Shown: one piece after another, positions 1-64,000 of the stretch | Numbering within the stretch: position 1 is the stretch's first letter | Layout: every line of letters begins with the position of its first letter | Assembly (NCBI GenBank): GCA_946482285.1 | Contig: CAMLQK010000001.1 | Coordinates: 124,001-188,000 of the forward strand | DNA from: an uncultured Candidatus Saccharibacteria bacterium | GTDB lineage: Bacteria; Patescibacteria; Saccharimonadia; Saccharimonadales; UBA4665 | Direction: 5' to 3' | DNA: 64,000 bases | The notes under the pieces: model-generated | The model's database searches: none | Told to the model about the DNA's origin: nothing | What the model saw: the letters and a program-made list of their open reading frames with translations, nothing else | Program-made: the position numbers and the translations under genes

Positions 1-2
1 TT

Positions 3-62
3 GCCGCGTTCTTGGGCAAAGAGTACAGCTGGTACTCTAATTACCTCTCGCGTAACGTCTAG
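3..62 (+). CDS. possible C-terminal end of a gene cut by the window edge
   Basis: Frame 3 is open from the window edge to a TAG at 60-62 and would give about 19 residues rich in Tyr, Ser and Asn. It would converge on the Mur ligase gene ending at 98. Frame 1 is also open here, so the choice rests only on plausible codon content. A GAGTAC/GTACTC inverted repeat lies at about 21-37. No function can be given. Confidence 0.25.
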   Translation, partial: AAFLGKEYSWYSNYLSRNV

Positions 63-97
63 GACTTTTGTCACAAAAAAGCTTATCTTTACAGATA

Positions 98-1390
98 CTA
101 TGAGCGGTTACGTAGGGCCTGTTTAGCCGTGGCAATTTCGTCCCACGGATGCTCACCGCTGGCGTCTTCTTGGGTTTTTTCGTGGCCTTTGCCCAGCAGC
201 AGCACTGTATCCCCTGCCTTGGCCCGGTCCATAGCAAATTGGATAGCTTTGGTACGGTCGTGAATAAAGAACAGGTCTGTGTCTTTTACTTTGCCGGATT
301 GCACAGCACCCTCAGCAATGTCATTCATAATTTGCTCCGGATCTTCCTGGCGGTCATCCTCTTGCGTCAAAATAACCTCGTCAGCAAACCGGCCAGCTAT
401 AGCACCTTGTAATGGGCGCTTCCCTTTGTCACCACCGCCAAGGCTGCCAAACAGTGCTATAATTTTGCCTTTTACAACTGGTCGGAGATCGTTGAACAAC
501 TTTTCGAAGCTATCCGGTGTATGCGCATAGTCCACGATTACATTAAAGTCCTGGCCTTCGTCTATGCGAGTCATACGGCCTTCCACGCTTTCCAGCGCAG
601 CAATACCCTGTTCAATCTGTTGCTGTGTCAGACCAACTGCGTGCCCTACACCCACAGCCGCCAAAGAGTTATACACGTTAAAACTACCGGGTAGCCTGCA
701 GTTTATATGGTATTCCTTACCCGCTAGCGATGTACTATAGGTTACACCATCTGATGACATTTTAACGTTCGTTGCGCGCAAGTCGCCCTGCTCCATGCCA
801 TACGTTACCGTGTTCGATACAGCTGCAGCAAAGTTTGCAGCATTAGGGTCGTCGGCATTGATAATGCCCAGTCGCATACCTTTTTTGTTGCGATCCGTTT
901 GTTCGAACATCATACGCTTGGCAGCAACGTACCGCTCAAATGTCCCATGGTATGCCAGGTGTTCATGGGTAATATTCGTAAGTACCGAAATAGTATATGG
1001 CACACCCCATACGCGGTGTTGCGCCAAGGCATGGCTCGTTGTTTCGAGTACCAACCACTCAACACCTTGGGCTTTTAACTCTTTAAAGCGCTTGTGCAGT
1101 ACCGGCACTGATGATGTTGTCATATGGGTCATCTGTGGCTTAATATCCATACCAGCACCATAGGCGACCGTTGTCATTAAACCGACTTTGTAGCCAGCTT
1201 CGTGCAGCATACGGTGGATCAGGAAGGCTGTCGTAGTTTTACCATTGGTACCAGTAACACCGATCACTTTCATGCCCCGGGCCGGAAAACCATGCAGTAC
1301 GTTCAGTAGAACCGCTTCGCCCAAATGGCCATACGGCTCAATGGTTTTAAATAGTTGCTGAGGAATGAGTTTTTTTACAAGTGTGCGCAT
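98..1390 (-). CDS. murE: Mur ligase family protein, MurE-like, lacking the N-terminal domain
   Basis: This 430-residue protein has the Mur ligase ATPase and C-terminal domains. It should add an amino acid, probably the third peptide residue, to UDP-MurNAc-dipeptide in the cytoplasm during peptidoglycan synthesis. The P-loop GTNGKTT is at residues 47-53, ETTSH at 116-120, the NITHEHLAYHG segment near 139-149, a Lys at about 158 matching the carbamylated Lys of the family, VDYAHTPDS at 286-294, and GKGHE at 400-404. The usual 480-500 residue MurE begins with a UDP-binding domain of about 90 residues, but here the P-loop starts at residue 47, so that domain is essentially absent. The substrate motif that reads DNPR in diaminopimelate-type MurE reads EDDR at 344-347, so the amino acid added cannot be assigned. 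The start ATG at 1390 is the only good one. Confidence 0.85.
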   Translation of the reverse strand: MRTLVKKLIPQQLFKTIEPYGHLGEAVLLNVLHGFPARGMKVIGVTGTNGKTTTAFLIHRMLHEAGYKVGLMTTVAYGAGMDIKPQMTHMTTSSVPVLHKRFKELKAQGVEWLVLETTSHALAQHRVWGVPYTISVLTNITHEHLAYHGTFERYVAAKRMMFEQTDRNKKGMRLGIINADDPNAANFAAAVSNTVTYGMEQGDLRATNVKMSSDGVTYSTSLAGKEYHINCRLPGSFNVYNSLAAVGVGHAVGLTQQQIEQGIAALESVEGRMTRIDEGQDFNVIVDYAHTPDSFEKLFNDLRPVVKGKIIALFGSLGGGDKGKRPLQGAIAGRFADEVILTQEDDRQEDPEQIMNDIAEGAVQSGKVKDTDLFFIHDRTKAIQFAMDRAKAGDTVLLLGKGHEKTQEDASGEHPWDEIATAKQALRNRS

Positions 1391-1420
1391 ATACCTTGTA
1401 GTATACGGCTACAGAGTGGA

Positions 1421-3394
1421 TTAGGCTACCGATACGAGGTGGCCGTAACGGTCAAGCACGCGATAGCGTTTGCCGCGCGGGCTGTAACGAAGGTTCGTCT
1501 CCCTGATGGTGGCACCTGGCGTACCAGCACCAGTAGTCTGGAGAAGCACCTTGGACCCATCGGGATAAATGCGCCAATCAGCTTTTTGGCGACCATACAT
1601 TTCCGGGACATCCTGGACAATAACCGAGCCGTCGGCTTTCATAAATGAATGCTCTTCGCCTGCTTCATCAACTGCACCAACCTCCAGGACAGCCATATGG
1701 TAATCCAGGGTATTGACCATTGTATGAACGTCTTCCTTTGCTGTACCGGCAGGCATATTACTGAGTTCTATACGTAAACGCTCACGCAAGACATGGATCG
1801 CCATCCGGGCAGTTTCGATTTTGGCCGGGTCAGCTTGGTCACGGAACCAAGCATCCTTGCCGCGGTACATTTTATCAGCCATCTCAGAGTATAGTTCAGT
1901 TAACGGCTGGGTATTGACAATGATATTCTTGCGGTTTTCGTTCTTCCGGCCAAGTGCCATTTTGCCAAGAACCTTCCGGCGGCGGCCGTCTGGATCATTT
2001 GTGACAGGAGGCAATGTCTCGAGTTTGATTGGCTGCGGGCGTTCGGCTTTTTTTCCTTCAGCATTATAGTATTGGTCACCGCGCTTGAATGAGCCGTCGC
2101 TAAAGATAGCAATGACATCGTTGTTCTCTTCTTCAACAAGCGACGCACGGCCCTGCTCATCCTCGCTATACTCAATGTCACGGCCACGCTTATTTAAGAA
2201 GTTCTCAGTATCAGCCATTCGGATCTTGGCAGTGTCGATTGGCGCCGTCATGAGAGTGACTTGGTTGCGCATGAAAGCCAGGCGGCGGACTTGGGTACTC
2301 GCCAGGCCGCGCATATAGTATAGTACTTCGGTTTCGGAGTGGCGGTCGGCAAATGGCGAGTTCTTGATATCTTCGTCCAGCTGTTGTGTCTCGACAACCA
2401 AACGGTCGTAGTGGCTAAGGGCATACACCTCCAGCTCTTCTGCTTTGTCTGGGCGACCGACCCTCATAATAAGAGCATTCTCTATCTCGTCAACTACAGA
2501 CTGCAAATCAGCTTCAAATGTTTCAATCTGGTCTTTAAATGCTTCGCGGATATCTTTGCCGGCATTATGGTCCAGGTTGGGCATGTTACGGATCGCTTCG
2601 TCGTACAGCATGTCACGGAGGGTATCACCTGCCTCGTGGGTACGAGCAGTCGCTTCAGCACCGGCCATGGCATGGTATTTGCGGGTAACGCCTATTGCTG
2701 CGCTGCGCTCGGTCGGATCAGTGCCGGGAGATGCGCCGTGGATAACGACGTCATCATGCTTGTCGCGGGCCCTGCGGAGGTCTATCTCTGCCTGCTCCAG
2801 AGGAGTTAAGTCCACTTTGGTGACATTACCGCTGGCGTCGGTATTGTCATATTCTGCACCTCGGTGCTCGGCCTTGTGGAAAGCAGCCGCAGCATCAGCG
2901 CGATCCTGGTGGTCCTTAAGGATGATCCGGGAAAACTGCGGATAGTCATGCAAAAGGTCATCCATTGCTTCCACTACAACCTGGCGCTCTTTAGCACCCT
3001 GCCGACTGTTGATGTACTTTGGGTTAAGAGTTGTTAGTTCGGCGTATTTTTGCCACAGACCAAAGAACTCATGCTCTTTGTCACGCTCCAAAAGACGCTC
3101 CGCTTCGGTTGGCTCCCGGCGGTCTTCTACAGGTATTTTTGGATCCAATACTTCACCGATTTTTTTTACGTTCCGTTCCGCTGTGCTCCGCTCGGTCACA
3201 GACGCATAAGGGTCATGGGCAATATTAGCCTGAGCCTCAAGCTGTGCAGTTACAATCCCGTAAGCATGCGGATCACCCTCTGGTTGTGGATTCAGAAGCT
3301 CGTGGCGGATCTCGCTCGTCGTTACCGTAAGGTCACCCGTTTCTATACGGTGAAGGTCATCATAGGCTGTGCTGTGTTCCGGCAAGTATTTCAT
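1421..3394 (-). CDS. large protein of unknown function
   Basis: I do not recognise this 657-residue protein. It has no signal peptide or membrane segment, is rich in charged residues, and looks mostly helical with Glu/Arg/Ala-rich stretches between about residues 60 and 400. The last 60 residues look like beta structure with Gly and aromatic residues (WRIYPDGS, RYRVLDRYGH). The ATG at 3394 is preceded by an AAGGACC ribosome binding site about 8 bases upstream, and an AT-rich candidate promoter lies near 3440-3470. It is read in the same direction as the Mur ligase gene, 30 bases upstream of it, so the two may be cotranscribed. A role in the cell envelope would be only a guess. Confidence 0.75.
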   Translation of the reverse strand: MKYLPEHSTAYDDLHRIETGDLTVTTSEIRHELLNPQPEGDPHAYGIVTAQLEAQANIAHDPYASVTERSTAERNVKKIGEVLDPKIPVEDRREPTEAERLLERDKEHEFFGLWQKYAELTTLNPKYINSRQGAKERQVVVEAMDDLLHDYPQFSRIILKDHQDRADAAAAFHKAEHRGAEYDNTDASGNVTKVDLTPLEQAEIDLRRARDKHDDVVIHGASPGTDPTERSAAIGVTRKYHAMAGAEATARTHEAGDTLRDMLYDEAIRNMPNLDHNAGKDIREAFKDQIETFEADLQSVVDEIENALIMRVGRPDKAEELEVYALSHYDRLVVETQQLDEDIKNSPFADRHSETEVLYYMRGLASTQVRRLAFMRNQVTLMTAPIDTAKIRMADTENFLNKRGRDIEYSEDEQGRASLVEEENNDVIAIFSDGSFKRGDQYYNAEGKKAERPQPIKLETLPPVTNDPDGRRRKVLGKMALGRKNENRKNIIVNTQPLTELYSEMADKMYRGKDAWFRDQADPAKIETARMAIHVLRERLRIELSNMPAGTAKEDVHTMVNTLDYHMAVLEVGAVDEAGEEHSFMKADGSVIVQDVPEMYGRQKADWRIYPDGSKVLLQTTGAGTPGATIRETNLRYSPRGKRYRVLDRYGHLVSVA

Positions 3395-3558
3395 GGCTTC
3401 TTGGTCCTTACTGCTGCTTGTGTTCGCTTGATTTTTGTTTTATGTTTTAATACCTAAAATGTAGCATATTTGTGATTATTTGTCAATAACTACCACACTA
3501 TTTTGGGTATTTTGCCAATTCCTACTATTTAATGTTTTTTAGCTAGCGTGATACGATA

Positions 3559-4626
3559 GTGGCAATGACAGTCTTAGGTATAGAGTCAAGCTGCGACGAG
3601 ACGGCAGCAGCGGTAGTACAAGACGGCAAACGCCTATTGAGCAACGTCGTTGCCACCAGTATGGATCTGCATGCCCAATATGGCGGTGTAGTTCCGGAAA
3701 TTGCAGCACGTAGCCATATTGAGTCTGTTATCCCTGTAGTCAAGCAAGCGCTCGCTGACGCCAACTGCACATGGGACGACATTGACGCCATAGCTGTTAC
3801 ATATGGAGCGGGCCTGGGCGGCAGCTTGCTTATTGGTGTCCTTACGGCGCGTTCCCTGGCTATCCTGCACAACAAACCGCTATACGGTATCAACCATGTT
3901 GAAGGCCACGTGTACGCAAACTTCCTTACTGAAACAGCACTGGGCGGCTATTCCCTGCCTACTACCCAGCCCGCCTTCCCAATATTGGCACTTATAGTAA
4001 GCGGCGGCCACAGCCAGCTGGCATTATTCCGTGACCACTTTGACTACACATTACTCGGCCAGACCCAAGACGACGCTATCGGCGAAGCGTTTGATAAAGT
4101 TGCAAAAATCCTTGGGCTCCCCTACCCTGGCGGCCCTAGCGTCGGGTTAAAAGCCCTGGAGGGCAATCCGCAGGCCTTCCGACTGCCCAAAGCAAAACTA
4201 GACGGCAAATATGACTTTAGCTTCTCCGGCCTCAAAACAGCCGTTTTAAGGCTTGCACAAGAACAAGTAGGTAAAGACTACTCCCTGCCCTCTTATGAGC
4301 TTCCTGGGCTCCTTAATGAGGCTCAGAAGGCCGACATTGCTGCCTGTTTCCAGCGCATTGCGGTTGAAACGGTTGTCGACAAAGCCATACAAGCATTTGA
4401 AGAGTTCCAGCCTGCTAGTGTGGTTATTGCCGGCGGTGTCGCCGCCAGTCCGGAATTACGGCGTCAACTCGCCGAGCGGTTGCCTATCCCTATCCAATAC
4501 ACCGACAGTAAACTGTGTACCGACAATGGTGCCATGATTGCAACTCTTGGCTGCTACCATGGAATGCTGGGCCGACCAGTCGCCGACCCATACACGCTAG
4601 GCATTGCCCCCAATCTCTCTATGTAG
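3559..4626 (+). CDS. tsaD: tRNA N6-adenosine threonylcarbamoyltransferase TsaD
   Basis: TsaD transfers the threonylcarbamoyl group to A37 of ANN-decoding tRNAs in the cytoplasm, normally with TsaB and TsaE. The 355 residues are close to the family length. The N-terminal ASKHA nucleotide-binding motif GIESSCDET starts at residue 7, the metal-binding HVEGH is at 113-117, VSGGHSQL at 147-154, the DDAIGEAFDKVAK helix near 171-183, GGVAASPELR in the C-terminal half, and TDNGAMIA near 321-328 supplies the last metal-binding Asp. The start may be GTG at 3559 or ATG at 3565, and neither has a clear ribosome binding site. It converges on the next gene with no space between the two stops. Confidence 0.95.
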   Translation: MAMTVLGIESSCDETAAAVVQDGKRLLSNVVATSMDLHAQYGGVVPEIAARSHIESVIPVVKQALADANCTWDDIDAIAVTYGAGLGGSLLIGVLTARSLAILHNKPLYGINHVEGHVYANFLTETALGGYSLPTTQPAFPILALIVSGGHSQLALFRDHFDYTLLGQTQDDAIGEAFDKVAKILGLPYPGGPSVGLKALEGNPQAFRLPKAKLDGKYDFSFSGLKTAVLRLAQEQVGKDYSLPSYELPGLLNEAQKADIAACFQRIAVETVVDKAIQAFEEFQPASVVIAGGVAASPELRRQLAERLPIPIQYTDSKLCTDNGAMIATLGCYHGMLGRPVADPYTLGIAPNLSM

Positions 4627-5319
4627 CTAGCCGTTAAAACTGTTTGCTGTTCCGATGCGATCAAGGCGCACACTGTTTCGCATGAGTGCCCACACAGGGG
4701 TAAACTGCGGGAAGCCGTGCCTCAGAACGTGTTTGGCGTGGGCTGTTGGTGCCGGATTCATAAGAACAACATCGGCGTCACCATACTCGTTGTCGATTTC
4801 GCAGGCAACCGCAAACTCATCCCTGCGTGCTTTGGCGGCTCGTTTGTATCCTAAATGCCGCAAGATACCCTTCACGGCAGTAACTGGCGAATTTGGATTT
4901 CCCTGCCGAATATCACCAAACGACAGGCTGCGCACATCGGGAGTTAAGTATACCCCTATTTCCATGCCTATTTCGCGGGCGAAAACTTCAGCCCCTTCGG
5001 GAGATGAAGCTGTATATAATCCAATGCCCTTGGCGTTGTTATCCAACGTCCTACGGTGCGCTGGCAGATCATCAGCAGGTGTTGGAGTCACACCGCCCCA
5101 CTCTTCATCAATAGCGACACTTCGGAAAACCACAGCACGCATCGTTGATGCCGTTGACTCGTACATTGCGAGTCCTGTGCGGGCATCCCTGGCACAATAA
5201 TCGTGAAACGAATCACCAAGCCCTGCGTCTTTAAAGTATATGTCGCCGAGCAAACTATGCACAGCAGCCTCTTTGTCTATATCAGCATTATAAACAGCGC
5301 CTACGCTAAATGTCTCCAT
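4627..5319 (-). CDS. protein of unknown function, 230 residues
   Basis: This soluble protein has no signal peptide and no family I recognise. It has mixed alpha/beta composition. A central IGLYTASSPEG segment and a C-terminal YGDADVVLMNPAP segment look like buried strands and loops. The ATG at 5319 lies just downstream of a 14-base perfect palindrome that overlaps a TATAGT minus-ten candidate, so the gene may be controlled by a dimeric repressor. Its stop abuts that of tsaD. Confidence 0.7.
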   Translation of the reverse strand: METFSVGAVYNADIDKEAAVHSLLGDIYFKDAGLGDSFHDYCARDARTGLAMYESTASTMRAVVFRSVAIDEEWGGVTPTPADDLPAHRRTLDNNAKGIGLYTASSPEGAEVFAREIGMEIGVYLTPDVRSLSFGDIRQGNPNSPVTAVKGILRHLGYKRAAKARRDEFAVACEIDNEYGDADVVLMNPAPTAHAKHVLRHGFPQFTPVWALMRNSVRLDRIGTANSFNG

Positions 5320-5336
5320 ATATACCCCTTTTATAA

Positions 5337-5350
5337 GCCACTATAGTGGC
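5337..5350. promoter_or_regulatory. 14-base perfect palindrome, possible operator
   Basis: GCCACTATAGTGGC is a perfect palindrome, and its centre TATAGT could be the minus-ten element of the minus-strand gene starting at 5319. A dimeric regulator binding here would block that promoter. No repressor gene is identifiable nearby apart from the HTH-HAD fusion at 8386-9243. Confidence 0.4.
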
Positions 5351-5365
5351 ATATTTATTTTTGTG

Positions 5366-5394
5366 TTGCAATACGTGCGAACTTTGCGTACTAT
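5366..5394 (+). promoter_or_regulatory. promoter candidate for a long valS leader
   Basis: TTGCAA at 5366-5371 and TACTAT at 5389-5394 are separated by 17 bases. Transcription would start near 5401 and give a leader of about 290 bases before valS. Confidence 0.45.
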
Positions 5395-5439
5395 GTGCCA
5401 GTCAAAAACAAAAACGTGTGAATAGCTGATGCACTCATG

Positions 5440-5466
5440 ATGTGGCATAGCCAAGCTAGGCCGCAT
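5440..5466 (+). other. RNA hairpin in the valS leader
   Basis: ATGTGGC at 5440-5446 pairs with GCCGCAT at 5460-5466 (one G-U pair), and TAGC at 5448-5451 pairs with GCTA at 5455-5458 around a CAA loop. The T-box sequence expected in a classical tRNA-responsive leader is not visible. Confidence 0.4.
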
Positions 5467-5511
5467 AAACTGAGATGTCTGCTAAATAACTTTGGTTGTA
5501 TTTAGGTGGCT

Positions 5512-5558
5512 TTTCATGTGAAAGGTCTTTGCTGCGTTGGCAATCATTTCACATGAAA
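5512..5558. repeat. pair of TTTCA-NN-TGAAA palindromes upstream of valS
   Basis: TTTCATGTGAAA at 5512-5523 and TTTCACATGAAA at 5547-5558 are exact reverse complements, and each is also a palindrome around two central bases. Their starts are 35 bases apart. They could be two operator copies or one large RNA hairpin in the leader. Confidence 0.5.
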
Positions 5559-5634
5559 TGTAATACTAGTACTGTACGGCTAGTCATCTGTTCACTATGG
5601 TTAGGCTGGGCGTGCATCCAACAGGTTAATATGC

Positions 5635-5650
5635 TATGCTGTAAGGTGAA
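5635..5650 (+). promoter_or_regulatory. proximal valS promoter element shared with rpmH
   Basis: TATGCTGTAAGGTGAA matches TATGCTGTAAAGTGAA upstream of rpmH (45982-45997) at 15 of 16 positions. TATGCT would be the minus-ten box and the rest the initiation region. Confidence 0.4.
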
Positions 5651-5689
5651 GAACAGACATGTCCGGCGTGTCTAAAGGAAACCTTATTT

Positions 5690-8254
5690 ATGAATTTGCC
5701 AAAAACATACGATCCACACCAATATGAATCTGACATTTACGCCCTTTGGGAAAAGGCTGATGCGTTCAGCCCTAAAGGAGAAGGGGACTCGTTTGCAATT
5801 GCCGTTCCACCGCCCAACGCCAACGGAAACCTACATATCGGCCATGCGCTCACGCTTGCGCTCGAAGACATTGCCGTGCGTTACCATCGCTTAAAAGGTG
5901 ACCAGGCGGTGCTTATACCTGGCGCAGACCATGCTGGATTTGAAACACAGGTGGTATACGAGCGTCAGCTAGAGAAAGAAGGGAAGAGCCGGTTCGACTT
6001 CACACGGGACGAGCTATACTTACAAATTTATGACTTCGTTGGTCAAAACCGCGATAACTATGTTCAGCAGTTCCGTCGCCTTGGTGCGGGCGTTGATTGG
6101 CCCCGCTTTACGTTCACACTCGACGAAAAAGTCGTACGCCAAGCGTATGAAACCTTTAAGCAGCTATGGGACGAGGGTCTGATATACCGTGGTGAACGCC
6201 TTGTTAACTTCTGTACGTTCCATGGTACGGCTTTTGCCGACATTGAAGTCGAATACAAAGAAGAAGAGAGTAGTTTGTGGTACATCAGTTACCCGTTAAC
6301 CGATGGCAGTGGTTCTCTAACCGTAGCTACTACCCGTCCTGAAACTCTGTTTGGCGACACTGCAGTCGCTGTTCACCCCAGCGATAAGCGCCACGCCCAG
6401 TTTATTGGGAAAACAGTCAAGCTACCACTGACTAACCGTGAGATTCCAGTTATTGGCGACGAGTTTGTCGATATCGAGTTCGGCACTGGTGCCGTAAAAA
6501 TAACCCCAGCCCACGACCCCAACGATTTTGAGGCAGGGAAGCGCCATGACCTTCCGATGCCAAGCATAATTACGTTTGAAGGAACTATGGACGCTTCAGT
6601 TCCGGAAGCATTCCGTGGCCTGCCAGTACTAGAGGCGCGGCAAAGCGTCAGTGAGGCACTGGAAGCAGCAGGCTCACTAGTAAAAACTGAGGCCTACACT
6701 CACAACGTGGGCCACTGCTACAAGTGCGGCACCGTTATACAACCACTCCTCAAAGACCAATGGTTCTTAAACGTCCAACCCTTGACTCAGCCTGCTATTG
6801 AAGCCATTGAGGCAGGGAAGGTTGTATTCCATCCGAGCTCAAAGGGCGAACAACTCAAGACATACCTCTCAAACTTACGTGACTGGAACTTGAGCCGACA
6901 AATTGCCTGGGGCATCCCGATTCCGGCCTTCCAAAACGTCAATGATCCTGATGACTGGGTATATAACGAGAACGTTGGGCAAGAGATTCTGGAAGTAGAC
7001 GGTAAAACCTACCGGCGTGACCCAGACGTATTCGACACCTGGTTCAGCAGCAGCACTTGGCCTTACACAACGCTCAACTATGGCAACGAGGAAAGTGATG
7101 ACTTTGAACAGCACTACCCGCTAAGCTTAATGGAGACGGGGTTCGATATCCTGTATCCGTGGGTCAGCCGCATGCTGATGCTAGGGCTGTACGTTACTGG
7201 CGAGGTGCCGTTCAAGGAAGTCTACTTACATGGTTTAGTGTTAGATGAACACGGCCAAAAAATGAGCAAGAGCAAAGGCAACGTGGTCAATCCTATTGAT
7301 ATCGTTGACGAGTATGGATCCGATGCTTTGCGCATGGGCATTATCACCGGTACATCAGCTGGCAGTAACCAACCACTTGGCCTATCTAAAGTGGTTGGTG
7401 CTCGTAACTTCTGCAACAAGCTTTGGAACATTGCACGCTACATACAGGACAAAACCAGCCATCACCATGTTGATTTTGCAAAACTTGAACTTAATAGCGA
7501 TGCCGACCATTGGCTGATGAGCAAATTACAACAATCCATATCTGACATTTCTGTAGCGCTCGATGAGTACCGCTTTGCGGAAGCCTACGACACGCTCTAC
7601 CACTTCGTATGGGACGATGTAGCCGATTGGTATATCGAAGCTTCCAAAGCCGACCAAAACCCGCAGCTGCTGGCTTACACTTTGCAGAGCATTTTGATTA
7701 TTGCACATCCGTTCGCGCCATTTGTAACAGAGACCATTTGGCAAACCCTGCCTTGGCAAAAAAACACTATGCTCGCCACTGCCCAATGGCCAACAACAAT
7801 CGGGCATGATGCGCAGAAGGCGGCTGCTTTCAACGGCATTGCCGGGCTGATTAGCGAACTTCGGGCAATGCTGAAAAACCTTAACCTTACATCGGCCGAC
7901 CTTCTGTATGCCAACGCTGATGCAATCCGCAGTAACGCCGAGCTCATCAAGCGCATGGCACGCATAGGCAAGGTTGAAGAGACTGTAGGGGCAGGCAAGG
8001 GCTTACAGGTGACGCAAACAGTCTTTACCTGTTGGCTGGACATCAGTGAAGAGACAGCTTCCCAATATAAAGCCAACCTCAAAGAGCAATTTAAGGCCGA
8101 GACGGCTGCCGTGAAACGGCTTGAAGGCCGCCTAGGCAATGCGTCGTACACAGAACAAGCGCCAGCTCATATCGTTGCCCAAACCCGGCAGCAACTGGAA
8201 GAGTCCCAAAAACGTCTCGAGACGATTGAATCTGAGTTAAAGCGGTTCAACTAG
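5690..8254 (+). CDS. valS: valyl-tRNA synthetase
   Basis: This class I synthetase charges tRNA-Val in the cytoplasm. The 854 residues contain the PPPNANGNLHIGHA signature with HIGH at 49-52, the CP1 editing domain in the middle (TTRPETLFGD and the HDPNDFEAG segment), a zinc-ligand-like CYKCG near residue 345, KMSKS near 524-528, and an anticodon-binding domain. A C-terminal coiled coil of about 65 residues is rich in Lys, Glu and Gln. The start ATG follows AAAGGAAA at a good distance. The leader is long and structured, with two candidate promoters and an inverted repeat, so regulation at the RNA or operator level is likely. Confidence 0.97.
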   Translation: MNLPKTYDPHQYESDIYALWEKADAFSPKGEGDSFAIAVPPPNANGNLHIGHALTLALEDIAVRYHRLKGDQAVLIPGADHAGFETQVVYERQLEKEGKSRFDFTRDELYLQIYDFVGQNRDNYVQQFRRLGAGVDWPRFTFTLDEKVVRQAYETFKQLWDEGLIYRGERLVNFCTFHGTAFADIEVEYKEEESSLWYISYPLTDGSGSLTVATTRPETLFGDTAVAVHPSDKRHAQFIGKTVKLPLTNREIPVIGDEFVDIEFGTGAVKITPAHDPNDFEAGKRHDLPMPSIITFEGTMDASVPEAFRGLPVLEARQSVSEALEAAGSLVKTEAYTHNVGHCYKCGTVIQPLLKDQWFLNVQPLTQPAIEAIEAGKVVFHPSSKGEQLKTYLSNLRDWNLSRQIAWGIPIPAFQNVNDPDDWVYNENVGQEILEVDGKTYRRDPDVFDTWFSSSTWPYTTLNYGNEESDDFEQHYPLSLMETGFDILYPWVSRMLMLGLYVTGEVPFKEVYLHGLVLDEHGQKMSKSKGNVVNPIDIVDEYGSDALRMGIITGTSAGSNQPLGLSKVVGARNFCNKLWNIARYIQDKTSHHHVDFAKLELNSDADHWLMSKLQQSISDISVALDEYRFAEAYDTLYHFVWDDVADWYIEASKADQNPQLLAYTLQSILIIAHPFAPFVTETIWQTLPWQKNTMLATAQWPTTIGHDAQKAAAFNGIAGLISELRAMLKNLNLTSADLLYANADAIRSNAELIKRMARIGKVEETVGAGKGLQVTQTVFTCWLDISEETASQYKANLKEQFKAETAAVKRLEGRLGNASYTEQAPAHIVAQTRQQLEESQKRLETIESELKRFN

Positions 8255-8271
8255 CACATCTGCGCTACAGC

Positions 8272-8375
8272 GTGGGCCACCTACCGGCCTTCTGTCGGAA
8301 TATCTTCACTATGCCCACTTCCACCCAATAGGTGAGGCAGGGGATATCGTGCGCAAACACGACCCTATTGGTTGG
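8272..8375. other. structured convergent intergenic region
   Basis: Two adjacent stems fill the gap between the valS stop and the convergent HTH-HAD gene. GTGGGC at 8272-8277 pairs with GCCCAC at 8313-8318. CCACCCAATAGG at 8321-8332 pairs with CCTATTGGTTGG at 8364-8375 with one mismatch. No T-run follows, so this is not a textbook terminator, but it probably ends or protects both messages. Confidence 0.45.
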
Positions 8376-8385
8376 CGATGGCTTA

Positions 8386-9243
8386 TTACGCTAGTTCAAG
8401 GGCTTCACGGACTTTTTGGGCAGACTCCGCTGCGCGGTAGTCATCGAACCACAACACACGCCACCCTTGTCGTTCGGCAGCCATCAAATTAGTGCGGTCG
8501 TCGTCTATAAGTAGGATATCTGAGGAAGGGCAATGTGCTTCGGTTGCTGCAACCTCAAAAATCCTTGCCTCGGGTTTAATAGCGCCCACTTCTGACGAGT
8601 CGATAATAGTGTCGTATGTTACATCTGGCAATATATTCTCACGGCGCATAATATCTATGAAACCAGGCATGATGTTGGTGAGCAGCCCAATGCGGTAGTG
8701 CTCGGCCGCCCACGTAACCACTGCCTGCATGGCCTTGATGGGCTCAATCGCCTGCATATAGAAATCAGTCCAGTCCAGGTCGTCGGCGCCAAATTGCTGG
8801 TTCAAATAGGCGTTGAACGCATCCATCGTCATATCACCGCGACAGACCTGGTCGTTGTAATGCCAAAAAGCGGTCTCTACTGTCTCTACAGACACACCGG
8901 TTTTAATAGAAATGTCGGTAAAGGCACGGTGAAAATAGCGGACCAAACAGCCATTGATGTCGAAGTATACAAACTGGACGCCGTTCTTGGAGCGGTATTT
9001 TTTTACAGAGTGGGCTGATGTCGGAATATCCTTTACGCCCAACAGCTCATCAAGTCCAACGCCAAGTGCCGTGGCGATATGCTGGATCGTAAAAATAGAA
9101 GGCGATTTGATAGCCCCGCGCTCAATTTTGGTCAATGTCGAATAGCTCAAGTCGGCCTTCTGACATAGTACCTGTTGCGTCATACCAGCGCGAAGGCGCG
9201 CTGCCTGGAGGCGCTGCCCCAACCCTTTCTCGTCCATAGCCAT
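8386..9243 (-). CDS. XRE-type HTH fused to a HAD-family hydrolase domain
   Basis: The first 65 residues are a Cro/CI-type helix-turn-helix (GMTQQVLCQKADLSYSTLTK with a following ERG), and residues 88-280 are a HAD domain of the class with a helical cap. HAD motif I reads FDING at 94-98, so the nucleophile Asp95 is kept but the second Asp of DxD is Asn97. Motif II Thr189, motif III Lys223 and motif IV DDD at 247-249 are present. HAD enzymes usually hydrolyse phosphate esters, and loss of the acid/base Asp suggests weakened catalysis or ligand sensing. A regulator that binds DNA and senses a phosphorylated metabolite is a reasonable inference. It stands alone and converges on valS. Confidence 0.85.
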   Translation of the reverse strand: MAMDEKGLGQRLQAARLRAGMTQQVLCQKADLSYSTLTKIERGAIKSPSIFTIQHIATALGVGLDELLGVKDIPTSAHSVKKYRSKNGVQFVYFDINGCLVRYFHRAFTDISIKTGVSVETVETAFWHYNDQVCRGDMTMDAFNAYLNQQFGADDLDWTDFYMQAIEPIKAMQAVVTWAAEHYRIGLLTNIMPGFIDIMRRENILPDVTYDTIIDSSEVGAIKPEARIFEVAATEAHCPSSDILLIDDDRTNLMAAERQGWRVLWFDDYRAAESAQKVREALELA

Positions 9244-9328
9244 ATAGTACCAGTCGAATCAGTTTTAAGCAACAAAGCTAGCCAGAAATGGTTAGTTGCC
9301 TCTGTTACGCATCTTGCTTAAGCTTAGC

Positions 9329-9356
9329 TTGATGAATTGTTAAATAGGCATATAAT
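9329..9356 (+). promoter_or_regulatory. promoter of the lectin-GH16 gene
   Basis: TTGATG at 9329-9334 and a perfect TATAAT at 9351-9356 are separated by 16 bases. Start would be near 9363, followed by an AAGGAC ribosome binding site before the GTG at 9389. Confidence 0.6.
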
Positions 9357-9388
9357 AAGCATTAAATAGTAACCATAAGGACCTTGTC

Positions 9389-10786
9389 GTGCCTAGAACT
9401 AAAAACTCACAAACCTATAAAAGAGTAAGCAAAAAGAAGGCGCCGTCAAAGGTAGGTCGATGGTACCAACAATACTCGCGCCCACTGGCATTTATCGTTG
9501 CGTTCGCCATTATTGGTACTGTCGCGACCTTTTTCGTGCGGGCTGCATCGACTGCAACTGGTGTGATCGTAGGGAAACCCGGCACCTGCCTGGATAACAA
9601 CGACAATCGGCTTGCTAACGGCAACCGCATTACATTATGGAAGTGCGATGGCACGAAAGCCCAGCAATGGACCGTCAGTAACGATGGCACTATCAAAACC
9701 CAAGGGTGGTGCCTGGACGTCCCAGGGGCCAGCACAAAACCTCAAACATATGTGCAACTGTGGAGCTGTAATGGCACGAAAGCCCAAAAGTGGTCTATTA
9801 AAAGTAACGGCACTATCGTAAGCCCACATTCTGGCCTATGCCTGGACATGAAGAGCGGTGGCACCGCCAACGGCACACGCATTTGGATGTGGCCATGTAA
9901 TGGCACTGCCGCCCAAAAGTGGACAACACCAAAAATTGTCGAAACACCCACGCCGCCAAAGCCAACACCCACGCCTCCGGCACCTACTCCTACGCCACCA
10001 ACTCCAGCCCCTGGCGGTAGCACAGTCTCAGGCGAGGCCGTTCCTGGCGCAATAAGCGGCTGGCGGCAGATCTTTGCCGACGACTTTGTTGGTGCGGTGC
10101 CGAAGGGCGCATTCAACGACTGCAACCACAACGTCGACACACCCCAGGCGTACTGTGGCGGCCTGAAAAACTATGGCAGCTACTACACCAACTGGTGGGC
10201 TTATCCATCAGGCTGGGAAGATACAGCTAAATCAGGGGCAGATGGTAATACGGGTGCACCGTTTGGCGGCACCTACGAGCCGCAAGATACCGTTTCTGTA
10301 GGCAACGGCGTGTTGAGCGTCAAAATGTACCGTCCAAGCACAGGTGGCGACAACCACGTCGGCACCGTCGTACCACGCAAATGTATGGCACAAAAATACG
10401 GGCGCTACGTAGAACGGTTCCGCATCGTCCGGGCTGACGACGGATTCAAGAGTGCCCACTTGTTCTACGACGGAGGCTATGAGATTGACTTCCCCGAAAA
10501 CGACTATGGCACAACCATTTACGCTTTCATGCACCCCGGCGGTGAAGCATTTAGTGGTGGCACAAAGTGGGGCACCGGTTGGCACACCTCCGTCATTGAA
10601 TGGACAGCTGGGTCGGTTAAGTTCTACCTGGACGGGCGCCATATCGGTACAGGGACAAAAAAAGTTCCAAACATCCCAATGTCATGGATCCTGCAAAACG
10701 AATCTTCTATTGAGGGTCCATATGCCAAACCTGGCGCATCTGCCCAGATTGATACCGACTGGGTTAGCTGCTACGCCCCAGCCTAA
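9389..10786 (+). CDS. secreted ricin-type lectin fused to a GH16-like glycoside hydrolase
   Basis: A Lys/Arg-rich N-terminus is followed by one hydrophobic segment at about residues 32-52, so the protein is exported or anchored. Residues 57-180 form a ricin B-type lectin with three QxW repeats (92-94, 133-135, 176-178). A Pro/Thr linker covers about 185-209. Residues 225-463 resemble glycoside hydrolase family 16, and EIDFPE at 365-370 matches the ExDxxE catalytic motif of beta-glucan hydrolases. It probably cuts beta-1,3 or related glucans, or host or biofilm polysaccharide, outside the cell, with the lectin holding the substrate. The GTG start has AAGGACC upstream. The gene is monocistronic, with its own promoter and a strong terminator, and its codon use matches the native genes rather than the GC-rich cassettes downstream. 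Confidence 0.88.
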   Translation: MPRTKNSQTYKRVSKKKAPSKVGRWYQQYSRPLAFIVAFAIIGTVATFFVRAASTATGVIVGKPGTCLDNNDNRLANGNRITLWKCDGTKAQQWTVSNDGTIKTQGWCLDVPGASTKPQTYVQLWSCNGTKAQKWSIKSNGTIVSPHSGLCLDMKSGGTANGTRIWMWPCNGTAAQKWTTPKIVETPTPPKPTPTPPAPTPTPPTPAPGGSTVSGEAVPGAISGWRQIFADDFVGAVPKGAFNDCNHNVDTPQAYCGGLKNYGSYYTNWWAYPSGWEDTAKSGADGNTGAPFGGTYEPQDTVSVGNGVLSVKMYRPSTGGDNHVGTVVPRKCMAQKYGRYVERFRIVRADDGFKSAHLFYDGGYEIDFPENDYGTTIYAFMHPGGEAFSGGTKWGTGWHTSVIEWTAGSVKFYLDGRHIGTGTKKVPNIPMSWILQNESSIEGPYAKPGASAQIDTDWVSCYAPA

Positions 10787-10804
10787 AGTGGCAACTACCA
10801 TCGC

Positions 10805-10838
10805 AAATGGGACTCCTCGGAGTCCCATTTGCTTTTTT
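10805..10838 (+). terminator. intrinsic terminator of the lectin-GH16 gene
   Basis: Two 12-base arms, AAATGGGACTCC and its exact complement, lie two bases apart and are followed by GCTTTTTT. The T-run overlaps the promoter region of the first GC-rich cassette. Confidence 0.9.
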
Positions 10839-10849
10839 GAAATAATTAT

Positions 10850-10889
10850 TATACTATCTAATCTGGTTTGACCCAGGAACATTTGGGTT
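10850..10889 (+). promoter_or_regulatory. promoter and leader hairpin of cassette A
   Basis: The minus-ten box TATACT is at 10850-10855, with transcription starting near 10862. A hairpin follows at once: GACCCA at 10870-10875 pairs with TGGGTT at 10884-10889 with a G-U end pair. Confidence 0.5.
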
Positions 10890-10945
10890 CTCTCCAAAAA
10901 AAGCACATCCACAGCAACGCACAGGACAGGCAGGTGAACGCCCAC

Positions 10946-11500
10946 ATGCTGGGATTCCGTAAACTGGACAAGCAGGGTAAGGACCGTCGCTTCCGGTACA
11001 TGACCGGTATCGCCGGCGTCATCATGGCGATCGTTTTCGCTGCCGGCTGCGGTGCCGCGCAGAAGGAAACCCAGGACACGGTCGACAACGCGCGTGACAT
11101 CATCAACGCGATCCCGACCAGCCCGGCGGACGTCCGCGACAAGGTCACCGAACAGCTGCAGACCACCGAGCTGAAGCTCGACAGCACCAGCTGCAAGCTC
11201 AGCAACTCGATCGCCGTCCGCATCAAGACCCTCGGCAACGACTGGCCCGCCGGCCCGTACATGACCATCGCCAACTACAGCGCCACCAAGGACGGCGACT
11301 ACAAGCCCGTTCCGGAGAACCTGTACACCGCGGCCAACCTGGACACCAAGGCCAATCCGGCCGATACCTGGAGCTGGCCCTGCGTGACCCCGCTCGGCAA
11401 GGACAAGGTCGGCTGGTACAAGGTCTACCTCGTCCACTTCGACAAGGCGGGTAAGCCGGACCAGGCCACCAAGACGGCGCAGTTCGAGGTCGTCTCCTGA
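10946..11500 (+). CDS. GC-rich cassette lipoprotein A
   Basis: The 184-residue product has a positively charged start, a hydrophobic segment and a lipobox FAAGC with the acylated Cys at about residue 35, so it should be a lipoprotein on the outer face of the membrane. The remainder is a single small domain with two Cys that could pair, containing GNDWPAGPYMTI and NPADTWSWPC segments. It is homologous to the product of the next cassette (11775-12371). The open frame extends back to a TTG at 10868, but that lies inside the leader hairpin. GTG at 10934 or ATG at 10946 with AGGCAGG upstream are better starts. Codons end mainly in C or G, unlike the GH16 gene before it. Function is unknown. Confidence 0.7.
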   Translation: MLGFRKLDKQGKDRRFRYMTGIAGVIMAIVFAAGCGAAQKETQDTVDNARDIINAIPTSPADVRDKVTEQLQTTELKLDSTSCKLSNSIAVRIKTLGNDWPAGPYMTIANYSATKDGDYKPVPENLYTAANLDTKANPADTWSWPCVTPLGKDKVGWYKVYLVHFDKAGKPDQATKTAQFEVVS

Positions 11501-11523
11501 CGGCCTGACGCAAGCCGCTGAAC

Positions 11524-11646
11524 GGGTGTGGATGTGTTGTTAAGACCTGGCCTCCGCAAGGAGAGCAGGCCAGTGGGTCGCGTCCGCAACGGCATCTGAG
11601 CAGCTGCTCAACCAAGATGCCACCGCGACCGCCCACTGCCACACCC
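11524..11646 (+). ncRNA. 3-prime structured element of cassette A (three-way junction)
   Basis: The closing stem is GGGTGTGG at 11524-11531 with CCACACCC at 11639-11646. Hairpin 1 is CTGGCC at 11547-11552 with GGCCAG at 11568-11573, capped by TCC-GCAA-GGA, a GNRA-type loop. Hairpin 2 is TGGGTCGCG at 11574-11582 with CGCGACCGCCCA at 11624-11635, and contains GGCATCT/AGATGCC and the palindrome GAGCAGCTGCTC. The same architecture follows most other GC-rich genes in the window. It may be a stable 3-prime end of the message or a separate RNA. Confidence 0.65.
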
Positions 11647-11658
11647 CAAGAACCATAT

Positions 11659-11680
11659 ACTCCCAAGTGGGAGTTTTTTT
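11659..11680 (+). terminator. intrinsic terminator of cassette A
   Basis: ACTCCC-AAGT-GGGAGT followed by a run of T lies 12 bases after the structured element, so that element is transcribed with the gene. Confidence 0.85.
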
Positions 11681-11688
11681 ATTACTCA

Positions 11689-11744
11689 TTGCCCAATCTG
11701 TTCATTTAGGATACTATCGAAGCTGGCTTGGAGCATTCCAACCA
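11689..11744 (+). promoter_or_regulatory. promoter and leader hairpin of cassette B
   Basis: TTGCCC at 11689-11694 and TACTAT at 11712-11717 have a 17-base spacer. Start would be near 11724. A hairpin TTGGA-GCAT-TCCAA lies at 11728-11741 within an outer TGG/CCA pair (11724-11744). Confidence 0.55.
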
Positions 11745-11774
11745 TTTCCACATCATCGATCAGAAGGGAATGCT

Positions 11775-12371
11775 GTGCGTCCACATCATCGCACATCTCG
11801 TCTGCTGGCAGCGATCTGTTCGGGCCTGACCATCGCGGCCCTGGCCACCGCCTGCAGCAACACCGGTGACACCGGCCGTCCCAGCGAGGCAAGCAGCAGC
11901 CGTCAGGAAGCCAGCGGGGCACCGGGCAACCAGCACACGCCGCAAGCGTCGGAACCGGCTACGTCCACAACACCAGCCCAGTCCGCGCCTTCGGCGAGCA
12001 GCAAGCCCAGCCCGACGGTCACCGAACTGGTGCGCGATGCCGTGCGGCATGCGAACGAGAACAACAACCTCATCGACATCAGTCTGTCGAACAACTCGAC
12101 GTGCTCCGGCATCGAAATGGTGACCCTCACCAAGCTGCAGGGTGACTGGCAGCCCGGTCCATACGTCGAGCTGAAGGGCTTCAGCAACGAGCCGGGGCTC
12201 ATCGCGCTGGACTCGATGGAGATGCACGAGAATCCTACCGGCAACCCCTACGAACACTGGCACTTCGACTGCAAGGGCAAAAAGCCCGGGCGCTATAGTG
12301 TGCAGTTCATCCGCCTGGATCCGGTGCAGGTCACCGAGTCGGTCACGATCACCGTGGAGCCAGCAGCCTGA
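11775..12371 (+). CDS. GC-rich cassette lipoprotein B
   Basis: The frame is open from 11667, but the promoter lies inside that extension. The GTG at 11775, with AGAAGGGA just upstream, is therefore the likely start and gives 198 residues. A signal peptide ends in a lipobox LATAC with Cys at about residue 27. A low-complexity Ser/Pro/Thr/Ala stretch (about 30-80) acts as a stalk, then comes a globular domain. That domain aligns with lipoprotein A: DWQPGPYVEL corresponds to DWPAGPYMTI, and NPYEHWHFDC to NPADTWSWPC. This suggests duplication of a whole cassette. Codon use is GC-rich. Function is unknown, and it probably sits on the cell surface. Confidence 0.72.
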   Translation: MRPHHRTSRLLAAICSGLTIAALATACSNTGDTGRPSEASSSRQEASGAPGNQHTPQASEPATSTTPAQSAPSASSKPSPTVTELVRDAVRHANENNNLIDISLSNNSTCSGIEMVTLTKLQGDWQPGPYVELKGFSNEPGLIALDSMEMHENPTGNPYEHWHFDCKGKKPGRYSVQFIRLDPVQVTESVTITVEPAA

Positions 12372-12382
12372 GCCCGATCGAC

Positions 12383-12468
12383 GGTGTGGAGTAAAGCCCT
12401 GCCTGCGCAGGCCGGTAAATCATTGGGAGCACTCTGCCTTCCAGAACCCGATGATTTACCGCCACACC
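12383..12468 (+). ncRNA. 3-prime structured element of cassette B
   Basis: The closing stem is GGTGTGG at 12383-12389 with CCACACC at 12462-12468. Hairpin 1 is the palindrome GCCTGCGCAGGC at 12401-12412. Hairpin 2 is GGTAAATCAT at 12414-12423 with ATGATTTACC at 12451-12460, extended by one flanking C-G pair. Its tip contains GCCTTCCAG, like the other copies. Confidence 0.65.
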
Positions 12469-12520
12469 CAAGGAAACACATAAGGGAGAGGTTATATATT
12501 AATCGGATCGAGATCAGTCA

Positions 12521-12648
<128 letters not shown>

Positions 12649-12762
12649 ATGGTATGTGCCAAGTGTACCATACCAACAGAGAAGGGTACAGATGGCTGGT
12701 GAGTAAATTGGACTAGCAATGTTTGTCATAATATGCTAAAATTACCTCTGTTGCAGTAATAA

Positions 12763-12839
12763 GCACCCGTAGCTCAGCTGGATAGAGCGTTGGCTTGCGG
12801 AGCCAAAGGTCGTAGGTTCGAATCCTGCCGGGTGTACCA
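12763..12839 (+). tRNA. tRNA-Arg(GCG)
   Basis: This 77-base tRNA has a G-U first pair in the acceptor stem, the D-arm AGCTCAGCTGGATAGAGC with A20 as in arginine tRNAs, anticodon stem TTGGC/GCCAA and loop TTGCGGA, which gives anticodon GCG. CCA is encoded. Most bacteria read CGU and CGC with an ACG anticodon deaminated to inosine by TadA. A G34 arginine tRNA would not need that step. Confidence 0.93.
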
Positions 12840-12876
12840 AAGAAAATACCTCAGTAAATGCTGAGGTATTTTCTTT
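12839..12876 (+). terminator. terminator after tRNA-Arg
   Basis: AAAGAAAATACCTCAG and CTGAGGTATTTTCTTT form a 16-base stem around TAAATG directly after the tRNA. Confidence 0.85.
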
Positions 12877-12903
12877 GCCTCAATAAACATAATCGGAAAC
12901 ACT

Positions 12904-14187
12904 ATGGCAAACTACAGTCGATATCTCTATGAAGACTACTACAGGGAACCTCGAGAATCAGGCATGGTTGACCAGGAAACACGCGTTATCATAGACACGA
13001 ATGTGGCCCATGATTACGTGTGGCATGGCCGCAGCCTAGAAACACCAGAGGAGGCCACTGAATGGCTCGACACACTCGCTGACGAAAATACTCGTGATGA
13101 ATTCAAAAAAGTTGTTGTCTCGCGAGCACTTGCCGTGACAATATTGAAGCGGTTTGGCCAGATGGATGCAGATTCCGAGACCTCACCAAGCACCCAGCTT
13201 GGCATGTTCCTGAATACCATGCGTCAGCAGGGGACACTAAAGAATCTCACACAAACACTCCTGAAGATCGCGACCCAGGAATTAGGTGTTGGCAATTCCG
13301 AGCTCTACCGCCTCTTCTACCATGCGGACATCGAAATGGAAGCGGAAGATCCAGATGTTAGCCGCTCCGCCCACAACCTCCTGAGTATGATTGATAATGC
13401 AAACGTACCACCAGATACAGAAAGTGTTTTGGCGCATCTGCAGACACCCATCAAAATAGAGGACACTCGCCCCTTGCAAGCAGTAGCCAATCTAACAGGC
13501 AGCCTTGCACAAGAGAACAAGCTACGGTCAGATGTGGCATTACGCAACGCGCTAGCTGGAACATACAACTTATTACGTTTTATTCACGAACAGCGACCTG
13601 ATCATGATCAGCCAAGCAATGCCGGACAAATCCTCCAGACGCTAAAGAGTCACCATGCCCAGGACGCATACGCAGGACTTCGCGATCGCACCGGTCAAGT
13701 GCCGCATATTCCGTATACCGCGTATATCCAACTCGCCAACCGGTTCTCGAAGGCTATAGCTGAGTTAGAAGGAACAGCGGGCAAGCCCGCCGAGATCGCA
13801 AGGCTTGATCAGACTTCTATCGCCGAACTCCCGAAGGCTATCGATCGCATTATTTTTATAGCCTGCTTGGGTAATGTTGCGGCACCCATTGCCCAGAATC
13901 TTGATGTACAAGCCGCTATATCAACCAGTCGGCTCGCAATTGACAATGTTCTACATTTTGGCGTCGAACGAAAGGTGGGAGCAGCACAGCTAACACTACA
14001 AGACGTCATCATCGCACTTCGTACCTATTTGCCACCGGATGAAGCAGCTGCCGCCATTCAACGAATGACGGAAGATGAGGAAAATATACCTAGCAACAGG
14101 GACGCGTTACAGCGTCGCATTAGAGTCGGGAGACAACTTTGGATGGAGCACCAAGTACGGAAGCCAGGTTACGGCAAACTTTCCTAA
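12904..14187 (+). CDS. unknown protein with a PIN-like N-terminal motif
   Basis: I do not recognise this 427-residue soluble protein as a whole. RVIIDTNVAHDY at about 27-38 looks like the first strand and catalytic Asp of a PIN-domain nuclease (hydrophobic strand followed by DTN). The rest is helical and shows no clear further acidic motifs, so a true PIN nuclease cannot be claimed. It starts at the ATG 27 bases after the tRNA-Arg terminator, has native codon use, and ends convergent with the GltS-type gene. Confidence 0.72.
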   Translation: MANYSRYLYEDYYREPRESGMVDQETRVIIDTNVAHDYVWHGRSLETPEEATEWLDTLADENTRDEFKKVVVSRALAVTILKRFGQMDADSETSPSTQLGMFLNTMRQQGTLKNLTQTLLKIATQELGVGNSELYRLFYHADIEMEAEDPDVSRSAHNLLSMIDNANVPPDTESVLAHLQTPIKIEDTRPLQAVANLTGSLAQENKLRSDVALRNALAGTYNLLRFIHEQRPDHDQPSNAGQILQTLKSHHAQDAYAGLRDRTGQVPHIPYTAYIQLANRFSKAIAELEGTAGKPAEIARLDQTSIAELPKAIDRIIFIACLGNVAAPIAQNLDVQAAISTSRLAIDNVLHFGVERKVGAAQLTLQDVIIALRTYLPPDEAAAAIQRMTEDEENIPSNRDALQRRIRVGRQLWMEHQVRKPGYGKLS

Positions 14188-14320
14188 CGGCGACATATTG
14201 CTACAATAAGCCCCGACAAGAGCACGAAGAGCAGCTCTTCCCGGTGCCAACGTCAAACAGTTTTGGCGGGTTTTATGAGCCAGACCCTGCAGCGACCGAG
14301 GCGCTGGCGAAGCGTCTTCG

Positions 14321-15691
14321 CTAAACCGTGGTGCGGTGTTGTCGTTGAGCCTTACGCTTCAGGTGCAGACCCAATAGCAACCAAAAGAGGGTAATAGCCG
14401 TGGTAGCGATCAGAATTGGAACCTGGCCGAATTCAAACAAGAATATAACCGCGCTCGCCGTAACAATACCACCACCCATAAATGGCTCGAATACGAGCTG
14501 CTTGTACGCAAAGCTTTCGCGAGCATGAGAGTGGTTATTGGGATCAGCCAATCGGCCCAACAAAAGGCCTGTAGCTGTCATTCCCATTGATTGACCCATG
14601 TTTGTCAAGCCTTTCTCAAACCAGTAGCTCGGGAACATACGCGGTGCTAAAACGAGGAACCCAAATACAATCCAAACTGCTCCCGCCAAGCCTAATGTGA
14701 TAATAACGGGCAAATTATCGCCAATAGCCTGTAGGGATATAGTTGCAATCGCACTGGCTATGAGGATATCGAGCGCAATTGTACTAATAATTTCTGCTGT
14801 GCGTCGCTGGATGAGCGTTTGTTTGCCAAGTTTACGCAGGAACATTTGCACAAAAAGACCTCCGAGCATAGCCAGAGGGAAGAGTGGCAAGTATGGAAAG
14901 AAGCGAAGGTCGGTGAATGGGGTGAGCACTACATCTTCAGCGAAAACCAAGCCCTTCTGCAAAAGCCAGCCAATCCCTATTGCGACTAAGAACGCTACAA
15001 TATTGATGCCGATCGCCTTGGGATCAGTATTAATTTTCCGACCGAGCGTAATAAGATTGTAGCCGCTGCGAATCATCTGTTTACGCTGACGATCTTGAGT
15101 TTCGGGATCAACGAAGTGGCCACCGCCTTTGCGATTGTGCCAATTTACGAACAGTACGCCCAGTAGGATAGCTCCTACAATGCTAAAAGTGGCAAGCGTC
15201 AACGCAATATCAGTTCCTGCAGCCCACCCAAGCTTTTCAAATGTTGGAGCCAGACCAGCAGAAGTACCGTGACCGCCCTCAAAGCTTACTTCTATAAGCG
15301 CGCCTGTCAGTGGATTAGCCCCAAATAATGGCCCAAGGAAAAACAGGGTAAGGGCGATACCTAACACATACTGACCCCACGCCAGTGTATTGCCAAACGC
15401 AATTTGCGGGCCAGCCATATGCCAGATCTCTTTCCTGCTAGGAATAACTTTGCCCAGGAATAAACCAGCAAAGACAATGGTAATGAGATACTCTGGCCAT
15501 TCGCTCCAGGTATCAACAACATCTGCAGGAATAGAACTGAGTACTTGTGGTCCGACTAGCAGGCCGATGAGTCCAGCGACAAGAGCACTCGGTATAAACA
15601 GCTTCTGCAATACTATGGAGCCACGCTTAATAAAACGGGCAATTGCAACGATAATTGCGAGTACGATAAGACTTTCAAAAAAATGATACAT
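14321..15691 (-). CDS. gltS: GltS-type sodium:glutamate symporter family protein
   Basis: The 456-residue polytopic membrane protein has about ten to twelve hydrophobic segments. The IPSALVAGLIGLLVGP and FEGGHGTSAGLAPTFEKLGW segments match the signature regions of the GltS glutamate transporter family. GltS imports glutamate with sodium, which would suit an organism that takes up amino acids from a host. The central loop at about 185-220 is long and charged. The last residues are basic (HLKRKAQRQHR). Substrate specificity is inferred from family resemblance only. Confidence 0.85.
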   Translation of the reverse strand: MYHFFESLIVLAIIVAIARFIKRGSIVLQKLFIPSALVAGLIGLLVGPQVLSSIPADVVDTWSEWPEYLITIVFAGLFLGKVIPSRKEIWHMAGPQIAFGNTLAWGQYVLGIALTLFFLGPLFGANPLTGALIEVSFEGGHGTSAGLAPTFEKLGWAAGTDIALTLATFSIVGAILLGVLFVNWHNRKGGGHFVDPETQDRQRKQMIRSGYNLITLGRKINTDPKAIGINIVAFLVAIGIGWLLQKGLVFAEDVVLTPFTDLRFFPYLPLFPLAMLGGLFVQMFLRKLGKQTLIQRRTAEIISTIALDILIASAIATISLQAIGDNLPVIITLGLAGAVWIVFGFLVLAPRMFPSYWFEKGLTNMGQSMGMTATGLLLGRLADPNNHSHARESFAYKQLVFEPFMGGGIVTASAVIFLFEFGQVPILIATTAITLFWLLLGLHLKRKAQRQHRTTV

Positions 15692-15719
15692 ACGTTATGG
15701 GCAAACAGTGTTTTTATTT

Positions 15720-16370
15720 TTAGAGCCTGATACGGCGCATCATTCGGTCAATCAGGTCGTGGGAGGCGGGCGCAAAGGGCAGGTATGCTGAAAGTGCCTC
15801 TACTACGTCGTCTTCGTTTTCAGGCGGATAATAGATAGTGAGTGTTGGCATAAAGCGGCGCATGGGCATAAAAACGATGCTTGAAAAAGCACCTTCGTCT
15901 ACTACGCCGAACGACTTGAATTCGCTATAGGGGTAAAATTTTTTATCTATGGTGAGTCCACCAGTATCGACATGGTAGTTCAGCACGCGGGGTTTGTGTG
16001 CCCCAAGCACTCCGAAAAGCATCGCCACAAAGGCCAGTGCAATAACCGCTACTACATCTTTGGTTAGTAGATACACAATGGCAACAACCAAAAATGTGCA
16101 GGCGCCCAGCGCAACATACCACAGAGGTGATTTTTCATGGGCGATAAATTCAGAAGCGCTCCATGTAACTTCAGGACCACGCAACACTTCGGGTTGGGGG
16201 ACTGCCGGCGCAACGGGCGCCGCAACTTCAGCGGCAGGCGCAACAGCTTCGGCACCTTTAGAAAAGTCAGCCGTTGGCGGCTGTTGTTGGATATCTGTTT
16301 TAGGGGTATCAGAATCAGGCTTAAACTGCCAGTTACCCCCATCCGGTGCTTGTGGTGTCTCACCATTCAT
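15720..16370 (-). CDS. membrane protein with Pro/Ala-rich N-terminus and two membrane segments
   Basis: The frame opens at 16448, but the promoter at 16380-16409 makes the ATG at 16370 the likely start, giving 216 residues. Residues 1-68 are polar and then Ala/Pro-rich. Two adjacent membrane segments lie at about 82-102 and 105-124. The C-terminal cytoplasmic domain has strands and PMRRFMPTLTIYY. It resembles small PH-like membrane proteins found widely in Patescibacteria, but I cannot assign a function. Confidence 0.7.
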   Translation of the reverse strand: MNGETPQAPDGGNWQFKPDSDTPKTDIQQQPPTADFSKGAEAVAPAAEVAAPVAPAVPQPEVLRGPEVTWSASEFIAHEKSPLWYVALGACTFLVVAIVYLLTKDVVAVIALAFVAMLFGVLGAHKPRVLNYHVDTGGLTIDKKFYPYSEFKSFGVVDEGAFSSIVFMPMRRFMPTLTIYYPPENEDDVVEALSAYLPFAPASHDLIDRMMRRIRL

Positions 16371-16379
16371 ACTATGGTT

Positions 16380-16409
16380 ATTGTACAACGACCCGTAACA
16401 TAAGCGCAA
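16380..16409 (-). promoter_or_regulatory. promoter giving a nearly leaderless message
   Basis: On the minus strand, TTGCGC and TACAAT are separated by 18 bases, and the expected start is only two or three bases upstream of the ATG at 16370. Confidence 0.5.
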
Positions 16410-16480
16410 AGGGATTTTGGAGGGGAAGGCAGTTATTGACGATACCATTTTATTTCATCCCCAAAATACCGAGGAGAAAC

Positions 16481-16510
16481 TAAAAAGGCTAGCATGCGCT
16501 AGCCTTTTTA
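16481..16510. terminator. terminator after tRNA-Ser(GCT)
   Basis: TAAAAAGGCTAGC and its exact complement surround ATGC. The hairpin can act in both directions. Confidence 0.85.
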
Positions 16511-16513
16511 GTT

Positions 16514-16606
16514 TGGCGGAGAGAGAGGGATTCGAACCCTCGCGGGAGCTCGCGCCCCCCTAACGATTTAGCAAACCGTCCCCTTCAGCCACTTGGGTAC
16601 CTCTCC
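16514..16606 (-). tRNA. tRNA-Ser(GCT)
   Basis: A class II tRNA of 93 bases with acceptor GGAGAGG/CCTCTCC, anticodon loop TTGCTAA (anticodon GCT, codons AGU/AGC), a very GC-rich long variable arm and encoded CCA. Confidence 0.95.
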
Positions 16607-16747
16607 TTAACTGAAGTCTTAACTATTTTAACAGGTTAACTAGTGTTTTACCAGAGCCATAGAAACAATTCTAAAGAGAATGGGTTCATACATTCGGAAG
16701 ATCATGGGCAACTGGCTTGCTATTGGGTGTCACATCATACTAACAAA

Positions 16748-16779
16748 TATAAAAAGACCACAGTAGTGGCCTTTTTATA
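16748..16779. terminator. terminator after tRNA-Ser(TGA)
   Basis: TATAAAAAG and CTTTTTATA flank CCAC-AGTA-GTGG, with one opposed A/C. The hairpin is nearly symmetric and can work on both strands. Confidence 0.8.
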
Positions 16780-16780
16780 C

Positions 16781-16870
16781 TGGCGGAAGGGGTGGGATTC
16801 GAACCCACGGTACCGTTGCCGGCACGACGGTTTTCAAGACCGTTTCCTTAAACCGCTCGGACACCCTTCC
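16781..16870 (-). tRNA. tRNA-Ser(TGA)
   Basis: A class II tRNA of 90 bases with acceptor GGAAGGG/CCCTTCC, anticodon loop CTTGAAA (anticodon TGA, codon UCA), a long variable arm similar to the CGA tRNA, and encoded CCA. Confidence 0.95.
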
Positions 16871-16913
16871 AATAACAGAGGTAATTATAGCAGCTTTGGG
16901 CCGCTGTCGCAAG

Positions 16914-17579
16914 CTAGGCTTGCGCAAAGGTTATGGCACGCACATCCTGGATACCAGCATCGTTAAGTACACGGGCTGCTGCATCCAACGTCGCACCTGT
17001 TGTAATTACATCATCGACTATAATAACCGGCTTATGTTTAGGTATATGTGGGGTTAGTAGCCTGAAAGCATGTGTGGCCTGTTGCTGGCGCTGCTCTGCA
17101 GAGGCACCAACTTGCCTGTTGTTAGTCAGACGGGCCAACAGGGGATAGAAAGGGACTCCAGCGTCTGCAGCAATAGCGCGGGCAATGCGCTGGGCTTGGT
17201 CGTATCCGCGTAAGCGCACACGGGCGTTAGCTGTTGGAGCATAGGTAACAATACTGTTGGGTGATATCTTTACGCGGGCTTGCATGAGCTTTGCAATCGG
17301 CCCTACTGCCGCCAGGGCCCGTTCAAACTTCAACTGGTGTACAAGCAATTTTGCGACATCATCATATGCCGTAGCAGACGACACGACCCGTAGGGCTGAT
17401 AGTTTGCTGCAAGAAGCACATGTTAGACCTCCTGAGCTTAGTTGCTGGCATTTGAAACAGCGTGATACAGCAAGAGGCAGCTGTGAACTACATTTTTTAC
17501 AGAGAAGACTGCCCTCAGCCGAGCAGGCAAGGCAACGATGTGGTGCGATAAGGCTAATTATGTGTTCAATTACAGGCAT
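16914..17579 (-). CDS. comF: ComF-family phosphoribosyltransferase-like protein
   Basis: The 221-residue protein starts with zinc-binding Cys pairs (C16, C19, C27, C30 and again C41, C44, C54, C57) followed by a type I phosphoribosyltransferase fold. VIIVDDVITTGAT at about 185-197 is the PRPP-binding motif, and YAPTANARVRLRGYDQ is typical of ComF. In competent bacteria ComF works in the cytoplasm with the ComFA helicase during uptake of single-stranded DNA. Its presence agrees with the DNA uptake often inferred for Patescibacteria. The gene stands alone between tRNA-Ser and hsp20. Confidence 0.92.
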   Translation of the reverse strand: MPVIEHIISLIAPHRCLACSAEGSLLCKKCSSQLPLAVSRCFKCQQLSSGGLTCASCSKLSALRVVSSATAYDDVAKLLVHQLKFERALAAVGPIAKLMQARVKISPNSIVTYAPTANARVRLRGYDQAQRIARAIAADAGVPFYPLLARLTNNRQVGASAEQRQQQATHAFRLLTPHIPKHKPVIIVDDVITTGATLDAAARVLNDAGIQDVRAITFAQA

Positions 17580-17616
17580 GTTGTCATTATTGTGTTGTAA
17601 ATATGAGTCATTGTGG

Positions 17617-17646
17617 TTGAAAGGTGTAACATACCTAAGCTATACT
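17617..17646 (+). promoter_or_regulatory. promoter of the Hsp20 gene
   Basis: TTGAAA at 17617-17622 and TATACT at 17641-17646 are 18 bases apart. No CIRCE-type inverted repeat is seen. Confidence 0.55.
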
Positions 17647-17705
17647 GCTAATAACACAAAAACGCAAGACTATCGTATAAATAATTACTTTGGAGGGTAA
17701 CAACT

Positions 17706-18194
17706 ATGGCGCGACGTAACCGCGACAATGACCTGCTGATGGAGGAAGAGGACGAGCTAACCGCAGCATTCCTAGGTGACGACGATGCGGCTATGGGCAT
17801 GGTAGACGATCCAACTCCACAAGCAAGCCAACCTACGGCAGCACAAGATGAATGGGATGAAAGTGAATTGCCAGGACAATTGGCAATTGATGTATATGAA
17901 ACCCGTGAACGCCTGTACGTCAAAGCACGTACTGCTGGTGTCAATAAGCACGATCTTGATGTAAGTATTTCTGACAACACATTAAGCATCCGCGGCACAC
18001 TTTCTGCAGGCAACGAAGACAATGTAGAGAATTACTTCGTACAAGAATGTTACTGGGGTGAGTTCTCACGGAGTGTCGCTCTACCTGTAGCAGTAAAAGA
18101 AGAGGAAATTGAAGCAGTCCTCAAAGACGGCGTCCTGACCATTAGCTTCGCAAAGGTCAAGCAAGACACAGTCAAAAAGATCCAAGTCCTATAA
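17706..18194 (+). CDS. Hsp20/alpha-crystallin family small heat-shock protein
   Basis: The 162 residues have an acidic disordered N-terminus (about 1-55) and an alpha-crystallin domain at about 58-160, with IDVYETRERLYVKA, SISDNTLSIRGTL, a GEFSRSVALP segment and VLKDGVLTISF, all typical of Hsp20. It would hold unfolded proteins in the cytoplasm as oligomers. There is no IxI C-terminal tail beyond KIQVL. A strong GGAGGG ribosome binding site precedes the ATG, and the gene is monocistronic with its own terminator. Confidence 0.93.
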   Translation: MARRNRDNDLLMEEEDELTAAFLGDDDAAMGMVDDPTPQASQPTAAQDEWDESELPGQLAIDVYETRERLYVKARTAGVNKHDLDVSISDNTLSIRGTLSAGNEDNVENYFVQECYWGEFSRSVALPVAVKEEEIEAVLKDGVLTISFAKVKQDTVKKIQVL

Positions 18195-18214
18195 GGATTG
18201 TGCAATCTACATCA

Positions 18215-18242
18215 AACCACCGCTCAAAGCGGTGGTTTTTTC
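18215..18242 (+). terminator. terminator of the Hsp20 gene
   Basis: AACCACCGCT-CAA-AGCGGTGGTT is followed by a T-run. Confidence 0.9.
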
Positions 18243-18276
18243 TGTACCACATGCAGGGAGGTACAGGCAGTAATAA

Positions 18277-18302
18277 AAAACCGCTCTTGTAAGAGCGGTT
18301 TT
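18277..18302. terminator. terminator of the pilin array
   Basis: AAAACCGCTCTT-GT-AAGAGCGGTTTT lies just beyond the last minus-strand pilin gene and is nearly symmetric, so it can stop transcription from both sides. Confidence 0.85.
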
Positions 18303-18321
18303 AGTTTTCGTAGACTAAGGG

Positions 18322-18741
18322 CTACTGTGTGGTCACGCGGTCGAGCACGAACTGGACAATAAACTGGGCGAGAGCCACGACTACCAAACCAATGACGGCG
18401 TAGATAATAGTGTTCTTAGCTTCAGTAACTTTACTTGAATCACCACCAGATGTGATGTACTTGAAACCACCGTAGATGATCATGATAACTGACACGATAC
18501 CAACAATGGCAGAGAAGATGTTAACAACAGTAGTAATAATGTTGTTAATGCGGTCCGTACCTTCGGCATTGTTGCCGCCAGGACAGCCGTTTCCGGTGCC
18601 AACACTCAAGGTAGCGCCGCCACCAAGACAGTTCTCGATTTGGGCATCACCAGCGAATACGGCAGCAGGAGCTGCGACTGGAGCAAGCATTACCGCAAAA
18701 GCGAATACTGCTAGAATTTTGTTACGTAATGTTTTTAACAT
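18322..18741 (-). CDS. TrbC/VirB2-like pilin paralogue 1
   Basis: The ATG at 18741 follows AAGGA, so the longer frame back to 18783 is unlikely. The 139-residue product has a signal peptide ending near AVFA, a short Cys-containing loop with two Cys (ENCLGGG, NGCPGG), and two membrane helices joined by the conserved GGFKYITSGGD hinge followed by AKNTIIYAVIGL. This layout matches the VirB2/TrbC-like pilin subunits common in Saccharibacteria secretion clusters. It is the last gene of the six-gene array on the minus strand. Confidence 0.85.
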   Translation of the reverse strand: MLKTLRNKILAVFAFAVMLAPVAAPAAVFAGDAQIENCLGGGATLSVGTGNGCPGGNNAEGTDRINNIITTVVNIFSAIVGIVSVIMIIYGGFKYITSGGDSSKVTEAKNTIIYAVIGLVVVALAQFIVQFVLDRVTTQ

Positions 18742-18819
18742 TTGGTTAGTTCCTTTCTTAGGCTTACCTTCTTTATAGCACAAGAAGTGTCAATTTATCA
18801 ATATCTAACTGTGGTAGAC

Positions 18820-19188
18820 TTAGGTCGCGCGGTCTAGGACAAAACGAACTATGGCCTGTGACATAGCCACGATTATCAAACCGACAATAGCATAAATCAA
18901 CGTATTTTTTGCGCTTGCGATATCACTTGAATCGCCAGCCGAGGTCACGTACTTGAATCCGGCAACGATAATAACGACTACCGATACCACACCAATGATC
19001 GCACTGAGTAGATTCACGATATTGCGCACAGTGCTTGTAATACGGGTGGGACTTTCATCGCAACCGCCAACACCATCACACACTTGGTCCCGTGCCGAAG
19101 CATACGCCAGCTGTGGAGTAGCGACAACACCAAAAGCTGATACGCTCAACGTTACAATTGCAAGTAGGGTAACAATAATCCTTTTCAT
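18820..19188 (-). CDS. TrbC/VirB2-like pilin paralogue 2
   Basis: The 122 residues have a signal peptide ending near LAYA, a loop with CDGVGGCD, then two membrane helices around AGFKYVTSAGD and AKNTLIYAIVGL. It is closest to paralogue 1: both end with a QxIVxFVLDR helix. The 79-base gap to paralogue 1 could carry separate signals. Confidence 0.85.
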   Translation of the reverse strand: MKRIIVTLLAIVTLSVSAFGVVATPQLAYASARDQVCDGVGGCDESPTRITSTVRNIVNLLSAIIGVVSVVVIIVAGFKYVTSAGDSSDIASAKNTLIYAIVGLIIVAMSQAIVRFVLDRAT

Positions 19189-19197
19189 AATCTTCCT

Positions 19198-19599
19198 TTA
19201 ACCTGGGGTTGTATTAACGAACAGCGTAATAATTGCTTGTCCCAGTGCGATGACAAGCAGACCAACGACAGCGTAAATAATAGTATTACGGCCAGTTGTG
19301 GCCTTACTAGCATCACCGTTAGATGTGATGTACATGAAGCCGCCAACCATCATCATAATCACAGCTGCAATGCCGGCAATTATAGACACTATGCGCACAA
19401 CACGGAGTAGCACGCCATTGCTGCCTGCGACTGGGTTCTTGTTGCTAACACCGTCACAAGCCGCAGAGTCAGCCGCGGCGTTGTTATTGCAAGCATTCTC
19501 GAATACGTCTGTGCCGCCGGCATAAGCAACAGGCGCAGCAATAACAAAGAAGGCGCCGAGTGTCAGGCCCAAGCCTGCAAAGAAACGTTTGACTTTCAT
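19198..19599 (-). CDS. TrbC/VirB2-like pilin paralogue 3
   Basis: The 133 residues have a signal peptide ending near AYA, a loop with two Cys (ENACNN, SAACDG), and helices around GGFMYITSNGD and GRNTIIYAVVGL. Its start overlaps the stop of paralogue 4 by one base, so the two are translationally coupled. Confidence 0.85.
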   Translation of the reverse strand: MKVKRFFAGLGLTLGAFFVIAAPVAYAGGTDVFENACNNNAAADSAACDGVSNKNPVAGSNGVLLRVVRIVSIIAGIAAVIMMMVGGFMYITSNGDASKATTGRNTIIYAVVGLLVIALGQAIITLFVNTTPG

Positions 19600-19892
19600 T
19601 ACGTTACGCTCCTTACGACAAAGGTAATAATTGAATAGGCGAGGATTGAAACAGCCAATCCAATGCCCGCATAAATAATCGCATTTTTAGCCTTAGCTGT
19701 TTCGGACGGATTACCTTGCGAGGTAATGTAGCGGAAACCAGCAAGCGTGATAATCAGCAGGGCAATGGCACCAGTAATACCAAACGTTATAGCAAGGGCA
19801 GTATCGATCCTGGCTTGGTTTGCAGGAGGCCGCGGCAAGCCGCTCACATCAATTGCAGCAAGTATTTCTAGGGCTGAAAGCGATATGTTCAT
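19599..19892 (-). CDS. TrbC/VirB2-like pilin paralogue 4 without signal peptide
   Basis: Only 97 residues, with no signal peptide and no Cys pair. The two helices around AGFRYITSQGN and AKNAIIYAGIGL are kept. It may insert directly in the membrane as an assembly or minor subunit. Confidence 0.8.
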   Translation of the reverse strand: MNISLSALEILAAIDVSGLPRPPANQARIDTALAITFGITGAIALLIITLAGFRYITSQGNPSETAKAKNAIIYAGIGLAVSILAYSIITFVVRSVT

Positions 19893-19895
19893 AAA

Positions 19896-20279
19896 TTAGC
19901 CCAGCCGTGCCCCGATAAATGCAACGATGCCTACAGACAAGATGGCTATCACCATGCCAATGAGGGCGTTAATGATAGTGGTAAGCGCTTTTTTTGCGGC
20001 GTCAGGCTCACCCTGGGATGTTACATATTGGATTGAACCATATACGATATACCCTAAAGCCACCAGACCCGCCAAGCGGAGTAGCATGTCCAAAATAGCC
20101 ATCACGATAAGCAGCAAGTCGCCAGGCATTGAAAAACCAACGACTTGGCATGATTTTTCGGCACCTACTTCGATGTATTGGACATCAAGATAGTCATACC
20201 AGCGTGGGAATTCAAAAAAACCGCGCTTACATTGTTGGTCAACGGCACCGAAGATGGTGGGCAAAAGACTTGTTAACAT
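19896..20279 (-). CDS. TrbC/VirB2-like pilin paralogue 5
   Basis: The 127 residues lack a clear cleavable signal. They have an N-terminal loop with Cys (DQQCKRGFF, KSCQVVG) and helices around YGSIQYVTSQGE and TTIINALIGM. It is more diverged than paralogues 1-4, and its stop lies 3 bases before the start of paralogue 4. Confidence 0.8.
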   Translation of the reverse strand: MLTSLLPTIFGAVDQQCKRGFFEFPRWYDYLDVQYIEVGAEKSCQVVGFSMPGDLLLIVMAILDMLLRLAGLVALGYIVYGSIQYVTSQGEPDAAKKALTTIINALIGMVIAILSVGIVAFIGARLG

Positions 20280-20280
20280 A

Positions 20281-20739
20281 CTAGTTACCGATTCCTCCTG
20301 GCAGCAGCCAGTTTAAGAAAGCATACAGGAACAAAAAAGCCAGCAGGGCAATAATCGCGTTGCGTATGCGGTCGCGTGCAGCACTGACCTTGCCCGGGTC
20401 ACCTCCAGCAGATGAGTACTGAATGGCGCCCATAACAATTGAGATCACCACAGCGATACCAGCCGCTGCCGCCAGCAGGTTGATAAATGGGTTGACGTAG
20501 CGTTCGACTATACAGTTCATGCCGGTATTTTCGCCGCCATTATTATTCTTTTTTGCGTTCTTAAGCTCATCGTCACTATTGCTAGGTGTCACATCTTTAC
20601 ATGCTGGATCAGATGCAAATACGACAGGGGCCGGAGCTAGCGGAGAAGCTGAAGCTGCAGCAGGCAGAACTATGACAGAACTGGTAAATAAAATTGAAGC
20701 AATTACGAACAGTAATTTGTATTTTTTGATGCTACGCAT
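20281..20739 (-). CDS. TrbC/VirB2-like pilin paralogue 6
   Basis: The 152-residue product is the first gene of the array. A signal peptide ends near SASP or ASA, a polar Asn/Lys-rich loop with Cys at about 45 and 76 follows, and the helices flank MGAIQYSSAGGD and RDRIRNAIIALLAF. The last helix ends with LNWLLPGG. It starts about 65 bases from the divergent cassette C promoter. Confidence 0.82.
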   Translation of the reverse strand: MRSIKKYKLLFVIASILFTSSVIVLPAAASASPLAPAPVVFASDPACKDVTPSNSDDELKNAKKNNNGGENTGMNCIVERYVNPFINLLAAAAGIAVVISIVMGAIQYSSAGGDPGKVSAARDRIRNAIIALLAFLFLYAFLNWLLPGGIGN

Positions 20740-20782
20740 TTTCTCATACTATACTGCTGATCTTAAGGATTCGCAAGAGTTG

Positions 20783-20843
20783 TTGATTTCTTTTAACGCC
20801 GATTATATAGTATACGTGAGTGTACTCATACATAGGGAGTCAC
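20783..20843 (+). promoter_or_regulatory. promoter and leader hairpin of cassette C
   Basis: TTGATT at 20783-20788 and TATAGT at 20806-20811 have a 17-base spacer. The leader can form GAGT-GT-ACTC at 20818-20827 or an outer GTGA/TCAC pair (20816-20819 with 20840-20843). Confidence 0.5.
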
Positions 20844-20908
20844 TGGGCACATTAGCAGTACTGGAAGTTCGGCCTTAGATACGATGTCTCAGAAGCAGAA
20901 GGAGGACC

Positions 20909-21367
20909 ATGACGGCAAACCAGCCGTGGCGCTGCCTCGTACAAGCAAAACGTTCCCTCGGCACAACGCCAAGTTTCGACGAACTGACAGTGCGTGAGCA
21001 AGTCCGTGGCATCAATGCCGAGACCAAGCGTGCTCTGCGTCTGCTGGCAGCCCACGACTATGCAGCGCCCAGCTGCAATGTGGAGCTTACCCGGCACTGG
21101 CGCACCTGGTTCATGAAGCCAGCAGTCGTGGCCTACGAGATCGCACACCGTGCCGGCGGGAACAAACGGACCATCACGTTCTACCTCTGTCCAACCAAGG
21201 GCAAGATCGTCCAGAGTGGGAATTACCCCATGGGGTCGCCCTACTGGACGGACGACAACCACTACCAGGATCTGCCCTGGGGCTGCAATGGCACACGCCG
21301 TACCGTAATCCTGCAAGGACTCGAAGAGTTCTGTGCAAGGGTCGCACGCAGCAGTAAACGCACCTGA
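20909..21367 (+). CDS. GC-rich cassette C protein, unknown
   Basis: The 152-residue product has no signal peptide or membrane segment, unlike most other cassette proteins. It has four or five Cys, a WRTWFMKPAVVAYEIAHRAG segment and a C-terminal WGCNGTRRTVILQGLEEFC segment. A perfect AAGGAGG precedes the ATG. Codon use is GC-rich. It is inserted between the pilin array and the VirB6-like gene and carries its own promoter and 3-prime structured element. I do not recognise a family. Confidence 0.65.
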   Translation: MTANQPWRCLVQAKRSLGTTPSFDELTVREQVRGINAETKRALRLLAAHDYAAPSCNVELTRHWRTWFMKPAVVAYEIAHRAGGNKRTITFYLCPTKGKIVQSGNYPMGSPYWTDDNHYQDLPWGCNGTRRTVILQGLEEFCARVARSSKRT

Positions 21368-21389
21368 CCCAAGCCGGACAACCGTACCA

Positions 21390-21452
21390 GTGCCGTGGCG
21401 GCGGGAACAGTGTGGCCTTCCAGCCATTCAAACCCCGCCGCCGCACACGCAC
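21390..21452 (+). ncRNA. 3-prime structured element of cassette C (single long hairpin)
   Basis: GTGGCGGCGGG at 21395-21405 pairs with CCCGCCGCC/GCAC at 21434-21446 with a small bulge. An outer GTGC/GCAC pair lies at 21390-21393 and 21449-21452. The tip contains GGCCTTCCAGCC, matching the other elements. No separate hairpin 1 is seen, so this copy is simpler. Confidence 0.55.
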
Positions 21453-21547
21453 CACTCATATATAGTAGGCAGCGATTTGTGTTTTTGATTATTCAGATTT
21501 GCGTTGCTGTGCTATAGTTCATGGTGAGGCCTATAAAAGGCAAATAT

Positions 21548-21568
21548 GTACGGAGGAATTATCCGTAC
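21548..21568 (+). promoter_or_regulatory. leader hairpin before the VirB6-like gene
   Basis: GTACGGA at 21548-21554 pairs with TCCGTAC at 21562-21568. A GGAGG ribosome-binding-like sequence is partly in the stem and loop, so it could affect translation of the secretion operon. Confidence 0.4.
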
Positions 21569-21605
21569 CAGTATCAATTCTCAGGGGTGGGAAAGCAATA
21601 TATCT

Positions 21606-24395
21606 ATGAATACCTTTTTCAAGCGATTTTCGGGGAAAGCTCCTCTGTTATTAGCGCTTTTCTTTGCATCTTTTAGCCTTATAGCAGCGTTCCCGGCCCG
21701 GGAAGTGGCTGCCGCCAATACTGTCAACTTGCCATTAGTATGGACCAATGCCGACCACAAGTACGCCGTGAGCGACAACAATGTCGTATTCCGCCCGTTG
21801 GGCCACGTTTGCGCCAACCAAGCTGGTGGCAGTTCGGGCATCTTCAAGGGAAGTGGCACGGATATTTCTATTGGTGACGACGGAAAACCTAATAACGACA
21901 AAAAAGTAGAAGTTCCCAAAGATACAGAGGCAGGGAGTGGAGCAACCACACGCGAGGTTCCATCTTGCGGCTCGAACTCGGGCAACCTGCCGGCCTCGTA
22001 CGCTTGGGTAACATCATTCAAAGACGGCACTAACTTTGCCCTAATTATTAATGGCACGGGCACGGGTGGCGTAGATAACAAAGTAGACGCCCAGTACAAA
22101 CCAGTGGGCGGCGGTAATAGCACCTTTGCAGCTATCTACAATATTACAGGGTCAGGCGGTATATCCGACCAGCGCAAAGTAAGCGCAATGAAAGTGGATG
22201 CCAGCAAGGCTAAATACGTCGACGAGGCTGACAGTGGCGATGCCAAGGGTGACGACACTGTCAGCGACGACACATGTCCTATTAAAGACAACTGGGCATT
22301 GCGATTGTTTGCATGTCCGTTAGTTACGGCCGCTGAAACCGCTATCTTAAAACTGGAAGAATTCGTTACCAGCATGCTGGTTAGCGATGTTAAGGATATA
22401 TTTGGCAGCAGCAATGCCAGTGGCGCACTAGACCAAAGCAAGAACGCCCAGGCCTACTACCAGGCATGGAACTCATTCCGTATTATTGCGGTAGCCCTGA
22501 TTATTATCGTGGGTATTATCATGGTCGTTAGCGAGGCAACAGGGCTTGGGGCATTCGACGCATACACCATCCGGAAAGTCTTGCCACGACTGCTGATAGC
22601 AGCGATTGTTATTGCACTTTCGTGGTGGCTCATGAAGTATGTAGTACAGTTCTTCAACAACCTCACCGTTTGGCTGGCCGGGGCGCTCAGTTTCCCATTC
22701 CAATCGGTTATGAAGGGTAACGACAGTCCATGGAGTATTGTAGGGCAGTGGACCGTTATTATTGCTGCCGGTTTGGCGCTCGGGCCATTCGGTATCCTCA
22801 GCTACGCTGGAACCATCTTTTTGGCGCTTATTGTGGCTGTATTTACCCTGATTGTCCGCCGTATCTTGTTGATTCTAGCAATTATTATGGCACCGTTGTT
22901 TATCGCATTGTATATTGCGCCTAATACTCAGAAATTTGGAAAATTCTGGAGTAGCGGCTTCCTGGGGCTTCTGATGATGGGCCCGGCTTTTACCCTGGCT
23001 GTCGAAGCAGGACAAATCCTATCCAAAGTATCGGCAGGCAAAGACACCTTTGGTCTGATCTCATTCGCGGCTTTGGTGTTGCCAGTACTTGGCATTCCCG
23101 TGCTCTTTACCAAAATCGGTGGTAGCGCCGCAAGCTTGATTGGATTCGTAAACAATAAGGCTACAGGTGGGTTTGACAGACTCAAGAATTACCGCAAGGG
23201 CCAGGTACAACAGCGTGCCCAGCGTGCCAAAGAGGGGAACCTATTTGGTGCCGGTGTAGTCCGTGGTGGCGCGGCCGACAAGCTAAACAAATTCACATCC
23301 AAAGCCGCGCTTGGCGCCAAGGGTAACTTTGGCTTAGGCCGCAAAGGGGCCGAAGCATACGAACAGCGGATGGCAACCCTATCTGCCGCACATGCTAAGT
23401 CCGAAGCTGGCCAGGCCGGCCAATACAACGACAACATGAACCGCGTTCTGACGTATGGCAGCGAATCTGAAGCACGCCGCAATGCTATGCAAGACTGGGG
23501 TATGAGCCGGGAAACATTGGACACTGCCATAGCCGCAGCAAAAGCAAATGGCGGATTTGGTGTCGCTCGGGCACGTAATGCCGCTACGGCGCTGGGCCTA
23601 ACTGGAACCGGCTACGACAATATGGAACAAATGACGCGGACAATCGCTCGTGTTGCCGGCAGCAACAAGAGTGTTGGTGCCGCTTTGGCTGGTGGACTCA
23701 ACTCGGCCGTCAAGAATGCCGGCCGTCACGACTTGGCCCCTGGCTTTGGGACACTTAATGGTTTGGTTTCGCAGCAAATGGACGCCAATAATGGCGGACG
23801 GGATGCAAACGGCAGACGCGTGGTTGCCGAGCCAGATGCAGACGCCTACCGTCAAGCCACCATCCAAGCCTTCGAGGGCGTGGACATGGCAACGCTGGCC
23901 CGCAACAAGACGTCTTCTGTCACCAATATCTCCAACGCTATCCACGAAACGCTCACCGAGCGCCAAAACGCACTCGAAGCAGCCCAGCGCTCTGGCAATG
24001 CTAGCGCTATCCAGGCCGCCGAACGGAACGTTAACAATTTGGTTGCCCAAATTAAAAACCTCGAAGGAAGTGGCCTGTATGCACCTGCCGCCAATGTCCA
24101 GGCTGTGCAACAGAACATTATTCAGCCGGACCGCGGCGTGGTGGATCCAAGCACTGGGCGCCGGACTGGACGGAATATCATTCAAAATGTTACCCAGAAC
24201 GTTCAGCCTCGAGTACAACAGGATGTTACATACCAGATTAATCGCGACGCTAGTGGCAACGTAACCCACATAACCCAAGATGTTAACACCACTACTGTTC
24301 CTGCGCGTGCCAGCCAGAATGCCCAGGATGCGTTTAACGCGTTTAACAACACCCGTGGCTATCGCCGCGATGACGAGAACATAAACACCCCATAA
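21606..24395 (+). CDS. VirB6/TrbL-like polytopic membrane protein
   Basis: The frame opens at 21546, but the ATG at 21606 starts a proper signal peptide and gives 929 residues. Residues 1-270 are an exported domain with Cys and Gly/Asp-rich loops. Residues of about 285-520 carry six or seven membrane segments like the inner-membrane channel proteins VirB6/TrbL. The last 400 residues are a polar cytoplasmic tail rich in Ala, Asn and Gln, with heptad-like segments. It heads the secretion operon and would form part of the inner-membrane channel together with the VirB4 and PrgI-family proteins downstream. Confidence 0.85.
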   Translation: MNTFFKRFSGKAPLLLALFFASFSLIAAFPAREVAAANTVNLPLVWTNADHKYAVSDNNVVFRPLGHVCANQAGGSSGIFKGSGTDISIGDDGKPNNDKKVEVPKDTEAGSGATTREVPSCGSNSGNLPASYAWVTSFKDGTNFALIINGTGTGGVDNKVDAQYKPVGGGNSTFAAIYNITGSGGISDQRKVSAMKVDASKAKYVDEADSGDAKGDDTVSDDTCPIKDNWALRLFACPLVTAAETAILKLEEFVTSMLVSDVKDIFGSSNASGALDQSKNAQAYYQAWNSFRIIAVALIIIVGIIMVVSEATGLGAFDAYTIRKVLPRLLIAAIVIALSWWLMKYVVQFFNNLTVWLAGALSFPFQSVMKGNDSPWSIVGQWTVIIAAGLALGPFGILSYAGTIFLALIVAVFTLIVRRILLILAIIMAPLFIALYIAPNTQKFGKFWSSGFLGLLMMGPAFTLAVEAGQILSKVSAGKDTFGLISFAALVLPVLGIPVLFTKIGGSAASLIGFVNNKATGGFDRLKNYRKGQVQQRAQRAKEGNLFGAGVVRGGAADKLNKFTSKAALGAKGNFGLGRKGAEAYEQRMATLSAAHAKSEAGQAGQYNDNMNRVLTYGSESEARRNAMQDWGMSRETLDTAIAAAKANGGFGVARARNAATALGLTGTGYDNMEQMTRTIARVAGSNKSVGAALAGGLNSAVKNAGRHDLAPGFGTLNGLVSQQMDANNGGRDANGRRVVAEPDADAYRQATIQAFEGVDMATLARNKTSSVTNISNAIHETLTERQNALEAAQRSGNASAIQAAERNVNNLVAQIKNLEGSGLYAPAANVQAVQQNIIQPDRGVVDPSTGRRTGRNIIQNVTQNVQPRVQQDVTYQINRDASGNVTHITQDVNTTTVPARASQNAQDAFNAFNNTRGYRRDDENINTP

Positions 24396-24427
24396 ACATT
24401 GCCCTATAGATAACGTACAATTACCTT

Positions 24428-25675
24428 ATGTCAACATACAAAGTAATCCAAGATATCGAAGCCGAAGACAAGCTATTAGGTCCGCTAACCTTCCGCCAGT
24501 TCGTATATGCTGGCGCATGCGTCTTATTTTTGTACCTGACGTTTCTGGTTAGTACCAAAGGCGCACCATTTATGGCGGTAGTATTCCTGCCTATTGCTGC
24601 GCTTTGCGGGTTCTTTTCGTGGCCATGGAGTCGGGACCAACCCACCGAGGTCTGGGCGCTTGCCAAGATCCGCTTTATGGTAAAGCCACGCAAGCGTATA
24701 TGGAACCAGAGTGGTGTCAAAGAGCTGGTAACCATTACAGCGCCTAAGCGTGTTGCCGCAGTTTACACCAATGGCCTCAGCGAAACAGAAGTCCAAAGCC
24801 GCCTGAAGGCATTAGCCGACACGATCGACAGTCGTGGGTGGGCAATCAAGAACGTGAACGTCAATATGTACCAGCAGGGAATGATGTCACAGGACTCTGA
24901 CCGTTTGATTAGCATGGCTAGCCTGCCGCAAGCCGTGCCAGACGATGACATCCAGCCGGGCGACGATATGTTAGAAGAAAGCAATGCTGTATCGCGGCAG
25001 TTTGATTCTATGATTGCCGCAAGCACTAAGGCACACCGCCAGGAAATACTTGACCACCTACAGGGTGCTGGCGCGCCGCCAAAAGGCAATGCAGCCCAGC
25101 AAGGCAGCCAAACTAACGGCCCCGCACCTGATTACTGGTTTCTCAACCAGCAGAGCGCGAATGCGACTGCTGTTCCACGCGATGCCGTAACATTCAATAC
25201 ACAAGTTGTTACCCCTGGAGCAGGCCGTACCGAACTGCCCGTAGCACCCGGGGAGCCAACTGCCGACGAGCAGGCAGTAGTAGACCGCATTCTACAACAA
25301 GAACAGCGGGGAGCTTCAGTAAATCCTTTCAACCATTGGCATACCATCCAACCACTTTCGCAGCAGCAGAGTACCAGCCCCCAGCAAGCGCCCACAGCAG
25401 CCGGTATGCCGCCGCAATATCCGCAACCTGCTCCGATGCCATACAACAGCACATACCAACAGCCAGCTGCAAATGGCGGAACATCGGCATACGCCAGCCA
25501 ACCGCCGCGCATCGATACCCCCCAACAAAGTCAACAACCCCAGGTGACACAAGCCCCCGACCCTGCTATACTGGAACTTGCAAGCAACAATGATCTCAAT
25601 GTAGCTACTCTTGCGCGCGAGGCCAACAAGCATAAAGAGGAGCTTCAGAATGAGGTTGTTATATCGCTACATTAA
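24428..25675 (+). CDS. PrgI-family membrane protein with a long Gln/Pro tail
   Basis: Residues 1-105 match the PrgI family: a short polar start, two membrane segments at about 24-43 and 47-66, then WALAKIRFMVKPRKRIW. PrgI-type proteins accompany VirB4 in Gram-positive conjugation systems as the VirB3-like component. Residues 105-200 form a soluble domain, and about 205-380 are low complexity, rich in Gln, Pro and Ala. The gene lies 32 bases after the VirB6-like gene in the same operon. Confidence 0.85.
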   Translation: MSTYKVIQDIEAEDKLLGPLTFRQFVYAGACVLFLYLTFLVSTKGAPFMAVVFLPIAALCGFFSWPWSRDQPTEVWALAKIRFMVKPRKRIWNQSGVKELVTITAPKRVAAVYTNGLSETEVQSRLKALADTIDSRGWAIKNVNVNMYQQGMMSQDSDRLISMASLPQAVPDDDIQPGDDMLEESNAVSRQFDSMIAASTKAHRQEILDHLQGAGAPPKGNAAQQGSQTNGPAPDYWFLNQQSANATAVPRDAVTFNTQVVTPGAGRTELPVAPGEPTADEQAVVDRILQQEQRGASVNPFNHWHTIQPLSQQQSTSPQQAPTAAGMPPQYPQPAPMPYNSTYQQPAANGGTSAYASQPPRIDTPQQSQQPQVTQAPDPAILELASNNDLNVATLAREANKHKEELQNEVVISLH

Positions 25676-25711
25676 ACGAGTAGATTTTACGGTGGGGTAA
25701 CAAGGTTTTTA

Positions 25712-26752
25712 ATGAATCCTTCTTCATACAATCAGCCACAATCGGGCGCACCAGGCGGTGTTAACCCTAACCAACAGTTCGCCCAACCAGGCGTACCTCC
25801 CCAAGTGCAGCCAAGCCAACAGATACCACAGGTACCCGGGGGCAGTGCGATGCCGCCGCAAATGGCCGGCCCGCAAGCTGCTGCACCACAGCCACAAATG
25901 CAGCAGCAATTCCAACAGCCAGGCGCAATGCCCCAGCAAGCGCCAACCGCAGCACCTGTTGCCGACGGGCAAGCAGTTGTAGGCGCCCAATCCGGTATAC
26001 AGACTACAGTTCGCCCAGCACAGTCCAACCCAAACAGTACACAAAACACGTTGCAGATTGCTGAAATCCGCGACGGCATCGTTATCATGAACGACGGTTC
26101 GTTCCGGAGTGTGGTAATGGTGAAATCCATTAACTTTGACCTCATGAGCCAAAGCGAACAAGAAGCTGTGGAATTCAGCTACCAAGGGTTTCTTAACTCA
26201 CTGTATTTCCCTGTGCAAATCTTTATTCGGTCACAAAAAGTCGATTTACAACCTTACATTAGCAAGCTCGATAAAATCCGCTCAGAGCACGATAATATGC
26301 TATTGGCACTTCTTATGGAAGATTACATTAGCTATATCGACCAACTTGGCCAGCAAACCAACATCATGGACAAAAAATTCTACATTGTTATTCCGTATTT
26401 CCCAACAGTAGATGTCCAGAAGGCTCTGTCCCAAAGCAAAAACTTCCTAACTGGTGTAGCAAGCCTATTCGATAAAAAAGAACAGCACGTCGTTATTAAC
26501 GAAGAATACCTGGAAAAAGCAAAGACAGAGCTACGTAACCGCGTCCAATCTGTACTGAGTGGTTTACTCCAAAGCGGTATACAGGGTTTGCCGCTTGATA
26601 CCCAAGAACTTATCGAGCTGTATTACGACACCTACAACCCAGACACCGCAACCCGCCAGCAGCTAAAGAACTTTAACCAACTGGATGCTGACATTATCAC
26701 CAAGGGCGCGGGCAACGCCGTCCAACCACACATGCAAAGGGAACTATCGTAA
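25712..26752 (+). CDS. VirB4/TraC N-terminal-domain protein (split VirB4)
   Basis: The first 110 residues are Gln/Pro/Ala-rich and disordered. Residues from about 115 resemble the N-terminal domain of TraC/VirB4 ATPases (IRDGIVIMNDGSFRSVV, NSLYFPVQIFIRSQ). There is no Walker motif, and the ATPase is encoded by the next gene, which begins one base after this stop. The two products should act as one VirB4 at the inner face of the membrane. The N-terminal low-complexity region resembles the tail of the PrgI-family protein. Confidence 0.82.
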   Translation: MNPSSYNQPQSGAPGGVNPNQQFAQPGVPPQVQPSQQIPQVPGGSAMPPQMAGPQAAAPQPQMQQQFQQPGAMPQQAPTAAPVADGQAVVGAQSGIQTTVRPAQSNPNSTQNTLQIAEIRDGIVIMNDGSFRSVVMVKSINFDLMSQSEQEAVEFSYQGFLNSLYFPVQIFIRSQKVDLQPYISKLDKIRSEHDNMLLALLMEDYISYIDQLGQQTNIMDKKFYIVIPYFPTVDVQKALSQSKNFLTGVASLFDKKEQHVVINEEYLEKAKTELRNRVQSVLSGLLQSGIQGLPLDTQELIELYYDTYNPDTATRQQLKNFNQLDADIITKGAGNAVQPHMQRELS

Positions 26753-28663
26753 ATGGCACGCAAAAAGAAACAATTGGATCCAGTTGCACTAGCGCAAGCG
26801 CAGCAGCAACGTGAGCAGCAAGAAGTGGAGGCCGCGTTCCGAAAGGGCATTACCGCGCTCCGTGACTTTATCGCACCAAGCTCTTTGGAATTCAACAGCA
26901 GCTATTTCCAGCTGGGCACCCGTTTGGCACGGACGTACTATGTGTACGGATACCCCCGGCAGCTATACACTGGCTGGCTGAGCGCTATGGTCAACCTCGA
27001 CGAAGTTATTGACCTGTCAATGTTTATCTACCCAGTTGAAAGCCAAGTGGTTTTGGATAACTTGCGCAAAAAAGTCACCCAGCTTGAAGCGGGCATCCAA
27101 ATCGACTCCGAAAAAGGCCGCGTCCGCGACCCGGCGAAACAGGCAGCCATCCAGGACGCCGAAGAAATGCGTGACAAACTGCAGGTAGGCGAAGAGCGTT
27201 TTTTCCGCTTTGGCCTATACTTTACCATTTACGCCCACAGCCAAGAAGAACTCGAATTCGTTTCACACAAGGTTGAGTCTATGCTTGGCCAACAACTGGT
27301 GTTCTCTAAGCCGGCGAGCTCACAACAAGAGCAGGGGCTCAACAGCACCGTGCCGCAGTTTACCGATCAACTTCAAATCCGCCGCAACATGAGCACTGGT
27401 GCTATTAGCACCAGCTTCCCGTTCACCAGCGCCGACCTCAGCCAAGATAATGGCATTCTATACGGCGTTAACATGCATAATTCCGGCTTGGTTATATTCG
27501 ACCGTTTTAGCCTGGAAAACGGCAACTCAGTAGTATTTGCGAAGTCTGGTGCTGGTAAGTCGTTTACGGTTAAGCTCGAAGCCATACGCTCGCTGATGAT
27601 GGGCACCGAAATCTTTATTGTCGACCCAGAAAACGAGTACGAGCGCATGTGCGACGCTGTTGGTGGTGCCTATGTCCGGCTTAGCCTGAACTCATCAACA
27701 CGCATCAACCCATTCGACCTGCCACAAGTTGTCGACACCGAAGAAGCCGACAACGCTTTGCGCAGCAATCTTATTACCTTACATGGCCTACTTCGCCTGA
27801 TGATGGGTGGTGCACAGGCACAGATGATGGGCGGCAGCTCTGTCATGGCACCTGCGCTAAATCCTGTGGAAGAAGCTGACCTCGATGCCGCATTGATTGA
27901 AACGTACGCGAAGGCTGGCATCACTAACGACCCGCTTACCCACACCAGCCCGCCGCCTACCATCAGCGACTTATACGACACTCTGCTTCACATGGGTGGT
28001 ACAGGCCCGCAACTTGCGCAGCGCCTACGCAAATACACCACCGGTACCTTTGCTGGCATCTTCAGCCAACCTTCCAATATTGACATCAACAATCCATTGG
28101 TAGTGTTCAACATCCGCGACCTAGAAGACGAGCTTCGTCCAGTAGCAATGTACATTGTCCTGAACTACATTTGGAACAAAACAAAATCAGACCAGCGGCG
28201 GCGCATCCTGATTGTGGATGAGGCCTGGCAACTTATGAAATATGAAGATTCTGCAAACTTCTTGTTTAGCCTGGCTAAACGCGCGCGCAAATACAACCTG
28301 GGCATTACTACTGTCACACAGGACGTAGAAGACTTCATGGGCTCACGTATGGGCCGTGCCGTTGTAGCGAACGCCTCGATGCAGTTCTTGCTCAAACAGT
28401 CACCTTCGGCAGTCGATGTTTTGTCCGACGTATTCAAACTAACTTCCGAGGAGAAAAAGCGGCTCAGCCAATTCCCGGTAGGACAGGGGCTATTCTTTGC
28501 CGGGCAAAACCACGTTCATATCCAGGTCGTAGCCAGTCCAACGGAAACGGGACTGATAACGACGAATCCTATGCAAGTTCAGCAGTTAAACCAATCAGGG
28601 GAAATGACACAACCGCAAGGGACGATAGATCTAGCGAATCAACTATACCCGGGAAGTATGTAA
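26753..28663 (+). CDS. virB4: VirB4/TraC-family secretion ATPase
   Basis: The 636-residue ATPase powers type IV secretion or pilus assembly at the inner membrane. Walker A SGAGKS is at about 265-270, IFIVDPENEYERM follows, Walker B ILIVDEAW has its Asp-Glu at about 489-490, and the late TTVTQDVEDFMGS and FLLKQSP motifs are typical of the TraG/VirB4 RecA-like domain. It starts with MARKKKQ and a Gln-rich helix. The N-terminal part of a usual VirB4 is partly supplied by the preceding gene. Confidence 0.94.
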   Translation: MARKKKQLDPVALAQAQQQREQQEVEAAFRKGITALRDFIAPSSLEFNSSYFQLGTRLARTYYVYGYPRQLYTGWLSAMVNLDEVIDLSMFIYPVESQVVLDNLRKKVTQLEAGIQIDSEKGRVRDPAKQAAIQDAEEMRDKLQVGEERFFRFGLYFTIYAHSQEELEFVSHKVESMLGQQLVFSKPASSQQEQGLNSTVPQFTDQLQIRRNMSTGAISTSFPFTSADLSQDNGILYGVNMHNSGLVIFDRFSLENGNSVVFAKSGAGKSFTVKLEAIRSLMMGTEIFIVDPENEYERMCDAVGGAYVRLSLNSSTRINPFDLPQVVDTEEADNALRSNLITLHGLLRLMMGGAQAQMMGGSSVMAPALNPVEEADLDAALIETYAKAGITNDPLTHTSPPPTISDLYDTLLHMGGTGPQLAQRLRKYTTGTFAGIFSQPSNIDINNPLVVFNIRDLEDELRPVAMYIVLNYIWNKTKSDQRRRILIVDEAWQLMKYEDSANFLFSLAKRARKYNLGITTVTQDVEDFMGSRMGRAVVANASMQFLLKQSPSAVDVLSDVFKLTSEEKKRLSQFPVGQGLFFAGQNHVHIQVVASPTETGLITTNPMQVQQLNQSGEMTQPQGTIDLANQLYPGSM

Positions 28664-28677
28664 AAGGATAGAACATT

Positions 28678-31332
28678 ATGGGGGTAATGGACGGTGACTT
28701 ATCACATGGGGAGCAACAAGAAAAACTCCGGCAAGCCTATTTAGATAAATACCAAGATAAAGGGCTCTCCCGTGATGAACTATTGAAAGCGGAAGGCAAA
28801 TCCGGAGACCTGTCCAAAGCGGCTGATCGCTTTGATTACGTACGAAATATGAATGACGCCCTTGAGAAAAAGGGTTATATTGGGAGTCCGAATCAGGGTA
28901 GCTCAGGCTCTAGTAGTGCATTAGGCCAGAGAACTGCAACCGGAGGGGGCGGCGCCGCGGCAGGAACACATGCGGCCAGCGGGCTTAGGTCTGCCGAAAG
29001 CTCAGCTGCACATATCGGAGGCGCTGGCGCTTCCAGGGGAGGCTCGGCCACTGCGCTGAAAGACCGCGAACACAATGCTGCCGCCAGTGCCGCTAAGCCG
29101 GCAGGCAATAAGGCAGGATCACCGCACGCACCCGGCGGCATTGACCGCCGCGGCGCGCCAAACCAAAATAAAGGGCCCATAAATAAAAAATTCTGGTTCC
29201 TAGGTGGTGGCATCCTTGGCGGTGTTGTTATGTTCTTTCTGGTGGCGGCAGTCATTTTGTCGATGCTAGGTAACCTTAAGGACATCCACTTTGCAACGAT
29301 GTTACGCTCAATCGGCTTTGCACGCTTTAGTTATGTTATGCGCAAAGATTTTGCGCGTACTATTTTTGACGCAGCCGTACTAACTGATAAGAGTACTGGT
29401 AGCGCAGCCAAGGCCATGAAAGGCACAAATCCGCCCCGGCAACTGCGACAGCTCGGAACACAGGGTGTGCTTAAGTTTGAATTCAGCAATGGCGTAACAG
29501 GCCAGAACCCGGTTAAAGACGTCTGGCACCAGCTACGCGGCACCAACCAGTTCAAGGGTATAGAAGTTAATGGGCAGCGTATTATGCTGGACGATATCGC
29601 CAAGCAGCAATTTGGAAAAACGTGGGCCGGGCTATCTATCCGAGAACGTATGACCGTTCGGGCTACGTACTCGGATCAAGTCCGGCTAGGCGTTAATGAT
29701 GCGCTGAGATCCGAAAGCCGATTCTATCGATGGAAAGCATTTAAAAATATCCGTAAGGTTTCTGGTATTAGAATGGTCAAGTGGGCAGACAAAGGCAGAG
29801 CCTACCTTGGCAAGTCACCTACCGAAGCCCGCAAGCTCAACATAGAAGAAACCGTCAAGAATGTGGAAGGTGATGGAGCCAGGCCCAAGTCCAAACTTAA
29901 ACAGATCCAAGACGATGCCGATGATGCCCGCGAGAAAGCCACCAAAGCTGCTATTAACGGCGAAAGCCCAGGGCAGGTCAGAAGCGCTTGGGCGAACAAG
30001 CTGCGGACTGTTACAAAAGTTTCGGATGCCGTATTTGTAACCACAGCCGCTTGCATCATCCACGACCTTGCCGAATCGTTTGACCAAATGGACAAAGAAA
30101 CCGAAATGCGCGCTATGCGACTGTCACACGACGCACTGTCGGCGGGCGGGCAAGTGGCCGAAGGTGAAACATATGCCGAGGCGATCAACGCCAACAACAG
30201 CCGGTGGGACAATGCCGAAAAATCAGTCCTGTATAAGCAGGCGACTGGTGACACCAAGTTAACCAAGAATGATCAGCAGCAACTGAGTGATATCCCCAGT
30301 ATCAATGGTCCAACCGGAACATTCCGATCAGTCATTGGAACCATTGATGACGTTATCTTCCCGGAAACCATCGGCGGCAATGCCATTGATGCCATACTGG
30401 GGGCGATTGGCGTAGAAAAATCCCTAAACGACATTGGTTGTGATGCACTCCTTAACGAATATGTTCAATATAGTATTGCTGGCACCGAAATCATCATCAG
30501 CATTGGTACAGCAGGAGCCACCAAGGGCGTTGTGGCTGCTATTAAGGCCGCCATTAGCGGAGCACTGGTAGCGGTGGGTACCATAGGCCTTGGCCAGTTA
30601 CTGGGCACCCTCATAGACAAAGCAGTCGCTAGCTATGCGGGCATGGATTATGGCGGCACACAAACAGGTGAGCCACTATTCAACCAGAGTATGGTAGGTA
30701 CAAACCGCCTGGCGCAAACCGGTGACCGGCAAACCCTATACGGCCGCCCGCTTACAGATGCCGAAACAGAGGACGCACAAAAAGTCGCCATCGCCGACCT
30801 TAAACAACGAATCGGCGAACAGTCGTTTAGCTATCGCTACTTTGCCATCGAAAACCCATTCTCTCTCACCGGCAAACTAGCCGCACACACGCCATCTAAT
30901 TTTACCGATCTTGGCACCATGGCGCGCAGTAGCCTTGGGTCATTAGCATCAATATTCAGTACGCCGCAGCAACTGTTCAGTACTATTGGCAATGTGCTAA
31001 TGCCCGTTCAATATGCAAATGCCGCACCAGAGGGTAACTACCTTAAGGCTGGTGACGTATCGGTGTGGGGCCGAAGCAACGCCGAGCAAAAGAAAATTGA
31101 TAGCGATCCAGACTTTGGTGTGGATGAGCTAGACCAGTTCTACGACAACAACAAAGACGACCTCGAAGAGAAATATGGCAAATGTTACTCAGATGCACTC
31201 CAGAATGACATTCCCAAAGACTGTACCGCTGACTATCTAAAGACCGACGAAGCACTCAAATACCGTGTATATAAGAACCGTATGGAAATGATAGAATTTA
31301 GTTCAGGATCAATAGATGGGGGCGGAGACTAG
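28678..31332 (+). CDS. large membrane protein of the secretion operon
   Basis: The 884-residue protein begins with a cytoplasmic domain and a Gly/Ser/Ala-rich linker (about 60-160). One strong membrane segment lies at about 175-200, and a second hydrophobic Gly/Ala-rich region at about 600-655. Basic and helical segments lie between. The ATG at 28678 is 15 bases after the virB4 stop. Its position suggests a scaffold or channel component (VirB6- or VirB8-like position), but no family motif is recognised. Confidence 0.75.
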   Translation: MGVMDGDLSHGEQQEKLRQAYLDKYQDKGLSRDELLKAEGKSGDLSKAADRFDYVRNMNDALEKKGYIGSPNQGSSGSSSALGQRTATGGGGAAAGTHAASGLRSAESSAAHIGGAGASRGGSATALKDREHNAAASAAKPAGNKAGSPHAPGGIDRRGAPNQNKGPINKKFWFLGGGILGGVVMFFLVAAVILSMLGNLKDIHFATMLRSIGFARFSYVMRKDFARTIFDAAVLTDKSTGSAAKAMKGTNPPRQLRQLGTQGVLKFEFSNGVTGQNPVKDVWHQLRGTNQFKGIEVNGQRIMLDDIAKQQFGKTWAGLSIRERMTVRATYSDQVRLGVNDALRSESRFYRWKAFKNIRKVSGIRMVKWADKGRAYLGKSPTEARKLNIEETVKNVEGDGARPKSKLKQIQDDADDAREKATKAAINGESPGQVRSAWANKLRTVTKVSDAVFVTTAACIIHDLAESFDQMDKETEMRAMRLSHDALSAGGQVAEGETYAEAINANNSRWDNAEKSVLYKQATGDTKLTKNDQQQLSDIPSINGPTGTFRSVIGTIDDVIFPETIGGNAIDAILGAIGVEKSLNDIGCDALLNEYVQYSIAGTEIIISIGTAGATKGVVAAIKAAISGALVAVGTIGLGQLLGTLIDKAVASYAGMDYGGTQTGEPLFNQSMVGTNRLAQTGDRQTLYGRPLTDAETEDAQKVAIADLKQRIGEQSFSYRYFAIENPFSLTGKLAAHTPSNFTDLGTMARSSLGSLASIFSTPQQLFSTIGNVLMPVQYANAAPEGNYLKAGDVSVWGRSNAEQKKIDSDPDFGVDELDQFYDNNKDDLEEKYGKCYSDALQNDIPKDCTADYLKTDEALKYRVYKNRMEMIEFSSGSIDGGGD

Positions 31333-31333
31333 T

Positions 31334-33481
31334 ATGCAGAAACATCCGAAAAAACGCAGTTTGCGACAAAAGTTTAATGCTGGCTTTGCAATATTTGGAA
31401 CGCTGTTGTTTATGTACAGTAGTGGCGCGCCAGCAGTATCGGCTGCAACCGCCAGCCAGGCAGACCTCAAAAGCTTTTTAAATGGTTCTACCTCTAGCTT
31501 CTATAAGCCAGACTTCTGTGCAGCCGGAGGCGGTGGCGGCGTAAGCACGGCTACTGGGCCAGCAGCAGAGCTACTTAAGAAAGCAGGACTCGCAGGCGGC
31601 TGGGTAGATGCAATCATTAAGTTCTCTAAAAAGTACGGTACCGATCCGATCGCTATGGCATCGCTGTTCTTTTGGGAAAACCGCCGGTTTCCACCATATG
31701 GCGAAATCCGCAACGGCAACCCGAGCAATGGTAGCGGCCCTTGGCAGTTTACATCAGGTTCGTGGAATTCTAAAAAGTACGGATCGTATGATCCCAATGT
31801 ATATGACCCGGTCAAATCTACCGAGGCAGCCGCAGAGCTGGTTAAGTCGTACGGTGGAGTAGCTGGTAATGCCGGTTCGCTTGGAACAATTGCCCAAAAT
31901 TTTGCTAAAGGATCCAACATAAAGTCCATGGCATCAGTGGCCAAGAACTACAACGCTGGGCAAGGTACATGGCGCGAGCCGGGCGTGGCAAATTGGAATC
32001 AGCAAGGCCGCAACTGGCTTGAACCTAAAGGAAACTGGAATCGATATCCTAATAAACCAAAAATTATCGACGACTACATCGTTGGCATGACATACGTGTA
32101 TTACCAGATTGCCACGGGCACCAAAATCACCTGGAAAGGTGACGACAGCTACATTAAGGAAGCACTCAAAAAACAGGATACCCTCAAAAACTTCAAATAT
32201 ACCAACAGCGAAGGCGGTAGTGCTGCCGACGAAAAAATCACCGAGACGACAGAGACAACTGGCGACAATCCTGTAGTTGTTATTGACCCTGGCCACAGCG
32301 GCAAAGACAAAGATATCAAAGACCCACAAACTGGCTTGCGCGACCATGACTACCCAAACCACCCCGAGCTTGAGGACATGTGGGATGTATCGAAGTTAGT
32401 AGAAGGCGCACTGAAACAAGAAGGGTACTCCGTAATCTTAACGAAAAAGAGCGCAGACGAAACAGTTACCCTGCGCGAACGCGCCAATATAGCCAACCAG
32501 AGTAAAGCCGCAATAGCCGTAAGCTTGCACGACCAAGCAGGCAAGAATGGTGGTTTGCAGTTTGGCAAATGGGCCGAAATTTACCCGCAAAAACAGGGCG
32601 GCTACCGTGAAACTGCTGCTGGCAAGCGAGTAACATTCAACAACGAAGATGTTGCCAAAAAAAGTGAAGCATATGCCAAAAATTTCCAAGAAACCCGTGC
32701 TGGCCCTGAAGGCATTAAGCCGACTATTAAGCTAAACAGCTTTGATGGGCGGAAAGGCCTTGATGGCGGTAACCTGCCACTTGTACAGCTATTTTCTAAT
32801 GTCCCATGGGTATATCACGAAGCTGGCGGCAACAGTGCTGGACGTGTTGGCCTGAGTGATGGCGATAAAAAGAAGTACGCCGAGGGAATTATTAATGGAA
32901 TTAAGAAGTCCGTAAAGCCAGGCACTGCGAGTGAAACAGGCGACTGTTCCGGCAGCCTATCTGCCGGTAGTGGTGGCGTAGAGTCTATCGTAGATATGGC
33001 ACTTAAACTATCGTGGCCCGAGCCTTTCAACGGTCCCAAGGGTGACAGGAGTGCAATCAATGATCCGAAGCAAGAATATGTCGTTGCAGCCAAACAATAC
33101 AACAAATCATCTGGTGAAGCCATTATCGACTGCGGGCGCTTCGTATCGACTGTCATGCACGCCAGTGGTGCTGATCCGAACTTCCCACTTGTTGGCACGT
33201 TCAATATTGAGCCATATCTAAAGAAGCACAAGGAAAAGTATGACATTGTGAACGTCAACAAGGTAGGAGACCTTGTCCCAGGCGACATCCTAATCGTGAA
33301 CCAGGGTGCTGGCGCTGGGGGCAGCGGACACATCTACCTCTACATTGGCAAGCAAAAAGGTGGGTATGATTCTGCTGGGGCGTCATTAGGTGTACGTAAC
33401 CCGGGTAAGGCACCGCACTTGCACAATGCGTACTTATCAGACAATCGTGGTAAATATACAGTAGCGAGGTTGAAGCAATAA
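31334..33481 (+). CDS. three-module peptidoglycan hydrolase of the secretion operon
   Basis: The start at 31334, directly after the previous stop, is preceded by GGGCGGAG and gives a signal peptide. The 715 residues carry three wall-degrading modules. At about 70-260 is a lysozyme/transglycosylase-like domain with a possible catalytic Glu near 114 and GPWQFTSGSW. At about 310-525 is an N-acetylmuramoyl-L-alanine amidase of the Amidase_3 type, with DPGHSG, SLHDQ near 398 and YHEAGG near 495 as metal and catalytic residues. At about 560-715 is an NlpC/P60-like domain with DCGRFVS (Cys near 600) and GHIYLYIG (His near 666). It would open peptidoglycan outside the membrane, either its own to let the apparatus through or the host's. 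It takes the VirB1 role. Confidence 0.9.
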   Translation: MQKHPKKRSLRQKFNAGFAIFGTLLFMYSSGAPAVSAATASQADLKSFLNGSTSSFYKPDFCAAGGGGGVSTATGPAAELLKKAGLAGGWVDAIIKFSKKYGTDPIAMASLFFWENRRFPPYGEIRNGNPSNGSGPWQFTSGSWNSKKYGSYDPNVYDPVKSTEAAAELVKSYGGVAGNAGSLGTIAQNFAKGSNIKSMASVAKNYNAGQGTWREPGVANWNQQGRNWLEPKGNWNRYPNKPKIIDDYIVGMTYVYYQIATGTKITWKGDDSYIKEALKKQDTLKNFKYTNSEGGSAADEKITETTETTGDNPVVVIDPGHSGKDKDIKDPQTGLRDHDYPNHPELEDMWDVSKLVEGALKQEGYSVILTKKSADETVTLRERANIANQSKAAIAVSLHDQAGKNGGLQFGKWAEIYPQKQGGYRETAAGKRVTFNNEDVAKKSEAYAKNFQETRAGPEGIKPTIKLNSFDGRKGLDGGNLPLVQLFSNVPWVYHEAGGNSAGRVGLSDGDKKKYAEGIINGIKKSVKPGTASETGDCSGSLSAGSGGVESIVDMALKLSWPEPFNGPKGDRSAINDPKQEYVVAAKQYNKSSGEAIIDCGRFVSTVMHASGADPNFPLVGTFNIEPYLKKHKEKYDIVNVNKVGDLVPGDILIVNQGAGAGGSGHIYLYIGKQKGGYDSAGASLGVRNPGKAPHLHNAYLSDNRGKYTVARLKQ

Positions 33482-34092
33482 TGAGCCGCAAGAACATTCT
33501 TATAGCCGCCGTAGTCGCCATCTTGGTAATTGGTTTCGGCATTGTTATAAAAAACAGTATTACAGGGCCGACTGGCGAAGTCGCGTTGCAGCTTGCACCG
33601 CGCGATATGCGATTATTTGTCGATGGCAAAGCAGTTGAGGCAAATGAAGAAGATATTCTTACGCTCTCACCAGGCAAACACACAATTAAGGGTCAGCGCA
33701 CCGACTTTATAGAAAATAGTATCACTGTAGAGGTTAAACAAAATGAGACGCAGGACGCCTTATTATTACTTGACCCACTCAATGCCGTAGGCCAACAATA
33801 CCTAAATGACCATCCAGAAGAATCTGGCCTTTATAGCCACAAGAGCAGCGCTGAATTTGATAAAAGCGTGGAAACTATGACCGAAAACTCACCAATTGTC
33901 AGTGATCTGCCAATTATTGACCCCAACTGGCGCATGGACTACGGTGCATCGGTAAAGCACCGGGAAACAGATGGCGCGATTGCCGTATATATTTACGCCG
34001 CGACACCCGAAGCCCGCCAGAATGCCCTTGGCTGGATGCGCCTGCAAGGCTATGACCCTTCTGATTACGAAATAATATTTGAACAACCGTAA
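33481..34092 (+). CDS. membrane-anchored protein with a PEGA-like domain
   Basis: The 203 residues have an N-terminal membrane segment at about 6-24. An extracellular beta domain, with DMRLFVDGKAV and TLSPGKHTIKGQ, resembles PEGA repeats. A C-terminal helical/beta domain ends in DPSDYEIIF. Its ATG overlaps the stop of the hydrolase gene by one base, so translation is coupled. It probably binds or positions secretion or wall components outside the cell. Confidence 0.75.
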   Translation: MSRKNILIAAVVAILVIGFGIVIKNSITGPTGEVALQLAPRDMRLFVDGKAVEANEEDILTLSPGKHTIKGQRTDFIENSITVEVKQNETQDALLLLDPLNAVGQQYLNDHPEESGLYSHKSSAEFDKSVETMTENSPIVSDLPIIDPNWRMDYGASVKHRETDGAIAVYIYAATPEARQNALGWMRLQGYDPSDYEIIFEQP

Positions 34093-34104
34093 GGATATTC
34101 TGCC

Positions 34105-34794
34105 ATGGAACCAAATTACGACACATTTAGCCCAAGCGGCAGCACCATAACCGAACGGCAACGCCGCAATCGCAAGTTATTAACCATTATTGGCATCGCC
34201 GTTATTGCACTCGGTGTTGGCGGTTGGTTTTTAGCAGACTTTTTGAACAAAAAAGTCGTTACCTTGCAACCGGCCAACGGTGTAACTATGGCCTTTGGCG
34301 AGCCTTCACATGGCGAAGATGCAGCCGATATAGCCAAGGAGCTCGCCAAAACAAGTAATGTTCCTAAAGAGGTACGCGTAAAGCCCGGCTACTATGCTGT
34401 CATTTACACCGGTAAAGGCATTAAGCAAACTCGTCAGCTCGTAGAAGTCAAAAAAGATATGACAATAACCGCGCCAACGCCAACATATACCGATGAACGA
34501 CTATTAGCAATCCTGCGAGATGAGCAGCAAGCAATTCGTTCGGCGCTTAATAATAATGAAAAGACCAAAGGCTATACACCCAAGGGTGAGTTGCTGTATG
34601 AAAATGGTACATGGTATGCAGCAAAACTAGTGCCAGCTGATCCAATTACCCAAGATACATTGGTTGTTATTATGCAAAAACAAAACGGCACCTGGCAAGT
34701 TGCAGCAGGACCTGCAATCACGCTATATATAAACGATTATCCCCGGGTGTCTGAGGATATCATTCGCGATATCAATAACCGACCACTTGACTAG
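34105..34794 (+). CDS. membrane-anchored protein ending the secretion operon
   Basis: The 229-residue product has a polar start, one membrane segment at about 28-47 and an extracytoplasmic domain. KPGYYAVIYTGKG recalls the preceding protein's PEGA-like fold, and a later WYAAKLVPAD segment looks like a VirB8/NTF2-like strand pattern. That last similarity is only suggestive. An intrinsic terminator follows at 34813-34841. Confidence 0.72.
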   Translation: MEPNYDTFSPSGSTITERQRRNRKLLTIIGIAVIALGVGGWFLADFLNKKVVTLQPANGVTMAFGEPSHGEDAADIAKELAKTSNVPKEVRVKPGYYAVIYTGKGIKQTRQLVEVKKDMTITAPTPTYTDERLLAILRDEQQAIRSALNNNEKTKGYTPKGELLYENGTWYAAKLVPADPITQDTLVVIMQKQNGTWQVAAGPAITLYINDYPRVSEDIIRDINNRPLD

Positions 34795-34812
34795 AGCAGA
34801 TCCATCCCAGCG

Positions 34813-34841
34813 AAAAAGGGTCAATCTATCTGGCCCTTTTT
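34813..34841 (+). terminator. terminator of the secretion operon
   Basis: AAAAAGGG and CCCTTTTT surround 13 bases. The T-run overlaps the minus-35 element of the next cassette promoter. Confidence 0.8.
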
Positions 34842-34912
34842 GCCTATGTACATAATAAATGGTATAATATACACAACAGTTCGACCCCTAGGAGGTCTTT
34901 TTTAAAAACTGT
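34840..34912 (+). promoter_or_regulatory. promoter and attenuator-like leader of the lipase cassette
   Basis: TTGCCT at 34840-34845 and TATAAT at 34863-34868 have a 17-base spacer. The leader has an outer stem ACAGTT (34876-34881) with AACTGT (34907-34912) enclosing a small hairpin GACC/GGTC (34883-34897) followed by six T. This nested plan recurs before the 39365 gene. Confidence 0.65.
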
Positions 34913-34957
34913 AGTACTTCAACAGACCATCGCACACTCCATGAAGGGATTTTGGTA

Positions 34958-35428
34958 ATGGCAACGCGCCTTACCCGGCGAGGGAAGTTCCTCGCAATTG
35001 TGGCTGGCCTTTTGGCACTTGTGGCACTCGTGATCGTCGGAATCAATATGTTCGACGAGGACGACAGCAAGTCAACCAAGCATGGCCAAACACAATCCAA
35101 CCCCCAGCGCAATGACATTCCGCCGCTGAGTTCTCAGCGAGCCAGCGAACTGGAGAGGCTGCTGAGCAGCAATCGCGCCCGGGAACAGGCAGCCGCCTGG
35201 CCCGTGCCGATGCGTGACGATGTCACTGCGGCCATCAAGGACCAGGTCAGCTACAAATTCCTCCACGACACCTTCAATAATAAGGTGGGCGGGAAGGAGA
35301 GTGTCAGCGGTGCCGTATCGGCCACAGCCGATGGCAGTCCCTGCACGATCAGCCTGGTCTACATCGAGAACGACAACACCACGAAGCCTGATGGCACGTG
35401 GTTCGTCTGGAAGATTGAGGTGAACTAG
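34958..35428 (+). CDS. GC-rich cassette membrane-anchored protein, unknown
   Basis: The ATG at 34958 with GAAGGGA upstream is better than the TTG at 34952. The 156 residues have a basic start, one membrane segment at about 12-30, an acidic and then polar linker, and an extracytoplasmic domain ending in TWFVWKIEVN. It has one Cys. The stop touches the ATG of the lipase-like gene, so the two are coupled. Codon use is GC-rich. Confidence 0.7.
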   Translation: MATRLTRRGKFLAIVAGLLALVALVIVGINMFDEDDSKSTKHGQTQSNPQRNDIPPLSSQRASELERLLSSNRAREQAAAWPVPMRDDVTAAIKDQVSYKFLHDTFNNKVGGKESVSGAVSATADGSPCTISLVYIENDNTTKPDGTWFVWKIEVN

Positions 35429-37258
35429 ATGTTCCGCACGCGTTACCTGGTAACGCCGGTAGCAGCCCTGGCGTTGGTCAGCGGCATCTCCGGCACCAGT
35501 CAGCCCGCACAGGCCGTTCCGGCAGCCATCAAAGACTGCACGGAGCCCAAGGGGCTGGGCAATAAAACACCGGTAATCCTGGTGCACGGCCTGTTCAGCA
35601 AGGGTGACTCCTGGAAGGGCGGCGGCGAAGCTTCAATGTACGCCACGCTCAAGAAGATGTCCGGCGTTTACGTCGAGGTCTTCGACTACAAAGACACCAA
35701 CACGGCGTGGGTGACGTCCGACAACATCGGGCCGAGGCTCTCCCGCAGGATTGCCTGCCTGGCGGCGCACTCCCGCGACAACAAGGGGCTCGGTAAGGTC
35801 ATCGGCGTCGGCCACTCCATGGGCGGCCGCGCGCTGGAATTCGCTTCCGGTGAGACGGTGAACAACCGTAAAACATCGGAAGACCTGGCGCACATCGTAA
35901 CCATCGGCACGCCATACCAGGGCAGCCTTGGTGGCAACGCCATGGAAAGCATCCTGTACGCCATGTGCAACCCGGTAGCGCCGGTGGGTAAGGTCGCCAA
36001 GTCCATCCCCAAGCACGGGCCGTGCAACAACGAAGACGGCTTCACGGCGTTCAGCGGACTCGGCAAGTACTCGGAGGAAGGCAAGAAACTCCCGGACTTC
36101 CCGAAGAGTCTGCCCGTCCAGGCCATCGCCGGCGACGTCACGCTCCAGTCTCAACTGGTAAAGACGCCGTTCGACTGGCATACCAATAGCGACCTCGTGG
36201 TCGGTGTTGGCTCCGCCTTCGACAACGAGACCTACAAGCAGGAGGGAATCCTGGTGAAGTGCCACGAGCACATCATCACGCGACCCGACTGCTGGCACTC
36301 GGCGCTCACCAGCAACGAGAAGGTCAAGCAGGCCGTCGTCGACACAGTGTCGAAGTACGTCACCAAGACACTCTCGGCCGAACAGCTGAACCTGAAGGTG
36401 CCGCTTAACTGGACCACCGGCAATGTATTTGGTGGACACGGCAAGGGCGTTACAGGTGTCAAGACCGGCAGCTGCATCAAGCGCGAGTTCGCCACCGACT
36501 GTCAGGGCTTCGAGGTTCACGGCCCCCAGGCCATCAGCTACGGCGCAGGTCCATCTGTCGAGTACACCGGCAGCTACATGTGGACGTACAGCTCCGGCAC
36601 CGTTGGCTGCCCCGAAAACCGGGACGAATACCCGGCAGAGGGTGACGCCAAGAAGCTGAAGCAGTACGACACCACCGTGGGTGGCAGAAAGGCCGTGTTT
36701 GCCGAGTGGCAGACGACCTGCTTCGTAAAGGACAGCTACAAACCGGGTATCAAGCATATTCAGCGCACCTGGTGGGTGCCCAGCCTCAAAACCCTCGTCG
36801 TCGACGAGTGGAAAACTAACGGGCTGGACAAGATTCTCCGCGATGCCACCTGGTCGACACCCGACCTCAGCAACACTGGCTTTGTCGGCGAGTGGCGCGT
36901 CCACACCGAAACCATGACAATCTCCAAGGATGGTCTAGGCCTGGACAGCTGGAATTACGGCTCGTGCGACTCAACCAGCACCACCATGTGCCGGGGCCAC
37001 GCTACTATCCGCTTCAAGCAGACAGGTGACGGGCTCAAAGGCACAGTCCTCTCGGTCTACTACCGTGATGATGAGGGCAACGAACACGCTGTGGAGTACT
37101 TCGATTCGGGACCCCAAGTTGGCGACACCCTGTTCCTGAAGCGTCACGAAACTGGCGTCATCAAGCGCAACACGTCGGACACAGAGGGAGGCAACCCCTA
37201 CCTCTGCAGTCAGCAGGCGAGCAGCAAGTGGCTCACAGAGTGCAATACTGGTTTCTGA
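35429..37258 (+). CDS. secreted alpha/beta-hydrolase (lipase/esterase-like) with a C-terminal domain
   Basis: The 609-residue protein has a signal peptide ending near AQA. The hydrolase domain starts with VILVHGLFSKGDSW (oxyanion loop) and has the nucleophile elbow GHSMGG. NSDLVVG and CWHSAL probably supply the Asp and His of a Ser-Asp-His triad. At least ten Cys suggest disulfides. From about residue 490, WRVHTETMTISKDG starts a C-terminal domain that is also found at the end of the 39365 product and resembles domains of actinobacterial secreted proteins. It would cleave lipid or ester bonds outside the cell, and the substrate is unknown. Codon use is strongly GC-rich. Confidence 0.85.
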   Translation: MFRTRYLVTPVAALALVSGISGTSQPAQAVPAAIKDCTEPKGLGNKTPVILVHGLFSKGDSWKGGGEASMYATLKKMSGVYVEVFDYKDTNTAWVTSDNIGPRLSRRIACLAAHSRDNKGLGKVIGVGHSMGGRALEFASGETVNNRKTSEDLAHIVTIGTPYQGSLGGNAMESILYAMCNPVAPVGKVAKSIPKHGPCNNEDGFTAFSGLGKYSEEGKKLPDFPKSLPVQAIAGDVTLQSQLVKTPFDWHTNSDLVVGVGSAFDNETYKQEGILVKCHEHIITRPDCWHSALTSNEKVKQAVVDTVSKYVTKTLSAEQLNLKVPLNWTTGNVFGGHGKGVTGVKTGSCIKREFATDCQGFEVHGPQAISYGAGPSVEYTGSYMWTYSSGTVGCPENRDEYPAEGDAKKLKQYDTTVGGRKAVFAEWQTTCFVKDSYKPGIKHIQRTWWVPSLKTLVVDEWKTNGLDKILRDATWSTPDLSNTGFVGEWRVHTETMTISKDGLGLDSWNYGSCDSTSTTMCRGHATIRFKQTGDGLKGTVLSVYYRDDEGNEHAVEYFDSGPQVGDTLFLKRHETGVIKRNTSDTEGGNPYLCSQQASSKWLTECNTGF

Positions 37259-37262
37259 TGAA

Positions 37263-37388
37263 GTGCGATAAGGCCGCACAGTAACGCCGAACGCGTGAAA
37301 GCAGGCCTGCGGCGGGAGCGGAGCAAGAGGTAACAGAGGGCATCCAGCCTTCCTATACTCTACAGCTCCGCTCCCGCCGTTACCGCAC
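37263..37388 (+). ncRNA. 3-prime structured element of the lipase cassette
   Basis: The closing stem is GTGCG at 37263-37267 with CGCAC at 37384-37388. Hairpin 1 is AGGCC at 37271-37275 with GGCCT at 37304-37308. Hairpin 2 is a perfect 15-base stem, CGGCGGGAGCGGAGC at 37310-37324 with 37365-37379. Its loop carries GGCATCCAGCC at about 37339-37349. No T-run terminator follows. Confidence 0.75.
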
Positions 37389-37436
37389 CATTTGTACGTG
37401 ATATATTTCACCTCTGTTAGCAGGTGGCGTATACTA

Positions 37437-37535
37437 TTTACAAAAACAAGCAAAAGTGGTATAATTATATATGTGCATCACTAAGAGTTTTTTAGTGTTT
37501 CTTATCCTAAGACTGCAATCCAGCAGGCACTGCAC
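37437..37535 (+). promoter_or_regulatory. promoter and nested hairpin leader before the 37551 gene
   Basis: TTTACA at 37437-37442 and TATAAT at 37460-37465 have a 17-base spacer and closely match the 39365 promoter over the whole core. The leader hairpin CACTAA (37479-37484) with TTAGTG (37492-37497) is enclosed by GTGCA (37473-37477) with TGCAC (37531-37535). Confidence 0.6.
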
Positions 37536-37550
37536 CTACCAAGGAGAATC

Positions 37551-38198
37551 ATGACCCGCAAAGCACGGATCAAGCGCAAGCTGCAGAGTAAGCTCGGCTC
37601 GCGCAAGGTAAGGGTAGTGGGGCTCGTTCTGGCCGCCGTCATGCTGTTGAGTGGCATCGGCTACATCGTGGTCGACTACATCGGCAACAAAGACGAGACC
37701 TCGTCGAGCGCACCCACAGGTCCCAACCAGGACAACGTCGAAAAGGTGGAGATCACCCGCCCCGAAAAGGGAACCGACGGCCTGCCCGACCCGACGCTGC
37801 TCATCGACGACAAGTACCTGTCGATGGAGCTGTCCGACAACGGCACGTACGCCAAGGGCGAGCGCGCCAAGAAGGTTGCGTACGACGGTGAGGCCCGCGC
37901 GGTGTACACCAGCGATGCTGGCAACACAGTGACGCTCTCCGTCATCAAGGACAGCGACAAGAAGGCCTGGGACGATCTGCGCAAGCACCACCCGGACGCC
38001 ATCGACACCGGCACCAACGTCGAGAACTTCGACGACGCCTGGTGGATCGTCGACTCCGACCTGATCCTGCGCCGTGACAGCCTGACCATCTGGCTGCAGT
38101 TCAGCTTCGCTGACCGCGACCAGGCCATGGGCGTCGCCCTGGTCATCGGCACCAACCTCCAGGGTCTCGCCGACCGCGAAAGTGTCGAGAACCAGTAG
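37551..38198 (+). CDS. GC-rich cassette membrane-anchored protein, unknown
   Basis: The 215 residues have a strongly basic start, one membrane segment at about 22-43 and an extracytoplasmic mixed domain (LLIDDKYLSMELSD, WWIVDSDLILRRDSL). It has no Cys. AAGGAG precedes the ATG. The gene lies 29 bases upstream of the DUF3558-like lipoprotein gene in one cassette. Function is unknown. Confidence 0.75.
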   Translation: MTRKARIKRKLQSKLGSRKVRVVGLVLAAVMLLSGIGYIVVDYIGNKDETSSSAPTGPNQDNVEKVEITRPEKGTDGLPDPTLLIDDKYLSMELSDNGTYAKGERAKKVAYDGEARAVYTSDAGNTVTLSVIKDSDKKAWDDLRKHHPDAIDTGTNVENFDDAWWIVDSDLILRRDSLTIWLQFSFADRDQAMGVALVIGTNLQGLADRESVENQ

Positions 38199-38227
38199 CC
38201 CATTCCCACAAGGAAAGCAGGACGACT

Positions 38228-39061
38228 ATGTCTGCCCAGCGACTCACCCGAATGACGGCAGCTACACTGCTCAGTCTCCTGGCGTTCTTCGCCAGCGCCT
38301 GTAGCAGCAGCCCGCAGCCTGCTGGCAATGCCCATGAGGCATCCGCACCCGCGGATCTGGCCACCGCCGAGGCAGCTGCGTCGCCGACCGAGACGGAAAC
38401 GTCTTCGCCCGAAGCGTCGCCAACGCCTTCCCACACCCCGGACCTGTCCAGCCTGGACATCAAGGGCGATGTGCCGAACCCCTGCAAACTGCTGTCCGCC
38501 GACGAGTTCGAACTCGCCACCGGTAGCGCCCTGAAGGACACCGAGTCCAACACCAAGAAGCAGGACAACGGCTACCGCGAGTGCCGATTCCAGCCCTATG
38601 GGCACGACAAAACCGCCTACCTGACGGTGATGGCCGTGCGCGAGGGTCCGATGGACGCCAGCAGTTCCGAGTCCGGCGCCACGATGAACTGGAGCGACAG
38701 CTTCCGAAACGTCGAGGGCTACTCGGGCAATACCAGCGCCAACGACAAGCTCTGCATGGAGTCGAACGACCTCAGCGAGACCATGGACGGTATCGGTTGT
38801 CTGACCATCGTGCTCAATCCCGACAAGGATCTGAGGACGGATGCAGCCACCACCACCGGCCACATCGCCCACACCTGGCTGCGCTACAACCAGCGCCCTG
38901 GCGAGGAGTTCACGGCTATCGGGTTCGTTACCGATGAGACCGCCTACCAGCCCAGCCTGGTCATCGCCGTGCTTTTGCCCCCGGGCAAGCACAGCAAGGA
39001 CCGACTTCTGGACATCGCGGGCTCCATGGCCAACACCCTCCAGGGCCAGCTCCACAAGTAG
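38228..39061 (+). CDS. GC-rich cassette lipoprotein resembling DUF3558
   Basis: The 277 residues have a signal peptide with the lipobox FASAC (Cys near 25), a Ser/Pro/Glu-rich stalk to about 75, and a domain starting NPCKLLSADEFELATG. That start, with four Cys in the domain, resembles DUF3558 lipoproteins, which are known mainly from Actinobacteria. It would sit on the outer face of the membrane. The resemblance is from memory of the family pattern and would need a profile search. Confidence 0.78.
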   Translation: MSAQRLTRMTAATLLSLLAFFASACSSSPQPAGNAHEASAPADLATAEAAASPTETETSSPEASPTPSHTPDLSSLDIKGDVPNPCKLLSADEFELATGSALKDTESNTKKQDNGYRECRFQPYGHDKTAYLTVMAVREGPMDASSSESGATMNWSDSFRNVEGYSGNTSANDKLCMESNDLSETMDGIGCLTIVLNPDKDLRTDAATTTGHIAHTWLRYNQRPGEEFTAIGFVTDETAYQPSLVIAVLLPPGKHSKDRLLDIAGSMANTLQGQLHK

Positions 39062-39187
39062 GTGCCACCGGCATCGTCAACTGTGCTCTAAGCACAACAC
39101 CTGACGACGCCAGCGGTGGGACAGAAACAGATGATCTCCACGGCATCCCGCCTGGAATTCACCCTCGATCTGCTCCCACCGCCGCAC
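39062..39187 (+). ncRNA. 3-prime structured element after the DUF3558-like gene
   Basis: The closing stem GTGC/GCAC is at 39062-39065 and 39184-39187 and extends one pair into the stop codon. Hairpin 1 is nested: GGC/GCC, CGTC/GACG and GTGCT-CTA-AGCAC between 39070 and 39111. Hairpin 2 is GCGGTGGG at 39113-39120 with CCCACCGC at 39175-39182. Its tip holds GGCATCCCGCC. Confidence 0.7.
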
Positions 39188-39233
39188 CACTTTTGTACAT
39201 ATCAGCGCCAGCGAGCCATCGCTGCTAGTGATA

Positions 39234-39306
39234 TTTACAAAAACAAGTAAAAATGTTATAATTAATGTACAGTTTCTCCTTACATAGGGAGGTTTTTTAA
39301 TACTGT
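39234..39306 (+). promoter_or_regulatory. promoter and attenuator-like leader before the 39365 gene
   Basis: TTTACA at 39234-39239 and TATAAT at 39257-39262 have a 17-base spacer. ACAGT at 39269-39273 pairs with ACTGT at 39302-39306 around the hairpin CTCC (39276-39279) with GGAG (39288-39291), which is followed by six T. The sequence after it (ACTGTAGCACCTCGACA) nearly matches the 34907-34923 leader. Confidence 0.65.
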
Positions 39307-39364
39307 AGCACCTCGACATAATCATCCGCACAATCCGCAAGACACCCCAACAGAGGAGTAGATC

Positions 39365-41116
39365 GTGGCAACACGAAACACCGCTCGGCGGTGGCCCATG
39401 GTCCTGTTGGCCTTCGTCATCGTCCTGGCGCTTATCGTCGTCGGCGCATGGCAACTCCAGGGTCAATACGGTATTCCGTACTTCGGTGGTAACACCGAGA
39501 AGATCCAGGGCAAGGTCATCGGCAGCGACGACAGCGGTGCCAAGATCACGGCAACCAGCCAGGCCGCTCCACGCGACCTGCAAGCCGAACCCGCAAAAGT
39601 TCCGGCCAGGCTGCTGCCTCCAATGAGCCCCTTCGATGGCAGCAAGCCGCACAAGTGGCACATCACCAGTATCGAGCCCAGCGGCAAGCTGAAGGCTCCA
39701 CTGCAGGTGACGCTGCCGCTCGACCACCCGGTCCGCAAGGGAGAATTCGTACACATCGCGGTCAACCACAGCCACACGGCTGACGGCTGGGACCTGGCGG
39801 ACCTCAACAAGGTTCAGCAGCCCAAGGTCGGCGACAAGAGCGTGACGTTCACCGTTAACAAGCTGTCGTGGTTCGCACCGTTCTTCTCGGACATCGGCAA
39901 CATGGTGAGCGAGCTGAAAACCCAGTTCATCGACGGCATGACCAGCAACGTCTTCGCCAACGCGAAGCAGCCGGAGTGCGCCAACGAGGACGCTGCCCGC
40001 GAAGAGAACCACCAGTTCAACTCGTCCGGCAAGGACGCCATCCTGTGGTGCGCCGGCAAGGAGAAGATCAAGGGTCAGTGGCAGCGGGTCATCAAGATGA
40101 CAAACAACCGCACCGCCCCCGAGATCATCGACCCGTCATGGCTCAAGATCCACAGCCGCGGCAAGGCCGATCTCAACCTGTCGCAGATCCTGAATCAAGG
40201 CGACAAGGTGGTTCTGAACGGTACGGACACGGCTGTTTTCTATTTTGGCGAGCTGAAGCTCGACCAGAACGTGACGGTAACCGCTGACACCAGCATGGAG
40301 GCTCTGGGCCTGCAGGCGGTGGACCTGATCGCCAAGACGATCATCAGCATCGTACTGAAGACCGACGCCAACGCCGCCATCGACAAAACCGCCAAAGTCA
40401 AGGAACTCGTCAACGAGATCCTGCACCAGCGTGACTGCGTGGGCGCCCTGGGTGACATCACCAACATCGGCAACTTCATCAAGGAGTGCTTCACAACCAA
40501 GATCTTCCAGATCGCCTTCGACGGCAAGTGGTGGACAACTCTTCTGGTTCCGGTGATGACGGCGTTCAGCTTCATCAGCCTGGGCAAGGGAGTCGTCGAG
40601 ACCATCCGTGATCTCGGCAACGGCCGGGCCAAGTACTCCGTTACGGCATCGCGGCCCAAGCCAGACCCGTACAAGCCGTTCGCAGCCAACGACTGGGGAC
40701 GACACTTGTCGCGCCTGATCATCAACCGCGACGGCAGCGGCTTTCACCGCATCAGCACTGGAGCGGGCGGCGCCGAAGGATGTGGCACGGGGGACAATTA
40801 CTGCGCCTTCAATGCCAACTTCAAGGCTACGCCCAACAGCGACGGCAGCCTGACAGCCACCTACACCAAGGTGTGGTACGAGTTCGGCGACGGCCAGATC
40901 GTTCCGCTGCCGTCCAGCTTCGAGGACACCATGCCCAAGGTCGGTGACTCCATCCAGATCAAGCTGTTCGAGGGTGAGACCGTACTCACGCAACAGCAAG
41001 GAAGTCTGGCGCAGTACGACATGGACATCGAGCTCGATGACGGTCGCACGTTCCGCGGATTCGTGTGGTGCGGACCCAACTCGTTCGGCACCCCCGGACA
41101 GTACTGCGGCGCATGA
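39365..41116 (+). CDS. GC-rich cassette membrane-anchored protein of 583 residues
   Basis: The GTG start follows AGAGGAG. A basic start and one membrane segment at about 11-29 are followed by a long extracytoplasmic region. At about 85-175 a beta domain (KAPLQVTLPLDHPV, VTFTVNKLSWFAPFF) resembles Ig-like modules of actinobacterial secreted proteins. At about 305-430 are hydrophobic helices. The last 145 residues (WGRHLSRLIINRDGSG, VGDSIQIKLFE, C-terminal CGPNSFG) share a domain with the lipase-like protein. Function is unknown. Confidence 0.75.
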   Translation: MATRNTARRWPMVLLAFVIVLALIVVGAWQLQGQYGIPYFGGNTEKIQGKVIGSDDSGAKITATSQAAPRDLQAEPAKVPARLLPPMSPFDGSKPHKWHITSIEPSGKLKAPLQVTLPLDHPVRKGEFVHIAVNHSHTADGWDLADLNKVQQPKVGDKSVTFTVNKLSWFAPFFSDIGNMVSELKTQFIDGMTSNVFANAKQPECANEDAAREENHQFNSSGKDAILWCAGKEKIKGQWQRVIKMTNNRTAPEIIDPSWLKIHSRGKADLNLSQILNQGDKVVLNGTDTAVFYFGELKLDQNVTVTADTSMEALGLQAVDLIAKTIISIVLKTDANAAIDKTAKVKELVNEILHQRDCVGALGDITNIGNFIKECFTTKIFQIAFDGKWWTTLLVPVMTAFSFISLGKGVVETIRDLGNGRAKYSVTASRPKPDPYKPFAANDWGRHLSRLIINRDGSGFHRISTGAGGAEGCGTGDNYCAFNANFKATPNSDGSLTATYTKVWYEFGDGQIVPLPSSFEDTMPKVGDSIQIKLFEGETVLTQQQGSLAQYDMDIELDDGRTFRGFVWCGPNSFGTPGQYCGA

Positions 41117-41123
41117 CACCGAG

Positions 41124-41241
41124 GTGCGGCAAGGCCATATGACGTCTTCGTGATGTGAACTGGCCTGCGGCGGGACGGGGAAGAGAGACTGATGGTATCC
41201 AGCCATCCACCTTCATCTTCTTCGTTCCGCCGTTACCGCAC
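41124..41241 (+). ncRNA. 3-prime structured element after the 39365 gene
   Basis: The closing stem is GTGCGG at 41124-41129 with CCGCAC at 41236-41241. Hairpin 1 is AGGCCA at 41132-41137 with TGGCCT at 41161-41166. Hairpin 2 is a 17-pair stem from 41168-41184 with 41216-41232 that needs three G-U pairs, then GATGG/CCATC, with GGTATCCAGCC at the tip. The G-U pairs favour an RNA structure over a DNA one. It closely matches the element at 37263. Confidence 0.75.
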
Positions 41242-41289
41242 ACTGATTTTGCATAGCTTTTACCCAGTACAGCAGGTATTGCGTGAAAA

Positions 41290-41356
41290 TTGTACAAAAT
41301 AACTAAATATGATATAAATACATCAGCAGTGAGCCCTGGCGCTCTTCAATCTGCTG
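41290..41356 (+). promoter_or_regulatory. promoter and nested hairpin leader before the 41399 gene
   Basis: TTGTAC at 41290-41295 and TATAAA at 41313-41318 have a 17-base spacer. CAGCAG at 41324-41329 pairs with CTGCTG at 41351-41356 around GAGC (41331-41334) with GCTC (41341-41344). Confidence 0.6.
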
Positions 41357-41398
41357 TCCTTCAGTCAGATCAGATCTCGGAAAGGCGCGTTCAGCACC

Positions 41399-41593
41399 TT
41401 GTTTTTCAAGCGTAAGAAACCCCCCACGCCACGCAACGGCATTTACTTCGGTGACCGCAATGAGCCGACTCCCCTCGGCATGCGGGTGTCGCTCGTGGCA
41501 ATTTCGGCAGTCGTTCTGGTAATCTGCTACCGGCAGGACACTATTGACGCCGAAACTCTTAAGGCTATCGTCAGCTCGCTGACCAGCTTCTAG
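41399..41593 (+). CDS. small cassette membrane protein
   Basis: The 64 residues start at a TTG, with AAAGG upstream at a somewhat long distance. A basic start (FKRKKPPTPR) and one membrane segment at about 29-45 are followed by a short helical tail. Its promoter, leader and 3-prime element match the cassette plan, which is the main reason to accept so short a gene. It has no recognised family. An in-frame ATG at codon 28 is a possible alternative start. Confidence 0.5.
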   Translation: MFFKRKKPPTPRNGIYFGDRNEPTPLGMRVSLVAISAVVLVICYRQDTIDAETLKAIVSSLTSF

Positions 41594-41654
41594 CACAGGA
41601 AACACCATAAAAACGCCTCTTATTCTGTACGAAACCTGATCCAACCGAAGCTAT

Positions 41655-41737
41655 GGGCCACTAGCACTCCGGTGCCACGGCTCGCGGAGCGGGACTAACG
41701 GCATAAGCCATCTACACAATAGTCCCGCTCCGCACCC
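41655..41737 (+). ncRNA. 3-prime structured element after the small cassette gene
   Basis: Hairpin 1 is GCC/GGC (41657-41659 with 41679-41681) enclosing GCAC-TCCG-GTGC, where C(UCCG)G is a UNCG-type tetraloop. Hairpin 2 is a perfect 14-base stem, GCGGAGCGGGACTA at 41684-41697 with 41720-41733, with GGCATAAGCC in its loop. The closing stem is short (GGG/CCC). Confidence 0.65.
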
Positions 41738-41764
41738 AAACACCCATATAGAGGTGTTTTTTAT
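41738..41764. terminator. terminator between the cassette array and recF
   Basis: AAACACC and GGTGTTT surround eight bases and are followed by a T-run. The hairpin can also serve the minus-strand recF. Confidence 0.8.
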
Positions 41765-42816
41765 TATGATAAGTCAATTATTTTGTGTGTGGACTGGAAA
41801 TAACCAGCTACCACATCAGCGTCCGTAGTAGTAATGAATGTCTGGTAGGCCTGCACATAGTGGGTGAGTGCCTGACGGCGCTTAGTATCCAACTCGCTAA
41901 AAACATCATCCAGAAGCAGTATTGGCTTTTGGCCGCGCACGGACTCCAGTAGCTGCAGCTCTAGGATTTTTAATGCCAAAACCAGTGTACGTGTTTCACC
42001 GCGCGAAGCTGCTTCCTGCATCGGATGGCCATCCAGTAAAGCTACAACGTCGTCGCGGTGCGGTCCATATACCGTATAGCCGCGCACGGCATCTAATTCA
42101 ATATTCTCCTCCAGCTTACGGAGCATGGTTGTTTCGTACGTTTCGGGGTTGAACTTACTGGCATATTCCAGCGCAATAGCATTGTCGCGGCCGGCAAGGG
42201 AACTGTATAGTTCGCTGGCCTGTCCGTTAAAATGACCCACAAGCAACGCCCGTTCGCGAGCAATTTGGCCGCCAAGCTCGCTAAGACGGAGGTTCCACAC
42301 AAAGAGCTGTTCTTTTAGGCTTGGCGGGTTCTTTTTAAGTAGCGCGTTGCGTTGCGCGAGCACCCGCTTATAATGGCGACGGATAGCACCGAAACCTGGT
42401 TGAGTTTGTTCAATGAGGTCATCCAGGAACGCCCTGCGGCCATCCGGAGAGCCGCTCAATAATTGCAAGTGGTCCGGTTCGAATAGTACTACGGGTAGCA
42501 TCCGCTGCTGGGTAAGGCGTTGTAGCTGTGCGCCGTCAATTTCAAATGTTTTCTTAAAGCCGTTTTCAGCCTGCATTTTAACGATACGGGCATGGTGACT
42601 GGTTTGGGCATCTAAACGCGCCCAGGGAGCTTCAAAACGCAGCAGATCAGCATCTTTTGCACGGTACGAACTGCCACGGGACACAACCAAGACAGCCTCG
42701 AGCAAGTTGGTCTTACCGCTGGCGTTGGGGCCAACGATAATATTCACGTTTGGGTCAAGGACGAATGTAGTATCGCTGTATGAACGGAAGTGCTGCAACC
42801 GGATTGAGCTGATCAT
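41764..42816 (-). CDS. recF: DNA replication and repair protein RecF
   Basis: The 350-residue SMC-like ATPase loads RecA at gaps with RecO and RecR. Walker A IIVGPNASGKTNLLEAV is near residues 26-42, the ABC signature region SRGETRTLVLALK lies in the last third, and Walker B PILLLDDVFSELD near 300 is typical. It follows dnaN in the origin cluster. It is separated from dnaN by an unusual GC-rich structured gap. Confidence 0.95.
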   Translation of the reverse strand: MISSIRLQHFRSYSDTTFVLDPNVNIIVGPNASGKTNLLEAVLVVSRGSSYRAKDADLLRFEAPWARLDAQTSHHARIVKMQAENGFKKTFEIDGAQLQRLTQQRMLPVVLFEPDHLQLLSGSPDGRRAFLDDLIEQTQPGFGAIRRHYKRVLAQRNALLKKNPPSLKEQLFVWNLRLSELGGQIARERALLVGHFNGQASELYSSLAGRDNAIALEYASKFNPETYETTMLRKLEENIELDAVRGYTVYGPHRDDVVALLDGHPMQEAASRGETRTLVLALKILELQLLESVRGQKPILLLDDVFSELDTKRRQALTHYVQAYQTFITTTDADVVAGYFQSTHKIIDLS

Positions 42817-42847
42817 ATCTGTTTATTATACCTTTGTTTGCGCTTTT

Positions 42848-42919
42848 TTGCGGTGCGGGCCCTGCCGGTCTGCCCCTATAAGCGCTTCCGCCGGGACAGC
42901 CCGTCTCGCGTCACCGCAA
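42848..42919. other. GC-rich structured gap between dnaN and recF
   Basis: TTGCGGTG at 42848-42855 and CACCGCAA at 42912-42919 form an 8-base outer stem around a GC-rich interior with CGGGC/GCCCG and other short complementary runs. It resembles the cassette 3-prime elements in plan, but no GC-rich gene is next to it. It could be a relic or a local processing signal. Confidence 0.45.
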
Positions 42920-42930
42920 CGCCAGAGAAT

Positions 42931-44022
42931 CTAACTCTTTAGCGGCATAATAATGTGGATGTAATCGTCAGCAGACGAGTCTTTTAGGACAATCGGTTCG
43001 AGCTTGCCATTAAATGAGAAGCTAACTTCATCGCCTTGCAAAACATGTAGTGCATCCAGCAAATAGCGCGAGTTAAGTGTAATTTCGCCGGATCCCTCCA
43101 CCTTGGCTGATGCTTTGGCGGTATTTTCACCCAGCTGAGAGGCGACAGAGCGAATACTCAGTTCCTGGCCAACTTCACTAACTTCAATGGTAATACTACC
43201 GGCACTTTCGCGTGCGAACAGGCTCGAAACTTTGGCAACATTCAGTAAATCTGCGCGCTTTAGAGTGGCAGAGGTTGCAAAGGTAGTGGGGATAAGGTTG
43301 CGATATGGCGGATAACGCCCCTCTATCAAGCGTGCTACCAACTCAACGTCACCAACCTGGAATAACACTTGCTGTTCGTCACTAGTAATCTTTACCGTGT
43401 CTTCGGTGTCGCTGACAATACGCAGCAAGTCTTGCATAGCCGAAACGGGAACCAGCAACGAAATAGCATCAGCATTTGGCATAAGTGCTTTTTCGGCCAG
43501 TCGGTAACTATCAGTAGCGGCCAGATATAGCCTACCTTCGTGAGTGTGGACAAATACGCCTGTCAGAACAGGGCGAGCTTCGTCATTTGAAGCTGCTAAA
43601 ACAACTTGTTGTAAGCTCTTTTTGAGAATAGGAGCCGGGACCGTCCAGGAGTGACCCTCGGTAATAGCTGGCATAACAGGGAATTCTTCTGCGGATACGC
43701 CATTAATAACTGACTTGTACTGCTCGGTGGCGATGTGTAACTTAAAGTCGTCTAGGTCAAACTCAATATTCCCAGCAGGCAAGCTGCTTACAAAGTCTTG
43801 CATTAAACGGGCCGGGACGGTAATTGACCCTTCTTCGGATACTTTCGCGCCTATATATTGCGTTATCGCGATGTCTAGGTTGGTGGCAGCGATGCTTAGG
43901 CGATTATTAACCGTTTTAATAAGGACATTTGCAAGCACAGGTAACGTTCCGCGAGTACTAGCTACCCGTGCAACGGTGCCAAGTGCTTTATTCAAATTTT
44001 CTTGTGTGACTTGTAGTTTCAT
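42931..44022 (-). CDS. dnaN: DNA polymerase III beta sliding clamp
   Basis: The ATG at 44022 (MKLQVTQENL) with GGGGA just upstream is the usual DnaN start. The open frame extends back only to a TTG at 44034. The 363 residues carry three clamp domains with the typical TSRGTLPVLANVLI, VPARLMQDFVSSLP and C-terminal HIIMPLKS segments. The clamp encircles DNA and tethers polymerase III. It lies downstream of dnaA and upstream of recF, the classic order. Confidence 0.96.
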   Translation of the reverse strand: MKLQVTQENLNKALGTVARVASTRGTLPVLANVLIKTVNNRLSIAATNLDIAITQYIGAKVSEEGSITVPARLMQDFVSSLPAGNIEFDLDDFKLHIATEQYKSVINGVSAEEFPVMPAITEGHSWTVPAPILKKSLQQVVLAASNDEARPVLTGVFVHTHEGRLYLAATDSYRLAEKALMPNADAISLLVPVSAMQDLLRIVSDTEDTVKITSDEQQVLFQVGDVELVARLIEGRYPPYRNLIPTTFATSATLKRADLLNVAKVSSLFARESAGSITIEVSEVGQELSIRSVASQLGENTAKASAKVEGSGEITLNSRYLLDALHVLQGDEVSFSFNGKLEPIVLKDSSADDYIHIIMPLKS

Positions 44023-44094
44023 TATTTTCCCCAACGGTCCTTACTATAAAGTAATTTTTAAATAGGTTTCTTTAGTTATATTAGTTATTAGTCC

Positions 44095-44157
44095 TGTGTA
44101 AAACGTGGATAAGTAGCTGTGTAACAGGTTGCTGTGGCGCATTTTTGCGGTGGATAA
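44095..44157. promoter_or_regulatory. DnaA-box-like cluster between dnaA and dnaN
   Basis: TGTGTAAAA at 44095-44103 is a full match to the reverse of TTWTNCACA. CGTGGATAA at 44104-44112 and GGTGGATAA at 44149-44157 match at eight of nine positions. A weaker TTGTACACA lies near 44287. The gap also holds the dnaN promoter. Confidence 0.5.
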
Positions 44158-44299
44158 TCGGTCGGAAAGCTTACGGTATCGTGTGGGGAAAAGCCCGGGG
44201 TTTGCCACATGGTTATGTTTGCGATCTTTGTGTTGTGGGTATAAATTGTACTCAGTTTTTTGGATAGTGCCCAGGGAATCCACCGGTTGTACACAGGTT

Positions 44300-45682
44300 T
44301 TACGCATACAAACGATCCTTAATCTCTGAAATAGCTGCACGGATATCGGCATCGAACCGCGATTCTTTTTCAATTTTATCAACGGAGTGGATAGCGGTGG
44401 TGTGGTCTTTGCGCCCAAGCTCGCGCGCAATTTTTGGAAAGCTCAAATGTAGTTCACTGCGCAGCATGTACATCGCTACTTGCCGCGGTACGACGATGTC
44501 TTTATCGCGCTTTGGGCCCATTATGTCCTCGAGCGGTACTTGGAAGTGCCGGGCGGTCCGCTCAATAATTTGCCGCGCGCTAATGTGTTTTGGCCGGGTC
44601 TGGCTACTTCCCAATAAAGACGAAGCGACCGTCATGTTTGGGCTAAGGCCTCGCATTTCACAGAAGGCAAGTAATTGATTTAAGGCGCCTTCTAGTTCAC
44701 GGATGTTGGTTTGGACGTTAGTCGCCAAATATTCAGTCACATCTGGAGTAAGTTCGATACCGTGGTTCTGAGCCTTGGTTTGTAGGATGGCGCAACGTGT
44801 TTCAAAATCAGGGGTTTGCATGTCGATGCTCATGCCCCATACAAAGCGTGAGCGCAGGCGCTCTTCAAGTGTTGGGATGTCCTTGGGGGGTTTGTCGCTG
44901 CTGATGATGATTTGCTTGCTGGCTTGGTGGAGGGCATTGAATGTGTGAAAAAATTCTTCCTGGACTTTTTCTTTGCCAGCAATAAATTGGATGTCGTCAA
45001 CAATAAGCACATCGGCACCGCGATAAAAGTCGGCGAAATCGGTATTTTTTTTAAACCGTACGGCGTCAACAAATTCTTGTAAGAATTGTTCGCTGGATAC
45101 ATACACGACCCGGGCGTCAGGGTTATTGGCCAGTACCGCGTTGCCAACTGCCTGCATGAGGTGGGTTTTGCCAATTCCTACACCGCCATACAAAAAGAGT
45201 GGGTTGTACTTGGTGCCGGGTTGGGCGGCGATCCCCTGACAGGCAGCGTATGCTAGTTCATTGCCAGAGCCTACGATAAAGCTCTCGAAAGTATATTTTT
45301 CGTTGAGGCCTTGCCGGTAGGTGTGGGCGAGGGCATTCGGCTGGGATTTGGTGGCGAGCGCTTGGGATTGTGGCGATTTTTGTTGGGTGGGTTGTAAGAT
45401 GGCAGCTGGCTCTTCTTCTGGTTTTTGCTGGGTGAGCGATGATTGGATTTTGAATTCAATTTGCTGTGACTCAACGCCATTTTTGCGCAGAGTAGATGTA
45501 ATGAGTTCATTATACTTGCGCTCTAATTGCTGCTTGATAAATACGTTTGGCACACCAATGACTGCGCTTTCATCGTCCAAGCGCAATAGTGCAGTGTTCT
45601 TAAACCAGGTAATGAAGTTACCACGTGATATTGATACTTCAATTTCACCCAGGACTGCTTGCCATAAGGTGTCTTGTTGCAT
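44300..45682 (-). CDS. dnaA: chromosomal replication initiator DnaA
   Basis: The 460-residue protein has domain I (about 1-80), a Gln/Pro-rich linker (about 85-120), the AAA+ ATPase with Walker A GVGIGKTH and Walker B VLIVDDIQF, and a C-terminal DNA-binding domain with GRKDHTTAIHSVDKI. It opens the origin and starts replication. It lies between two DnaA-box clusters, as expected for an autoregulated gene at oriC. Confidence 0.97.
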   Translation of the reverse strand: MQQDTLWQAVLGEIEVSISRGNFITWFKNTALLRLDDESAVIGVPNVFIKQQLERKYNELITSTLRKNGVESQQIEFKIQSSLTQQKPEEEPAAILQPTQQKSPQSQALATKSQPNALAHTYRQGLNEKYTFESFIVGSGNELAYAACQGIAAQPGTKYNPLFLYGGVGIGKTHLMQAVGNAVLANNPDARVVYVSSEQFLQEFVDAVRFKKNTDFADFYRGADVLIVDDIQFIAGKEKVQEEFFHTFNALHQASKQIIISSDKPPKDIPTLEERLRSRFVWGMSIDMQTPDFETRCAILQTKAQNHGIELTPDVTEYLATNVQTNIRELEGALNQLLAFCEMRGLSPNMTVASSLLGSSQTRPKHISARQIIERTARHFQVPLEDIMGPKRDKDIVVPRQVAMYMLRSELHLSFPKIARELGRKDHTTAIHSVDKIEKESRFDADIRAAISEIKDRLYA

Positions 45683-45734
45683 ACCCTCTTTCCCTCAAAG
45701 ATTGCTGTTGCTGATACGTCCTAATATAACCGAC

Positions 45735-45847
45735 TCTTCCACACTTTTCCACACCTTTTTAGGGCTTTTTAAAGTTTCACAATACACAGGCTTGAAAAGC
45801 AAAAAGTTATACACATTTTTGCAACTCATCTGTAAAACTGTGGAAAA
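45735..45847. promoter_or_regulatory. DnaA-box cluster, oriC candidate
   Basis: Full matches to TTWTNCACA are at 45745-45753 (TTTTCCACA), 45807-45815 (TTATACACA) and 45839-45847 (reverse). TCTTCCACA at 45735-45743 is one mismatch off. The following 45870-45960 stretch is AT-rich and could be the unwinding region. The 320-base dnaA-rpmH gap otherwise holds no gene. Confidence 0.65.
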
Positions 45848-46003
45848 TACTTGGCTAAATGGGGAAAACTTGCTAATATTAGAGGGTAAATATTGTTATT
45901 TTCACTAAATAGCAAGTAAAATACATGGAAGTAATTGCATAAGGGTGTTATGACAAGGGTTAAACTTGTCTCCTGACTCCTTATGCTGTAAAGTGAAAGC
46001 ACT

Positions 46004-46141
46004 ATGCCAAAACGAACGTATCAACCAAAGAAGCGTCACCGCTCACGTGTCCACGGCTTCATGAAGCGCATGGCAGACAAAGCTGGTCGCGCAGTGATTA
46101 AACGACGCCGCCTAAAGGGCCGCGCACGTCTGACTCACTAA
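46004..46141 (+). CDS. rpmH: 50S ribosomal protein bL34
   Basis: The 45-residue basic protein begins [19 protein letters not shown] and ends KGRARLTH, matching bL34. It starts only 16 bases after a TATGCT minus-ten box, so its leader is very short. It is next to rnpA, the usual order at the origin. Confidence 0.95.
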
Positions 46142-46205
46142 AATAAGTTCTACTCGAGCTTATTTTTAAGTCGAAACGTAAACTAACGGGGGCTACCAAA
46201 GACCT

Positions 46206-46565
46206 ATGATCAATCGAAAACACCGATTTCATGGCCATGGTAGCCTCCGTTTTGTGTACCAGCACGGCAAGACGGTTCGGGGACAGTACGGCGCTATTAA
46301 GTACGTGAAGAACCCGCGGCGTAAACATTACCGTATGGCGGTGGTTGTTAGCCGTAAGGTCCATAAGTCTGCCGTAGTGCGCAACCGCATCAGGCGGCGT
46401 ATATACGAGATTGTGCGGACAAATGAGTCGCAAATTTTGGAACCATATGATATGGTCTTTACGGCATTCAGTGACCAAGTGGCGACTATGGATGCTGCCG
46501 AGCTGCGTGAGCGGATACTCGTGAAAATGCGTGAGGCAGGCATTATACCAGAAGAAAAAGCTTAA
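46206..46565 (+). CDS. rnpA: ribonuclease P protein component
   Basis: The 119-residue basic protein binds the RNase P RNA to process tRNA 5-prime ends. The start HRFHGHGSLRFVYQHGK and the RNR motif SAVVRNRIRRRIYE are typical. The gene for the RNase P RNA is not in this window. Confidence 0.94.
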   Translation: MINRKHRFHGHGSLRFVYQHGKTVRGQYGAIKYVKNPRRKHYRMAVVVSRKVHKSAVVRNRIRRRIYEIVRTNESQILEPYDMVFTAFSDQVATMDAAELRERILVKMREAGIIPEEKA

Positions 46566-46612
46566 CAGCGTTCTGCCCGTGGTATAGTAAAAGTTAAGGA
46601 GTATATTGTTCG

Positions 46613-47554
46613 ATGTTTGAAACATTAATCGTACAGCCGATATTTAACCTATTGGTATTTATCTACGCTATTTTGCCTGGTCATAACTTTGGCTTAGCGT
46701 TGATCATATTTACCGTTATTATCCGCCTGCTGATGTGGCCGCTTGTTAAGAAGCAGCTGCACCAAGTTAAGGTGATGCGCAAAATCCAGCCAGAGCTAAA
46801 GAAGATCAAGAAAGCTGCCAACGGTGACCGCCAAAAGGAATCACTTATGGTGATGGCATTATATAAAGAGAAGGGCGTTAGTCCCTTTGGCTCCATTGGT
46901 ATTCTGCTACTGCAGCTGCCAATTCTTATTGGCTTGTATAGTGGCCTCAACAAGCTGGTCCATGATTCACGGGCAATTGTGGATTTTGCATACCCTGCGT
47001 TACAAAACATGAGCTGGCTGGAGCATCTATCTAAAAATATCCACGAATTTGACAGTACGCTATTTGGTATCGTTGACCTAACGCGTAGCGCGCTCGGTGC
47101 ACATGGGATTTACTGGCCGGCCATGATTATTGTAGCCGCCAGTGCTATTATCCAGTTCTACCAGAGCAAGCAGTTGACGCCGACCGATAAAGAAGCACGC
47201 AAGCTGCGTGATATTTTGAAGGCCGCCGGCAATGGCAAGCAAGCCGACCAGTCGGAGGTTAATGCAGCGGTTGGCCGCACGACCATTTACTTGCTCCCTG
47301 CAATGGTATTTATTTTTACGGTAAACATTGCCTCAGCACTCAGCTTGTACTGGTTTGTGGGTGGTCTGGTGGCATTTATCCAACAGAGTATTATTCTCCG
47401 CGAAGATAAGGATGAGTTAACGGGTGTTACCAAAGGCGACAAAAAGAAGCTCGGTACCGAAATCCTTGAGGGCGAAATCGTTGATGAACCGGCTAAGGCC
47501 TCTAAGACTAAGAAAGGTTCTAGCGCAAATCGTAAAAAACGGAGGAAAAAATAA
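46613..47554 (+). CDS. yidC: membrane protein insertase YidC/OxaI family
   Basis: The 313-residue short-form YidC has five or six membrane segments, the central hydrophilic-groove region after LLMWPLVKKQ, and a Lys/Arg-rich C-terminal tail (GSSANRKKRRKK) that can bind ribosomes. It inserts membrane proteins alone or with SecYEG. The order rnpA-yidC-jag is conserved in bacteria. Confidence 0.94.
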   Translation: MFETLIVQPIFNLLVFIYAILPGHNFGLALIIFTVIIRLLMWPLVKKQLHQVKVMRKIQPELKKIKKAANGDRQKESLMVMALYKEKGVSPFGSIGILLLQLPILIGLYSGLNKLVHDSRAIVDFAYPALQNMSWLEHLSKNIHEFDSTLFGIVDLTRSALGAHGIYWPAMIIVAASAIIQFYQSKQLTPTDKEARKLRDILKAAGNGKQADQSEVNAAVGRTTIYLLPAMVFIFTVNIASALSLYWFVGGLVAFIQQSIILREDKDELTGVTKGDKKKLGTEILEGEIVDEPAKASKTKKGSSANRKKRRKK

Positions 47555-48010
47555 GTGGAAGACGCCATAGTTTATGCCAAGAAATACCTCGAAGACTTGC
47601 TATCATTTTTCGGCCTTAACACTGAAGTTAAGGCATCCAGCGACGACGGCGTTATCGAACTTGAAGTGCCGTCAACGCACCTGAACGGCTTTTTGATAGG
47701 CCAGCACGGTGACACTATGCGTGCCCTCCAATTTGTCGTTAGTAATGCTCTTAAAAACCAGGGCTACGAATACACTCACGTAAACGTTGATGTCGCTGAG
47801 TATAAAAAGCAGCGTGCCGAGCGCTTGGGAAAGCAAGCCGAAGAGTGGGTGAACGAAGTTAAGAACAGCGGCGAGCCAATGGAGCTAAAGCCAATGAATG
47901 CAGTTGACCGCCGCGTTATTCATAAGCTTGCCCAAAATGCTGGCTTGGCCAGTGAATCTTTGGGTGAAGGCCGCGACCGCCGCGTTGTACTGAAGCTTTC
48001 CGAGGGCTAA
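47555..48010 (+). CDS. jag: Jag/KhpB KH-R3H RNA-binding protein
   Basis: The 151-residue protein has a KH-like domain with the GQHGDTMRALQ loop at about 49-60 and a C-terminal R3H domain (RRVIHKLAQNAGL). KhpB-type proteins bind RNA and affect cell division and wall growth. The GTG start directly follows the yidC stop, so translation is coupled. The usual N-terminal Jag domain is absent, and the protein is shorter than the family norm. Confidence 0.9.
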   Translation: MEDAIVYAKKYLEDLLSFFGLNTEVKASSDDGVIELEVPSTHLNGFLIGQHGDTMRALQFVVSNALKNQGYEYTHVNVDVAEYKKQRAERLGKQAEEWVNEVKNSGEPMELKPMNAVDRRVIHKLAQNAGLASESLGEGRDRRVVLKLSEG

Positions 48011-49158
48011 CTGATACTGACTATGGGTTGCGGGGTGTCGTTGGTCTCTTCGCCAAGTGCGGCCTTGTAGATAGTCATTGTTTCTTCGGCCATGGTGCGC
48101 CACGAGTACTTCTTTAGCTGCTCGTGGCCATTTTTTATGAGCTGGTGCCGCAGCTGGGTGTCTGTTAAAACTGTATTGACGGCATTGGCGATATCTCTAG
48201 GACTATGTGGGTCACAGTAATAGGCAGCATCACCATATACTTCGGGCATGACGCTGGCTTTACTGGATATGACTGGTGCTCCGTGGGCCATTGCCTCTAG
48301 GGGCGGCAGGCCAAAACCTTCGCTCAGCGAAGTGAAGACATATGATTTACAGTTTTGATAAAGCCACTTTAGCTCAGCATCACTGACAAATCCGGTAAAG
48401 ATAATATGGTCGTACGATGGTTTGTTAAAGGCCCACAGCTGTAGCTCATCATAGTGCTTTTCACGCTTGCCCGCCAAAACAAGCTTTAGCTTGGGGTGCT
48501 TCTTACGGATTATGTCAAAAGCCTCTATCAGTTTTGGCAGGTTCTTGTGGGGGAAGGCTGTGCCGACATACAATATGAAATCGCCGCTGACCTCTTTTGG
48601 TTTTTCTGCGCTTACTGGCAGCGGTGGCTCGCTAGACTCATATGTTACGGCCAGTTTTTTAGCTACGAACGGCTGTAATTTTACAAACTCCTGGCCAACT
48701 GTTCGGGTTGGCACGATGATGCGGCTTGATTTGCGATGGCTGAACCAGACTAGAAAGCGGTAAAGTGCCATTTTGGTTTTGTATATTGGCAACGGTGTTG
48801 TACCACGACGTACGAAATTATACATTGTGGCGTCGTGCGTGGTGGTTACGATCCTACCAAAGAATAACAGGGGCTGCTGGGTCATTGTAAAATGAACGAG
48901 GTTGGGCTTGAGACTGTAAAGCTGTTTCGCAAATCCGAATTGATGTATTGGGTTGAGCGAAAACTGTGGGTAGCGGCAGGGGACAGTGCGAAAATTGCTG
49001 TTTTTGGGCTGCCATGTATCGTCTGGCTGTAGAAGAACCGTGTATTTATGGTATGTGTCAACAGCTTGCAGGTGTTCGATAAGTCGGTCAACATAACGCC
49101 CAGTGCTTGAGCGGCGGATCCGGCCGTCAATGACTATGTGGTGGCGATGTCTATTCAT
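48007..49158 (-). CDS. GT4-family glycosyltransferase
   Basis: The 383-residue GT-B enzyme has [20 protein letters not shown] in the donor-binding half and [18 protein letters not shown] with the E-x7-E motif typical of GT4. It transfers a sugar from a nucleotide donor to a cell-surface glycan on the cytoplasmic side. Its stop overlaps the jag stop by four bases, and it is divergent from the ligase-like gene. The sugar is unknown. Confidence 0.9.
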
Positions 49159-49181
49159 TGGTATAATTATACCGAAAAGGA

Positions 49182-50495
49182 ATGCAAAACACTAAACGGC
49201 GGATATCGGCCGTCCCATACTATATAAGTCTTGCCCTAATGGCGTACATGCCATTCCATATTTTCTTGGCGCAGTCGCTCAGCTTGGTTACGGGTGGGCT
49301 TGATGCATGGAAAATCGCCAAAGATATAGTGGCAATTGCTGCGGTTTTGTTCGTAATTTGTTCAGTTTATGCAATGGGGAGGGCAACAAAGCTTTTTACG
49401 GCTTTTGTGGGGATGTTGTTAGGCTATGGCGCGTTGCACGCATTGATTTGGGGGGTCAATGCGGATATTTATCGCGATAGCGCGCTGCTTGGATCTGTAT
49501 ATAATTTGCGGCTTCCGGGATTTTTGATTCTTGGCTACGGTGCAACGTTGTTAATGGGACGTAATTTGGCATGGAGGCCGATTATACGGCTTATTCTTGG
49601 GGTGAGTACTATTGTGGCAAGCATTGGGTTGCTACAGTTGCTGCTACCTCCGGATATCCTTACGCATGCCGGGTACGGGATTGATCGCGGCGCACGGGCA
49701 ATGTTCTTTATTGATGACAAAGAAGGACTGCTGCGTATTATGTCTACACTGCGAGAGCCAAATGCACTTGGAGCGTACCTGTTGTTGCCCACTGGCTTGC
49801 TGACGTGGTTGCTGACTCAGAACTATATTAAGCGAACGAAGCTATTCATGGCAGGGGCACTGATGGTGCACTGCGCAGCAATTGCCTTTACTTTTTCGCG
49901 TAGCGCTTGGGGTGGTTTGTTGCTTGTTGGGGCTCTTGCGCTACTGTGGCGGTATCGCACCCATGCAATTGAGTTCTGTAGGCGGTTTTGGCTTGTAGGC
50001 GCCGCGGTATTGCTGCTGCTCGCAGCTGGATCGTATGCTGTCCGTGACCATCACTTAGTGGCGAGCTATATCACTCACGGCAGTGATGATGCGGATCTGG
50101 ATTCCAATGATTATCACTGGCTATTCTTTAAGCAAGGGATAGAAGGAATTGTTGATCAGCCACTGGGCCATGGCCCTGGTACGGCGGGCCTTGCCTCTAT
50201 TCAGAATCCTGCTGGAAGCTTCCTGACGGAAAATTATTATGTGCAAGTGGGTTATGAAGTTGGTATTGTTGGCTTGTTGGTATTTATAGCGATTAATGCG
50301 GTGATATATGTTGAATTATGGAAACGGCGACAGCACGGTGTAGCAGTTGCCTTGCTGGCTGCATTTTGGGCATACGTTATGGTTAATATGGTGCTTCATA
50401 TTTGGGCAAACGAAGCAGTGGCTTGCCAGTGGTGGATATTAGCCGGCCTGGCACTAGGGCTGCCTGTTGCCAGTAAAAAGGAGCCAACCCCTTAA
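49182..50495 (+). CDS. O-antigen ligase-like polytopic membrane protein
   Basis: The 437-residue protein has about ten to twelve membrane segments and a large external loop at about 285-345 with GHGPGTAGLASIQ and TENYYVQVGYEVG, a pattern of the Wzy/WaaL ligase superfamily. It may polymerise or attach a surface polysaccharide outside the membrane. It starts 23 bases from the divergent GT4 gene. Confidence 0.85.
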   Translation: MQNTKRRISAVPYYISLALMAYMPFHIFLAQSLSLVTGGLDAWKIAKDIVAIAAVLFVICSVYAMGRATKLFTAFVGMLLGYGALHALIWGVNADIYRDSALLGSVYNLRLPGFLILGYGATLLMGRNLAWRPIIRLILGVSTIVASIGLLQLLLPPDILTHAGYGIDRGARAMFFIDDKEGLLRIMSTLREPNALGAYLLLPTGLLTWLLTQNYIKRTKLFMAGALMVHCAAIAFTFSRSAWGGLLLVGALALLWRYRTHAIEFCRRFWLVGAAVLLLLAAGSYAVRDHHLVASYITHGSDDADLDSNDYHWLFFKQGIEGIVDQPLGHGPGTAGLASIQNPAGSFLTENYYVQVGYEVGIVGLLVFIAINAVIYVELWKRRQHGVAVALLAAFWAYVMVNMVLHIWANEAVACQWWILAGLALGLPVASKKEPTP

Positions 50496-51661
50496 CGTTT
50501 GTGGATTGTTCGCAGAATTGTATCGTGCACAGACGACGCAACTGATTCCCAGTCGAATAAACCGGCTTGTTTTTTGGCTCGTTCACTATACTCGTCCAGT
50601 AACTCCTGACTGGATAATACAGACTCCAAGCGGCTTGCAATGACGGATGGCTTTTCCTGGTCAAAATAGAGGGCGCTATCACCTGCTACTTCATGGAAAA
50701 CGGGTATGTCACTGATAATGCAGGGGGTGCCGTAGCTCATTGCTTCCAGTACGGGCATACCAAAACCTTCGTAGTGGCTGGCGCTCGTGAATAAAGTTGC
50801 TGACTGATAAAGCACTTCCCGGTCATGGTCACTGATATAGCCAAGATGGTGCACATTAAAGCCTTTGCGGGCTACTTTGGTGAGCTCGGCTACCTCTGCT
50901 TCGCAGTTCCAGCCAATTCCCCCGGCGACAACCAGGGCGTATTTGTTGCGGATGGCAAGTGGCAACTGGGTATAACCACTTAAAAGTTTAATAATATTTT
51001 TACGCGGCTCAATAGTGCCGAGTGTAAGAATAAACGGTTGGCTGATGCCTAATTTCTTAAGCGTATCGGCGCAATCCCGGGCTGAGTGGGTAACAGGTTG
51101 GCCTGGGGGAATTGGCGTTACAAGGATGTCATTTGGGCTAATGCTATAGTTTGCTTCTATGTTCTGTTTACTGAACTTCGAAACAGTTATGACAAAGTTT
51201 GAGCGTTTGATTTCCTTTGGCACAAAACGTTCGAGGTCTTTTTGGTTCTTTGCCGAAACATATTCAGGAAGATCGATATATGTCGTATCGTGCACAACGG
51301 GCGCGCTTGGTGTTCTGAATAGGCTGGGGTAGCCCAGGAAGTTTGTATACAAAATGAAATCAGCTTTGGTGTGGCTCAGGATTTCTACGGGAATTTCGAT
51401 ATTCCAGCGGCGGAGCTGGTAGACGACCTTACTCGGTATAAACGTTACGCTGTTATAGCTGATATTTGGCGCTGTTGGGAAGTGGGCGGAGCTGCGGCGG
51501 CCTAAGAAATTGTAGTAAAAACCAACGAGCTCTACATCTGGATAGGTCTGGGCGAGTGTGCTGATGAGCCGTTCCGTATAGTACGCAACACCAGTTTTAT
51601 TAACCAACATTGGGCTGGCGTCGAAGACAATTTTAATCTTTTTTGTCATGGATTTGCTCAT
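50492..51661 (-). CDS. GT4-family glycosyltransferase
   Basis: The frame runs back to 51745, but the overlapping divergent promoter and the typical GT4 start (IKIVFDASPMLVNKTGVA) favour the ATG at 51661, giving 389 residues. LTLGTIEPRKN and EGFGMPVLEAMSYGTP carry the donor-binding and E-x7-E motifs. The Asp in FDASP and the GVAYY segment suit mannosyl- or rhamnosyltransferase-like enzymes of surface glycan synthesis. Its stop overlaps the ligase gene by four bases. Confidence 0.88.
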   Translation of the reverse strand: MSKSMTKKIKIVFDASPMLVNKTGVAYYTERLISTLAQTYPDVELVGFYYNFLGRRSSAHFPTAPNISYNSVTFIPSKVVYQLRRWNIEIPVEILSHTKADFILYTNFLGYPSLFRTPSAPVVHDTTYIDLPEYVSAKNQKDLERFVPKEIKRSNFVITVSKFSKQNIEANYSISPNDILVTPIPPGQPVTHSARDCADTLKKLGISQPFILTLGTIEPRKNIIKLLSGYTQLPLAIRNKYALVVAGGIGWNCEAEVAELTKVARKGFNVHHLGYISDHDREVLYQSATLFTSASHYEGFGMPVLEAMSYGTPCIISDIPVFHEVAGDSALYFDQEKPSVIASRLESVLSSQELLDEYSERAKKQAGLFDWESVASSVHDTILRTIHKR

Positions 51662-51669
51662 AATAATAG

Positions 51670-51675
51670 TATAAT
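51670..51675 (+). promoter_or_regulatory. minus-ten box of a leaderless ABC exporter operon
   Basis: TATAAT at 51670-51675 is 7 bases before the GTG start codons at 51683 and 51686, so the message would start at or next to the start codon. Confidence 0.55.
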
Positions 51676-51682
51676 GTCTTAA

Positions 51683-52507
51683 GTGGTGAATTACTTCAAG
51701 AAAATAAAAGACCGTTATACCTATTCGCTCATTCTTCTGCGACAAATGGTGATAACCGACTTCAAGCTTCGCTATCAGGGTTCGGTACTGGGATACGTGT
51801 GGTCGCTGTTGCGTCCGCTATTCCTATTTATTATTTTGTATGTTGTGTTCGCAAAATTCCTGCGCGTAGGTGACGGCGTACCTAACTACCCTGTTTATTT
51901 GTTGACTGGGATTGTGCTGTGGAATTTCTTTGCCGAGATCACTAATAATGGCGTATCTGCTATCGTTGGCCGTGGCGACCTGATACGCAAACTGAACTTC
52001 CCCAAGTACGTTATTATTTTATCTGCAGCTTTCTCGGCTCTGATTAACCTGTTCCTAAACCTTGTTGTGATAGGCTTGTTTATGGCTATCACAAAGGTTG
52101 ACGTAAGCTGGAATATCTTATTGGCACCATTGCCTATACTAGAGATTTTTATCTTTGCAATTGGCGTATCTCTGATACTCGGAGCGGTATTTGTACGGTT
52201 GCGCGATATCAATTATGTCTGGGAAGTGGTTATGCAGGCGGCGTTTTACGCAACACCTATTATCTATCCTCTAACACTTGTAAGTGATAAATGGCCGGCA
52301 GTGGCAAATATTATGCTTTTGAATCCTGTGGCCCAGGCTATCCAGGATGTCCGGTACGTAGCCATTACTAATGAGTCGCAAACGATATGGAGCCTGATGG
52401 GGTCTGTATGGGTAGCGCTCATCCCAATTGTAATTGTGGTTTGCACGTTTGTTTTTGCTGTTGTTTTCTTTAAGCGGCGGTCACCAAAGTTTGCGGAGGA
52501 AGTCTAA
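51683..52507 (+). CDS. wzm: polysaccharide ABC exporter permease (Wzm-like)
   Basis: The 274-residue ABC-2 type permease has six membrane segments. LKLRYQGSVLGYVWSLLRPL-like start and GIVLWNFFAE near 73-82 are typical of Wzm/TagG. With the next gene it exports a lipid-linked polysaccharide. Start may be GTG at 51683 or 51686, and the message is probably leaderless. Confidence 0.92.
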   Translation: MVNYFKKIKDRYTYSLILLRQMVITDFKLRYQGSVLGYVWSLLRPLFLFIILYVVFAKFLRVGDGVPNYPVYLLTGIVLWNFFAEITNNGVSAIVGRGDLIRKLNFPKYVIILSAAFSALINLFLNLVVIGLFMAITKVDVSWNILLAPLPILEIFIFAIGVSLILGAVFVRLRDINYVWEVVMQAAFYATPIIYPLTLVSDKWPAVANIMLLNPVAQAIQDVRYVAITNESQTIWSLMGSVWVALIPIVIVVCTFVFAVVFFKRRSPKFAEEV

Positions 52508-53689
52508 ATGTCAGACGTTGTTGTGGATGTCCAAAAAGTAAAGAAAAACTTTGCTTTGCCACATGAAAAAAAGGACTCGATCAAGCGGCTTTTTACTGGA
52601 TTGTTTACATCAAAGCATGCAAGCGTGGAAGTGCAGCATGCTTTGCGTTCTGTAACTTTTGACGTCAAAAAAGGCGAATTCTTTGGTATTGTGGGCCGCA
52701 ATGGCAGTGGCAAAAGCACTATGCTTAAAATGCTTGCCGGTATCTATTTGCCCACTGAAGGCAAAGTAGAGGTCAAGGGAAAGCTAGTGCCATTTATCGA
52801 GCTTGGAGTTGGCTTTAACCCTGAACTAACAGGCCGAGAGAATGTTTACCTGAACGGGGCTTTGCTTGGCTTCTCTAAAAAGGAAGTCGACAAACGCTAC
52901 CACAAGATTGTGGAATTTGCTGAGCTTGAACGCTTCATGGACCAGAAGCTCAAAAACTATTCTTCTGGTATGCAGGTACGCTTGGCCTTTTCGGTGGCGA
53001 TTATGGCCGAAGCCGATATTCTATTGATCGATGAAGTACTAGCAGTTGGTGATGCCGACTTCCAGCGAAAGTGCTACGACTTCTTTAAGTCGCTAAAAAA
53101 ATCAGGCAAGACAGTTATATTTGTTACGCATGATATGAATGCGGTGCAGGATTATTGCGACAGGGCGATCTTAATTAACGAAGGCAAGATAATCAGCGAA
53201 GGCAACGCAGTTGACGTTTCGCAGGAATACTTGAAGCTCTTTAACAAGAGTTCTGATGGAGAGGGCGACCAAGGGGATCCGCAGCGTTGGGGTAACGGCC
53301 AGGTTAAAATGAAAGACCTTACTGTAAACGTTGAGGGCGGAAACATTGTCCTAAAAGTTGAGCTAAAGGCTAACAAGCAGGGTGCCGATGACTTTGTTTT
53401 TGGATATCGGTTTCTGGATAGTGAACGCCAATTGGTAATGGGTGGCAATACACTTAACGCACTGGGCGGCAAAAAACTTTCACTTGGACCTAATGAGAAA
53501 ATGAAACTTGAATTCACCATGCCCGATATTTTAGGCAGCGGCACAAAAACAGTTGCCGCTACGGTGCGCTTAAGTGATGGCGTTACCATTTGCGATACTT
53601 CAGAAGATATGGCGCAGTTCCAGACGACCAAAACAGAGTCCCACTATCCCGTCATTGCCCCGGCGGCACTTTCCATTAAGGAGACATAA
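52508..53689 (+). CDS. wzt: polysaccharide ABC exporter ATPase (Wzt-like) with carbohydrate-binding domain
   Basis: The 393-residue protein has Walker A GRNGSGKST near 63-71, the signature YSSGMQVRLAFS, Walker B ILLIDEVLAVGD, and a long C-terminal beta domain at about 250-390 like Wzt-C, which recognises the end of the finished glycan. That suggests a chain with a capped end, as in O9a-type export. It starts at the base after the permease stop. Confidence 0.93.
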   Translation: MSDVVVDVQKVKKNFALPHEKKDSIKRLFTGLFTSKHASVEVQHALRSVTFDVKKGEFFGIVGRNGSGKSTMLKMLAGIYLPTEGKVEVKGKLVPFIELGVGFNPELTGRENVYLNGALLGFSKKEVDKRYHKIVEFAELERFMDQKLKNYSSGMQVRLAFSVAIMAEADILLIDEVLAVGDADFQRKCYDFFKSLKKSGKTVIFVTHDMNAVQDYCDRAILINEGKIISEGNAVDVSQEYLKLFNKSSDGEGDQGDPQRWGNGQVKMKDLTVNVEGGNIVLKVELKANKQGADDFVFGYRFLDSERQLVMGGNTLNALGGKKLSLGPNEKMKLEFTMPDILGSGTKTVAATVRLSDGVTICDTSEDMAQFQTTKTESHYPVIAPAALSIKET

Positions 53690-53691
53690 CT

Positions 53692-54885
53692 ATGCCTAAT
53701 AATAAAATTCCCCATATCCAGGTCGATGCATTCCCTATCGTAGATGACCATTTTAGCGGTGTTGGCCACTATACGCTCGGTATTATCCGAGGTTTCGATG
53801 AGCTGGCTGGCGAAGGTAAGCTTACCTACTCACTTATTGTGCCGAAGCACTGGGCTGACAGACTCAAGAAATATGAACTTGAGCATTGCAAGAAGATTAT
53901 TAAAAACCCCATCCCCAACAGGTATATCCTGAAAATTATGCGTCGCCATTGGCGTGTGCCTATGGACTTTCTGAACGGCAAAGGGATTTACTATTTCCCG
54001 TCATTTTTAGCTTGGCCAACATGGCGCGCTAAGTCGAGCGTAGTGGTCCATGATGTTACCTACTTGGCTGTGCCAGAATGCGTAGACAAAGGAAATCGGG
54101 ACTTTTTGCAGCAGGCTGTGCCTTTTTCACTCAAAAATGCCAGTAACATTATTGCTGTTTCTGAGTTCAGCAAATCCGAAATCGTAAAATACTATGGCTA
54201 TGATGCAGATAAAGTTTTTGTGGCGCGCCCATCTATAGAACGCCGGCATTTTTATAAACGGAGTCCAAAAGAAATACGCAAAGTAAAAGCTAAATATGAT
54301 ATTTTTAGCGATAAGTACATTTTGTCAGTGGGTAATGTGGAGCCGCGCAAGAACTACGCACGTCTTATAGAGGCATACACCCAATTGCCCCGTGAGATAA
54401 CCGACGAATACCCCCTCGTTATTGTTGGTGCTGGCGGTTGGAATAATGATGATGTTAAAGCTTTGATGCAGCAGGCAAAGGAAGACGGCTATCGTATTAT
54501 TAACCCCAAGCAGTTCGTACAGGATGAAGATATGCCAGCGCTATATAGTGGTGCCCAATTCTTTGTATTTGTGCCGATTTACGAAGGGTTTGGGATGTCG
54601 CCTTTGGAGGCATATGCTTGCGGTACTCCAGTTATCGCCAGTAATGTAGCATCGGTTCCCGAAGCTGCAGGAAAGGCGGCGCTATACGTCGATCCATTCA
54701 GTGTTGATGATATCAAGGCTAAACTCCAGGAGATGGTTGCGCTAACACAGAAAGACCGCACCCAATTTGACGAAGCTATGCACCACCACCTGGAATCACT
54801 TAATTGGCGTAAGAGCGCTGAAATATCCGCAGCGGCATTAAGCGGCCTGCCGCTGGAGTACTTTAAGGAAGAAGGTTCAAAATAA
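53692..54885 (+). CDS. GT4-family glycosyltransferase
   Basis: The 397-residue enzyme starts [20 protein letters not shown] and has [20 protein letters not shown] and [16 protein letters not shown]. It is 2 bases after wzt and overlaps the next gene by one base. It builds the exported glycan, and its sugar is unknown. Confidence 0.92.
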
Positions 54886-56108
54886 TGAAAATCGGCATCG
54901 ATATCCGCCCCTTGCAGACCGGTCATAAGTACCGTGGCATTGGTGAAGTCACAAAACAAGTGACCAACCATATACTCGAACGCGGAGCGCGGGATGGCGC
55001 GACATTTGTGTTTTACGAGTACGACGGGGATGATCCCAAGGAGCTTCTTTCTATTCCCAATAGCCTGAAATACGAAGTTGTTAAGCTGGGCAAATCACAC
55101 GAATCACCTGGTAGCAGGAAGGAGAAGGTCCGCTCATACATAAAAGACACGTATGGACGGCCAGTTAAGGCCTGGGAATCGGACGTGTTCCTCCAATTTG
55201 ATTACTCACTTGGGATACCGAAGGGCACCAAAACTGTGCTCATAAAGCATGATTTAATCCCCTATATTTTCTGGGAGAAGTACTTTACCTCGGCCTGGGA
55301 GCCTTTTCATCGCAAGGCAGCCCGGACTACACTCAGAACATTGCTTAAAAACCACCGGTTTATGCAGCAGCTACGCCGATCGTTAAAACAGGCGCATGTT
55401 ATACTTGCCGTTTCTGACAGTACTAAAAAAGATGTAGAGAAATATTTTAGGGTACCGCAGAAAAAGGTAAAGGTTGCTTTGCTTGGTGTCGACTTAAAGC
55501 CAGCAAAAACAAATGACGCAAACAAACAACCGGTAATGCCCACCAAGCCCTACCTCTTATTTGTTGGTGCTGGTGATGCGCGGAGGCGCGTAGATGACTT
55601 GGTCGCTGCCTTTAATAACTTGAAGGCTGTTGGCAAAGATGTGCAGCTTGTTCTTGTTGGTGAAAACTTCAAAAAACCAACTGACATACCGAATGTCACG
55701 GTCAGAAATGAAGTGCTCAATTCGTCGTATAAGGATGATATTTTGACCATGGGCTACATTGACGACCAAACGAAGCATAAATTATTCGCAAACGCCCTCG
55801 CATACGTGTACCCTACAAAATATGAAGGGTTCGGCATTCCGGTATTGGAAGCTATGCTGCTGGGCTGCCCAATTATCACGTATAAAAACTCTTCCATACC
55901 TGAAGTGGGCGGCGAGCATGCGATATACGCCAAAGATTGGCAGGGGATTGTTAATTCCGTTGTTGAGTTACTTGAAGAGCCAGCTGCAATACGTGCAAAA
56001 CGCCTACAGGCGGCAAAAACGCACGCCCAAACGTTTACTTGGAACAAGACTGCGGATGTAGTTTACGAAGAACTTATCGTCGTGGCTAAGAAAAAAGACA
56101 GGAGCTGA
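54885..56108 (+). CDS. GT4-family glycosyltransferase
   Basis: The 407 residues start [21 protein letters not shown] and carry [15 protein letters not shown] and [16 protein letters not shown] with E-x7-E. A basic linker at about 150-185 may touch the membrane. It is translationally coupled to the preceding glycosyltransferase. Confidence 0.92.
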
Positions 56109-56110
56109 AG

Positions 56111-57079
56111 ATGCAAAAGCGTGGGTCAAAGGCAAAGACGGCAATTATCACCAGGACAAAAAACCGTAATCTTCTTTTGGAGCGCGTGCTTAAAAGCGTC
56201 GATAGCCAAACAAGTAAAGATTTCGTCCATGTTGTCTTGAACGATGGGGGCGACAAGCAAAGCCTCGAGGCCTTGCTTAAAAAGTATCCTGCCGACAACA
56301 GGGTGGTTATTCATAATAAAACATCGGTAGGCCTTACACCAGCGCTGAATCAGGCGATTCGGGCTGTAGACAGTACATACATTGCTATTCTTGATGATGA
56401 TGACTCGTGGGCTCCGGAGCGCATTGAAGTTGTGACTGCATTTATGGAAGATAACGGCTCACGTGGTTCTGTAGTGGTTATGGACCGCATCGTCGAAGAA
56501 ATCAACGACGCAGGTACAAAAGTACGTGAACTATCCAGAAACCGCTGGCTCGAAGGTATTTATTCCGTTAGTTTGTATGCCCAATGCCTTGATAATTACT
56601 TATCTAACGGGAGTTTTACATACACCCGAGAAGTTTACAAGGAGCTGGGCGGCTACGATGAGCAGCTTGGCGTAGCCGAGGACTGGGATTTTGGCATCAG
56701 ATACCTGTTGAAGTACGAAGCAGAGTTTATTAACACAAAAGAACCCCTGACGTTTTACCATCACCGGCCACAGCAAACTGGCGATACCGGGAACTCGGTA
56801 TTTGCCAGTGTCGATACACATGCCAAAAACCTTAGCTACTTGCGAAACCATTATTTGCGCAAGGACCTGCAGGCAGGAACATTTGGTATAGGATACATTA
56901 TGAACGACCTCGCTTATAGGCGGGCTGAAGGTATTGAGCACGATAAGAAGGCGTTGGCTAACGTTGTCCGGCTTGAAGGGCATATAAACCATGTGTCTGC
57001 GGAATCAACCAAAGATATCGAGCAAGTCATTATGAAGCATGGCCTGGTGCAGCAAATCAAGCGGGCGGTCCGGCGCTGA
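56111..57079 (+). CDS. GT2-family glycosyltransferase
   Basis: The 322-residue GT-A enzyme has the N-terminal strand TAIITRTKNRNLLLERVL, an acidic metal-binding motif AILDDDDSWAPERI near 94-107, and a later GVAEDWDFGIRYL region with a catalytic Asp. It extends or starts the surface glycan and ends the exporter operon. Confidence 0.92.
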   Translation: MQKRGSKAKTAIITRTKNRNLLLERVLKSVDSQTSKDFVHVVLNDGGDKQSLEALLKKYPADNRVVIHNKTSVGLTPALNQAIRAVDSTYIAILDDDDSWAPERIEVVTAFMEDNGSRGSVVVMDRIVEEINDAGTKVRELSRNRWLEGIYSVSLYAQCLDNYLSNGSFTYTREVYKELGGYDEQLGVAEDWDFGIRYLLKYEAEFINTKEPLTFYHHRPQQTGDTGNSVFASVDTHAKNLSYLRNHYLRKDLQAGTFGIGYIMNDLAYRRAEGIEHDKKALANVVRLEGHINHVSAESTKDIEQVIMKHGLVQQIKRAVRR

Positions 57080-57087
57080 CACAGACT

Positions 57088-57894
57088 CTATTTAAAAGGG
57101 AACGCCTGAATAAGGGATTGCTTGATTTGACTCAAATTTGAAGGAGTTACGTAATTTGCCTTAACATGGTCGTATAATTGGCTATTTGAGAGCTTATAGA
57201 TATCTGTCGGTACCAGCGGCTTGTACCGGTCTTGCTCGGTAAAAACAGAATAGTAGTCTTTGAATTTATAATCACCCCCCTCTACAAGATTGCTCATAGG
57301 TACATGAACATTGGGTGTCCCGACGCTATCAGCGACAATAAGGCCGTGTAGGCTTGAAGAGAGTACGATTTCGCATTGGGCAATTGATTCTATCACTTTT
57401 GTGCACGGCCATGTGGCGTCAATGACAAAAATGTCACTCCGACTGTTCATAACGCGCATAAAATCTGAATCTGTATCTTTGTAGTGCGGTAGGATTCCAA
57501 TTTTGTATTTCTTGCGCTTAAATAGTTTGGCCCGCATCGGTAACAGGTAGCTTGCTAAAAGCCCGGCATCCCCTAGGGCAACAGTAGCTTTATCGAGGCC
57601 GTCAACGCGGCCAAGTGTCAACTTGCCACGAACCGCACGAAACTGAAACGCATCCGCGGGAATTCGTAATTCGCCGGAACGGATAAGGCCAGCGCTCCAT
57701 ACGTATGGCTTGTTCTCGCCTTTCGTTTCGTACACTTCCGCCAGAATGGAGCCAGCTCCAATCATTTCACACTCGGATGCTGGAGCCCAAGAGGAATCCT
57801 TATTGAAAATTTTCTTTATCAGAAGACGCGTTATCTCATCGCCAAAATTACCATGGTCACTATTGTCGAGTCGCCACCAGAATAGTTTTATCAT
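57088..57894 (-). CDS. polysaccharide pyruvyltransferase-like protein
   Basis: The 268 residues begin LFWWRLDNSDHGNFGDEIT, with a GNFGDE motif, followed by MIGAGSILAE, ALGDAGLLA and SSSLHGLIVADSVGTP, all characteristic of polysaccharide pyruvyltransferases such as CsaB/WcaK. It would add a ketal pyruvate to a sugar of the surface glycan, giving it negative charge. It is on the opposite strand from the exporter operon and convergent with it. Confidence 0.88.
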   Translation of the reverse strand: MIKLFWWRLDNSDHGNFGDEITRLLIKKIFNKDSSWAPASECEMIGAGSILAEVYETKGENKPYVWSAGLIRSGELRIPADAFQFRAVRGKLTLGRVDGLDKATVALGDAGLLASYLLPMRAKLFKRKKYKIGILPHYKDTDSDFMRVMNSRSDIFVIDATWPCTKVIESIAQCEIVLSSSLHGLIVADSVGTPNVHVPMSNLVEGGDYKFKDYYSVFTEQDRYKPLVPTDIYKLSNSQLYDHVKANYVTPSNLSQIKQSLIQAFPFK

Positions 57895-57919
57895 ATATGT
57901 CCCTTTATAGATGCTAGTA

Positions 57920-59677
57920 TTATACGTCAGAAAGATCTGCTAGCGGTACCGCAAATGGGATATTAGACCGGCTGTCGGCTGCACTGCGCAAGTACCACTG
58001 GTTGTTGACATATATTTTGGACACAAACTCTATCTGTTGACCAGTGGTAAGGTGCGAGTTGACTGCAGAAAGGCTACGGACGTCAAATTTTGTCGAATTC
58101 TTGTTAAGTTTCATTGTCCGAGGAATTACCATGTTTTCGAAAGTATTTTCAGATAGATCATTCATATTAAATACAAGATTAGTGTTGCTAGCGGTATCAC
58201 TGGCAGTGCGCACATAGGTCGTTGCTGCTAGGTTAAGCTTGGAATCTACCTTGATCTGGGTGCCTGCGGGTATTTCGGGACCGCTAGGAGCTCCAGTTTC
58301 AGGTACGACTTTACGTACTGCCTTGTTTGTTTTCATCCAGCGGGGAATCATAAGGGGCTCATATCCCACGTCTTGCAAAAATTCCAGCGGAATACCTTTG
58401 TCAGCTCCTGCACCGGTGTCGTGTGCTGTACGTAAGTATGTTGTACCGCTGACCTCAGTTTTGGACGAGAAATAAATGGCCGTTGACTTGGCGATAAGGC
58501 TGTCGATATTCCTACCTTGGCGTGGTAGCTGTTTCTGTGCACTGATAGTAAGCTTCATCCACCGCGGATACAACATGTTGCTATATGGTATTTCTTCAAG
58601 GTCAGACTCCGGAATCCCCTGAAAAAGGTTGCCGCCGGTGTCGTGTGCTGTACGCAGATAGGTTATACCATTCAGACTTATCTTGGTGGTAAACATCAAC
58701 TGCGTACCTTTGGCAAACGGCCCTTCGGTATTTTGGTTGGTGGAAAGATTTTTCTTGTATACGCTGTCGTTCTTTATTTGCATCCACCGCGGCATGACCA
58801 AGCTGTCAAATTGCACAATTGTCCCACCGAACCAGTTTGTCCAAATGGTGACAAAGTTCTTATTACCTGCAAAATGCGGTGTGTAGCGGTAGAGGGCAAC
58901 GGTTGCACCCGACTCGGGGTGGACTGCTGTGCCGTCAATTGTTGTATAGCCATCGTAGTATGTTGTCGGACCGCTGGGGCAGACCTGTCGCCATCCTTGT
59001 GTTACTGGCCCGGAGTAGCACGACTGGAGATCATCTGAATTATCCCAGCTGCCCCGTACGATTGCCCAGCTGATATTGCCCAGTGATCGTTGCTGGGAGA
59101 ATTTAAGGAGCCATGCGGCACGGATGATCTGCTGGGTGAAGCCAGCTTTTGACGCACTTTCAACACAAGTTGTATCAACGGAAGTATATGTTACGCCATT
59201 TCTGCTGTATAGGTTTAAGCCGCTGTAGCTGTGCGGAGAGTAGTTGTCGGTACACGCGTAGCCGACGGCTTTTGAAATAGTGCGGGTGTTACAGTTGGAA
59301 CTGCCTGGTGTCGTAGTGATAAGGCTCTGTTCTTTTTGGAGCGTAACTAATAAGACCTGAGGATTTAAATCGTACGCTTGCGCCGCATGGGCAATGACGG
59401 TCCCAGCTGTAACGTTGCCACCGTATTGATAGCCGGTCGAAGGTGAATAACCTACTGGATCAATGGCGCGGAAACCACTGTTCGAGCTAATGCAGCTGTT
59501 GAAATTATTTAAAAACGTATCAATGCTGGCTGCCGACATAGTGTTGACGCTATTGAAAACAGCATCGTCGATAATCCTGTCTTTATCGAATGCAGCAAAT
59601 ACTTGCTGTGCCGGGAGCATTGTTATGCTAATCGCGGCTATTGTTACTAATACAAAAACACGGGCGGCTAACTTCAT
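57920..59677 (-). CDS. secreted protein with a muramidase-like domain and four C-terminal repeats
   Basis: The 585 residues have a signal peptide ending near VFA. Residues 35-290 contain AYDLNPQVLLVTLQKEQSLI and several Cys pairs, a pattern like wall-lytic glucosaminidase or transglycosylase domains, with Glu116 as a possible catalytic residue. Residues 294-585 hold four repeats of about 75 residues, each starting PRWM or PRTM (296, 371, 445, 519) and carrying TYLRTAHDTG or a variant (339, 413, 487, 561). They resemble GW/SH3-like wall-binding modules. Its ATG overlaps the stop of the next upstream gene by one base. Confidence 0.78.
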   Translation of the reverse strand: MKLAARVFVLVTIAAISITMLPAQQVFAAFDKDRIIDDAVFNSVNTMSAASIDTFLNNFNSCISSNSGFRAIDPVGYSPSTGYQYGGNVTAGTVIAHAAQAYDLNPQVLLVTLQKEQSLITTTPGSSNCNTRTISKAVGYACTDNYSPHSYSGLNLYSRNGVTYTSVDTTCVESASKAGFTQQIIRAAWLLKFSQQRSLGNISWAIVRGSWDNSDDLQSCYSGPVTQGWRQVCPSGPTTYYDGYTTIDGTAVHPESGATVALYRYTPHFAGNKNFVTIWTNWFGGTIVQFDSLVMPRWMQIKNDSVYKKNLSTNQNTEGPFAKGTQLMFTTKISLNGITYLRTAHDTGGNLFQGIPESDLEEIPYSNMLYPRWMKLTISAQKQLPRQGRNIDSLIAKSTAIYFSSKTEVSGTTYLRTAHDTGAGADKGIPLEFLQDVGYEPLMIPRWMKTNKAVRKVVPETGAPSGPEIPAGTQIKVDSKLNLAATTYVRTASDTASNTNLVFNMNDLSENTFENMVIPRTMKLNKNSTKFDVRSLSAVNSHLTTGQQIEFVSKIYVNNQWYLRSAADSRSNIPFAVPLADLSDV

Positions 59678-60303
59678 TACTGCTTAACTTCCATTTTCAA
59701 ACTATCTACTGTTGTCTTTGTTTGGCTGCCAAGCACTGCCTTGGCCGTCACTTCCCAGGACCCCTCCGTAAGGCCGATATCCTGTAATGTCCAAGACCAA
59801 TAAGACGAGCCACCCTTATCAGTTGTTTGGGCGGGCAACGACTTGGTTTGGGCACCATTAGTGAAGATTATTTGGCAGGTAGCGCCAGGCGTTGTGGTGC
59901 AGGTTGATTGGACTTGATTGGGCGCTGGAGAGCCAGATAGGTTGGGGCGATGGTTGCTTACAAATGTCCCAGTAGGCGCGGTGAGCGGAGTATTGCTATC
60001 TGTGGGGGCTGGGGATGGTTCTTTGTCTTCGCCGTAATTTGCACCGGAGTTCCCGGATGTATTATTATCTCCGTCAGGCTCTCCTTTGTTTTTATCGCTG
60101 ATGGTGCGATTATCGCTAGCAGGGCGTGTAGAGTAATCTTTATCCTCCGCGGCAGAGCCAAATACATTTATAGTGTTAGTTAATTCTAACAGGGAAAAAA
60201 TGGCTGCAATCGCCAGAAGGACAACGCCAAGCTTAACGAATAACTTCTTGTTTATGCGATTTTGTTTTTTGAATCGTTGCGAATATTTTTTATTTGGGTT
60301 CAT
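59677..60303 (-). CDS. membrane-anchored protein with Ig-like C-terminal domain
   Basis: The 208 residues have a basic start, one membrane segment at about 24-46, and a long polar Asp/Ser/Pro/Asn-rich stalk (50-110). A compact beta domain follows, with STCTTTPGATCQIIF, WSWTLQDIGLTEGSWEV and AKAVLGSQTKTT, resembling bacterial Ig-like repeats. It is translationally coupled to the repeat protein and probably displays or supports it at the surface. Confidence 0.75.
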   Translation of the reverse strand: MNPNKKYSQRFKKQNRINKKLFVKLGVVLLAIAAIFSLLELTNTINVFGSAAEDKDYSTRPASDNRTISDKNKGEPDGDNNTSGNSGANYGEDKEPSPAPTDSNTPLTAPTGTFVSNHRPNLSGSPAPNQVQSTCTTTPGATCQIIFTNGAQTKSLPAQTTDKGGSSYWSWTLQDIGLTEGSWEVTAKAVLGSQTKTTVDSLKMEVKQ

Positions 60304-60388
60304 GCTTTTTCTTATAATTTAAACAAGCTTATTAAGTATATTTAAGCACAAGCAGGACATTTTCACAATAAAATGGTACCTATATAAT

Positions 60389-62296
60389 TTATACTACAAC
60401 TATAGAGACTTCCCGATGGTCAATCAAAAGTAGGTCAAGGTTTTCGAGGATTTGTTTTTTGCCTTCTTCGTTTGTGTAAATTTGTACAAGTGGCAGCAGT
60501 GGCGCGCAATCTTGCAGTACTTTTGACAGCTCCGCAGTGTCGTAAGCGTATACAGCAGCGAATAGCCGGTAGTCGCACTGCGTTGACTTATAGCGCATTT
60601 TGTCGACATTTGACGCTAGTATATTCCGGGAAGGTTGGCCAGGGAACATGTATAGGATGCGGTCGTTAGTGTTGGAGCTTGGGTTGCTGAGCGAGGTGTC
60701 TAGAAGTGTGGCTTCTGCACTTGTTAAAACGTAGGCGTGTGCCCGGTTGATAGTATTGTAAACGTAATCGTATCCAATGAGGCTTGGTATTGAAATACTG
60801 AGCAAGGCAAAGCCAGCCACAAAAAGAGTTGCTTGTTCGGTGAATTTTGCAGTGCGCACAGTATTAAATAAAATGCCAAAAACATACACGACAAGCATTG
60901 AAAATAATACGACCAATAGGGGCATTTGCAGTTTAGTGTAGTAGTAAGTTATTTCTGAAGTAACGGTGGTGAGGTACAAAAGTAGAACAGCAAGAACAGC
61001 AAGGTACACAACCACAAAGCCCAAAAGCGGCTTAGCCACTTCGGAATGGGCCTTTGTATTTTTTATATAGAGCACGAAGAACGCCGTAATACCTGCTAGT
61101 AGTAGGAGGTGTTCGGGGCTGGTAATGCCGCCCTCGGCAGATACATTGCCAATTGAGTTCCTGTTTGCGCTGTAAAGAATGTATGCTTGCGCTAGCATAG
61201 ATAGGCCGCTTACAGCCAAGCCAGCGTAGGCCTTAATCGGTATGTTGCGGATTGTGCCATAGGTGTTGAGACAGTAGAGTGCATAGACCACGGTAAATAT
61301 TGGACCGGTTAGCATCCATGTCAGTGAAGAAGCGGCTCCCAGGAGGGCTAACAGTAGGAGTGATCCACCCCGGTTTTTATTGTCTATAAGTAGCAGGGCG
61401 AAGAGGTTGGTATATAAAATGATTGGAATGAACGAGAAGAAACCTTCGAAAAACAGGGGAAGTAGCAATACGACGGTGCCAAACAACGACAAGCCGAATA
61501 TTGTTAGTACCCCCAATAATTTGTTGAACGCCGGCCATAGCCTGCCGGTCATCGAGTAGATGAGTGCTGTCAGCGAAAAAATTGCTAGCATCAGCGTAAG
61601 GACCTTGGCGTAAAAATAGAGCTCCAACGCCTGAACTGGCGTGCGGCTTTTGCCGCCAAAAAAGCTTTCTGCAACAATACTGGTGGATACATGCCAGCCT
61701 GCTGGGTAGCTAGAGTTGACACTCTTGTGCATCAACTGATTGCGGTCATCACCGGCAAGAATGTTGCTGCCATTGCCGAGGATGTCGGCAAACAGTACGG
61801 CGTGGGTTGCGTCATCCATGCCGTATGTCACGGAGCGGATAATAGTCTGGGAATCTTTTTCGGCAGGTAAAAGGGTTCCGGTAAGGTATACACCCCCAAT
61901 AATGAGGCATGGCAGTAGAAGCACAACGTCTAACCGCCTGAAGGTGAGGCTGGCTGCCTTCAGCTTTTCGCCGCGGCCCAGCCAGTATCCTGCGCCACCG
62001 ATAATTATAATTGATACCAATATGTATACGATTGGCGAAACCCATATTGAAAGCACCCAGAAGATAGCCGCTAAAATTTGGAATAGACAGAACACACCTA
62101 CGATCGATAGTACAATACGGAATACAGCGCTCCGCGCTAACGTCCCCTTAAGCGGTAGATATAGCGCAACAATAGTGACTAAGTATATGAATAGGGGTAA
62201 TGAACGACGTAAAACTGCACTTAAAACAAGCGCTCCTGCGAGGAACAGAAGGGGTTTTTTGTATTTTGTGTATAAGTTCTTCATGCTATTTAACAT
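60389..62296 (-). CDS. large polytopic membrane protein, possible glycosyltransferase or glycan-handling protein
   Basis: The 635 residues have 12 or more membrane segments. Early GMDDATHAVLFADILGNGSN and KSVNSSYPAGWHVSTSI, a FFEGFFSFIPIILYTNL segment near 285-305, and a soluble C-terminal region from about 560 recall GT-C type enzymes of the PMT or DUF6541 kind, with acidic residues in the first external loop. It is paralogous to the partial gene at 62682-64000. Function is inferred from topology only. Confidence 0.78.
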   Translation of the reverse strand: MLNSMKNLYTKYKKPLLFLAGALVLSAVLRRSLPLFIYLVTIVALYLPLKGTLARSAVFRIVLSIVGVFCLFQILAAIFWVLSIWVSPIVYILVSIIIIGGAGYWLGRGEKLKAASLTFRRLDVVLLLPCLIIGGVYLTGTLLPAEKDSQTIIRSVTYGMDDATHAVLFADILGNGSNILAGDDRNQLMHKSVNSSYPAGWHVSTSIVAESFFGGKSRTPVQALELYFYAKVLTLMLAIFSLTALIYSMTGRLWPAFNKLLGVLTIFGLSLFGTVVLLLPLFFEGFFSFIPIILYTNLFALLLIDNKNRGGSLLLLALLGAASSLTWMLTGPIFTVVYALYCLNTYGTIRNIPIKAYAGLAVSGLSMLAQAYILYSANRNSIGNVSAEGGITSPEHLLLLAGITAFFVLYIKNTKAHSEVAKPLLGFVVVYLAVLAVLLLYLTTVTSEITYYYTKLQMPLLVVLFSMLVVYVFGILFNTVRTAKFTEQATLFVAGFALLSISIPSLIGYDYVYNTINRAHAYVLTSAEATLLDTSLSNPSSNTNDRILYMFPGQPSRNILASNVDKMRYKSTQCDYRLFAAVYAYDTAELSKVLQDCAPLLPLVQIYTNEEGKKQILENLDLLLIDHREVSIVVV

Positions 62297-62639
62297 TTAA
62301 AAATATAACGCCAGCGGCAATTAAAGAGATGCCGACAATTTTTATTAGGGTAAAAGATTCTTTGAATATAAAGAACGAAGCCACAAAGATTGCCATATAC
62401 ACCAGGCCTGTAGTAAGCGGAATTATGTAGCCTAAGTTATGCTTGGAGATCAGGAACATATACAACAGGAAACTTATACCATAAAGTATGGCTCCTGCGA
62501 TGATTGGAAGACTGAGGTTGAAGGCAAGCTTGGCTCCGGAGAGTGCAACGGGCGCGCCATTGCTGCTACCTAGCTTAATAAGGACAAGCGCGCCTGAGGT
62601 AGTCAGGACGTAGAGGGCAATTATTAATTTCGGAATCAT
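62286..62639 (-). CDS. small EamA/SMR-like membrane protein
   Basis: The 117 residues form four membrane helices with the pattern LYVLTTSGALVLIKLG, LYGISFLLYMFLISKHNLG, IPLTTGLVYMAIFVASFFIF and IVGISLIAAGVIFLNVK, typical of EamA/ArnE-like four-helix transporters. Such proteins flip or export small lipid-linked sugars in glycan pathways. It overlaps the downstream large membrane gene by 11 bases. Confidence 0.85.
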   Translation of the reverse strand: MIPKLIIALYVLTTSGALVLIKLGSSNGAPVALSGAKLAFNLSLPIIAGAILYGISFLLYMFLISKHNLGYIIPLTTGLVYMAIFVASFFIFKESFTLIKIVGISLIAAGVIFLNVK

Positions 62640-62681
62640 TATCTAAAGTGTAAAGGATTTAACGGATATTATAAAGATGTA

Positions 62682-64000
62682 TTAGCGGTTTGACTCTGTT
62701 AGGTGATCTGCGGTTATGGCTTGGGCGTAAGTAAGTACTTCGAGCTTATGGAGGGAATAGTCTTGGGCAAGCCGCTTTTTATCTATGTCACTGGTGATAA
62801 GGAATATCCGGGTGTGCTTACAACTTTTCTGTGCGGTCTTTTCGGTTGAAAGCACGTCTTCGGCACGCAGGAATGTGCCGCGCACATCCTCATAACATGT
62901 GCTAAAGGGTTTATTCGACTTTAGTAGCATTGAGGCAGTGTCTATTTGAGGTTTATCCAAGGTGTAGAAGAAATAGTAAACGTCATTATTGAATGCATCC
63001 GTTGCTGAAACATGCTTAAGATTCTTGTAGATAACGTCGTTATACTGGGGGCTTATCTTCCTCGAGCCTGACATGTACGAAGGATAGGTGTAGATAGGGT
63101 GCTTACTGAGAGTTGGCTCAATTCCCACAAAATTCAAAAATACACAGAGAATTACGATTGAGTACAAAAGCATCTGTTTTCGGTTATCAGCAATAGCCGA
63201 CACAAGATAAGCATACCCCGCAATTACTAATGGCGTTGCCATGGCAACAAGCAAGTACATGAGCTTATAGTAGTAGTATGCGTTGCCGTCAATCTTAAGC
63301 TGTTGGTACAAATAAACAAATGATATAAAGACAAGCATGCTGGCTAGTAGGGTTAATAACGCTGGCGTGAAAGCACTATTTTGTTGGCGACGTTTACGCA
63401 TCATTGCCAAAAAGGACACAATGCCAATACCAAAAACCAAGTAGAAGGTTGGGTCGTAAATCGTAATCCCGCCTTTTAGCAGTAAGCCTTCTAAAAATCC
63501 AACCGAACCAGCAGAGGTATCTTTGGCTAGCGCGTAAAACTGTACTAATATTGCTGTTATTGCCAAAAGATATAGTGGAATATGGGCGGCGGAAGCTTTG
63601 ATAAATGATTGGACGGCGCGTACTACTGTGCCAGCCCGCCACACATACCACCATGCCAGAACGGCGAGGAAGATGATAAACGCGGGAAGCGGTAAGAGCC
63701 AGGTCAAGCAGCCCCCAACAGCTGCGAGGAACAGAAGTGGGAAGGTAGATGTAAAACCTGGCTCTATTGTCTTGGGCTTTCCTGCCTGCCGTAGTTGGTG
63801 CGTAAGGGTAATTATCAGAATCCCATAAATGGCCTGAGGGATGAAGCTGTAAAAGCCATCAATAAAAATATGCACGAAAACGAAGTGGAAGTATACTGCA
63901 ACGCAAACAAAGGCGGCACCTTCCAGCCAGGATAGTTGCCTTTTTTGGCGTGCGTTTACCCATAACTGTACGCTTAAACGAAATGCCATATATAGCAGTA
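62682..64000 (-). CDS. large polytopic membrane protein, partial at the window edge
   Basis: An ATG at 63989 would give 435 residues, but the frame stays open to the edge. The product aligns with the 60389 protein only from about its residue 270 (FIDGFYSFIPQAIYG with FFEGFFSFIPIILYT), so some 250 N-terminal residues are probably outside the window. It has about nine membrane segments followed by a soluble end with HTRIFLITSD. It is likely a GT-C-like enzyme or glycan-handling protein. Confidence 0.8.
   Translation of the reverse strand, partial: LLYMAFRLSVQLWVNARQKRQLSWLEGAAFVCVAVYFHFVFVHIFIDGFYSFIPQAIYGILIITLTHQLRQAGKPKTIEPGFTSTFPLLFLAAVGGCLTWLLPLPAFIIFLAVLAWWYVWRAGTVVRAVQSFIKASAAHIPLYLLAITAILVQFYALAKDTSAGSVGFLEGLLLKGGITIYDPTFYLVFGIGIVSFLAMMRKRRQQNSAFTPALLTLLASMLVFISFVYLYQQLKIDGNAYYYYKLMYLLVAMATPLVIAGYAYLVSAIADNRKQMLLYSIVILCVFLNFVGIEPTLSKHPIYTYPSYMSGSRKISPQYNDVIYKNLKHVSATDAFNNDVYYFFYTLDKPQIDTASMLLKSNKPFSTCYEDVRGTFLRAEDVLSTEKTAQKSCKHTRIFLITSDIDKKRLAQDYSLHKLEVLTYAQAITADHLTESNR

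Follow-up and report, generated by a model that had tools for sequence, protein, structure and literature searches.

GC-rich gene units closed by folded 3' elements in a Saccharibacteria genome, with a possible origin in higher-GC relatives

Introduction

Integron cassettes are arranged as tandem units, each of which is closed by an attC site, a folded element that is conserved in shape. REP elements are held to guard the 3' ends of mRNAs, and among polymorphic toxins and surface proteins there are known cases of C-terminal modules that can be exchanged. REP/BIME extragenic palindromes (PMC12306157) provide a further comparison. How epibiotic Saccharibacteria choose their hosts and attach to them is an open question.

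The window, i.e. the whole analysed stretch of 64,000 nucleotides (64 kb), contains seven units that recall several of these systems (Table 1). Like integron cassettes, they include tandem units closed by an imperfect hairpin with unpaired bases and a conserved shape; in contrast, each unit has its own promoter, further units lie at two other loci, and no integrase was noticed in the window. The elements (E1-E7) share with REP/BIME sequences the form of GC-rich imperfect palindromes at gene 3' ends, but they are longer (67-128 bases), mostly fold as three-way junctions and are seen in few copies, seven in 64 kb, of which only E4-E6 align well (74%); sequence divergence is found in their arms, whereas the outer stem, and often the tip, is kept. 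They also resemble intrinsic terminators in being GC-rich hairpins after a stop codon, but separate ordinary terminators stand behind E1 and E7. No T-run directly after the stem was scored at E1, E2 or E4-E6, and the hit at E7 belongs to a separate stem behind it. Horizontally acquired genomic islets are likewise composition outliers and extra segments that encode rare proteins, whereas the units described here occur at three places with one transcription-unit plan and have a native amino-acid composition. Finally, the family of the protein C6 is comparable to polymorphic toxins and surface proteins, as it combines a constant N-terminal part with a C-terminal domain that is swapped at a fixed junction.

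The explanation favoured here, tentatively and still somewhat short of probable, is that seven self-contained units, mostly for surface proteins, were gained from higher-GC Saccharibacteria, each with a 3' element that would end and protect its mRNA.

Architecture of the units

A reading of the sequence alone had proposed a repeated plan of promoter, leader hairpin, GC-rich genes and long folded element. This plan does recur, and the order of one or two genes followed by an element is found in all seven units; C4a and C5a, each the first gene of a pair, have no element of their own behind them. E1-E7 start 0-61 bases past the stop codons, and the linkers from an element to the next promoter measure 47, 45 and 47 bases in the main array and 42 bases after E1.

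Table 1. Features of the seven units in the window
Feature	Position	Strand	Description	GC3	z
P1	10829..10857	+	promoter TTGCTT-17-TACTAT; overlaps T-run of preceding gene's terminator; missed by blind scan
C1	10946..11500	+	184 aa, lipoprotein-like (lipobox by eye)	0.91
E1	11524..11646	+	three-way junction; ordinary terminator behind at 11659-11674		-5.9
P2	11689..11717	+	promoter TTGCCC-17-TACTAT; missed by blind scan
C2	11775..12371	+	198 aa, lipoprotein-like (by eye)	0.80
E2	12383..12468	+	three-way junction		-5.5
P3	20783..20811	+	promoter TTGATT-17-TATAGT; picked by eye
C3	20909..21367	+	152 aa, without obvious export signal	0.70
E3	21387..21453	+	short form without side hairpin		-5.2
P4	34840..34868	+	promoter TTGCCT-17-TATAAT; leader runs to 34951; found by blind scan
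C4a	34952..35428	+	158 aa, membrane-anchored (by eye); stop abuts C4b start	0.74
C4b	35429..37258	+	609 aa, secreted, alpha/beta-hydrolase-like	0.80
E4	37262..37389	+	three-way junction		-8.2
P5	37437..37465	+	promoter TTTACA-17-TATAAT; found by blind scan
C5a	37551..38198	+	215 aa, membrane-anchored (by eye)	0.88
C5b	38228..39061	+	277 aa, lipoprotein-like; sub-threshold DUF3558 match	0.83
E5	39062..39188	+	three-way junction		-7.2
P6	39234..39262	+	promoter TTTACA-17-TATAAT; found by blind scan
C6	39365..41116	+	583 aa, membrane-anchored; conserved 1-436, exchangeable C-terminal domain ending CGA	0.83
E6	41123..41242	+	three-way junction (folded as 41123-41241)		-7.6
P7	41290..41318	+	promoter TTGTAC-17-TATAAA; missed by blind scan
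C7	41399..41593	+	64 aa, one hydrophobic segment; weakest gene call	0.71
E7	41655..41737	+	long hairpin and side hairpin, without outer stem; ordinary terminator 41738-41759		-8.0

All seven promoters can be drawn as TTG/TTT..-17-TA...(T/A) with hexamers chosen by the analyst. A spacing of 17 bases is ordinary for sigma-70 promoters. In a blind consensus scan, P7 was the one promoter missed of the four in 34.7-41.8 kb, and both promoters in 10.7-12.7 kb (P1, P2) escaped it. The 17-base spacer, noted earlier for six of the seven units, is therefore true as drawn (7/7), yet partly a matter of choice, because the blind scan recovers only P4, P5 and P6 of the six promoters within the scanned stretches. 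P5 and P6 are 91% alike over 33 bases, although C5a and C6 are unrelated. As a special mark of the units, the leader hairpins did not hold up: with z-scores of -1.05 to +0.73 they are no stabler than shuffled sequences. The leaders of P4 and P6 have a common shape and some common sequence by eye.

Folded 3' elements

The folding of the 3' elements was confirmed: E1-E7 reach z-scores of -5.16 to -8.22, and none of the 200 dinucleotide shuffles made for each element was as good. A three-way junction is found in E1, E2, E4, E5 and E6, and also in E8 of the relative G403 (see below). It consists of an outer stem of the GGTGYGG/CCRCACC type (varied in E4, E5 and E8) and of two hairpins, one long and one at the side; E3 has no side hairpin and E7 no outer stem. 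The tip of the long hairpin in E3-E8 (6/8) is formed by GGC or GGT, a loop of 4-6 bases and GCC, and differs in E1 and E2.

Over their long hairpins, E4, E5 and E6 show a mean column identity of 74%, and the genes ahead of them are unrelated or just 25% alike over 118 residues. A hand-fitted alignment of E3-E8 has 96.5% of its cells paired (42-49% in slid controls) and two-sided changes in 15 of 24 pairs (0-5 in slid controls), a covariation result that is tilted toward structure, since the fold itself guided the alignment and E1 and E2 were left aside. These two elements do not align in sequence with the others and are linked to them by shape only. The failure to align or covary that had been named as a refutation of the first reading was not observed, with E3-E8 as the aligned set. 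The opposite strand folds better for six of the eight elements (E1-E8), so that either strand may be the acting one and action at the RNA level is a proposal.

A directed scan for a CRCAYY tail paired 58-135 bases upstream, with an MFE of -42 or lower, found 16 sites in the window, compared with 33 across four shuffled windows. The plus-strand sites that rank first to sixth are E4, E6, E5, E1, E2 and E3, and the seventh (-52.1) comes just behind E3 (-53.6); E7, which has no outer stem, was missed. No Rfam match was obtained for the elements: at gathering scores the window gives only four tRNA matches, and 37200-41800 gives none at E<=1. A covariance model built from the elements was too weak for genome searches and missed even E8.

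An extra segment beside recF and partial recurrence in a relative

The VirB4-like ATPase of the window matches GTDB Saccharibacteria at 81-92% in the best segment, which identifies the window as saccharibacterial, and 80 of 215 related loci were kept, 56 of which hold virB4 and recF in the layout of the window. Between the end of virB4 and the recF stop lie 13,100 bases in the window, or 6,131 bases without the 7-kb array, compared with 12-9,016 bases (median 5,774) in the relatives (56/56 loci), where 0-5 ORFs of at least 100 aa lie in between. None of the cassette proteins was found in the 80 fetched loci (tblastn, E<=1e-3), and none of all nine in G001 (tblastn, E 0.01), the nearest complete relative as ranked by VirB4. 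Judging from these comparisons, the 7-kb main array looks inserted, without a counterpart beside recF in relatives. At the C3 site, gaps of 85 and 117 bases in two relatives (by eye) compare with 806 bases in the window. Of the nine proteins, only C6 and, weakly, C4b have relatives in a second saccharibacterial genome among those searched; for the other seven, the search covered the 80 loci, the genome of G001 and roughly one half of that of G403, with a family model in addition for C5b.

Relatives of C6 occur in none of 392 genomes of the class, in one of 148 relatives of G001 and, the samples overlapping, in the same genome among 93 of the G403 family; weak relatives of C4b occur in 2 of 195 genomes. 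The C6 homologue of G403 shares 22% identity with C6 and adjoins recF on the side opposite to that of the window array. It is no clear codon outlier (z 1.23), and E8, a full three-way junction, lies behind it. The strongest actinobacterium-like codon outlier among 395 G403 ORFs is an anchored protease (GC3 0.85, z 3.8; Trypsin_2, 34.9 bits, cut-off 27.6). Its flanks hold TTGATA-17-TATAAT as a promoter, a hairpin in the leader and, at the 3' end, a fold that is readable by eye as the junction plan with one outer-stem mismatch, although in the computed structure the tail has a different partner. Two more G403 genes (L174, L157) have in part a promoter, leader and 3' hairpin of the unit kind; apart from the protease, the unit-like genes of G403 are no clear composition outliers. 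The unit plan has partial counterparts in G403, another species, and the earlier interpretation of the units is partly supported.

Hairpins behind genes are also common outside the units. Native genes had been described as lacking all marks of the units, which is correct for their lower GC3 but not for their 3' ends, as strong ordinary 3' hairpins stand behind the native genes 17706, 18322 and 9389. In the relatives, a strong 3' hairpin (z -4 or lower) stands behind 31 of the 443 ORFs that were examined in the first 500 kb of G001 and behind 50 of the 533 in the G403 stretches; many of those inspected were simple terminators or, in the case of G001, members of a different palindrome family. 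Anchored or secreted proteins are enriched among the strong-3'-fold genes of G403 (18/50 versus 79/483 of the others, p 0.0013), and no such enrichment was seen in G001 (p 0.24) or in the window (p 0.39). The frequency of hairpins behind ordinary genes and the enrichment in one genome, absent from the other two samples, would fit 3' elements that are mere local extragenic palindromes or unusual terminators, unlinked to any gene class and separate from the GC-rich islands. This is the least improbable of the alternatives, although still unlikely, as the six best plus-strand sites of the directed scan are all E elements and E8 stands behind the C6 homologue in another species.

Encoded proteins and exchange of modules

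Eight of the nine cassette proteins look exported or anchored (signal, lipobox or anchor; by eye), the exception being C3, and a host-interaction role is plausible for eight of the nine ORFs from these predicted features. The C-terminal part of C1 resembles C2 (E 0.001). The three proteins searched in a protein database of 5.8 billion are rare: C4b retrieved 7 proteins, C6 11 and C5b one, self or a 99% copy included, with the C4b and C6 searches scoring only candidates that share most words.

The C6 family appears, as a clear case at the level of sequence, to exchange its C-terminal domain. P0009 and P0010 agree at every residue up to and including 439 and are 20% alike beyond it, P0011 and P0012 are 71% and then 26% alike past the junction, and P0010 and P0018 go from 38% to 50%. 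The history of the N-terminal 436 residues differs from that of the last ~140, and the break is found at an RPK(P/A)xP motif that is kept in 11 of 11 rows, with CGA as the last residues of every row. P0009 or P0010 may be an assembly chimera, but the mismatch in history is seen in several pairs of the family. This module exchange is the clearest sign of recombination, movement of the units themselves being left open.

The C-terminal domain of C4b is a distant form of that of C6 (25% over 118 residues, E 9e-5). C4b scores below the cut-offs of Pfam alpha/beta hydrolase models (best 20.3 bits, cut-off 22; 19.2, cut-off 20.3), and HSMGG, a motif relevant to this assignment, is invariant in the seven aligned sequences. 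Its similarity to a Streptomyces plasmid hydrolase amounts to 28% over 323 columns; this hydrolase is preceded by an overlapping small membrane-anchored ORF, as in C4a-C4b, which has no measurable similarity to C4a (E 0.96). C5b matches DUF3558 (E 1.3e-6, 28.9 bits) under the gathering score of 34.1, and a search with the DUF3558 family model gave no hit in 148 relatives of G403 and, among 14 control genomes, a hit only in Corynebacterium glutamicum. Since C5b and C4b have actinobacterial relatives, an old actinobacterial root is likely for some. Eight of the proteins are without a plasmid or phage match, viral contigs contained no match to C4b, C5b or the C6 family, and no named close donor appeared among the matches of C4b, C6 and C5b in the database and plasmid/phage searches.

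Composition and origin of the genes

Computed per gene, GC3 confirms the GC-rich third codon positions of the cassette genes: it is 0.70-0.91 in the 9 cassette ORFs of the 7 units versus 0.42-0.59 in 24 native genes, among which virB4 has the highest value (0.59). Outside the units, the longest non-overlapping window ORFs (at least 90 aa) reach 0.62 at most, with an ORF antisense to C5 as the sole exception. GC3 in G001 is 0.526 +- 0.059 (904 ORFs >200 aa). In amino-acid composition, the cassette proteins do not differ from native genes or from the genes of G001, as their GARP content of 26.8% compares with 26.0 in native genes and 27.2 in G001, and is slightly below even that of G403 (29.1; p 0.04), in which ORFs with GC3 >=0.78 (15 ORFs) have 26.2. 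It is unusual for genes to combine a high GC at synonymous sites with amino acids of native composition, and this needs explaining.

Direct capture of actinobacterial genes from the host, which would enter by natural transformation and receive local promoters, would account for the sub-threshold DUF3558 match of C5b, with a family model that is silent in the G403 relatives and matches C. glutamicum, and for the likeness of C4b to a plasmid hydrolase with the C4a-C4b type of layout. It is also favoured by the raw codon table, which correlates best with that of a Streptomyces plasmid stretch (0.978; Rhodococcus 0.941, G403 0.887, Sinorhizobium 0.859, native genes 0.549). This correlation, however, is mostly GC3, because refitted third-base weights nearly level the tables: five tables, Sinorhizobium aside, lie within 0.027 nats per codon (2,345 codons), with Streptomyces still best (-0.907) and G403 (-0.925), Rhodococcus (-0.927) and native genes (-0.933) fitting almost as well. 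GARP is 33.6-38.1 in three high-GC plasmid stretches (Streptomyces 38.1 and Rhodococcus 35.6, from only 14 and 18 ORFs of one plasmid stretch each), and when nine genes were resampled from such stretches, fewer than 1 in 10,000 draws were as low as the cassettes. Amelioration is expected to be faster at synonymous sites than in amino acids. The cassettes reverse this order, so that their high GC at synonymous sites, next to native amino-acid usage, counts against recent capture from the host, as does the lack of plasmid or phage matches for eight proteins, and direct capture is considered a rather improbable source of the units.

Strong expression selection on native genes is less probable again. 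Here, the synonymous GC would be the mark of translational selection on surface genes with very high expression, in line with the native amino-acid composition, the GC3 of EF-Tu in G001 (0.65 versus the mean of 0.526), the top position of virB4 among native genes and the near-consensus promoters P5 and P6. However, no ORF >150 aa in G001 exceeds a GC3 of 0.70, EF-Tu included, and the presumed highly expressed G001 set (12 ORFs, impure) prefers GAA and CAA where the cassettes prefer GAG and CAG; the codon shift of the cassettes correlates with that of this set at 0.55 and with that of actinobacteria at 0.96. Expression selection would also leave the array without a reason to lack a counterpart beside recF in relatives.

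Possible spread and function of the units

The tentatively preferred reading, gain from higher-GC Saccharibacteria by this bacterium or its lineage, would have the units passed among such bacteria, taken up by transformation and kept around the secretion operon and origin. Each would comprise a sigma-70 promoter, a leader, one or two genes and a structured 3' element, which in the mRNA would block 3'-to-5' decay and mark the end of the message; each unit would therefore yield an insulated, long-lived transcript. Whole units, and the C-terminal domain of C6, would be replaced by recombination between conserved ends, and the swapped ends in the C6 family suggest that recombination may have its borders where the units have theirs. 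A stronger version, in which surface proteins swap their outer C-terminal domain between the RPK(P/A)xP codons and a folded 3' element that acts as DNA too, is quite doubtful.

Equally hard to credit are integron-like mobile cassettes with E as a folded single-stranded DNA site for cut-and-paste recombination, for although inverted ends, imperfect hairpins conserved more in shape than in sequence, the likeness of E4-E6 behind different genes, the even linkers of the tandem array, the better fold of the opposite strand (6/8) and the exchanged C6 ends would suit them, GTTRRRY/RYYYAAC boxes are absent from the ends of E2-E7 on either strand (one internal site of E1 fits an attC box, presumably by chance), every unit has its own promoter, no integrase was noticed among the window ORFs read, and the proteins were not found in viral contigs (C4b, C5b, C6 family) or on plasmids and phages (eight proteins).

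If the preferred reading is true, rare exchangeable surface-protein units that can be found by 3' element and composition would offer a search handle for host-range genes, which would be useful because Saccharibacteria are a group with few cultures. In the more doubtful version, exchange of C6 ends bounded by junction and element would let a parasite change its binding specificity quickly. As regards uptake, genetic work on Saccharibacteria has made use of natural transformation (PMC10633639), and the T4SS has been proposed as an importer of DNA or other macromolecules from the host (PMC12102498). The T4SS operon lies near the origin, where the window array sits.

Palindromes in a relative, and further features of the window

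The nearest complete relative by VirB4 (G001, CP025011) contains, across loci L175-L247, a core of about 47 bases in 33 copies, each flanked by inverted arms, which form at least 12 perfect pairs in 31 of the 33 (maximum 33). The outer arm sequence varies between sites, and only one of these 31 palindromes lies within an ORF of at least 100 aa. The element resembles a mobile palindrome whose arms are specific to each site. A core of this type with such arms was found neither in the window nor in the stretches of G403, a relative with a C6 homologue beside recF, nor in the 80 related Saccharibacteria loci.

Additional features of the window
Feature	Position	Description
Gene immediately preceding C1 (lipoprotein-like ORF)	9389-10786	ricin-B lectin domain, weak GH16 match
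tRNA genes	12559-12839 and 16514-16870	3 tRNA-Ser, 1 tRNA-Arg
Hairpin pair	18195-18321	two adjoining hairpins, both strong and terminator-like
Single hairpin, origin region	46185-46251	long, GC-rich; 14 pairs, 39-base loop

The origin-region hairpin is not part of any cassette unit. The hairpin pair, with a fold z of about -7 on both strands, lies between the convergent native genes 17706 and 18322. The lectin-domain gene has a native-level GC3 (0.57), and its product carries an N-terminal anchor, as judged by eye. Two of the four tRNA genes sit immediately behind the unit of C2, another lipoprotein-like ORF; integration commonly occurs near tRNA genes.
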